Shown here piece after piece: positions 1 to 31,456 of a stretch of DNA of 31,456 bases. A model generated the notes under the pieces. That model was given only the letters and a program-made list of their open reading frames with translations. It did no database searches and was not told where the DNA came from. Each line of letters starts with the position of its first letter. Position 1 is the first letter of the stretch. The translations under genes were made by a program, and so were the position numbers. The stretch spans positions 1 through 31,456 of the IMG/VR virus record IMGVR_UViG_3300009059_000040; one strand, given 5' to 3'. Origin of the DNA: a virus.

Positions 1-1
1 C

Positions 2-388
2 TGGATCGTAGTTTCTTCAGAAGTTTCTGCAGTATTCGATGATTTAGAGTACTTCCACGTATCTAACGCAGGTGCTGAACAAGACCAATACAACATGGGT
101 ATTGAGAAAGTTGGTACTTTAGCAGGAAGATACCAAGTGTATAGAGATCCTTACTTCCCTGCAGGTAAGATCTTAGTTGGTCACAAAGGTAAATCGTTAT
201 TGGACGCTGGTTACATCTACGCACCATACGTACCTTTACAGTTGACTCCAACTATGTACAACCCATTCAACTTTACACCAATTAAAGGTATCATGACCAG
301 ATACGCTAAGAAGATGGTCAACAACAGATACTTCGGTGTAATCAACGTAAGTGGTTTACAAACTTTCAACTTGGATACTTTAAGATAA
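2..388 (+). CDS. 23: Major capsid protein, gp23-like, C-terminal part
   Basis: The 5' end lies outside the window; the frame is open from base 2 to the TAA at 386-388, giving the last 128 residues. The stretch reading YAPYVPLQL, then NPFNF, IKGIMTRYAKK and FGVINV matches the C-terminal end of the T4 gp23 capsid family as I know it from T4-like phages of marine bacteria. The product forms the hexamers of the prohead and mature capsid; in T4 its N-terminus is removed by the gp21 protease, but that part is not visible here. A strong terminator follows directly, so this gene ends a rightward transcript. The ATG at 95 is internal, because the same frame continues upstream of it with sensible sequence. 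Confidence 0.88.
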   Translation, partial: WIVVSSEVSAVFDDLEYFHVSNAGAEQDQYNMGIEKVGTLAGRYQVYRDPYFPAGKILVGHKGKSLLDAGYIYAPYVPLQLTPTMYNPFNFTPIKGIMTRYAKKMVNNRYFGVINVSGLQTFNLDTLR

Positions 389-411
389 TCTTAAAAGATT
401 CATTATAAACT

Positions 412-440
412 AAGGGGGGACAATGTCTCCCCTTTTTTTT
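412..440 (+). terminator. Rho-independent terminator after the capsid gene
   Basis: A 9-bp stem (412-420 with 426-434, one G-U pair) closes a five-base loop and runs into an uninterrupted T tract ending at 440. It starts 24 nt after the capsid stop codon. This is the only textbook intrinsic terminator I see in the window, as expected for a heavily transcribed late gene. Confidence 0.9.
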
Positions 441-478
441 ATGCATTATTTTTCGTATATTAATCAAAATAACATAAT

Positions 479-922
479 ATGATTTGGACAGAATATTTTA
501 GGAATCTCGCTAATAACGTAAAATTAAAATCAAAGGATAATAATACACAGGTAGGTGCAATAATTGTTGGTGAAGACAACGAAATAGTTTCCACAGGTTA
601 TAATTCTTTCCCTAGAGGTTTAGATGACACTATACCTGAAAGACAAGAAAGACCTGAAAAATATTATTGGTTCGAACACGCAGAAAGAAATGCTATTTAT
701 AATGCCGCAAGAATTGGTGTTTCAACAAAGGGAACCACAATGTACCTAAGTCATTGGTTTCCATGCGCGGATTGTGCGAGGGGTATTATAAATGCGGGTA
801 TAACAACTATATATTGTGATAGACCTGTAGATCCAACAACACCGTCTATTTATCCCGAATCAATTAAGAGAAGTAAGGAAATGTTATTAGAGGCGGACGT
901 TAAAATCGTTTATTACGATTAA
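479..922 (+). CDS. cd: dCMP/cytidine deaminase (zinc-dependent)
   Basis: 147 residues, shorter than T4 Cd (193). It has the cytidine/deoxycytidylate deaminase signature: H67-A-E69 (zinc ligand and catalytic glutamate) and P95-C96-A-D-C99 (two zinc cysteines), preceded by the family's N-terminal TQVGAIIVG strand. dCMP deaminase converts dCMP to dUMP for dTTP synthesis, which fits with the dUTPase at 12859-13494. The start ATG at 479 has no Shine-Dalgarno sequence. An upstream TATATTAA (456-463) is a weak promoter candidate with no convincing -33 partner. The stop codon shares the palindrome TTAA with the stop of the convergent gene at 919. Deaminase identity is clear; dCMP rather than free cytidine as substrate is inferred from phage context. 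Confidence 0.9.
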   Translation: MIWTEYFRNLANNVKLKSKDNNTQVGAIIVGEDNEIVSTGYNSFPRGLDDTIPERQERPEKYYWFEHAERNAIYNAARIGVSTKGTTMYLSHWFPCADCARGIINAGITTIYCDRPVDPTTPSIYPESIKRSKEMLLEADVKIVYYD

Positions 923-1221
923 ACTTTTTGTGGTAAGAGTCGAGTCTTATTAAGTTTCTTTACTCTTACCTTTAAATCGCCATTTCCTTTAATAATTCTA
1001 TGATATTCCCCTTCAGGAATAAAAATGGTTAAACCTTCATGAATATCGATGGGTAATGTATTATCCATTTGGAATTTCCAATCTGTCTCATGAAGAAATG
1101 TGATTTCTCTATCTTCATTATCGAAATGCCACTTTAAATCCTCTTCTTTAGTATCGTGAGGGAAAATTCTTATACTGTTAGTGTTTTCTAAAATTTCTCT
1201 AAAGGGTAATTCGTTTATCAT
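919..1221 (-). CDS. Small cupin-like protein
   Basis: 100 residues. The segment G63-x5-P69-x-G71-x2-H74 matches cupin motif 2 exactly, and an upstream WHFDNED segment (H32, E36) could supply the other metal ligands, so a single-domain cupin with a metal site is likely. I recall small proteins of this type in marine T4-like phages, but no function is known to me. The start overlaps the previous gene's stop as ATGA (1218-1221), so it is probably translationally coupled and is the last gene of the leftward block. The N-terminus ends in an I-L-E tripeptide (residues 10-12) resembling a T4 prohead-protease site, which may be chance. Confidence 0.65.
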   Translation of the reverse strand: MINELPFREILENTNSIRIFPHDTKEEDLKWHFDNEDREITFLHETDWKFQMDNTLPIDIHEGLTIFIPEGEYHRIIKGNGDLKVRVKKLNKTRLLPQKV

Positions 1222-1724
1222 TTTCTAGGGGAAGAAATTAAATTTATTATGATTGGGTACCACTCGGGGTAATTCATATTAATATCGGCAAGACTTTTTC
1301 TATTAATCGCCAATAATGCGGAACCTGATTCGTATTCATCAACTGTTTGTGCAATATCATTTGCCTCATATGAAACCGTGGCAAAAACGGTAAAACTTTC
1401 ATCTTCAAGACGTAAACTATCTTCGTCAATACTTTCATAACTATATCTACCGTCCTCATCTTCATCGTACTCGACATAGTAATCTCCAACATAGTATTCG
1501 TCACCAACATTATCACTATGAAACATATAACCTTTTCGGGTTTCATTATGCATTACAACGACAATGTCACTACCACTTTTAGTTTTATAATTGTATTTGT
1601 CATAACCCAATAAGGTAAATTGGTCTTTTACACTCTTTAAATCAGAGTCTGAAAAGTTAACGTCTGATGGGTCATCATATTCAGGAGGATCATTCCATCC
1701 TTCGATAATATCGGTTAATTTCAT
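1218..1724 (-). CDS. Unknown acidic protein
   Basis: 168 residues, very rich in Asp, Glu and Tyr, including a run of acidic and tyrosine residues around 75-100. I recognise no domain and see no membrane segment or signal peptide. It begins with MKLTDIIEG, a short hydrophobic helix-like start seen in several other proteins of this window. It sits one base downstream of the stop of the zinc-ribbon gene (1726) and overlaps the next gene by ATGA, so it belongs to the same leftward operon. It could be a minor virion or prohead-core protein, but that rests only on position. Confidence 0.75.
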   Translation of the reverse strand: MKLTDIIEGWNDPPEYDDPSDVNFSDSDLKSVKDQFTLLGYDKYNYKTKSGSDIVVVMHNETRKGYMFHSDNVGDEYYVGDYYVEYDEDEDGRYSYESIDEDSLRLEDESFTVFATVSYEANDIAQTVDEYESGSALLAINRKSLADINMNYPEWYPIIINLISSPRK

Positions 1725-1725
1725 T

Positions 1726-2823
1726 TTACCACGGATTTGATGATTTTATTCCTAATGCCTTTCTATAACGACCTATATTACAACTCCAATAACCCGGTGT
1801 TGTACGATCTTTCTTTTGATCACATTTATGTCTCGCCCTAAACGATTTGGCCGCTGATTTGTTGTTATTCCTTACTCTAAGATTCGGGTCACCAAATGTG
1901 ACTTTCTTTATAGTTCCTTTTGGTGTTTTTACATACACCGCAAATTTCTTTGGTCCACCGGGTGTTCTGAAAGGTTTGTTTAACTTAACGTTTCTTCCTC
2001 TATGTTTTGCCTCTACAAGATATTCTTCTTCTCCCTCTATAAAAGGAATGTCTAAATAAACTTCTTCACCTTCATAGATACCTGTCTTACCTAAATCGGT
2101 TTGGATTAGTTCTAAATCCACACCGGTGATCTCTAAGACGTTTTCTTCATGTAACTGACGTACTTCATTATAAAGATTAAAAAACTCCTCAGAATAGATC
2201 CTATAGACGTTTTCGATGATAGGTAACTTATTGTTGATATGGTATTGTAAACCTTCACTTAATATTGTCGACCCTTCATTTAGATTTTTAAGAACAGGAT
2301 AACCCTTTGGGAGGGACTGTACATTTAAATTATTCAATACTAAACCGACAATTCTATTCTCATCAAATCTAGTAAATGTAGGTGTATTACCCTTACCTCT
2401 TTTAGGTTCTTTCTTCTCTGCTCGTCTTTTTTGTGTGGTCATTGATTTTTTTTCTTTCTTATCGTAAGACGACGCAATTTTTGGTGTAGATTTAGATACT
2501 TTCTTAGATGGTCTACATTTAGGGTAACCCTTTCTAGAACTATCTCCATCTGCGTCTTTTCTTCCACATGGGGGATGTTTACCATCAACTTTTCTAGAGA
2601 CATCAACCCATTTCTCTTTAAACCAACGTCCAAGATCCTCCCTAAGGACTTCACCATTGGATATACACTCTTCAATGTATTGTTGGTCTTCCTTACTAAC
2701 ACTTATTTTAGTTATGTAATGGTCAGTATTGTCTTTACCACATTTATGGCACACGTATGGGTCATTTCCACCATCAGATAGATTCCATTCCCAATCACAA
2801 CCATTACATTTTACTTTCTTCAT
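1726..2823 (-). CDS. Multi-module Cys-rich phage protein with N-terminal zinc ribbon
   Basis: 365 residues in at least three parts. Residues 1-30 form a zinc ribbon (C6-x2-C9, C25-x2-C28). Residues about 66-106 hold a conserved phage module with PPCGR and YPKCRPS (C86, C103), followed by a Lys-rich linker. The C-terminal third carries LNKPFRTPGGPKKFAVYVK, then RARHKCDQKKDRTTPGYWSC, a pattern I have seen in uncharacterised proteins of marine T4-like phages, often attached to other domains. Function is unknown; nucleic-acid contact is plausible from the ribbon and basic linker. It is joined to the preceding gene by a one-base TAATG overlap at 2823. Confidence 0.78.
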   Translation of the reverse strand: MKKVKCNGCDWEWNLSDGGNDPYVCHKCGKDNTDHYITKISVSKEDQQYIEECISNGEVLREDLGRWFKEKWVDVSRKVDGKHPPCGRKDADGDSSRKGYPKCRPSKKVSKSTPKIASSYDKKEKKSMTTQKRRAEKKEPKRGKGNTPTFTRFDENRIVGLVLNNLNVQSLPKGYPVLKNLNEGSTILSEGLQYHINNKLPIIENVYRIYSEEFFNLYNEVRQLHEENVLEITGVDLELIQTDLGKTGIYEGEEVYLDIPFIEGEEEYLVEAKHRGRNVKLNKPFRTPGGPKKFAVYVKTPKGTIKKVTFGDPNLRVRNNNKSAAKSFRARHKCDQKKDRTTPGYWSCNIGRYRKALGIKSSNPW

Positions 2824-3257
2824 TACTTTTTCTTTTTACAATAAGAACCTGAACATCTTTTTTTACCGTCTAAACCTGGCATAGTACCTTTACATACTTG
2901 AACGGCATAACCGTTAGCATATGCGGAAGGATAAACATCAAACTTAGATTTAGCAGCAGAAATACCTCGAGAACATAATTTGTTCTTATTTTTCTTTTCT
3001 TCGTTGATTGATTCTTTGGTTTGATTCATTAAGAAATCAAATACTTGGTCAATATTTTCTTTTGCAACCGTTACGTGATCGTCGGCCCAATCATGACCAT
3101 TTTGTAGGATTTCTTCCACTATCATTGGATCTAATTCCAATAATAGTTCACACTGTCTTTGTAATTGTTTAAGATTACCGAAAAACATATAATTTTCAGT
3201 TCTACTTTGTTCCTTAATTTGAGACAAATGTTTTTTAATAACTTCTTTTAAATCCAT
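2823..3257 (-). CDS. Small protein with C-terminal Cys-rich phage module
   Basis: 144 residues. The N-terminal part is helical; the C-terminal 50 residues contain four cysteines (C95, C122, C135, C140) in a conserved-looking module reading YPSAYANGYAVQVCKG, then GLDGKKRCSGSYC. I associate this with uncharacterised proteins of marine T4-like phages. The first 16 residues (MDLKEVIKKHLSQIKE) form a short amphipathic helix ending in I-K-E, similar to a T4 capsid-targeting peptide. TACTTATT (3261-3268, minus strand) lies 3 nt before the start, a variant of the window's late box. The next gene follows by TAATG. Confidence 0.75.
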   Translation of the reverse strand: MDLKEVIKKHLSQIKEQSRTENYMFFGNLKQLQRQCELLLELDPMIVEEILQNGHDWADDHVTVAKENIDQVFDFLMNQTKESINEEKKNKNKLCSRGISAAKSKFDVYPSAYANGYAVQVCKGTMPGLDGKKRCSGSYCKKKK

Positions 3258-3270
3258 ATTAATAAGTATT

Positions 3271-4641
3271 TTATTTTTCTGAGATTACCTCAAATTTAAT
3301 TTCGTTAGGGTAGAAAATTTCTTCATTATGTTTCATCCCTTTAATTTCCAAATAATACTCTCTTGGTATTAAGATTGACGTGTCTAACATGAAACTATTC
3401 TCGTTAGTGGTGTCTAAGTAAGTCCAATCAAAAACATTAACGTTTGTGTGACCTTCTTTAATATACAGTCTGTAAAATGCCTCGTCAAATAATTCATTTG
3501 TCGATTGGTTCATTGTTCTGAATATTACATTGATTTTTCTTATTTCACCAGATCTTACTTTTTCGTTTTGTTTAACCCCCGAATATTGTACAACGTATTT
3601 TTTAACTTCTTTTTGATTCTCACCAATACTGAATTTGGATGAGTATGGTTTTGGTACAAATTTTTGTGTGATGTCGGGGAATTGATTACCCTCAACCTCA
3701 ATATCTTTCCATACATCATAGAAGAATCTTTTTCCGTCACATACCAAACCATTTATACCGAATGTAACCCTATAAACACCTTCTCTAACTAAAACAGATT
3801 GTAAATCGGTTAAACCTACAATGGGTGTTTTTGTTGAATCTAAAATGTCAACTGTAGGTGCAAAATCTAAATTAAAATAGTTTGTTTCTTTGTTAACATA
3901 CAGATACAAATTCTGAGTGGTTTTTTCAATAAAATTCTCTCTATCATCTAAAATTCTATCATTGAAATGTGTCTCTAAGTAGGGTTCAAAAAATGTCTGA
4001 GTATATTTTGAAAAGAATGCCACGGATTGATCAACCTCGGAGTTTAAAGTTTCATAGATTGGTTCAAATGCAACACCTAATCCATAATCTACTGAACCTA
4101 ATAATACAGAATTTATGTATGTTGTTATATCAACATGGAGATCCTCATCTCCATTATCGAAAGTTTGTGTTGCAATTATTACAGGACTGTCAGAATATAC
4201 ACCATCAGAAACCCATGGATCAAGAGTGGTTCTCATGAACCAGTTTGATGGTCTTATATCGAAAGTATTATTACCCGTAGTATAATCATATCCTGAATCC
4301 TCATAGTCAAAACCAACACCTTCATCCCAATACTGAGGGACTTTGAATATAATCAATTTAAATGAGGATGTTCTTTCTCTCCCCGTACCTCTTTTTGCTC
4401 CCAAAAAAGTCTCATCACCGAAAATGGTGTTGGTCATATGAAGTACATGAGTCGTCTCAGAATTTAAAATATAAACCTTATTATCTATTTTAGATTTTAG
4501 ATCGTCTAAATTTAATTTAAATATGAATTTAGAGAACCCCGAACCGTAGAATATCTCGGTTGTTGGGTTTTTGGCGGTATTCACCTTCATCCCTTTAATC
4601 AGGGTGTTGTTTTTATCGAAATACGAACGAAAATATGACAT
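3271..4641 (-). CDS. Putative virion structural protein
   Basis: 456 residues, mostly predicted beta-strand with many aromatic and Asp/Asn residues and no membrane segments. The first half (about residues 60-200: paired THVLHMTNT, WDEGVGFDYED, FDNGDEDLHVDIT) has the feel of carbohydrate-binding jelly-roll domains of tail fibres and cell-surface proteins; the second half looks like Ig-like beta domains. I do not recognise a specific family. Its start is preceded by the late-box candidate TATTTATT at 4660-4667, and it lies just downstream of the baseplate hub candidate, so a baseplate or tail role is inferred. Confidence 0.75.
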   Translation of the reverse strand: MSYFRSYFDKNNTLIKGMKVNTAKNPTTEIFYGSGFSKFIFKLNLDDLKSKIDNKVYILNSETTHVLHMTNTIFGDETFLGAKRGTGRERTSSFKLIIFKVPQYWDEGVGFDYEDSGYDYTTGNNTFDIRPSNWFMRTTLDPWVSDGVYSDSPVIIATQTFDNGDEDLHVDITTYINSVLLGSVDYGLGVAFEPIYETLNSEVDQSVAFFSKYTQTFFEPYLETHFNDRILDDRENFIEKTTQNLYLYVNKETNYFNLDFAPTVDILDSTKTPIVGLTDLQSVLVREGVYRVTFGINGLVCDGKRFFYDVWKDIEVEGNQFPDITQKFVPKPYSSKFSIGENQKEVKKYVVQYSGVKQNEKVRSGEIRKINVIFRTMNQSTNELFDEAFYRLYIKEGHTNVNVFDWTYLDTTNENSFMLDTSILIPREYYLEIKGMKHNEEIFYPNEIKFEVISEK

Positions 4642-4659
4642 CTTAAAACTTCTTTCTTT

Positions 4660-4667
4660 AATAAATA
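4660..4667 (-). promoter_or_regulatory. Late-promoter candidate TATTTATT
   Basis: Sense-strand TATTTATT ends 18 nt before the ATG at 4641, in the 31-nt gap between two virion-type genes. It is one of nine near-identical boxes in front of mostly virion-type genes in this window. Confidence 0.55.
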
Positions 4668-4672
4668 TCTGA

Positions 4673-6157
4673 TTAGTTTATTCTAATCGATTTATTTAAG
4701 ATATCGTTCTCTAATGTTTCAAAAACCTTCTCCAATTCAAATAAATGGGGGGTTTCTAAAGGAATTAATTTACCCGGGTTATGTGTGTGTGATTTTATTA
4801 CCTTATAAAGTAATATGAGGGCCTTAATAAGATTCTCACCCCTAACGGTTGCATAAGTATTAGGTTCAATAAGAGTTAGTAGTTCTTCTTGAGTGTATTC
4901 ATACTTGTTTAACTTATCAAAAGGAATTGATAGATTACCTGATTTATTGGTATCGGTAGAGATAAGATATATTTTATCGGAGGTTAACGAACCAAAAGTC
5001 TGTTCAATGTTTTTAGAAACTGTAGATAAACGATTTTCCTCAGTTACAACCGACTTTCCTCTAGGAGAATTTTCGGTCATACTATAGTAAAGTCCCGACC
5101 CATTTATTGATTCAATATTGGTGGTGGGTTTTACATTTTTTAGAAAATCAATATCTGTTAAGGTTTTGACCGGTCTAAAATAAAATGGATGTAAAAAGAC
5201 ATTAGGTAACCTTTTATCAAACTCCTTTAAACCTTTCGTGTTTAACAGATCAATGGTTCTTCTAATTGTAACATAAGCCAACTGATACGATGTAACCGGT
5301 TGGGTAAAAGTAGGTGTTACCGTTGTACCATCTAAATTTATTAGTTTTACCGAATTAGAATACGAAATTAAATCTTGTGCGGTGTTAGCATTAAATACAG
5401 ACGTATTAAAAGTATCCCCATATACGTCTTTTACTTCATAAACATACCAACTTATTGTTGTGGGGTCCGTTAAACTATCTACGTTATATTCAACCACATA
5501 GTTTAGTTTACCTTTAGGTATGACAAATTCACTTACTTTTATTAATTTATTCTCTTGTTTAGAAGAGAATTTTTTTAATGAGAATATTGCCGTTTTATCG
5601 GTTCTAATAGGTAATGATTGGATATCTTCTTTTACCGCTTTAGGGGAATCTTTTGAGAGGTACTTACCACCTCTTAGGGATATACCATTCTCTGTAAATA
5701 AAACGTCGGAACCGTATGGTCCATAAATTGCATAATCACTAAATTTTGCAAGTGAACCTTCTGATTTTTTATTTTTATAGGTACCTGTGACAGAATTTAT
5801 TAGGTCTTTAGTTTTCTTGACGACACCACCATAAGAGGTTCCACCTAATTGTTGTGAGTTAACCTGAGAATTAAAATCATGTATGGTTGTAAATGGTCCC
5901 GCAATATACTCTCTGTTAACCAAATCGTTATCAGGATCATATGTTACAATTTTAATTGTTTGACCTACTTCAGGTATGTAGTTGATATTGGTTGGTAGAA
6001 ATGGTTTAGCCAAAAATGGGTCGTTATTGTCCCACGGTTCATATTTAACTCCTCGTTCTCTCGCACTACTAGATTCCCCCATAACTTTATATCGAACTCT
6101 TCCGATACCTAATGGGTCCAAATTATCGTCTACGATTGCAAGTTTAATATAACTCAT
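4673..6157 (-). CDS. 5: Baseplate hub OB-fold protein, gp5-like
   Basis: 494 residues. The N-terminal 105 residues start with an OB-fold pattern (DPLGIGRVRYKVMG, PWDNNDPF, PEVGQTIKIV, then IAGP) typical of gp5/VgrG-type baseplate hub proteins, which cap the tail tube and lead into the spike. ISLRGGKY near residue 160 is another typical beta element. T4 gp5 carries an internal lysozyme domain after the OB fold; I see no lysozyme motif here and no long spike beta-helix, so the cell-wall-degrading and spike parts must lie elsewhere. It is joined to the 73-residue gene by TAATG at 6157. The OB-fold assignment is good; the exact T4 equivalence is inferred. Confidence 0.72.
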   Translation of the reverse strand: MSYIKLAIVDDNLDPLGIGRVRYKVMGESSSARERGVKYEPWDNNDPFLAKPFLPTNINYIPEVGQTIKIVTYDPDNDLVNREYIAGPFTTIHDFNSQVNSQQLGGTSYGGVVKKTKDLINSVTGTYKNKKSEGSLAKFSDYAIYGPYGSDVLFTENGISLRGGKYLSKDSPKAVKEDIQSLPIRTDKTAIFSLKKFSSKQENKLIKVSEFVIPKGKLNYVVEYNVDSLTDPTTISWYVYEVKDVYGDTFNTSVFNANTAQDLISYSNSVKLINLDGTTVTPTFTQPVTSYQLAYVTIRRTIDLLNTKGLKEFDKRLPNVFLHPFYFRPVKTLTDIDFLKNVKPTTNIESINGSGLYYSMTENSPRGKSVVTEENRLSTVSKNIEQTFGSLTSDKIYLISTDTNKSGNLSIPFDKLNKYEYTQEELLTLIEPNTYATVRGENLIKALILLYKVIKSHTHNPGKLIPLETPHLFELEKVFETLENDILNKSIRIN

Positions 6158-6357
6158 TACTTAACTAACCTATTACCAATTTCTTTATTTATTTTGTTAT
6201 ATGATTCTTCTACTGCATCCAAATATTTCGTAAGTTGGATAACGGCGTCTTTTGTTTTTTCAAATTCATTCTCTAAAAAATCTAAACATTCATTTAAATC
6301 TTTGTTAGATTTAATTTCGGGATTTTTTAATATCTCAGATACTTTATTTTTTTCCAT
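6157..6357 (-). CDS. Small coiled-coil protein
   Basis: 66 residues with the start at MEKNKVSEIL, one base after the preceding gene's stop codon; a longer start at 6378 would overlap that gene by 20 nt. The sequence is almost entirely charged helix with heptad-like Leu/Ile spacing, suggesting a coiled coil. It sits between the large helix-rich protein and the hub OB-fold protein, so a chaperone or small baseplate component is possible. No family is recognised. Confidence 0.65.
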   Translation of the reverse strand: MEKNKVSEILKNPEIKSNKDLNECLDFLENEFEKTKDAVIQLTKYLDAVEESYNKINKEIGNRLVK

Positions 6358-6358
6358 T

Positions 6359-8257
6359 TTAAAACATTTTACCTGCACTATTAATTATACCCGGTGGTAT
6401 AACTATAGGACCAACAGGTGTTGGAATTGTTACCATTTTATTACTTGCCTTAACGAAAGAATTATTATCCATTTCCTCACTCATTCCTTCGATTATTGCC
6501 TTGGTCATAATTAGATATTCATTTGCTTCACCGTAAATTGTTCCAACATTTAATCCCGCTGCGGCCATTCTTTCCGCCGCGTTCATATATGCTCTATCGG
6601 CACTGTAACCGGGTAGAAGATCCGAAAACCCCAATAAAAATCCGGGTACATTTATTTTACCACCTGGTAGGTTTAACGCCCCTTTAACCGCCGCGAGTAT
6701 CGCTTGGAAAATCGCTAAACAATTATCAAAACCTTGACTCAATAAAGTTCTTAGTAGAGAAATAATAGCGGTGATAATTCTTACGTAGTGTTTGTATTTG
6801 TTTTTAAGAATTCTTTGACCAATCGATAAAATAAAATTTAAAAGGTCTTTCTTTATAAATTGCCAAAATTCCTTCAAGAACTTCCAAAAAACTTTTTTAA
6901 TAATTATGTAAATTAATTCACCTAACTTCTTCATTAATTCATATACATCACCTACAGCACCTTTAATTTGTTTCCAAGCCACAACTAATGGGAAAATAAA
7001 TTTAGGGGAAATGACAGAAGAAACTAATGCCTTAGGTACATTCAATATAAAGAGATTTACTAATTCTAAATTTATATTTTGAAAAAGTTTATTATCATCC
7101 ACTGATAAACTCGCATTTAATGCGACGTTCTCTAAGGTACTGTCCACTAAAGATTGAAGATCTCCTGAGGATAAATAAACAAAATCCTCAAAACTATTTT
7201 GTGGTGATGGTACTTCAAAATTACCACAATCCACAAATCTTAATACTTTTCTATAACGAGAATCTTCATCATCAATATCAATACCTTCAACATCATTAAA
7301 ATCAAAATATGAAAGAATATCTTGATCATTTTCCGAAAACTGTTGACTGGTTGTTTGTAACTGACTTGATTCGTCGGGAGATCCACATATTTTAAAGAGT
7401 TTTGAACATAATCTATTCAGATAATTTAATGCCTTGTCAACACCTTCAGGGTTTTCTCCATCACCCTGCAATGTCATTAACATCGATGTTTTTATAATAT
7501 CTTCAATTTTAGGTGTTTCAATACTATCATAGTAATCATCGATAAAATCACTCACCTTAACCGCACCAACAATTCCTTGTTGTAACCCTGACACATTGTA
7601 TTCCTGATTAGTTGTATTCCATGTTAAATCGAACAAGTTATTACCTGATTTACTAGTAAAACTGTAGTTAGACGAAAATGCTCCGTAAAACTCCCTATTC
7701 ATTTTGATATCACCATATGTTGGTGACTCTTGTTCATACATAATAATACCAATCTTGGAAGAAGGGTCTGTTTGGAGTACATTTAAGAAGTCAAATTCCT
7801 TTGGTGAAATTACCATACTGTCTGTTGGGATAAGTGTATCGACCCCACAGATACTTGACTCTGTATTAACAAATAAAAATTGTTTAATACTTTCTTTAAC
7901 AATGTTTTTAGAATCTTTGACAGTTATGTTCGCGGACTCTAAGGCGTATTTTTTAATTTTGTTAGATGACAATAATTTATCATCTTCTTTTACGGGAACC
8001 TTATTAGATTTTGCAGAAAGAAAATCACTTGCAATACCAATGACAGAACCAAAAATATCTTCTTTATTACTATTCTCTTTCTTTTTAAGTTTAGATTTAA
8101 GACCGTCAATGGAACTAGATAATTTTTTATCTAAATCAGCATTTCCTAAATAGAGATCATAGAGTTCGTCGGTCGACTTTTTAGGGTCGTCCTGTATTTT
8201 CTTAACTATTTCTAGTTTAGATTTTATCTCACGTCTTAATCTCTTAACTTTACTCAT
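6359..8257 (-). CDS. Large helix-rich protein of the baseplate-gene cluster
   Basis: 632 residues. Residues 1-110 are Lys-rich, coiled-coil-like. Residues 397-528 form a long run of hydrophobic and amphipathic helices (for example GELIYIIIKKVFWKFLKEF and YVRIITAIISLLRTLL), unusual for a soluble structural protein. A Gly/Pro-rich segment follows, then a well-ordered AERMAAAGLNVGTIYGEAN block, and the protein ends in a Pro/Ile-rich tail (TPVGPIVIPPGI). The hydrophobic region could insert into membranes or pack inside a tail complex. I do not recognise the family with certainty. It is joined by TAATG junctions to neighbours on the 5' side (8257) and is almost contiguous with the coiled-coil gene, so it is co-expressed with the hub protein. 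Confidence 0.75.
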   Translation of the reverse strand: MSKVKRLRREIKSKLEIVKKIQDDPKKSTDELYDLYLGNADLDKKLSSSIDGLKSKLKKKENSNKEDIFGSVIGIASDFLSAKSNKVPVKEDDKLLSSNKIKKYALESANITVKDSKNIVKESIKQFLFVNTESSICGVDTLIPTDSMVISPKEFDFLNVLQTDPSSKIGIIMYEQESPTYGDIKMNREFYGAFSSNYSFTSKSGNNLFDLTWNTTNQEYNVSGLQQGIVGAVKVSDFIDDYYDSIETPKIEDIIKTSMLMTLQGDGENPEGVDKALNYLNRLCSKLFKICGSPDESSQLQTTSQQFSENDQDILSYFDFNDVEGIDIDDEDSRYRKVLRFVDCGNFEVPSPQNSFEDFVYLSSGDLQSLVDSTLENVALNASLSVDDNKLFQNINLELVNLFILNVPKALVSSVISPKFIFPLVVAWKQIKGAVGDVYELMKKLGELIYIIIKKVFWKFLKEFWQFIKKDLLNFILSIGQRILKNKYKHYVRIITAIISLLRTLLSQGFDNCLAIFQAILAAVKGALNLPGGKINVPGFLLGFSDLLPGYSADRAYMNAAERMAAAGLNVGTIYGEANEYLIMTKAIIEGMSEEMDNNSFVKASNKMVTIPTPVGPIVIPPGIINSAGKMF

Positions 8258-8637
8258 TACATTTCATATTTTTGAGAACCACCTTTAGGGGTTTCATCAT
8301 CTTCTTTCATTAGTTTTTCTAATAAAAGTCTATCCTCTTCAGTAAGATCTAATTTACCCTGACTGATTGCTTGTCCACCACCCATTTGTTTGAGTAAAAC
8401 ACTCTGTAATTTCACAAGAGATATCTTCTTTTCAGTACAATCATTTAATATCTTCTGTTGTTCCTTAATAACGGGTCCGATGACACTCATATCTTCTGCC
8501 TCTTTCATGAAACTTAACATCTTTTTAGTTATCAAGTTGGCAGTTTGTTTCTGTTCTACAATATCGTTATAGATTTCTTGCATAAGTGCAAGTGCAGAAT
8601 CCGTATCTAATGATAATATATTTGTCTTTCTTCTCAT
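8257..8637 (-). CDS. Small helical protein opening the baseplate operon
   Basis: 126 residues, mainly helical; residues 15-90 look like two long helices, followed by a QMGGGQ turn and an acidic C-terminal helix. No domain is recognised. It is the first gene of a leftward late operon: TATTTATA (8641-8648, minus strand) ends only 3 nt from its ATG, and its stop overlaps the next start as TAATG. A scaffold, chaperone or minor tail component is possible; position is the only evidence. Confidence 0.72.
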   Translation of the reverse strand: MRRKTNILSLDTDSALALMQEIYNDIVEQKQTANLITKKMLSFMKEAEDMSVIGPVIKEQQKILNDCTEKKISLVKLQSVLLKQMGGGQAISQGKLDLTEEDRLLLEKLMKEDDETPKGGSQKYEM

Positions 8638-8640
8638 ACC

Positions 8641-8648
8641 TATAAATA
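8641..8648 (-). promoter_or_regulatory. Late-promoter candidate TATTTATA
   Basis: On the minus strand TATTTATA is followed by only three bases and then the ATG at 8637. If it acts like a T4 late box, transcription would start at or next to the ATG, giving a leaderless mRNA. It lies in the 19-nt gap after the sigma gene. Confidence 0.55.
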
Positions 8649-8656
8649 GGTTGTTT

Positions 8657-9358
8657 CTAATTATTTATGAAATCCATTTTAAGTAGATCGTAAAGTTTTT
8701 TATACTTTTTCATAGCAATTCTTATCTCTTTTGTGGATAGTGAGGTCATTTCTCTTAGAGATAATAATATTAGGTTTTTATTAAACTTATTCCCATCACC
8801 AACTTGGAAAATTTTGTCAAAGTTGGAGAATATCTCAATTAATGCGTAACCTAATTTTTTTTCGTTATCACTAAGATCTTCCTTTTCAATGAAGAGTTCC
8901 AATTCGGTGGTTAATTTGGTGACTATGTTTTTATAGTCTAACTCTTCTTCATCAATAACATAAGATAGGTCCGCCCTATCTTCGAGTCTAGTTGATATAT
9001 CCTCGTAGGAGACGGACCTATTATTTTCTTTGGCATCTTTTTGTATGGTACCCATTAAGTAATTTTTACAAATGGTTCCAAAATAGGAATATGCCTTATA
9101 ATTCTTAGTTGTGTCGAATTTACTGATCTTAGTCATTAAGAATGACATGGTATCAGTATGAATTTCTTCAAACTCGTAATCTTTCCTGTAAAGTTTATAA
9201 CGGCGGATAATACTTTCCACCATTATTGTGAGAGGTTCTTCTAAATATTCTCTGAATATCTTATTCTTTTCGTCTTCGTTTTCGGATTCTAAATATCGTA
9301 CTACCGCTTGTTCTTGCTCCTCCCCAAAATAAATTTTTTGGGTTCGTTTTCTCGGCAT
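8657..9358 (-). CDS. 55: Late-transcription sigma factor, gp55-like
   Basis: 233 residues (T4 gp55 is 185). Residues about 63-110 match sigma region 2: FEEIHTDTMSFLMTKISKFD, then an aromatic YKAYSYFGTICKNYLMG helix that would contact the promoter -10 box and core polymerase. There is no convincing region 4, as in T4 gp55, which recognises only a -10 element and relies on the sliding clamp and gp33 for activation. It lies at the end of the leftward metabolic operon, one base overlapped with the GT2 gene (TAATG), and so would be made before late genes. It is the obvious candidate to read the TATTTAT boxes in this window. Confidence 0.82.
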   Translation of the reverse strand: MPRKRTQKIYFGEEQEQAVVRYLESENEDEKNKIFREYLEEPLTIMVESIIRRYKLYRKDYEFEEIHTDTMSFLMTKISKFDTTKNYKAYSYFGTICKNYLMGTIQKDAKENNRSVSYEDISTRLEDRADLSYVIDEEELDYKNIVTKLTTELELFIEKEDLSDNEKKLGYALIEIFSNFDKIFQVGDGNKFNKNLILLSLREMTSLSTKEIRIAMKKYKKLYDLLKMDFINN

Positions 9359-10143
9359 TACTTTTCTACATATTCAATCTCTCGTTTATTTTTAAAGAAA
9401 AATTCTTTTTTTGCGGTTTCTAACCAAAATTTAGGTTCATCGTTACTTAATTTGTTTGATTCATCATTCTTATATGACCAAAATAACGAGTCTTCTCTAA
9501 AATTAACGTGACGATATCCTATTTGAGGAATAACGACAACCTTAACACCATTATGTGTTAATCTTAAAAGAAACTCATAACTAAATGTGAGTTTAATGTT
9601 TTCCTTAAATGAACCGTTCTCTTTAATAACTTCGGTTTTGTAGATACCACCACTGGTTTGATAGTTCTGATAATCCAATAATAGTTCATTATCAATGACA
9701 CCCTGTTTTTCACTAAAACCGTATGCCCAAACAGACTCGTTAGTGAAATTAGTTAACTTACCTTCACTATTAACGTCTTTAACGATTGGGAGGAATACGT
9801 CGGCATCTTCAAACATAGTTCTATACTTGTTAAACGAATTTAACCAATTTGGTGTGTACTCATCATCAATTTCTAAAATAGAGAACCATTCAGTATCACA
9901 ATTATCAATACCTAAGTTGACTTGAGAACAGAAATCTGTTAATCCTTTATTTTTGATAATATTAATATCCAATTTATCCGAAAGACCTTCTTTCTTTAGG
10001 TCTCCCACGATATCTGTGGGACCTACAACTAATAACTTAACATCATCATAAAATTGTTCAACAGTACTTATTGCGTTTGAGAACATTTCTCTATAATCAC
10101 CATCTAAAGTGTGGATTGGTAGAATTACTGTTATATTTTTCAT
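9358..10143 (-). CDS. Glycosyltransferase, GT-A fold (GT2-like)
   Basis: 261 residues. The N-terminal ITVILPIHTLDG strand-turn, the SQVNLGID helix start, and E91-I-D93-D94-E95 (metal/nucleotide-sugar DxD-type motif) after WFSILE are characteristic of family 2 glycosyltransferases; the DVFLPIV and YQTSGGIYKTEV segments fit the acceptor half. It would transfer a sugar from a nucleotide sugar to an unknown acceptor. The start forms an ATGA overlap with the GT-B gene upstream (10140-10143), and the stop overlaps the sigma gene, so all three are co-translated. Acceptor may be phage DNA, virion protein or host surface; the sequence does not decide. Confidence 0.82.
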   Translation of the reverse strand: MKNITVILPIHTLDGDYREMFSNAISTVEQFYDDVKLLVVGPTDIVGDLKKEGLSDKLDINIIKNKGLTDFCSQVNLGIDNCDTEWFSILEIDDEYTPNWLNSFNKYRTMFEDADVFLPIVKDVNSEGKLTNFTNESVWAYGFSEKQGVIDNELLLDYQNYQTSGGIYKTEVIKENGSFKENIKLTFSYEFLLRLTHNGVKVVVIPQIGYRHVNFREDSLFWSYKNDESNKLSNDEPKFWLETAKKEFFFKNKREIEYVEK

Positions 10144-11210
10144 ACGTTTACTTCTTCTTTTAATTTATTTAACGCATCTTCAATACTTTTAACTCTCGTT
10201 GTTTTAAAAGAATTAAAAATAGATAATACATTTGAGTCAATAATCTCATCATTAAATGGTATTAAAGTCTCTTTCATTTTTTCTTTAACTTCATCATTAA
10301 TTGTAACTCCTTCCAACCACGCCATAACGTAAGTTCCGATCAGTTCAACAATTTTGTGTAAGTCATATGTCCATATTCCATTATCACCCAACCATTCGGG
10401 TTCATTGTTCGGGATTTTACCTATAACAGGTATCTCACACTTCATAGATTCCAATGGGAATGTTCCAAATGTAGATTCATCATCTAACCAAACAGAACAA
10501 ATACACTCTTGTAATTGTAATGCAAAATCTTCATATGTCATTTGGACCATATCTTTAAATGTAACCCATCTCAATTGTGGGTACTTTAAATAGAATTCTG
10601 AAATAATTCTCCTGTGTTGGCCTCTATCTCTTGCACTGATTGCAATGAAAGGTTTTGCAGGTTGTTCGGATGGTTTGAAAATATCACCAATTTTAGGCGG
10701 ATTTATGAAAATTAATGATTCGGGGAACACACTTTTAATATATTCCTTAGATTTTTCGGTTGTGGTAATTACTTTATCAAAACCATAATCACTCCATCTA
10801 CTACCCACGGGTAATGTCTCGAAGATATACTCAACTTGTTGTACCAACATGATTTTGGTACATTTAACATTTGCAAGTTGTTCTAAGACATTTGAGTAGT
10901 ATTCAGGAACTACAAGAACATCATCAACATTCATTTGTATCTGATCTTCTTTAATTGTTACAACGGGAATGTCCTTGTATCTATCCCCTAACCAACTTCT
11001 TACTCCTCCGTAATTTTTATCTTCAACGAGAATTTTAGCGTCTACCCCCTCTTTTCTAAGAGTTTCTACGGTATCGTAAATGTATTTAATTGCAGCCCTT
11101 GCATTCCCTTTAGTGTCGTAGGTCAGAAAATAAACTTTATATTCATTATTCTGTAGTCGACCTAAAGCGGATTCTAGACGTGTAATGTTGTCTTGTGTTT
11201 GATCACTCAT
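10140..11210 (-). CDS. Glycosyltransferase, GT-B fold
   Basis: 356 residues. The N-terminal Rossmann-like half has VYFLTYDTKGNARAAIKYI and VDDVLVVPEYYS; the C-terminal half has PFIAISARDRGQHRRI and then DDESTFGTFPLESMKCEIPV, the E-rich donor-binding motif of GT-B (GT4-like) enzymes. The sugar donor and acceptor are unknown. It overlaps its upstream neighbour by 8 nt and the GT2 gene by ATGA. Paired GT-A and GT-B genes suggest two steps of one glycan modification. Confidence 0.78.
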   Translation of the reverse strand: MSDQTQDNITRLESALGRLQNNEYKVYFLTYDTKGNARAAIKYIYDTVETLRKEGVDAKILVEDKNYGGVRSWLGDRYKDIPVVTIKEDQIQMNVDDVLVVPEYYSNVLEQLANVKCTKIMLVQQVEYIFETLPVGSRWSDYGFDKVITTTEKSKEYIKSVFPESLIFINPPKIGDIFKPSEQPAKPFIAISARDRGQHRRIISEFYLKYPQLRWVTFKDMVQMTYEDFALQLQECICSVWLDDESTFGTFPLESMKCEIPVIGKIPNNEPEWLGDNGIWTYDLHKIVELIGTYVMAWLEGVTINDEVKEKMKETLIPFNDEIIDSNVLSIFNSFKTTRVKSIEDALNKLKEEVNV

Positions 11211-11496
11211 CTTCTTTAGTTAATATTTGATATTTTATTAGTGTGTTAAATGCAATTTTAAATGGAATAGAGAGTTCACTATTTAGAAGTCCCAATCCAT
11301 TATCATCTTGTGCCGGTTCGGTTAAAATAGTATCTAAACACATTTTTATTGTATCGTATTTAAAAACATTTATAGTTTGATCTACCGAACCTGTGGCAGT
11401 ACCTTCTTCATCGGTGTCAACGTCAACTGTTAATTCACAGCTTTCAGTAATCTTGTCAATGTTGAGGTAATAATATTCTCCGAGGATTTCAACCAT
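11203..11496 (-). CDS. Unknown small acidic protein
   Basis: 97 residues, acidic, with an N-terminal GEYYYLNIDKI strand and a C-terminal PFKIAFNTLIKYQIL helix. No family is recognised. The proposed start at 11496 lies 67 nt inside the end of the HAD-like gene in another frame, an unusually long overlap; the next in-frame ATG is near codon 51, which would remove half the protein. Either the overlap is real or the upstream gene is shorter than drawn. It is followed by the GT-B gene with an 8-nt overlap. Confidence 0.68.
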   Translation of the reverse strand: MVEILGEYYYLNIDKITESCELTVDVDTDEEGTATGSVDQTINVFKYDTIKMCLDTILTEPAQDDNGLGLLNSELSIPFKIAFNTLIKYQILTKEDE

Positions 11497-12080
11497 TTTT
11501 CTTTTATTTCTGTTAATTTATGTATTTCTAAAGGATTTGTAAAGTGTTGATTATAGTCGGTATTGAATTTAACCACTTTCTTAGATCTAGGACATAGGTC
11601 AATAACTGACTTATTATCTGTAATCCACAAATCACATTGTTTCCACAGATTCGGTATTTCCGAATTTATAGAGAACTTTATATTATTACCCATGAATCCA
11701 TTCTTCGATAAAAAGAATAGGGTTGACGGTTTAGATTTACCCAACTCGTCCAATCCAACCAAAGTGAATCGATGTTCCTTATTCTCATAAATCAATTTAT
11801 TTAATTCAAAAAATACGTTCGAATAACTTGGATTTGCATGACCAAATATTTCAACCGCATAATCCATAAATGTGAAGTTATCGAATTCTTCTTTTGATTG
11901 GAACTTATAACTCTCCAATAAAAAACTATTCCTTACAGGTTCAGTCACCCCATATTGGAATGACCGTTCCTCTTCGGTAAGATTTTCAGGTTCGGTATCT
12001 AAGTAATAATCCTTATAGTGATAATCAAACTTTGCTATTGTGTTTCTAAGAACACCATCTATACTGATAAAAATTTCCAT
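11430..12080 (-). CDS. HAD-like protein with altered catalytic motif
   Basis: 216 residues. The N-terminus MEIFISIDGVLRN resembles HAD motif I (DxDGVLR), but the nucleophile aspartate is serine (S6-I-D8-G). Later TLFFLSKNGF and LWITDNKSVID resemble motifs II/III and IV regions. HAD enzymes remove phosphates from nucleotides, sugars or proteins; this copy may be inactive as a phosphatase or may act differently. It is preceded by a weak host-type promoter (TTTA, 19 nt, TATATTTT) in the 41-nt gap before PhoH. Its 3' end overlaps the next gene by 67 nt. HAD fold is an inference from motifs. Confidence 0.7.
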   Translation of the reverse strand: MEIFISIDGVLRNTIAKFDYHYKDYYLDTEPENLTEEERSFQYGVTEPVRNSFLLESYKFQSKEEFDNFTFMDYAVEIFGHANPSYSNVFFELNKLIYENKEHRFTLVGLDELGKSKPSTLFFLSKNGFMGNNIKFSINSEIPNLWKQCDLWITDNKSVIDLCPRSKKVVKFNTDYNQHFTNPLEIHKLTEIKEKWLKSSENIITSTLTRLLKAVN

Positions 12081-12121
12081 GTTTAAAATATAATAAAAAT
12101 TTTATTATAAGTAAAGTTTTA

Positions 12122-12838
12122 TTAATCGTAACGTTTTAAAATCTGACTGATCAATGGGTTTCTTACGATATCCTTATCACCGAATTCATATATTCCGATA
12201 TTTTTTACATCACCTAATCTAACTTTCGCATCGTAAAGTCCACTCTTAGTTTTATCTCTAAACTTATCAGACTGTTCTAAGTCTCCGGATAAGAAGAATT
12301 TAGAGTTATATCCGATACGGGTAAGTAATAACTTTATTTGTGCAGGAGTTGCGTTTTGGGCTTCTTCAAAAACAAGAATTGTGTTATCAACGTTCCATCC
12401 TCTCATATAAGCCAATGCGGCAACTTCAATATAACCTTCATCTTTAAGTTTTTCACGACATTCCTTCCCAATAATTTTATTAAGGAGGTAGTAAGAAGGG
12501 TAAATGTAGGGGTCTAATTTTTCTTCTAAACCACCGGGTAATGAACCTAACTTCTCCTCAGCTTCAACCGCAGGTCTAACAATAATAATCTTTTCGTATT
12601 TGTTATTTTCATCCCATAGTAAATCAACCGCTTTCTTCATTGCGATATATGATTTACCAACACCGGCGGGTCCGAAACAAAGTGTTATTTCGTTATTCTC
12701 TAAAACATCCCAATATTCTTTTTGAGATTGTGTTAGAAATTTTTCTTTAGGTCTTCTAAAAATTTCACGAATTCTCTCTTTGTGAGTTCCTTTTCTTGAA
12801 ACTTCTGTTTTTGCTGTTCTTGTTCCTCTTGCAGGCAT
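12122..12838 (-). CDS. phoH: PhoH-like ATPase
   Basis: 238 residues. The PhoH-type P-loop core is complete: Walker A GPAGVGKS (56-63), IIIVRPAVEAEEKLG (about 84-98), Walker B ILVFEEAQN (154-162) and the SGDLEQSD sensor segment (184-191). A basic N-terminal tail of about 30 residues precedes it. PhoH-like genes are widespread in T4-like phages of aquatic bacteria; the activity is ATP hydrolysis, with RNA-helicase-like roles proposed in bacteria, while the phage role is unsettled. It sits between dUTPase (20 nt upstream) and the HAD-like gene in the leftward metabolic operon. Confidence 0.92.
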   Translation of the reverse strand: MPARGTRTAKTEVSRKGTHKERIREIFRRPKEKFLTQSQKEYWDVLENNEITLCFGPAGVGKSYIAMKKAVDLLWDENNKYEKIIIVRPAVEAEEKLGSLPGGLEEKLDPYIYPSYYLLNKIIGKECREKLKDEGYIEVAALAYMRGWNVDNTILVFEEAQNATPAQIKLLLTRIGYNSKFFLSGDLEQSDKFRDKTKSGLYDAKVRLGDVKNIGIYEFGDKDIVRNPLISQILKRYD

Positions 12839-12858
12839 TCTTATAATATATTTTTTAT

Positions 12859-13494
12859 TTATTTACCTGTAGATCCAAAACCGCCATCACCTCTTTCAGT
12901 TTCTGACAATTCATTTACTACATTAAAACTTATTTTGGGATATGGTAAAATCATTATTTGACAAATTCTGTCCCCCACATTATACTTGACAGAATTTAAT
13001 CCATTTGTTTTATTAAAGGTAGCTTGTATTTCCCCTCTATAACCACTATCAATAACACCAACAGAATTACTTAATTCTAACTCCATTTTTCGTATTGATG
13101 ATCTTGGAAACACCAACCCAACATAACCTTGAGGTATTTCAACCGCAATTCCTGTTCCGTATGTTACTTGGGAGGTCGTGTTATTAATGATTTCTGTGGC
13201 CGTTAAATCCATACCCGCATCACCATCTTTGGAATATGTTGGTATTACCGCGTCGTCCTTTAACTTTTTAATATTACAATTTAAAATAGGTGTCAACATT
13301 GCCTTAGTTGAATTTGTCGAAACTGACTCACCAACAAACTCAGATGCGTCGGTCGACAAATTCATTAGAACACTCTCAATCTCTTTTAAATAATTCTCAT
13401 CAACGTTATCCTCGTCTTGGGATAATGTCTTTTCAAATTCCTCTAATTTTTGAATATAATTCTTTATGGTATTCTCATCCATTTTTTTGTTCAA
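12859..13494 (-). CDS. dut: dUTPase with N-terminal extension
   Basis: 211 residues. All five trimeric dUTPase motifs are present: DAGMDL (92-97), PRSSIRK (130-136), GVIDSGYRGE (146-155), RICQIMI (176-182) and RGDGGFGSTGK (201-211, the flexible P-loop-like tail). It hydrolyses dUTP to dUMP and pyrophosphate, feeding dTTP synthesis with the dCMP deaminase at 479. About 65 extra acidic, helical N-terminal residues precede the normal catalytic domain. The start is uncertain: ATG at 13494 overlaps the HD-like gene by 20 nt, ATG at 13482 by only 8 nt. Confidence 0.93.
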   Translation of the reverse strand: MNKKMDENTIKNYIQKLEEFEKTLSQDEDNVDENYLKEIESVLMNLSTDASEFVGESVSTNSTKAMLTPILNCNIKKLKDDAVIPTYSKDGDAGMDLTATEIINNTTSQVTYGTGIAVEIPQGYVGLVFPRSSIRKMELELSNSVGVIDSGYRGEIQATFNKTNGLNSVKYNVGDRICQIMILPYPKISFNVVNELSETERGDGGFGSTGK

Positions 13495-14035
13495 ATATTG
13501 CTAATTCAAACCCTTGTTTTACAATTTGGGCTAATGGTGTTGAATGGTATTTGGACTGTAGGTCGTCGTCTCCTTTGTCTGAGTTTACGATTGTTTGGTA
13601 TTCTTCTTCATTTAATTGAACTCCGTGTTGTAAACAATAAAACGCCGATCTTTCCCCAACTCTCATAGAAACTAATTGATCATTGAATTCGTACATTTTT
13701 CCTAATTTGGTACGATGCCATTCACTTTCGTTTGGTTTAAAGAGGAAAGTTTTACCTATTTGAGATAATATCGTACACTTTAAAATACTCGACACTTCTT
13801 GTTGTAAATTTTCAGGTAAAATACTGTTTACCTTAACCGCGTATTTTGATGCAACAAATATGTGTTCCAACAATCCACCCGGGTATGCTCCGTACATATC
13901 TAATGAAGTTGATGCAGGGGCAACAAATAAGTCATCACCTAAAAACCCCAAGAGAGACGGTGTCATTACACCGTACTTCTCCGAAGTCTCAATAAGTTTT
14001 GTTTTATTTTTCTCTATCTGTTCTTTACTTAACAT
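13475..14035 (-). CDS. HD-domain-like protein with degenerate metal site
   Basis: 186 residues. YPGGLLEHIFVASKYAVKVN (51-70) matches the first histidine helix of HD-type phosphohydrolases (H58), and residues 86-95 align with the place where these enzymes have LHDIGK, but here it reads LSQIGK (S91, Q92), so the defining His-Asp pair is missing. A basic/aromatic helix and a GERSAFYCLQHG segment follow. HD proteins hydrolyse nucleotides or cyclic dinucleotides; this one may have lost that activity or use other ligands. It lies between a 77-residue gene (5 nt upstream) and dUTPase, in a nucleotide-metabolism context. Confidence 0.7.
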   Translation of the reverse strand: MLSKEQIEKNKTKLIETSEKYGVMTPSLLGFLGDDLFVAPASTSLDMYGAYPGGLLEHIFVASKYAVKVNSILPENLQQEVSSILKCTILSQIGKTFLFKPNESEWHRTKLGKMYEFNDQLVSMRVGERSAFYCLQHGVQLNEEEYQTIVNSDKGDDDLQSKYHSTPLAQIVKQGFELAIFEQKNG

Positions 14036-14040
14036 CTCTA

Positions 14041-14274
14041 TTATCCTTTATAGTATTGTGGGGTAATATCTCTTCCAATAATACATTCGATCTGCATCTT
14101 TGCGATTGATACACTTTGACTAGATCTCATATCCTCTGAACGATATCTTGTCAATACAATTGTTGCTTCTTCAATTGATTCTGCTTCTACAACATACTTA
14201 ACTTTTGTGATTCTTGGATTTCCTTCTCGATCCAATTGTTCCATTTCGTACCCTACGGTTGCTAAATAATACAT
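14041..14274 (-). CDS. Small protein, possible DUF4494-like
   Basis: 77 residues: a YYLATVGYE strand, a KVKYVVEAESIEEATIVL strand-helix and a SIAKMQIECII strand, i.e. a compact beta-alpha-beta-type layout. The pattern is reminiscent of a small Bacteroidetes and Bacteroidetes-phage family I remember as DUF4494, but I cannot test this. No function is known. It lies in the leftward metabolic operon between a glycosyltransferase and the HD-like gene. Confidence 0.68.
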   Translation of the reverse strand: MYYLATVGYEMEQLDREGNPRITKVKYVVEAESIEEATIVLTRYRSEDMRSSQSVSIAKMQIECIIGRDITPQYYKG

Positions 14275-14285
14275 AATTTTTGTTT

Positions 14286-15515
14286 TTACTTGTTAATAAT
14301 TGATTTAAAGAATTCCACTCTATTTTTAGAAACAGTGGAGAGGGAATATTTGTCTTCCACTGTTTCGTATAATCTATTACCCAAATCAGTTATCATATTT
14401 GGATTTTCGATTAATCTTTTCATATGTTGATTCCATTGTTTGTGGTTTTTAGATGATTGCACCAACAACGAATTACCATTTTCCGTGAAGTTACCATTTT
14501 CATATCCACTAACCAAATCTATAAGGTAAGGATTTTCCGCACTTGCAATAATTGCTTTCTTATGGAACCCCGCTTCAATTACTTTCAGTTGGGATTTATT
14601 ATGATTAAACTCAGTACTAACAATTGGTGCTAATGATACATCGAAGTAGTTGTAATTGGTTGCATATTTGTTAATATCCATGGTCCATCGCCTCACGTAT
14701 GGTTGATCTAAATCATTTGGGTATGATGTATTTTGATAAGTTTTAAGGAAACTTGCATAATCTTCAGTAACGGAATTATACCTGTTGGTAAAGATTTCCT
14801 CATACTTCGCCCAAACAGTTTCCTCAGGTCTTATTGGTCTTTCTCGAACCTGACCCGTTAATTTGTTTATTTCCCTCATGTTTCCACGAGTATCAAACCC
14901 ACATAGTACAAATTGAACTTTGTCTTTAAATTGGTTTTGTGTTTGAGAAATACCACCCCTAAGAAGTTCTAAATCATGGTAGTGTGAGGACCCACCTAAC
15001 CAACCAAATCTAACTTTTTCAGATTTAATAGGGTTAGGTTTAAACTGAGATTCCTTTTCATTTACTGCGTTTGGAAAAATCTCAACGTTTTTGATGTTGA
15101 GTGACTTTTTAATTGTATCTCTATAGATTGAGGTTGTGGTTGTTACATAATCTACCGAACGAAGAAGTTCTACTCTCTTTTTTGCAAGATCATTCTTCTT
15201 AAATGTTTCGTAGTTTGGATGTCTTTGGTCTACTCTCCAAAAATCATCAGTATCCATAACAACTTTAATTCCATTCTCTTTCAACCACCCAATTCTCTTC
15301 AAATTTTCCTCATGATTTGTTTTATGAATAAAAGAATGAAATACTACAATATCATAGTTGGAAAAATAGTCATCAGAATTTGGCACATCGAACACAATAT
15401 CCACATGCACCTCATCCGAGTGGTTATCACCAATATAGGTAAATGGATCTAATATTCTAAATTTACCAACCCCATGTGAATCTGAGGGTACGGCAAGTAT
15501 TCTGATTTTTGACAT
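14286..15515 (-). CDS. Glycosyltransferase, GT-B fold (GT4-like)
   Basis: 409 residues. The N-terminal half has SDSHGVGKFRI (nucleotide-sugar glycosyltransferase-like Gly turn) and IKVVMDTDDFW (84-93), a signature common in phage and bacterial GT4-type proteins; FGWLGGSSHYHDL starts the second Rossmann half, and SQLKVIEAGFHKKAIIAS near residue 318 is the donor-binding C-terminal motif. Substrates are unknown. It is the first gene of the leftward metabolic operon, with a probable host-type promoter at 15533-15564 and an mRNA leader of only about 11 nt. It is the third glycosyltransferase in 6 kb. Confidence 0.8.
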   Translation of the reverse strand: MSKIRILAVPSDSHGVGKFRILDPFTYIGDNHSDEVHVDIVFDVPNSDDYFSNYDIVVFHSFIHKTNHEENLKRIGWLKENGIKVVMDTDDFWRVDQRHPNYETFKKNDLAKKRVELLRSVDYVTTTTSIYRDTIKKSLNIKNVEIFPNAVNEKESQFKPNPIKSEKVRFGWLGGSSHYHDLELLRGGISQTQNQFKDKVQFVLCGFDTRGNMREINKLTGQVRERPIRPEETVWAKYEEIFTNRYNSVTEDYASFLKTYQNTSYPNDLDQPYVRRWTMDINKYATNYNYFDVSLAPIVSTEFNHNKSQLKVIEAGFHKKAIIASAENPYLIDLVSGYENGNFTENGNSLLVQSSKNHKQWNQHMKRLIENPNMITDLGNRLYETVEDKYSLSTVSKNRVEFFKSIINK

Positions 15516-15532
15516 ATATTCGTATTATATAT

Positions 15533-15564
15533 CAAAATATAAGAAATAAAAAGGAGGAAATCAA
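15533..15564 (-). promoter_or_regulatory. Probable host (Bacteroidetes-type) promoter
   Basis: On the minus strand TTG (15564-15562), 20 nt, then TATATTTTG (15541-15533), close to the Bacteroidetes -33 TTTG / -7 TAnnTTTG pattern but with one extra T in the -7 box. It would start RNA about 11 nt before the ATG at 15515 and serve the metabolic/sigma operon. Confidence 0.42.
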
Positions 15565-15571
15565 TCCTTAC
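15541..15571 (-). terminator. Weak terminator candidate
   Basis: Minus-strand AAGGA and TCCTT can pair around a 9-base loop and run into a T-rich stretch, right at the stop of the 201-residue gene. The stem is only 5 bp and it overlaps the promoter candidate, so this is tentative. Confidence 0.25.
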
Positions 15572-16173
15572 TTACTTTTATTTACGCCCGTGATTTTCCC
15601 TTTAAAGATAGAATCACCAACCTTGAGTACTAAATTCTCATTAATTGATGATGTTTGTTGGGCTGTAAGTATAAGATTTAATTTTTTATCCACTATTTCC
15701 TCTAACGTGTCTTTAATGGTTTCTCTAATTAAAGATTTAATGTCTTCGTTTAATGAAGAGGTTTGTTGGACTTGAGGGATATTTGGGGTATGTTGTACCG
15801 TTTGTGGTTTTTTAGAAAGACCTTCTCTTTCCATTAATTTTTTCGCCCCTTCGATAAAATTCATATCGAGACTGTCGGATAATGAGATCTGTTCCATTGT
15901 TGGGATTGGGTTTTTAATCATCGCCTCTTTTATAGAATCGGGTAATTTTGAACCTCTGATTTTATCTTCATTTACAACAGGTGACTTAACATTTTTAGGT
16001 GTGGAAGGTGAAGTGTTTTGCATTAGTACCTCAGGTGATTCTAATAGTGCAGACGCGTTAATATTGCCTGTGGTGAATGTTCCACCATCAACCGCATTCA
16101 TTACTTTTTTTGCATTAACGAGTTTTCTCATTAAATCATTCTCGTTAATTGTTCCTGTTCCTTGTTGTGACAT
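15568..16173 (-). CDS. Conserved phage protein of unknown function
   Basis: 201 residues. The N-terminus MSQQGTGTINENDLMRKLVN and the later IKNPIPTMEQISLSDSLDMN segment are of a type I have seen in marine T4-like phages, without assigned function. The middle is Pro/Ser/Gln-rich and probably disordered; residues about 140-165 are a helix (LNEDIKSLIRETIKDTLEEI), and the C-terminus LKVGDSIFKGKITGV looks like a small beta hairpin. No catalytic motif is visible. A prohead or virion-associated role is possible. The 35-nt upstream gap has AT-rich sequence but no clear promoter box. Confidence 0.75.
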   Translation of the reverse strand: MSQQGTGTINENDLMRKLVNAKKVMNAVDGGTFTTGNINASALLESPEVLMQNTSPSTPKNVKSPVVNEDKIRGSKLPDSIKEAMIKNPIPTMEQISLSDSLDMNFIEGAKKLMEREGLSKKPQTVQHTPNIPQVQQTSSLNEDIKSLIRETIKDTLEEIVDKKLNLILTAQQTSSINENLVLKVGDSIFKGKITGVNKSK

Positions 16174-16208
16174 ATTTTAAAACTTTATATAATATATAGA
16201 ATTACTTT

Positions 16209-16877
16209 TTAATTATAAAGTAATTGTTTAATTCTTTTGATGTCCTCATTTAAACCATCATAGTTATTATCCTGATCTTCATCCTCATTTTCATCCTCAT
16301 CGTCTACCACCGGTGGTTCCATACTAGGTCTATTTTCCGGTTCTGGTTGAGGTAACTCAGTTCTCTCAGGTTCAGTAGATTGGGGTTCAATTGGTTCTTT
16401 CTTTTGAGGTTCTTCAGGTTTTGTTTGTGTTGGTTCAACTTGAGGGGTGTCTTGGGGGGTTACTTGAGGGGTGTCAGACCAATTTGGTGTTACGTAGGTG
16501 ACTGACATTGAATTATCATCACCATCCTTATAACCCGGTCTTTTTTCATCAAATGTTTCCTGATCAAATATTTCGATTTGATTCATTCTACCCACCATAA
16601 ATGTTCTCCAATTTCCTTTTTCGAAACCTGACTTAGTTCGAGATGGTGGTTCGACCCACGCCCTAACAATCATATTTCCTTTTTTAGATAGTCCTAATGC
16701 CACCATCTCCGCCTTAACTCTTCTACCCGCCTGTACTTTAGATCTTGGTCCATTATAGAAAAATGAAACAGGATGTCTTTCCTTAATTGCCTTTGCCAGT
16801 GACTTTGGTGCACTCGCCAATTTAGGTTCAGATTGTTCACCTATCAAAAATCTATATATGTCTTTAAATAATTTCAT
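16209..16877 (-). CDS. Protein with small beta domain and Pro/Glu-rich tail
   Basis: 222 residues. Residues about 20-115 form a compact beta-rich domain (HPVSFFYNGPRSKVQAGRR, AEMVALGLSKKGNMIVRAWV, FMVGRMNQIEIF) faintly like a WYL domain; residues 135-200 are low-complexity TPQ/EPQ/PEP repeats, then an acidic DDEDENEDED run. The C-terminus LNEDIKRIKQLLYN closely resembles that of the protein at 17821-18309. The N-terminal MKLFKDIYRFLIGE resembles a T4 capsid-targeting peptide ending in I-G-E. Function unknown; the WYL comparison is weak. Joined to the repeat-protein gene by TAATG at 16877. Confidence 0.75.
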   Translation of the reverse strand: MKLFKDIYRFLIGEQSEPKLASAPKSLAKAIKERHPVSFFYNGPRSKVQAGRRVKAEMVALGLSKKGNMIVRAWVEPPSRTKSGFEKGNWRTFMVGRMNQIEIFDQETFDEKRPGYKDGDDNSMSVTYVTPNWSDTPQVTPQDTPQVEPTQTKPEEPQKKEPIEPQSTEPERTELPQPEPENRPSMEPPVVDDEDENEDEDQDNNYDGLNEDIKRIKQLLYN

Positions 16878-17821
16878 TAAAAGTCGGGGTATCCGTTTGT
16901 TTGATCGTATTGGTTTCTTGCAATACTTTGAACTCTTTCGTTTATGTCGGTTCGTGTACCAATACTGTTGTTATTTTCTGCACGTCCTTTCTCATCCCCA
17001 TCAGAAATTGCATTAGGATGTACAATCCCATAAGAATTGTTTTGATTGTATATGTTCCTTGATTGATTATCAATTCTAGTGTTGATGTCTGTAAGTCCAC
17101 CTACTTGTCCACTATTCTCACCTTTACCCAACTCATCTCCATCAGATAGTGCATTAGGGTGGTTAACACTGTAACCATTTACGTCAGTATTGTACTTATT
17201 ACGATTTAAAAGGTCAACTCTTGTGTTTATATCGGTCAAAGATCCAATACTACTGTTGTTTTCACCTTTACCTTTCTCATCTCCATCAGAAATAGCATTA
17301 GGGTGTACCACACCGTAACCATTCTGATCGTTATAGAAATTCCTACCTAAATTATCAACACGTGTTTTTATGTCGGTAGAACCCCCGATTTTTCCGTTGT
17401 TCTCCCCCTTACCTAATTCATCACCATCAGAAATTGCGTTGGGGTGATTAATACCATACCCATTCTGATCATTATATGAATTTCTTTTAATATGTTCTTG
17501 TCTTTGATTGATATCAGTGAAAGTACCTATTTGACCGTTATTTTCTCCCCTACCATACTCATCACCATCGGCAATTGCATTTGGGTTCTGTACACCGTAA
17601 CCAAAATCGGGACCGTATTTATTTCTACCCAAAACTTCAATTCTTGTGTTTATATCGACAGAAGAACCGACATTTCCGTTATTCTCACCTTTACCTTTCT
17701 CATCCCCATCAGATACCGCATTAGTGTGGTTTGAATCATACCCACCTTTCACGTTATACGAATTTCTAGAAAGTGCCTCCTGTCTAAATTTTTCTGAAAT
17801 AAGGTCTATTTGACTTGCCAT
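16877..17821 (-). CDS. Repeat protein with six 47-residue units
   Basis: 314 residues: an 18-residue leader, six tandem units of 47 residues (the fifth is 48), and a 13-residue partial seventh. Each unit reads R-N-x-Y, then GY, HPNAISDGDE-x-GKGENN, IG and TDIN-x-R. The DGDE-x-G-x-GE core is acidic and Gly-rich, resembling loops that bind calcium, though no EF-hand helix pair is visible. I recall proteins of this type in marine T4-like phages, usually with fewer units. Role is unknown; a structural or capsid-filling role is a guess. Flanked by TAATG junctions on both sides. Confidence 0.82.
   Translation of the reverse strand: MASQIDLISEKFRQEALSRNSYNVKGGYDSNHTNAVSDGDEKGKGENNGNVGSSVDINTRIEVLGRNKYGPDFGYGVQNPNAIADGDEYGRGENNGQIGTFTDINQRQEHIKRNSYNDQNGYGINHPNAISDGDELGKGENNGKIGGSTDIKTRVDNLGRNFYNDQNGYGVVHPNAISDGDEKGKGENNSSIGSLTDINTRVDLLNRNKYNTDVNGYSVNHPNALSDGDELGKGENSGQVGGLTDINTRIDNQSRNIYNQNNSYGIVHPNAISDGDEKGRAENNNSIGTRTDINERVQSIARNQYDQTNGYPDF
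16919..17767 (-). repeat. Six tandem 141-bp coding repeats
   Basis: Six in-frame units of 141 bp (one of 144) inside the repeat-protein gene. Units have diverged at synonymous and non-synonymous positions, so the array is old rather than a recent expansion, but the best-matching pair is the adjacent third and fourth units (residues 113-159 and 160-206). Confidence 0.9.
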
Positions 17822-18309
17822 TATAATAAATCTTTTATTCTTTGTATTTCCTCAAAAATACCCAATGACGAAATTGGACTAATTGAAGTTTTATCCGAGT
17901 TCGACTTTAGCATGTTTGTTGGAACTTTATAGTCTTTACTTTTCTTCGTGTGAGTTTTTAAAAACGAATTTTTTCGTATGTCGTTAATCTGACCAATATT
18001 ATCTGCTCTTTGTTTAGATTTCTTATTGTTTTTGATTAAATCTCTTTCACCATTTAAATGTGTTTTACCCCAAGTTAACATTAATTCTCCACCCGCTAAT
18101 TTATATTGAGTGGAGTTAGGGTCTCCATTTTCTAAGTCATGAATAATTCTTTTTATCTGAGCATAGGTTACATTTTTAGTTCTAAGAAGGTTTTTTGCTC
18201 TTTGTGTTCCATCAACCTTTTTATCTTCTAAAGATGTGAATACCTTGTGGATATAATCGAATATATTGTCAGGTATTTTAAAAACCCTATCCTTTAATTG
18301 ACTATTCAT
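17821..18309 (-). CDS. Conserved basic phage protein of unknown function
   Basis: 162 residues, Lys-rich (net basic). Contains a helical NVTYAQIKRIIHDLEN segment and a YKLAGGELMLTWGKTHLNGE stretch of a type I associate with marine T4-like phages. The C-terminal peptide FEEIQRIKDLL matches the tail of the 16209-16877 protein. No enzyme motif is visible. Its start and stop form TAATG junctions with both neighbours, so it is tightly co-translated with them. It could be a DNA-associated prohead protein, judging only from charge. Confidence 0.75.
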   Translation of the reverse strand: MNSQLKDRVFKIPDNIFDYIHKVFTSLEDKKVDGTQRAKNLLRTKNVTYAQIKRIIHDLENGDPNSTQYKLAGGELMLTWGKTHLNGERDLIKNNKKSKQRADNIGQINDIRKNSFLKTHTKKSKDYKVPTNMLKSNSDKTSISPISSLGIFEEIQRIKDLL

Positions 18310-19034
18310 TAAAATAGATTTTTAATATCATTTATGGTAAGTCCGTTACTTTCTAAACTATTTTTTAGAGATTCAACCTGTCTTTTTATAATTACAGGTA
18401 TTTCTTTTTCCTCTTCTTTAGAAACAAGATCATCCGTTGCGGATTTCTTAGAAAGAACCGTTTCCATATAATCTCTCATAAACTTTTTTGGGTTCTCAAC
18501 TAATCTTACTTTATCATCAGGTAATGTTTCATCATAACCCATTTTCTTTAGGCGATCCATCGCCTCATCATGAGTTAAATTCAACTCCTTAGTAAAGTGT
18601 TTGTATGCTTCCTTAAAATTTTCGTCATCACCTAATGTATCGTCATAACCCAATGACTTACTCATATCGGCTTCGGCCCAATATCTTAAAGATGTGTGAG
18701 TTCCGTGAACCCCATGTGTTCCCATAGATCCGGCAACTGCCTTTACAGTCTGGTCTGTTGTTTTGGCGGAGGTAATTCCCTTTGAATTAAAATTTCTTGG
18801 TTTATTACCTCTCTTTATATTTCCTTTAGAGTCGACAATTTCATCAACATCTTTTTCAATCTTTTCGGGTATTTTTTCATAATTGGTGTCACTTGAAAAT
18901 TCGTCAGCCCATTTTGACCATTTTTTCTTTTCTTTCTTTGATGCACCCTTCTCATTTGCTTTAGCATAAAAGAATCTTTGTTGCGCTTTTGACGCAAATT
19001 TCTCTTCTATTACCTGTTTTACGAAATTATTCAT
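18309..19034 (-). CDS. Conserved phage protein, first gene of leftward cluster
   Basis: 241 residues from the ATG at 19034; an ATG nine codons further upstream (19061) would run through the late-box candidate at 19050-19057, so the shorter start is preferred. KAQQRFFYAKANEKGASKKE (residues about 15-34) is a short basic motif of uncharacterised phage proteins; the rest is helical and charged with an ETLPDDKVRLVENPKKFM segment typical of marine T4-like relatives. The N-terminal MNNFVKQVIEE looks like a T4-type capsid-targeting peptide. Function unknown. Confidence 0.75.
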   Translation of the reverse strand: MNNFVKQVIEEKFASKAQQRFFYAKANEKGASKKEKKKWSKWADEFSSDTNYEKIPEKIEKDVDEIVDSKGNIKRGNKPRNFNSKGITSAKTTDQTVKAVAGSMGTHGVHGTHTSLRYWAEADMSKSLGYDDTLGDDENFKEAYKHFTKELNLTHDEAMDRLKKMGYDETLPDDKVRLVENPKKFMRDYMETVLSKKSATDDLVSKEEEKEIPVIIKRQVESLKNSLESNGLTINDIKNLF

Positions 19035-19049
19035 AGAAACTTGTTTTAT

Positions 19050-19057
19050 TATAAATA
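19050..19057 (-). promoter_or_regulatory. Late-promoter candidate TATTTATA
   Basis: Minus-strand TATTTATA ends 15 nt before the ATG at 19034. Together with the plus-strand box at 19075 it forms a compact divergent promoter pair. The same bases read TATAAATA on the plus strand, the exact T4 late box, but the consistent orientation at other genes favours the minus-strand reading. Confidence 0.5.
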
Positions 19058-19074
19058 TCAAATCTTATGAAAGA

Positions 19075-19082
19075 TATTTATT
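19075..19082 (+). promoter_or_regulatory. Late-promoter candidate TATTTATT
   Basis: TATTTATT ends 5 nt before the ATG at 19088, right-hand half of a divergent pair with 19050-19057. It decides the start choice for the downstream gene. Confidence 0.5.
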
Positions 19083-19087
19083 ATTAT

Positions 19088-19516
19088 ATGAATAGTCAGG
19101 ATATTTTAAGAAATTTGGGAATAAGTTTCGATTTGGAGTTGGATAATTCCGAAACTTACGATTATGAAATCTCATCATTTGATGACGATTATGACAAAAA
19201 AGTCATAGATTTTAATAACGCAATAAATTTTAATGTTGGAGTACAGAACAACCTTACAGGTCATAGTACACAAAGAATATGCATAGATTTATGTGAAATA
19301 GATAATAGACCCAACGATCCTAACTACATATATTCAGGAATAACCCAATCAATATCTTATTCAGAATTTACCCAACATTTCAATATTCTTGACAGTCAGG
19401 GAGTTGTGACTCATGAATATGAAAATTTTATACTAAATAATGACGTTTATACTTACACAGGTTTTACCAATGAAGTACATTATTTTAAAATTTGTGGTTA
19501 TAGTTTAGATTGTTAG
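19088..19516 (+). CDS. Unknown small acidic protein
   Basis: 142 residues starting MNSQDILRN. An upstream in-frame ATG at 19067 would put the late box inside the gene, so 19088 is preferred. The product is acidic (DDDYDKK region), beta-rich and aromatic, with four cysteines (two in ICIDLC). No family is recognised. It precedes two virion-type genes on the same strand, each with its own late box, so a small structural protein is likely. Confidence 0.7.
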   Translation: MNSQDILRNLGISFDLELDNSETYDYEISSFDDDYDKKVIDFNNAINFNVGVQNNLTGHSTQRICIDLCEIDNRPNDPNYIYSGITQSISYSEFTQHFNILDSQGVVTHEYENFILNNDVYTYTGFTNEVHYFKICGYSLDC

Positions 19517-19558
19517 AGATCTATTTTCATTTTGTAATAAAATAACCGATGTTTTTAC

Positions 19559-19566
19559 TATTTATA
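19559..19566 (+). promoter_or_regulatory. Late-promoter candidate TATTTATA
   Basis: TATTTATA ends 13 nt before the ATG at 19580 in the 63-nt gap after the preceding gene. Confidence 0.55.
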
Positions 19567-19579
19567 GTTAAAAGTAAAA

Positions 19580-20512
19580 ATGTTAGAAATCTCAGGTTTT
19601 ACCACAAATTTAATTGAGTGTCAATCTAAATTATCTGATAGTTGTTGTCCAATAGACCCGACGTTAGGTGTTAGATCGTGGGCATATCAATTTAATACCC
19701 ATGGGGGTGTGGATAATTGTGAATTTTTAATAGACCGAAGAGTAGAAAAAGGTTGGACTTTAGATTTCGTTTTCAATAGAGAAAGTTTACCGTGGTCTCT
19801 TGGTAGTACATTTTATTTTTTTGGGGTAAGAGACGAGAATGATCCAAAATTATTTGCCGATAATAATCTTTCATTTTCTTTCACATCTGATGGTAGAGTA
19901 AAATGGGAGTCTTATAGATATTCGGGTGAATGTATTAATGAAGTCTACCAAGAGTCGTTTTATATTGACTCAGGTGTAACCCCCGTTTTGTGTACTGAAG
20001 GAACAAAAACAGATTTTAATTTAACTATTGTTTTTGATCGACATTTAAGACTTACCGAATGTGATGTAGAAAATTCGGGTGGTTGGAATGATTTAATTAC
20101 GGGGGAGACTATAACAAATGCATCCGACGTTGTTTTATCAGGATCAACTGAACAATATCAATATAACGAGGAATTAAATAAAGATTGGAATGATGAGAGA
20201 TACGCTCGATTAGGTGTTTTGAAAATATATCTAAATGGGTGGCCTATCTATAAAAAAGACAATTGGGAGGAAATTGTCCCATCAAACAGAGGGTTCCAAC
20301 CATTTGTACAATCTTGGGGTGGGGGTGCATCCGGTTCGGGGGGTATTCACGAAGGTGTGACAGAATTTAATTTAAAAAGAATTAAGTACATTGAAGAACC
20401 ATTAAACGCGTTGGAGGTAAAACATCATTACGTTGTCTCAACTAGTCCTTTTTTCGATATAACGGAATGTGTTAGTCCATGTGTAGAAACGATCACACCA
20501 TTTGTTGGTTAA
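19580..20512 (+). CDS. Lectin-like (LamG/ConA-type) virion protein
   Basis: 310 residues. A beta-sandwich pattern is visible: GWTLDFVFNRESLPW, then TFYFFGVRDENDP, LSFSFTSDGRVKWESYRY, a second half with LGVLKIYLNGWPIYKKDN, and a Gly-rich loop QSWGGGASGSGGIHEG. This resembles LamG/concanavalin-like domains in tail-fibre proteins of marine T4-like phages, where they would bind surface glycans. Cysteines are frequent (CCP near the N-terminus, CVSPC near the C-terminus). Late box at 19559 supports virion function. The exact tail position is unknown. Confidence 0.7.
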   Translation: MLEISGFTTNLIECQSKLSDSCCPIDPTLGVRSWAYQFNTHGGVDNCEFLIDRRVEKGWTLDFVFNRESLPWSLGSTFYFFGVRDENDPKLFADNNLSFSFTSDGRVKWESYRYSGECINEVYQESFYIDSGVTPVLCTEGTKTDFNLTIVFDRHLRLTECDVENSGGWNDLITGETITNASDVVLSGSTEQYQYNEELNKDWNDERYARLGVLKIYLNGWPIYKKDNWEEIVPSNRGFQPFVQSWGGGASGSGGIHEGVTEFNLKRIKYIEEPLNALEVKHHYVVSTSPFFDITECVSPCVETITPFVG

Positions 20513-20527
20513 TAATATTAAAATAGG

Positions 20528-20535
20528 TATTTATT
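20528..20535 (+). promoter_or_regulatory. Late-promoter candidate TATTTATT
   Basis: TATTTATT ends 4 nt before the ATG at 20540, the same spacing as at 27888. A leaderless mRNA is predicted if the box works like a T4 late promoter. Confidence 0.55.
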
Positions 20536-20539
20536 AGAT

Positions 20540-20908
20540 ATGGAATTTTTTATAAGAAAAGACGCAACCGACCCGATTTTAAAGATGAGATTGGTTGATG
20601 ATGGTAGAAATGATAAATCATCGTTGAATGATTTATTAGAAAATGCCGATATTAGGTTTGATATGTATGAAGTCGAAACGGAGATTCCTCATATTTTAGG
20701 TGGACAGTGTAATTTAACCACAAGGACAAAAAAATATGATCAAACCACTGAAGAATATTATATAACGTATAGATTTACTTCAGAACAAACCAAAGAATCA
20801 GGAAAATTTGAGGGGATTATAACTGTACAGTTTAGAGACACTAACCTACAGCCGACCAATAAGTTAATTGTTCCAATTAAAGAGAAACTCTTTATAAACA
20901 TCATTTAA
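20540..20908 (+). CDS. Small virion protein, BppU-like beta domain
   Basis: 122 residues. The order FIRKDATDPILKMRLVDDGR, SLNDLLENADIRFDMYEVE, YYITYRFTSEQT, GKFEGIITVQF and LIVPIKEKLFINI matches the layout of the N-terminal domain of baseplate upper protein (BppU) and similar small beta-sandwich proteins common in tailed phages. It would be a baseplate or fibre-attachment component. It lies directly after the lectin-like protein, which supports a shared structure. Similarity is by pattern only. Confidence 0.7.
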   Translation: MEFFIRKDATDPILKMRLVDDGRNDKSSLNDLLENADIRFDMYEVETEIPHILGGQCNLTTRTKKYDQTTEEYYITYRFTSEQTKESGKFEGIITVQFRDTNLQPTNKLIVPIKEKLFINII

Positions 20909-20910
20909 TC

Positions 20911-20960
20911 GAAACCCGCCACACATATGTGATGGGATTTGATATTTTATTATTTTTTTT
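20911..20960 (+). terminator. Imperfect hairpin, possible terminator
   Basis: A perfect CACATATGTG palindrome (20922-20931), then CCC/GGG and AAA/TTT pairs around an internal loop, followed about 11 nt later by a T-rich run ending at 20960. It follows the BppU-like gene by 3 nt. The stem is interrupted and the T tract is distant, so activity is uncertain. Confidence 0.35.
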
Positions 20961-20969
20961 GTATATTTG
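20938..20969 (+). promoter_or_regulatory. Host (Bacteroidetes-type) promoter of the DNA polymerase gene
   Basis: TTTG (20938-20941), 20 nt, TATATTTG (20962-20969): an exact match to the Bacteroidetes consensus TTTG / TAnnTTTG with normal spacing. RNA would start near 20976, leaving a leader of about 54 nt before the ATG at 21030. Confidence 0.7.
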
Positions 20970-21029
20970 TATTGGATAAGACTAACTACCTACCTAAGGT
21001 AAGCTAATGTGTCACTTAAATAATACATA

Positions 21030-23918
21030 ATGAAAGAAATAATCTCCCAAGAGGTAATCGAAGAATTCCTTAACGGCGCAGACCCTGAAGAGTATATTAC
21101 GGGTTTAGAGTACGAGTACAGTACAAACACAATCTACAAAATCATCCAACACCCCGAAAAGGGTAAAATAATTCGAAGTGATAAATTAACTCCATTTCTT
21201 TGGGTTAGTGATATTTCTGAATTAAATTTTTACGGTGGTAGTAAAGCACTACAACGTAAGAAAATGATGGAATTCGGTATTATCATTGAGAAGTTGGATA
21301 CTCATGATAATGAACGATTAGAAAATGGTTTCAATTATCTCGTTAAAAGTACCAAAGGTTATAAAGAACTTTTAGGTTTCTTTCGTCAAGGTGGTATAAA
21401 CCCGTGGGATGAGGACGTTAGACATCATTTCATTTTATTAAATCCAAAAGAACAATACCTAATCCAAAAAGAGAAAAGACTTTTTAAGGGTATTGAAGAA
21501 TACGAGGACGTTCATCGTTTAGTATTCGATATTGAAACCACAGGTCTTGAACCCGAAAAGGATAAAATCATCCTTATCGGAATGAAGGATAATCGTGGTT
21601 TTTTAAAGATCATTAATGCGTTTGGTGAAGATGGGGAGAAAAACTGTATTATAGAATTTTTTGAATATCTCTGTGAACTTAAACCAACAATTTTTGCGGG
21701 GTACAACTCTGCATTCTTCGACTTCCCGTTTATTTTAAAGAGAGCGGAGATTTTGGGTGTAAATGTTGAAGAATACACAAAAGTCTTTGTTGATCAGGGT
21801 ATTAAAGAGAGAGAAGGTATGCTTAAACTCGCCAACGAGGTTGAGAAGTATACCCAACATATGATATGGGGTATGAATATTCTCGATATTGCCCATGCGG
21901 TAAGGAGAGCACAGGCAATCAACTCTGAAATTAAGTCGTGGGGTTTGAAGTACATTACGAAATACCTTGGTGCGGAAAAAGAGAATCGAGTTTATGTGGA
22001 CGGTCCTAAAATTTCAAAGATTTATTTAGAAAACGAAAGTTACTATGTTAACCCAAAGACGGGTAATTATAAAAAAATCGGTGAAAAGGGAACTGAGGGT
22101 TTATTAGAAAAATATCCCGGTAAATTCGAGATATGGACAGGTCGTAAAATTGTTGAACAGTATTTGGATGATGACTTAATTGAGACTATGGTGGTTGACG
22201 AATCATTTAGTCAATCAACATTCCTACTCTCTAAAGTGGTACCAACAACATACGAGAGGATTTCAACTATGGGGACTGCAACATTATGGAAACTCATCAT
22301 GTTAGCTTGGTCTTATAAACATAATTTGGCCGTACCTGAAAAACAGGAACGAAGAGCAATTACAGGTGGTTTGTCAAGATTATTGACAGTTGGTTATTCG
22401 ACCAACGTGGTTAAATTTGACTACTCATCACTATATCCTTCTATTCAATTGGTTTATGACGTTTTCCCTGACTGTGATGTTATGGGGGTACAAAAATCTA
22501 TGTTGAAGTATTTCCGAGATGTCCGTATTAAATACAAGAAGTTGGCCTCTGAATACAAGAAGAAGGATCCTGAATTGGCCGAAAAATACGATCGTAAACA
22601 ATTGCCAATCAAAATCTTCATTAACGCATATTTTGGATCACTTTCAGCGCCACACGTTTTTCCGTGGGGTGATATGGATATGGGGGAAACAATTACATGT
22701 GTGGGGAGACAGAGTCTTAGAATGATGATTATGTTTTTCCAACAAAAGGGTTATAAACCTTTAGTAATGGATACTGATGGTGTTAACTTCTCATGTCCTG
22801 AAAATGTAGAGGAAAGAAGATATGTGGGTAAAGGTTTAAATGAATTGGTGGAAGAGGGTAAAGTATATGAAGGTGCCGAAGCCGATACCGCGGAATTCAA
22901 TGACATTTTTATGAGAGGTGAGATGGGATTAGATATTGATTATGTTGCCCCGTCAACGGTTAATTTTGCCCGTAAAAATTACGTACTTAAAAAACCAAAT
23001 GGTGGACTTAAACTAACGGGTAACACGATTAAATCTAAAAATCTTCATGGGTACATTGTTGATTTCTTAGACGAAGGTTTAGGTTTATTACTTGACGGTA
23101 AAGGTTACGATTTTTTAGAGGTCTATTACAAATACATTGAAAAGATCTTCAATAAGGAAATTCCTTTGGCTAAAATTGCCAATAAATCACGGGTAAAACA
23201 AAGTATCGAAGATTATAAAAAACATATGAAAAAAAGAACCAAAAGTGGTTCTCTTATGTCTAGACAGGCACATATGGAATTAGTTATATTAAACGACTAT
23301 CCTGCGGGTTTAGGTGAAACAATATACTATGTTAACAACGGTATAAAGAAGAGTGACGGGGATGTTCAGAAAATAACAAAACCAACTAAGAAATTCCAAC
23401 AGGAATACTTTGAGAAACACGGTACTGAGGTTCCACCTGACTATATTCAAATTAACTCTTTTATGATTACCGAAAAAGAGTTGGAAGAGAATCCCGATAT
23501 GAAGGGAGACTATAACATTGCAAGATATTTGGATACGTTTAATAAAAGAATTGAACCATTGTTAGTTGTTTTTCACCCTGATATCCGAGCAGATATTTTA
23601 ATTGATGATCCTAAAGACAGACCGTTCTTTACTCGACAACAGTGTGAATTAGTATCAGGATACCCAATTAAAGAAGGTGGGCAAGACAATTACGATGACG
23701 TAATGACCTTATCGGATAGTGAAGTACTATTTTGGAATAAAGTACAAAGAGACCCTTTCTTTATGTATTTAGAAGACAGTATTAACTATGTGGACCAACA
23801 TTGGGTCAACGTTAACAGAGAAGTCGTCAGTTTTAAAAGACCGAGTACGGTTTCAAACGAAGATGAGATTATTGAAAGAAATGGTCACGATTACGCAACA
23901 CACGGTGACGATTTTTAA
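21030..23918 (+). CDS. 43: Family B DNA polymerase, gp43-like
   Basis: 962 residues (T4 gp43 is 898). The 3'-5' exonuclease motifs are present: FDIETTG (D167, E169), GYNSAFFDFPF, and the third motif near MNILDIAHAVRRAQ. Polymerase motif A is D464-YSSLYPS, motif B contains K-IFINAYFGSLSA, and motif C reads D581-T-D583-G instead of the common DTDS. It is the replicative polymerase with proofreading. Transcription probably starts early from the host-type promoter at 20938-20969. The 54-nt leader has a small TACC-TAA-GGTA hairpin; T4 gp43 represses its own translation through a leader hairpin, but here this is only a thought. The stop shares TTAA with the convergent neck gene. Confidence 0.97.
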   Translation: MKEIISQEVIEEFLNGADPEEYITGLEYEYSTNTIYKIIQHPEKGKIIRSDKLTPFLWVSDISELNFYGGSKALQRKKMMEFGIIIEKLDTHDNERLENGFNYLVKSTKGYKELLGFFRQGGINPWDEDVRHHFILLNPKEQYLIQKEKRLFKGIEEYEDVHRLVFDIETTGLEPEKDKIILIGMKDNRGFLKIINAFGEDGEKNCIIEFFEYLCELKPTIFAGYNSAFFDFPFILKRAEILGVNVEEYTKVFVDQGIKEREGMLKLANEVEKYTQHMIWGMNILDIAHAVRRAQAINSEIKSWGLKYITKYLGAEKENRVYVDGPKISKIYLENESYYVNPKTGNYKKIGEKGTEGLLEKYPGKFEIWTGRKIVEQYLDDDLIETMVVDESFSQSTFLLSKVVPTTYERISTMGTATLWKLIMLAWSYKHNLAVPEKQERRAITGGLSRLLTVGYSTNVVKFDYSSLYPSIQLVYDVFPDCDVMGVQKSMLKYFRDVRIKYKKLASEYKKKDPELAEKYDRKQLPIKIFINAYFGSLSAPHVFPWGDMDMGETITCVGRQSLRMMIMFFQQKGYKPLVMDTDGVNFSCPENVEERRYVGKGLNELVEEGKVYEGAEADTAEFNDIFMRGEMGLDIDYVAPSTVNFARKNYVLKKPNGGLKLTGNTIKSKNLHGYIVDFLDEGLGLLLDGKGYDFLEVYYKYIEKIFNKEIPLAKIANKSRVKQSIEDYKKHMKKRTKSGSLMSRQAHMELVILNDYPAGLGETIYYVNNGIKKSDGDVQKITKPTKKFQQEYFEKHGTEVPPDYIQINSFMITEKELEENPDMKGDYNIARYLDTFNKRIEPLLVVFHPDIRADILIDDPKDRPFFTRQQCELVSGYPIKEGGQDNYDDVMTLSDSEVLFWNKVQRDPFFMYLEDSINYVDQHWVNVNREVVSFKRPSTVSNEDEIIERNGHDYATHGDDF

Positions 23919-25033
23919 ATCATAGTGAATGGAGACTGCATAGGGCGGTATTTCATCGCCTTATTCAGATTCTCCGCTTCATTACCTTTTCTCTCCAACA
24001 TCTTATCAGGACGTAATCTCTCAAGCCTTTGAGATAATTCCTCGACTAATTTTAATTTTTCGTCTTTACCTTCAGTTAAAAGAGACGTGTAATCTAATTT
24101 TACTTGACTATCAGGTACTTGGAGATCTCCCGAGAATTTAGAATAGATACGACCTAACCCCTCTTTTGAATACGCAATAAGATATTTTCTTACCCAATTC
24201 TGTGCGGGTTTATTAAGTGTCTCCCAAGTAAGTTCCTCTGTTTGTATGTCGGAAGGTAATTTTACAATATCCTTATTTTTCGCCAAACAATCGTCCCTAT
24301 CGTTGGTGTCGTAGTACCAATACCACACATAATAATTGTGTTGTTGTATGGAACCAAAATCAAACCTACCACCAGGAACATTAGCCAAGTGGACTAATTT
24401 TTTACCCTCAGGTAATGCGGTTATTCTATATGTTAATTCACCACCAATAAGACGGTTTTTAATATTTCTATCTTGCATTCTTGCAAGTAAATCATATGCA
24501 GGTAACATAAAGTAAGAACCTGATGCCCCCATTTGAGCAAAACCACCAACTCCACCAAAACCTACTCCACCGAGACCACCAAAACCACCTAAAAATGGGT
24601 CAACAATAGAATCAGTTAATTCCGCTCTTGTAAACCACAGTAATTCATTAATTTCTCGACCCGCAGGGATTTCATAAGTTTGTTGTCCCGGCACCAATTC
24701 TATCTTGTCTTTTTTAAGGACATAATCACCCCCTGTTTGTAGACCAACTATCTTTGAATAAGAATATGAATATTGTGTCTCATAGTCTAAGGATCGTGTT
24801 GTGAACGCTCTTGTCAACGACTGTGTGTCCACATCTAATCCCGCCAATGACGACCATTGTGATTCAATTAACCAATCACTAACGTACTGTTCGTATTCGT
24901 CTAAAGATAACTCTAAGAATGTGTCTAACTGTTCTTCAGTTAATTCTACAGACCTAATTGGCATTCCCAAAAGGTGTAAAACCTGAGAAAATAACTTCTC
25001 TCTATTTGTAGGTGTAATAATAGTGCTTGCCAT
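23915..25033 (-). CDS. Putative neck/head-completion protein (gp13-like)
   Basis: 372 residues. The N-terminal LLGMPIRSVELTEEQLDTFL, DEYEQYVSDW, the central VPGQQTYEIPAG, and the C-terminal AQNWVRKYLIAYSKEGLGRI plus ELSQRLERLRPD segments follow the plan of T4-like neck proteins (gp13-type) and related head-tail adaptor proteins that close the filled capsid. Residues 149-171 are an unusual Gly/Phe-rich run (GGFGGLGGVGFGGVGGF). Late box at 25048-25055. The stop overlaps that of DNA polymerase in a shared TTAA. Choice of gp13 over another neck protein is uncertain. Confidence 0.62.
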   Translation of the reverse strand: MASTIITPTNREKLFSQVLHLLGMPIRSVELTEEQLDTFLELSLDEYEQYVSDWLIESQWSSLAGLDVDTQSLTRAFTTRSLDYETQYSYSYSKIVGLQTGGDYVLKKDKIELVPGQQTYEIPAGREINELLWFTRAELTDSIVDPFLGGFGGLGGVGFGGVGGFAQMGASGSYFMLPAYDLLARMQDRNIKNRLIGGELTYRITALPEGKKLVHLANVPGGRFDFGSIQQHNYYVWYWYYDTNDRDDCLAKNKDIVKLPSDIQTEELTWETLNKPAQNWVRKYLIAYSKEGLGRIYSKFSGDLQVPDSQVKLDYTSLLTEGKDEKLKLVEELSQRLERLRPDKMLERKGNEAENLNKAMKYRPMQSPFTMI

Positions 25034-25035
25034 AC

Positions 25036-25066
25036 TTGATTTATTACAATAAATAGTTTATATTTG
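25036..25066 (+). promoter_or_regulatory. Host (Bacteroidetes-type) promoter of the possible nuclease gene
   Basis: TTG (25036-25038), 20 nt, TATATTTG (25059-25066), the same spacing and -7 box as at the DNA polymerase gene. RNA would start near 25073, about 14 nt before the TTG start codon at 25087. It overlaps the oppositely oriented late box of the neck gene. Confidence 0.62.
25048..25055 (-). promoter_or_regulatory. Late-promoter candidate TATTTATT
   Basis: Minus-strand TATTTATT ends 14 nt before the ATG at 25033. It lies inside the spacer of the divergent host-type promoter (25036-25066), so the two promoters would compete for the same DNA. Confidence 0.55.
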
Positions 25067-25086
25067 GGAAAACTAAAGAATTTATA

Positions 25087-26115
25087 TTGATAGGATTAGG
25101 TAAAAATATTAAGACCCCCGAGTTAGACAGTGGTATTGTACAATCTTTATTTGTTTCTAAAAACAATTTTTCAAACCAATCTCATTGGATTAAAGGTTTA
25201 AATTGGATTTTTCAAAATAGGGATTGGTCGGAATATGATGGGTTTAGGTATGATTTTAGTTCCGATATGAATAGGTATGGTGTTTATTATACCCTATCAA
25301 ACTATGAACTGTGGTCGTGGAGGAATAGTGTTGAAACAAATCAAAGCGCCATTTTAGAAATTATAAATGAATATAATTTATCTCATGATAGTTCTGAACA
25401 GATAACTGTAGAAAACCTAAAAAAGGACTTTCCAACTTATTCGGGTAAACTACTAAGATACATTTACTACAATTTTGATTATGTTTTTGGGACTAAGGGA
25501 GTAACCCATTTATCTCGAAAACTACAGATCACGACGGCCAATGTGTGGTACCGTTCGAAATTCTCAGAAATAAGTTTCATTAGAAATTATTTTAGTCAAT
25601 CTAAAATTTTTATCCCTAAAAATAGGGGTAATGGTGATGATTATCGTCATGGATTAGATTTCGTTATTGACGATTTAAGGTGTCAACATAAGAGTTGTTC
25701 ACTAATTGAAAGACAGGACTCTTATGAGATCTTTTCAAACAATCTACATAAGGAAAAACACAAAACATTAAATTGGTTGGTAATCGAATACGGCGTTTCA
25801 GTTTATGTATTCGATATTAATGATATTTTTGATCCAACAATAATAACGACCCATAAATCCATAACAATACCAAAAGAAAGGTTGGTTTTTATAAAAGACA
25901 GACCTAATGATGAACTTACCAACATACTTAAGCAAATATTCAATCTATCAATTGGGTCGGGATATATTTTTGAAATGATCGACTCTGAAGAACCTTCAGT
26001 CGAAATGGATCTTATAAATAAGAATATTATAATAAAATTTAATGGGGTTGATTTAGACTCAATCGAGAAAGAATTAAGAGATTGTTTAGAAGAACTAACT
26101 AATGTTCTTTACTAG
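25087..26115 (+). CDS. Unrecognised protein, possible PD-(D/E)XK nuclease
   Basis: 342 residues from a TTG start at 25087; an in-frame stop at 25054-25056 limits any upstream extension and the first in-frame ATG is near codon 61. The segment GLD191FVIDDLRCQ200HK202 has the spacing of a PD-(D/E)XK catalytic core with Gln in place of Glu, followed by a predicted strand NWLVIEYGVSVYVFDI; the N-terminal half is Trp/Tyr-rich and helical. Such a protein could be a restriction-like or DNA-processing nuclease. It stands alone under a host-type promoter between late genes on the other strand. I do not recognise the family; the nuclease idea is a hypothesis. Confidence 0.72.
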   Translation: MIGLGKNIKTPELDSGIVQSLFVSKNNFSNQSHWIKGLNWIFQNRDWSEYDGFRYDFSSDMNRYGVYYTLSNYELWSWRNSVETNQSAILEIINEYNLSHDSSEQITVENLKKDFPTYSGKLLRYIYYNFDYVFGTKGVTHLSRKLQITTANVWYRSKFSEISFIRNYFSQSKIFIPKNRGNGDDYRHGLDFVIDDLRCQHKSCSLIERQDSYEIFSNNLHKEKHKTLNWLVIEYGVSVYVFDINDIFDPTIITTHKSITIPKERLVFIKDRPNDELTNILKQIFNLSIGSGYIFEMIDSEEPSVEMDLINKNIIIKFNGVDLDSIEKELRDCLEELTNVLY

Positions 26116-27846
26116 TTCCGATGCGAAACTTTCAGAATATTCCCCATCACCCATCACTTGGTCGATAATGTCTTTTTTCTTCTGTAGAATGTTGTAAACT
26201 GTCATCTCTATAGTATTTTCAAAGACAGGATAATAAACAAGAACACTATTTTTTTGTCCGTATCTATATGCCCTGTCTTCCGCTTGTGAGTGGTCTGCGG
26301 GTACAAAAGATAAATCATTCATTATTACCGTATCTGCAGCTGTTAGTGTGATACCCACACCCGCAGCCTTAATGTTACCAATGAATATTTTAATTTTATC
26401 TTCATTCTGAAAACGGTCCACAGAATCTTGTCTACGGTCTTTAGACATTCTACCATCAATAACAACAGAATTCTTTTTATATTTTTCATGTAACATATCT
26501 AAAGATGTTGTAAAGTTGGTGAATACTATCACTTTCTTACCCTGTTCAATGACCTTATCGATTAATTCACATGTGTGTGACACTTTTTCGATAGCAATGA
26601 GTTGTCTAAGTTTCATTAAACGATTTAGTGTGACAGTAATACTTTCTTTTTCTTTGTTGTCTTCCGTAATTCTTAAAAAGTCAGATAATTCATCGTCGTA
26701 AAACGAATTTTTAAGTTCTAACCATATTGGTGAAACTATTTTTTCGGGTAAATCAAGGACATCCGTTTTCATTCGTCTAAGAACTATCGATTTAGTTTGT
26801 TCTCTTAATTCTTCTAGATTACTCGCACCACTCGTATTCCAAACCTTTCTTCCGCCAACCCTAAATTGATAACCTTTACAATATCTCATCACATAACTCT
26901 TCCAATTAAGTGTCAACGGTGAGTTAACGATTTTAAGTAAATTATAATAATTGATTGGTCTTGAAGTCATAGGGGTTCCTGTTAGTAACCAAACCTTCGG
27001 GATTTTAGCCAAAATATCATTAAGTAATTGAGTTCTTTGTGCCTGACTATTTGATATGTAATGTGCTTCATCCACAATTGCAAGATCAAACCCCTCATTA
27101 ACAATGATTTGATATGCCTCACTATCCACACTATTCTCTGTGGTGTGAAAGTTTTTCAATATGTCGTAATTGATGATGTAGTATTTGAAGGTGGACCCCC
27201 ATTTTTTACCTTCAACTATCAATGTGTGTGCATCAGAATAGTTTTCAATCTCTCTCTTCCAATTTATTTTAAGGGACGCGGGACAAACTATTAAAACTTT
27301 TTTTGCACCACTCTCTAAAGACGCAATAACTGTTGATGTCGTTTTACCCAACCCCATATCATCAGCAAGGATAAATCTATCATTTGCAAGTAATTTTTCA
27401 ATTGCCTCTTTTTGGTGTGACATCGGAGGTCTTTTATCATACGGGGAATAATCAATTTCTCTATTTAACTTCTTTTCCTCTTGTGTTATGGAAGCCTTTG
27501 GAATCCACATAGAAATATGTTTCATTTCTTTAGTGATGTTCCCCCATACATGATATGCCTTATCACTTTCACAAAGAAGTTTTTCCACCCATATCTCATC
27601 AACGGGTTTCATTAAAAGTCTATCCTCTTGTATTTTACTACCAAATTGAGGGGCAATTTTAATATATTTTCTTGCGACTTTAGGTTGTGTATTGTGGTAT
27701 TTTAGAATGTATTCTGATTGCGGGCGTGTAAGCGTAAAATTTTTTGATGTCTCAAATTTACGTTTCCATTCAAGTATTTGGTTATTAAAACCATTATAAC
27801 TCGCTAATATTTCTCTCGCCTCTATTTCAGGTATACCATTTCCCAT
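26095..27846 (-). CDS. SNF2-type DEAH helicase (SMARCAL1-like)
   Basis: 583 residues from ATG 27846 (MGNGIPEI); an ATG at 27918 would run across the divergent gene's late box and start, so it is rejected. The SNF2 motifs are in order: Q-box PMSHQKEAI, Walker A DDMGLGKT (162-169), DEAH (259-262), LTGTP (288-292), the second RecA domain with VVIDGRMSKDRRQ, and motif VI QAEDRAYRYGQ (521-531). This is the SMARCAL1/annealing-helicase branch; T4 uses UvsW for fork remodelling and recombination, and this protein may fill that role. A weak host-type promoter (TTTA, 19 nt, TATATTTA) precedes it. Its 3' end overlaps the convergent gene by 21 nt. Confidence 0.9.
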   Translation of the reverse strand: MGNGIPEIEAREILASYNGFNNQILEWKRKFETSKNFTLTRPQSEYILKYHNTQPKVARKYIKIAPQFGSKIQEDRLLMKPVDEIWVEKLLCESDKAYHVWGNITKEMKHISMWIPKASITQEEKKLNREIDYSPYDKRPPMSHQKEAIEKLLANDRFILADDMGLGKTTSTVIASLESGAKKVLIVCPASLKINWKREIENYSDAHTLIVEGKKWGSTFKYYIINYDILKNFHTTENSVDSEAYQIIVNEGFDLAIVDEAHYISNSQAQRTQLLNDILAKIPKVWLLTGTPMTSRPINYYNLLKIVNSPLTLNWKSYVMRYCKGYQFRVGGRKVWNTSGASNLEELREQTKSIVLRRMKTDVLDLPEKIVSPIWLELKNSFYDDELSDFLRITEDNKEKESITVTLNRLMKLRQLIAIEKVSHTCELIDKVIEQGKKVIVFTNFTTSLDMLHEKYKKNSVVIDGRMSKDRRQDSVDRFQNEDKIKIFIGNIKAAGVGITLTAADTVIMNDLSFVPADHSQAEDRAYRYGQKNSVLVYYPVFENTIEMTVYNILQKKKDIIDQVMGDGEYSESFASELVKNIS

Positions 27847-27887
27847 AGTCCTTATTAAATATAAGGAATTCAAATCAATAATTAAAC

Positions 27888-27895
27888 TATTTATT
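27888..27895 (+). promoter_or_regulatory. Late-promoter candidate TATTTATT
   Basis: TATTTATT ends 4 nt before the ATG at 27900, as at 20528. It lies in the 53-nt gap between the divergent helicase and neck genes and would give a leaderless mRNA. Confidence 0.55.
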
Positions 27896-27899
27896 ACAT

Positions 27900-28412
27900 A
27901 TGAATAACAAGTTACCAATTACAAGATTAAATAAATTCTTTTCAAATGAGGATTTTGACTTTAATTTACAGTTAGGTCAGGAGTATCTTCATGGGGATTT
28001 GAATATGAAATTGGTTCTCTATCAAGTAGATAGGGATTCGACAGATACAGATGCGGTTTATGCCGAGGTCGGTAAGGATCAGATTAAATTTTTTCCTCCT
28101 ATTGAATTTAATGGGTTAGTTAAGATAGAACAACCTAAAAATTCTTCATATAAAAATGGTATGGTTAGGTATCTTGAACCCGGTAATATGACTATTTCGG
28201 TCTATATTAATCATTTAAAAGACCTCAATATTGACATTAAATACGGTGATTTCATTGGATACCCCGAAAGTGAAGACAGAGTTAGATATTATACAGTAAC
28301 CAATGACGGGAAAGTAACTTCAGATAACACACACAATATGTTTGGTTTCAAACCATATTATAGAACAATAACATGTGTTCCGGCACAGGAAGTAGAATTT
28401 AGAGGAGTATAA
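27900..28412 (+). CDS. Putative neck/connector protein
   Basis: 170 residues, beta-rich, with YGDFIGYPESEDRVRYYTVTND and FGFKPYYRTITCVPAQEVEF near the C-terminus. It directly precedes the tail-terminator candidate and the sheath gene, the place where T4-like genomes keep neck proteins (gp14/gp15 region), so a head-tail connector role is likely. I do not recognise the family firmly. Late box at 27888; the stop overlaps the next start by one base (TAATG). Confidence 0.65.
   Translation: MNNKLPITRLNKFFSNEDFDFNLQLGQEYLHGDLNMKLVLYQVDRDSTDTDAVYAEVGKDQIKFFPPIEFNGLVKIEQPKNSSYKNGMVRYLEPGNMTISVYINHLKDLNIDIKYGDFIGYPESEDRVRYYTVTNDGKVTSDNTHNMFGFKPYYRTITCVPAQEVEFRGV
28401..28407 (+). promoter_or_regulatory. 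Shine-Dalgarno-like site AGAGGAG
   Basis: AGAGGAG ends 4 nt before the ATG at 28412. It is the only clear Shine-Dalgarno-like sequence I noticed in the window and lies inside the coding end of the preceding gene. Confidence 0.5.
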
Positions 28413-29644
28413 TGGGATACCCTAAGAAAAAAAATAACATCAGTGTTTATCAAGGTAAACAACTAACAGAACGAAGACAAGAGTTGTTAGATAGGATAAC
28501 TAAATCCGACTCTTATCTCCCTGACTCAATATTGCACGATGATTTGGATTTGGGGATGTTAGAATTTGTAAAAGATAAATTTAAGGTTATTTCCGATGGC
28601 GAACAAATACCCGTCATCCCTAAAATTTTAACAATACAAAGGTGGGGTGAGTTTACTAACACTTGGAATTTCTCCGATTTGGATGGTAATGCGAAACTAC
28701 CATTTATTGCTGTTATTAGACGACCTGACGTACAACCCGGTACAAACCCTAGTTTACAAAGAACAATACCTGATAGACAACAATTTTATTACGCATCAGT
28801 TCCGACATGGAATGGAACCCAAATGGGTGCGGACATATATAGAATACCACAACCCGTAGCAATCGATATAACATATGAAATTAGTGTGGTTTGTACTAAA
28901 TTCAGAGATCTCAATAAGTTCAACCAAATAGTTCTACAGAAATTTTCTTCTAGACAAGCCTACACGACAGTAAAGGGTCACTACATTCCAATTGTTTTAG
29001 ATTCGATTGAAGACAATACCCCTGTTGATTTAGATTCTCGTAGATTTTATATCCAAAATTATAAATTTACTTTGTTAGGTTTTATTATTGACGAAGAGGA
29101 GTTTGAAGTTAAACCTGCGGTGAGTAGATTATTTTTAATGAATGAGTTTATTCAGAGTAATAATTTTGAGAAGAAATATCTAACCAAAAATTTAGAGATC
29201 AGTGTCACTAATTTTACTGCCGATGGTATACAAACAGTTTTTAGTGTTGGTGAGACTATCGGTATACTTTTTAACGTATCAATTAATGGTTTGATACAAG
29301 AGAGGGATGTTGATTTTTACCACGTCGCATTAACCTCAAAAATTACATTTACTGAACCACCCGTGGAAGGTCGTATCATCACAATAACTTACTATAAAGG
29401 TAGATCAAGTGTCTTCACTGATTCTGAAGGTAATGTTAGACAAGTTTCTACAGAATACTTTGATTATGACGGTGAATCTTTGTCGATTAATACCCTAAAC
29501 TACATTGATAGTGTTGTTAGTTTAAATGTCAATGGTTTGATACAACAAGAAGGGATTGACTTTGAAATTGCCGGTGGAACAGAAATACTTTTAAATGGAG
29601 CACCTAGAGTCGGTGCAAGAATCGGTGTTACCTACCTATATTAA
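28412..29644 (+). CDS. Putative tail terminator/sheath stabiliser (gp15- or gp3-like)
   Basis: 410 residues. The central part (PVIPKILTIQRWGEFTNTW, FIAVIRRPDVQPG, VAIDITYEISVVCTKFRDLN, KGHYIPIVLDS) follows the pattern of T4-like tail-completion proteins that cap the tube and sheath before head joining. The last 150 residues hold two copies of a small beta domain: VSINGLIQERDVDF with PPVEGRIITITYYKG, and LNVNGLIQQEGIDF with APRVGARIGVTYLY. It sits between a connector candidate and the sheath gene. The assignment to gp15 versus gp3 is open. Confidence 0.68.
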   Translation: MGYPKKKNNISVYQGKQLTERRQELLDRITKSDSYLPDSILHDDLDLGMLEFVKDKFKVISDGEQIPVIPKILTIQRWGEFTNTWNFSDLDGNAKLPFIAVIRRPDVQPGTNPSLQRTIPDRQQFYYASVPTWNGTQMGADIYRIPQPVAIDITYEISVVCTKFRDLNKFNQIVLQKFSSRQAYTTVKGHYIPIVLDSIEDNTPVDLDSRRFYIQNYKFTLLGFIIDEEEFEVKPAVSRLFLMNEFIQSNNFEKKYLTKNLEISVTNFTADGIQTVFSVGETIGILFNVSINGLIQERDVDFYHVALTSKITFTEPPVEGRIITITYYKGRSSVFTDSEGNVRQVSTEYFDYDGESLSINTLNYIDSVVSLNVNGLIQQEGIDFEIAGGTEILLNGAPRVGARIGVTYLY

Positions 29645-29803
29645 TTATTCATCATAAAGACTACTTTTTCTTTCAGTACAGTTCTGATCGATCCATTTTT
29701 CAAGTACTCTATATAACTTAAAACCATTCTTATCACAGTAAGTTTTTAACTTATTGTGGTGTTCTACACTTATTTTAACGTTTTTGACTTTGTTGTTATC
29801 CAT
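29645..29803 (-). CDS. Small ribbon-helix-helix-like protein
   Basis: 52 residues from ATG 29803 (MDNNKVKN). VKNVKISVEHHNKLKTYCDK then GFKLYRVLEKWIDQNC fits a ribbon-helix-helix DNA-binding fold (one strand, two helices), as in Arc/MetJ-type repressors. Upstream in-frame ATG at 29878 would add a hydrophobic 25-residue leader and cross the late-box variant, so it is rejected. The gene is antisense between two late plus-strand genes, its stop adjoining that of the tail-terminator gene. A phage transcription regulator is likely. Confidence 0.68.
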   Translation of the reverse strand: MDNNKVKNVKISVEHHNKLKTYCDKNGFKLYRVLEKWIDQNCTERKSSLYDE

Positions 29804-29806
29804 AAA

Positions 29807-29814
29807 GATAAATA
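29807..29814 (-). promoter_or_regulatory. Late-box variant TATTTATC
   Basis: Minus-strand TATTTATC ends 3 nt before the ATG at 29803. Last base differs from the other boxes, so it is the least secure of the set. Confidence 0.35.
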
Positions 29815-29881
29815 TGGATAAAAAAGGATCTTTAAATATACCAAAATAAAAAAGTGGTGAAATCTTTACTAAAAACAAAGA

Positions 29882-29889
29882 TATTTATA
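29882..29889 (+). promoter_or_regulatory. Late-promoter candidate TATTTATA (tail sheath)
   Basis: TATTTATA ends 32 nt before the sheath ATG at 29922, the longest leader in the set. The 118-nt gap between the small regulator and sheath contains nothing else I can identify. Confidence 0.55.
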
Positions 29890-29921
29890 GTAAACAATAA
29901 AAAAATTAACTAAAGTAATCG

Positions 29922-31456
29922 ATGGCAAATTCAAACAGAGTATTCGTTTCTCCCGGTGTATATACATCAGAGAAGGATCTAACGTTCGTAGCACAAAGTG
30001 TTGGTGTAACCACATTGGGATTAGTAGGGGAAACTTTACAGGGACCCGCTTTTGAACCAATACTAATAAGAAATTTTGACGAATTTAAAACATATTTCGG
30101 TCCAACGTCACCCGTAAAATTTTCGGATGGTAACCCAAAATACGAATTGGGGTATGTAGCAAAATCATATTTACAAGAATCAAATCAATTATTCGTAACA
30201 AGAGTATTAGGTTTAACAGGATATAAAGCAGGTAGAAGTTTCGGGGTAAAAGTTTTAGGAGGTGTCGAGGTAGACACAACCACACTCGTTAACACCTTAA
30301 CAGACACATTGACTGATGGTGCATCAATCTCAAACAGTATCTTTTTAACCGACTTAAACTCAAAATATGCTACGGATGGTAGTACTATTCCTGATTTTAT
30401 CGCTGATTTAGCAGTAACTGATGGTACTTGGTTTACTATTGGTTTTGTTGAGTCTTCAGAAACAATCAGTTTAGTGGTTTCTAAAGAGGTAGACGGACCT
30501 ATTGGGTCAGAATCAAATAACAATTGGTACAACTCATTTACTAAAGTAGATGGATCGGGTAACGTTATAGGTGTTTATTCATACCTTTTCGTTTATGATT
30601 CAACCGCTGGTGGTTGGGTAATTAAACAATATGAGTTTGATGCATCAATAAATGAGTATCATGGTAAAGTTGCATTCACTTTAAGATCAAGAGGATCTTA
30701 TTCGGGTGAAGTTCTTAATTACGAAATATCAGATATTAATGATATATCATTTAATGGTTTAACCGCATGGAATAATCCTTTAGCGGACTTCCAAATAACA
30801 GTCATAGGTTCAACTAGTGGTGTTAAAACTTTTACATGTAATTTAGACCAAAGTTCAACAAAATACATCACTAAGGTACTTGGTACTTCAGTTTTTGATA
30901 AATCTAAATCTGAATTCCCTATTTATGTTGGTGAAACATACCCAAAAACAATTAAATACTTACATGAAAAAGGATTAATTAGAGGTATCGACTTCGGAGA
31001 CATCCAAGACCATGATATGGCAGATCATTACCAAAGTCAGTGGGAAACACCCGCATCTCCAATGGTAGTATCAGAAGTAAGAGGTGGTAGTGTAAGTGAA
31101 TTATTTAACTTCATCAGTATATCTGATGGTGGAGCCGCGAACACACAAATCAAAATTATGTTCCAAAACATTGATATTGAGACAGGTGAATTCGACGTTT
31201 TAATTAGAGATTTTAACGACACTGATGAGAATATGTCAGTAATTGAGAAATTTAGTAGATGTTCTATGAATCCTGATATGCCAGGATACATTGCTAAAAA
31301 GATTGGTACTGCCGATGGTGAGTACGAATTACGTTCTAAATATGTGATGTTGAATATGGCAGAGGAGGCTCCGGCAGATGCATTCCCCGCAGGTTTCAAA
31401 GGTTACGTTACTCACGATTTTTCAGGAGTTAACTTAGGTACAATTATGTACAAAAC
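29922..31456 (+). CDS. 18: Contractile tail sheath protein, gp18-like, N-terminal part
   Basis: The frame is open from ATG 29922 to the window end (511 complete codons; T4 gp18 has 659 residues), so the gene continues beyond. The N-terminus MANSNRVFVSPGVYTSEKDL has the typical sheath start (SPGVY...E.D), followed by GLVGETLQGPAFEP and VGYVAKSYLQ-like elements; the region from about residue 360 (DHYQSQWETPASPMVVSEVRG) and RGSYSGEVLNYEI earlier are consistent with T4-like sheath domains. The product polymerises around the tail tube and contracts during infection. The absence of a stop in the window, rather than any damage, is why the gene appears unfinished. Confidence 0.88.
   Translation, partial: MANSNRVFVSPGVYTSEKDLTFVAQSVGVTTLGLVGETLQGPAFEPILIRNFDEFKTYFGPTSPVKFSDGNPKYELGYVAKSYLQESNQLFVTRVLGLTGYKAGRSFGVKVLGGVEVDTTTLVNTLTDTLTDGASISNSIFLTDLNSKYATDGSTIPDFIADLAVTDGTWFTIGFVESSETISLVVSKEVDGPIGSESNNNWYNSFTKVDGSGNVIGVYSYLFVYDSTAGGWVIKQYEFDASINEYHGKVAFTLRSRGSYSGEVLNYEISDINDISFNGLTAWNNPLADFQITVIGSTSGVKTFTCNLDQSSTKYITKVLGTSVFDKSKSEFPIYVGETYPKTIKYLHEKGLIRGIDFGDIQDHDMADHYQSQWETPASPMVVSEVRGGSVSELFNFISISDGGAANTQIKIMFQNIDIETGEFDVLIRDFNDTDENMSVIEKFSRCSMNPDMPGYIAKKIGTADGEYELRSKYVMLNMAEEAPADAFPAGFKGYVTHDFSGVNLGTIMYK

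Follow-up and report, generated by a model that had tools for sequence, protein, structure and literature searches.

The late promoters of bacteriophage T4 consist of a single 8-bp box without a -35 element, and the DNA downstream of the box is AT-rich (PMC2988020). The T4 box is TATAAATA and it is served by gp55, gp33, and gp45; coupling to the sliding clamp gp45 is a central part of late transcription in T4. In the T4 complex, Y97 stacks on A-12, N13 and H95 hold A-9, and T99 bonds A-8 (PMC7892883). Late octamers with gp55 homologues as readers also occur in T4-related cyanophages, KVP40, and Aeh1, and Aeh1 indicates that the late promoter core can drift, which was reported for positions -13/-12 (PMC2988020). 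Two other kinds of signals are relevant. The promoter class of the Bacteroidota primary sigma factor consists of TTTG at -33 and TAnnTTTG at -7. In bacteria, a TA-like signal about 12 bp ahead of the start codon is a sign of a leaderless gene (PMC3160421).

The element described in this work, TATTTATW, is similar to the T4 late promoters in that it is a single 8-bp -10-like element, has no -35 element, and is followed by AT-rich DNA. It also precedes virion and packaging genes rather than replication genes, in phages that encode a gp55-type sigma factor. However, its sense core is TATTTATA or, more broadly, TA[TC]TTATW. TATTTATA and TATAAATA agree at 6/8 positions (TAT..ATA), their central AA and TT differ, and they are reverse complements of each other. 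The two changed bases are at -10/-9, unlike the drift of Aeh1. The combination of a late octamer with a gp55 homologue is shared with the cyanophages, KVP40, and Aeh1; the homologue described here is a candidate reader. Further differences from T4 are that many sites in the Bacteroidota phages are at leaderless-type spacing and that no match to the T4-type clamp family was found in the relatives. The element resembles the Bacteroidota primary sigma promoter as an AT-rich -10/-7-type element near starts, but it is a single element with another core that lies before other genes, and the TTTG/TAnnTTTG pair is not found at its sites. It resembles the bacterial leaderless signals (PMC3160421) as a TA-type element that begins about 12 nt ahead of the start codon, but it is phage-specific, has a longer core, precedes putative late genes, and has an additional leadered class. 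We consider it likely that TATTTATW is a -10-like single-element late promoter, partly leaderless, of a large clade of T4-related Bacteroidota phages and that it is read by their gp55-like protein.

The sites in the window (the whole stretch of DNA that was analysed, a virus contig of 31,456 nt) and the gene of the gp55-like protein are given below, with the distance of the first T from the start codon and the fraction of orthologues that carry the box.

3261..3268, minus strand: variant TACTTATT, -11 of gene 2823-3257 (-); TA[TC]TTAT in 38/42 orthologues
4660..4667, minus strand: TATTTATT box, -26 of gene 3271-4641 (-); 36/36 orthologues
8641..8648, minus strand: TATTTATA box, -11 of gene 8257-8637 (-), leaderless-type spacing; 38/38 orthologues
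8657..9358, minus strand: gp55-like late sigma factor, proposed reader of the box (PHROG 234, PDB profile match, fold model)
12106..12113, minus strand: variant TACTTATA, -33 of gene 11430-12080 (-); 33/38 orthologues
19050..19057, minus strand: TATTTATA box, -23 of gene 18309-19034 (-); 25/25 orthologues
19075..19082, plus strand: TATTTATT box, -13 of gene 19088-19516 (+); 15/15 orthologues
19559..19566, plus strand: TATTTATA box, -21 of gene 19580-20512 (+); 1/3 orthologue upstreams, two of them remote
20528..20535, plus strand: TATTTATT box, -12 of gene 20540-20908 (+); 4/4 orthologues
25048..25055, minus strand: TATTTATT box, -22 of gene 23915-25033 (-), neck, head-tail adaptor Ad2-like (PHROG 211); 4/4 orthologues
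27888..27895, plus strand: TATTTATT box, -12 of gene 27900-28412 (+); 4/4 orthologues
29807..29814, minus strand: variant TATTTATC, -11 of gene 29645-29803 (-); 3/4 orthologues
29882..29889, plus strand: TATTTATA box, -40 of the tail sheath gene (PHROG 23) that starts at 29922 (+) and continues past the window end; TATTTAT at the homologous place in all 4 clade orthologues

Nine TATTTATW sites and the variants at 3261-3268 (-) and 29807-29814 (-) had been reported in a preliminary description of this DNA. All of them were recovered at the same coordinates and strands, and all nine TATTTATW sites lie upstream of start codons in sense orientation. The variant TACTTATA is an additional site. The first T of the boxes in the window lies at -11 to -40 from the start codon. 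The reported gap of 3-32 nt between box and codon also holds, given that the starts at 19034 (-) and 19088 (+) are placed at internal ATGs, the ORFs there being over-extended. The boxes at 19050-19057 (-) and 19075-19082 (+) form a divergent pair, and the gp55-like gene is closely followed by the box at 8641-8648 (-). The TACTTATW variant occurs mainly at one gene family (11430-12080), at -33 and not at -12, in most relatives, and it may represent a distinct regulatory class. The window also contains tandem repeats of about 141 nt at 16931-17757, inside gene 16877-17821, the product of which is a repeat protein with HPNAISDGDE.GKGENNG units.

The total number of TATTTATW in the window is 14 and dinucleotide shuffles give 13.55, so the claim for the window rests on position and strand; counts that ignore both were set aside as uninformative. 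The zone from -45 to -9 upstream of 37 curated starts covers 2.2% of the strand positions of the window. This zone contains 9/14 TATTTATW sites in sense orientation (binomial p 2e-12) and 12/24 sites of TA[TC]TTAT (p 2e-14). A search of the window for the fixed pattern TATTTATW-N10-ATG gave 0 matches, as the spacing varies. A scan of half of the window for E. coli-type sigma-70 promoters gave 60 sites, against 68 in shuffles.

The box is conserved gene by gene. It is present in almost 100% of the orthologues of boxed genes and in almost none of the orthologues of unboxed genes (0/41, 0/37, 0/40, 0/37, 0/28, and similar), down to protein identities of about 55-60%. The DNA polymerase, dUTPase, dCMP deaminase, and glycosyltransferase genes of the window have no box, and the same is true for almost all of their orthologues. 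The preliminary description had listed DNA polymerase, helicase, and glycosyltransferase genes as unboxed. This stands for the polymerase and glycosyltransferase genes, but for the SNF2 helicase it stands in the window only, where the gene has no box, and 2/4 orthologues have one. Glycosyltransferase-like genes (9358-11210 and 14286-15515 in the window) are located directly upstream of the sigma gene, unboxed, across the clade.

Relatives were collected using the gp55-like protein as the query, which gave 70 related loci, and an alignment-based search added 80 loci from the clade of Flavobacterium phage immuto and its sister clades. An unbiased ranking of 7-mers and 8-mers by sense versus antisense counts ranked TATTTAT-type words first or close to first in the relatives, and for the window clade (49 dereplicated loci) it gave TATTTAT-type words plus the A-rich start context. 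Among 947 genes, 200 TA[TC]TTATW sites are located at -40 to -11, compared to about 0-3 sites per 10-nt bin in most other bins. The reverse-complement controls in the relatives gave much lower counts. Sense TATTTATW is enriched before genes in every whole record examined and likewise in three groups on the immuto side. The scan of whole genomes and relatives, set against positions inside genes and on the wrong strand, thus strongly upholds the enrichment, which persists after control for strand and position.

Among cultured phages, Flavobacterium phage immuto is the closest relative, and its sigma homologue is 29% identical. Immuto has T4-like capsid, portal, and sheath genes, and its sigma homologue gene is located near baseplate genes. 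The boxed genes of immuto comprise those for terminase, portal, sheath, tail completion, tape measure, baseplate hub, structural, spike, and PhoH proteins. No box was found before any of its SSB, RecA, DnaB, ribonucleotide reductase, queuosine, and glycosyltransferase genes, nor before its major capsid gene. With classes assigned from the deposited product names and unnamed genes left out, the box precedes 9/20 structural genes and 0/38 metabolic genes (p 1.6e-5). The association with late genes that had been suspected from the window is borne out in a cultured phage with annotated genes. Another promoter type, TTG-N16-20-TAWNTTTA, is clustered at 60-78 kb of immuto among small unnamed genes. 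It resembles the TTTG/TAnnTTTG class, which serves host genes and, it appears, early phage genes, and its sites are likely early promoters.

The chromosomes of Flavobacteriia served as a negative control and T4 as a positive one. The chromosomes (34 loci, 589 genes) contain one TATTTATW at -30 to -11, compared to 46 TAnnTTTG at -30 to -21. The box is phage-specific with respect to flavobacterial chromosomes, and this negative control implies that such hosts use it neither as a general translation signal nor as their main promoter. T4, run through the same script and also as a whole genome, gave TATAAATA as a commoner sense element than TATTTATW before late genes.

The product of 8657-9358 (-) matches PHROG 234, annotated as late sigma transcription factor, with an E-value of 0.0011. 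A profile of 38 family sequences has T4 gp55 (7d7c_F) as its sole sequence match in the PDB (E 0.0086), where residues 4-153 are aligned on residues 4-158. This alignment of about 150 residues indicates homology to sigma region 2. The fold model has a mean pLDDT of 76 and a pTM of 0.45, and the Foldseek matches are mostly sigma factors, including 7d7c_F with a TM of 0.55 by target length; no Foldseek E-value is significant. The assignment of this protein as gp55-like, made in the preliminary description, is thus supported, though weakly by sequence. The C-terminus of the sigma factor in relatives reads LDFINN or GGFLE, reminiscent of the C-terminal SLDFLYE of T4 gp55 that binds the clamp in T4. 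A Pfam search for the T4-type clamp (PF02916) gave a match in T4 only and none in the relatives, where a divergent clamp or a gp33 may still be encoded.

The residues that contact the bases in T4 were compared between the clades. Y97 and F86 are kept in the box-bearing clades (F86 is Y in Mel-JY01). N13 is replaced by G or T, and T99 by G, Q, or S, so that only Y97 is retained from the N13/Y97/T99 base-pocket set of T4 gp55. In the classical gp55s, N13 is kept (K in Moby) and the T99 position is T, N, or S. Under the T4 register, A-12 and A-8 are retained in the new box, and the difference is the TT at -10/-9. The changes at N13 and T99 are consistent with a change of specificity but are no proof of it, and the base contacted by T99 is the same in both boxes. 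H95 was rejected as the specificity switch, as it is F in the gp55s of cyanophages, phiN3, and Cr30 and Y in RB43 and does not separate the groups. The protein side therefore does not cleanly explain the base change.

An alternative is that the box is a promoter for a host sigma factor or another phage factor and that the gp55-like protein is not its reader. The link between the box and the sigma factor is a correlation, and it arises partly by construction, since the loci of the relatives were gathered through that sigma factor. Every tested box-bearing clade encodes a gp55-like sigma factor, with the same reservation. The expectation that phages with similar gp55 share the box was borne out in the window clade, the immuto clade, and a sister clade, and more weakly in Microcystis phage Mel-JY01, but it failed in LR756508. 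The sigma factor of this 484-kb uncultured phage is 40% identical to that of immuto and has D at the N13 position, and neither a TATTTAT/TATTTATA nor a TATAAAT/TATAAATA signal was found before its genes in the approximately 320 kb examined. Host-type TAnnTTTG sites also coexist with the box in relatives. However, the TAnnTTTG preference of the flavobacterial chromosomes and the lack of a -33 element at the box both argue against a host reader, and we regard this alternative as unlikely. The box very probably works as a late promoter that is read by a relative of the T4 late sigma factor, as judged from the sequence comparisons above.

The anatomy of the sites is consistent with this. The aligned sites exhibit no conservation at -35. 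T is nearly excluded from the position that precedes the box, the eighth position shows A, and the downstream region is A-rich; the core is TA[TC]TTAT[A/T], mostly with A or C in front of it. The box is found in only 8/441 genes with an upstream gap of less than 10 nt, compared to 104/207 genes with a gap of 30-99 nt. This scarcity in the absence of an intergenic gap is the pattern expected of transcription-unit starts. A hairpin plus T-run is located directly upstream of 22/217 boxed sites and 13/325 other sites, and a terminator at this place was set aside as a feature of the box because the effect is modest.

The first T is essentially never closer to the start codon than -11. The distances peak at -11, -12, and -13 (36, 44, and 17 sites in the window clade, with 0 at -10 to -8), and a second, leadered hump lies at -17 to -27. 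The spacing described for bacterial leaderless signals, with a first T that lies about 10-12 nt from the start codon and never nearer, is thus found here together with a leadered class. Given this limit and the TA-like precedent (PMC3160421), about one third of the boxed genes would be expected to be leaderless, and we consider leaderless mRNA from these genes probable. In the proposed mechanism, the gp55-like sigma factor and host RNA polymerase would melt the box and read it on the non-template strand, as T4 gp55 does at TATAAATA. RNA would start about 11-12 nt downstream of the first T. In about one third of the boxed genes, +1 would be the A of ATG, and the remaining genes would have a short leader, A-rich and about 5-15 nt long. 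With T4 numbering, where the box starts at -13, a site at -11 would start RNA inside the ATG, which implies that the register here is 1-2 nt shorter.

The sharp peak at -11/-12 and the closeness to start codons could also suggest that the box is a translation signal, a start-context element of Bacteroidota without Shine-Dalgarno pairing, and not a promoter. The hosts are Bacteroidota, where starts are marked by A-rich contexts rather than Shine-Dalgarno sites. We judge this reading very unlikely, as the box is missing from the metabolic genes of immuto and from the flavobacterial host genes and is nearly missing from genes without an intergenic gap. The second spacing class also stands against it, as does Mel-JY01. 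This phage is the sole relative that carries Shine-Dalgarno sites (GGAG-type), and sense TATTTATA is found upstream of them, mostly at -39 to -54, with a weaker enrichment of TATTTAT (21 sense vs 7 antisense). A late promoter would be shifted to about -40 to -50 in this phage if the start point has to be followed by a leader that includes a ribosome site; the observed spacing supports this but is not conclusive.

As TATTTATA is the reverse complement of TATAAATA and some boxes lie in divergent regions, the box could be the T4 promoter in its usual orientation, driving antisense or divergent transcription. This is hardly credible. In every relative, TATTTATW is far more frequent than TATAAATA on the sense strand before genes, only 1/6 TATAAATA sites of the window fall in the upstream zone, the long same-strand operons of immuto carry 28 boxes on the coding strand and 3 on the other, and T4 itself yields TATAAATA by the same script. 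The preliminary description had excluded the T4 reading by orientation, and these counts agree with it. Chance or AT-rich intergenic composition, for which only the shuffle-level total in the window speaks, is negligible in view of the strand and position bias, the orthologue conservation, and the reverse-complement controls.

The preliminary proposal of a late promoter that is distinct from that of T4, opposite in orientation, and linked to a gp55-like protein is therefore supported by enrichment, conservation, gene class, and controls. What stands is a probable late-promoter element of the T4 kind with a changed core, which a large clade of uncultured phages shares with one cultured phage or more. 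The open-access literature that was searched does not connect TATTTAT with phage late promoters or late genes. We lean towards the broader view that the specificity of a widespread gp55-type branch has shifted at two central bases, which made its promoter the mirror strand of the T4 box, with leaderless late mRNA that would suit hosts whose initiation does not depend on Shine-Dalgarno sites.

The box may serve as an operational marker of late genes for hundreds of uncultured phage genomes in which most genes are unnamed, because a boxed gene is probably the start of a late transcription unit. The series of TATAAATA and TATTTATA, together with the aligned sigma factors and the T4 cryo-EM structure, bears on base readout by a minimal sigma domain. 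If the proposal is true, it would provide a natural series that traces changes of base readout in a one-domain sigma factor, and it predicts abundant leaderless late mRNAs in Bacteroidota phages.
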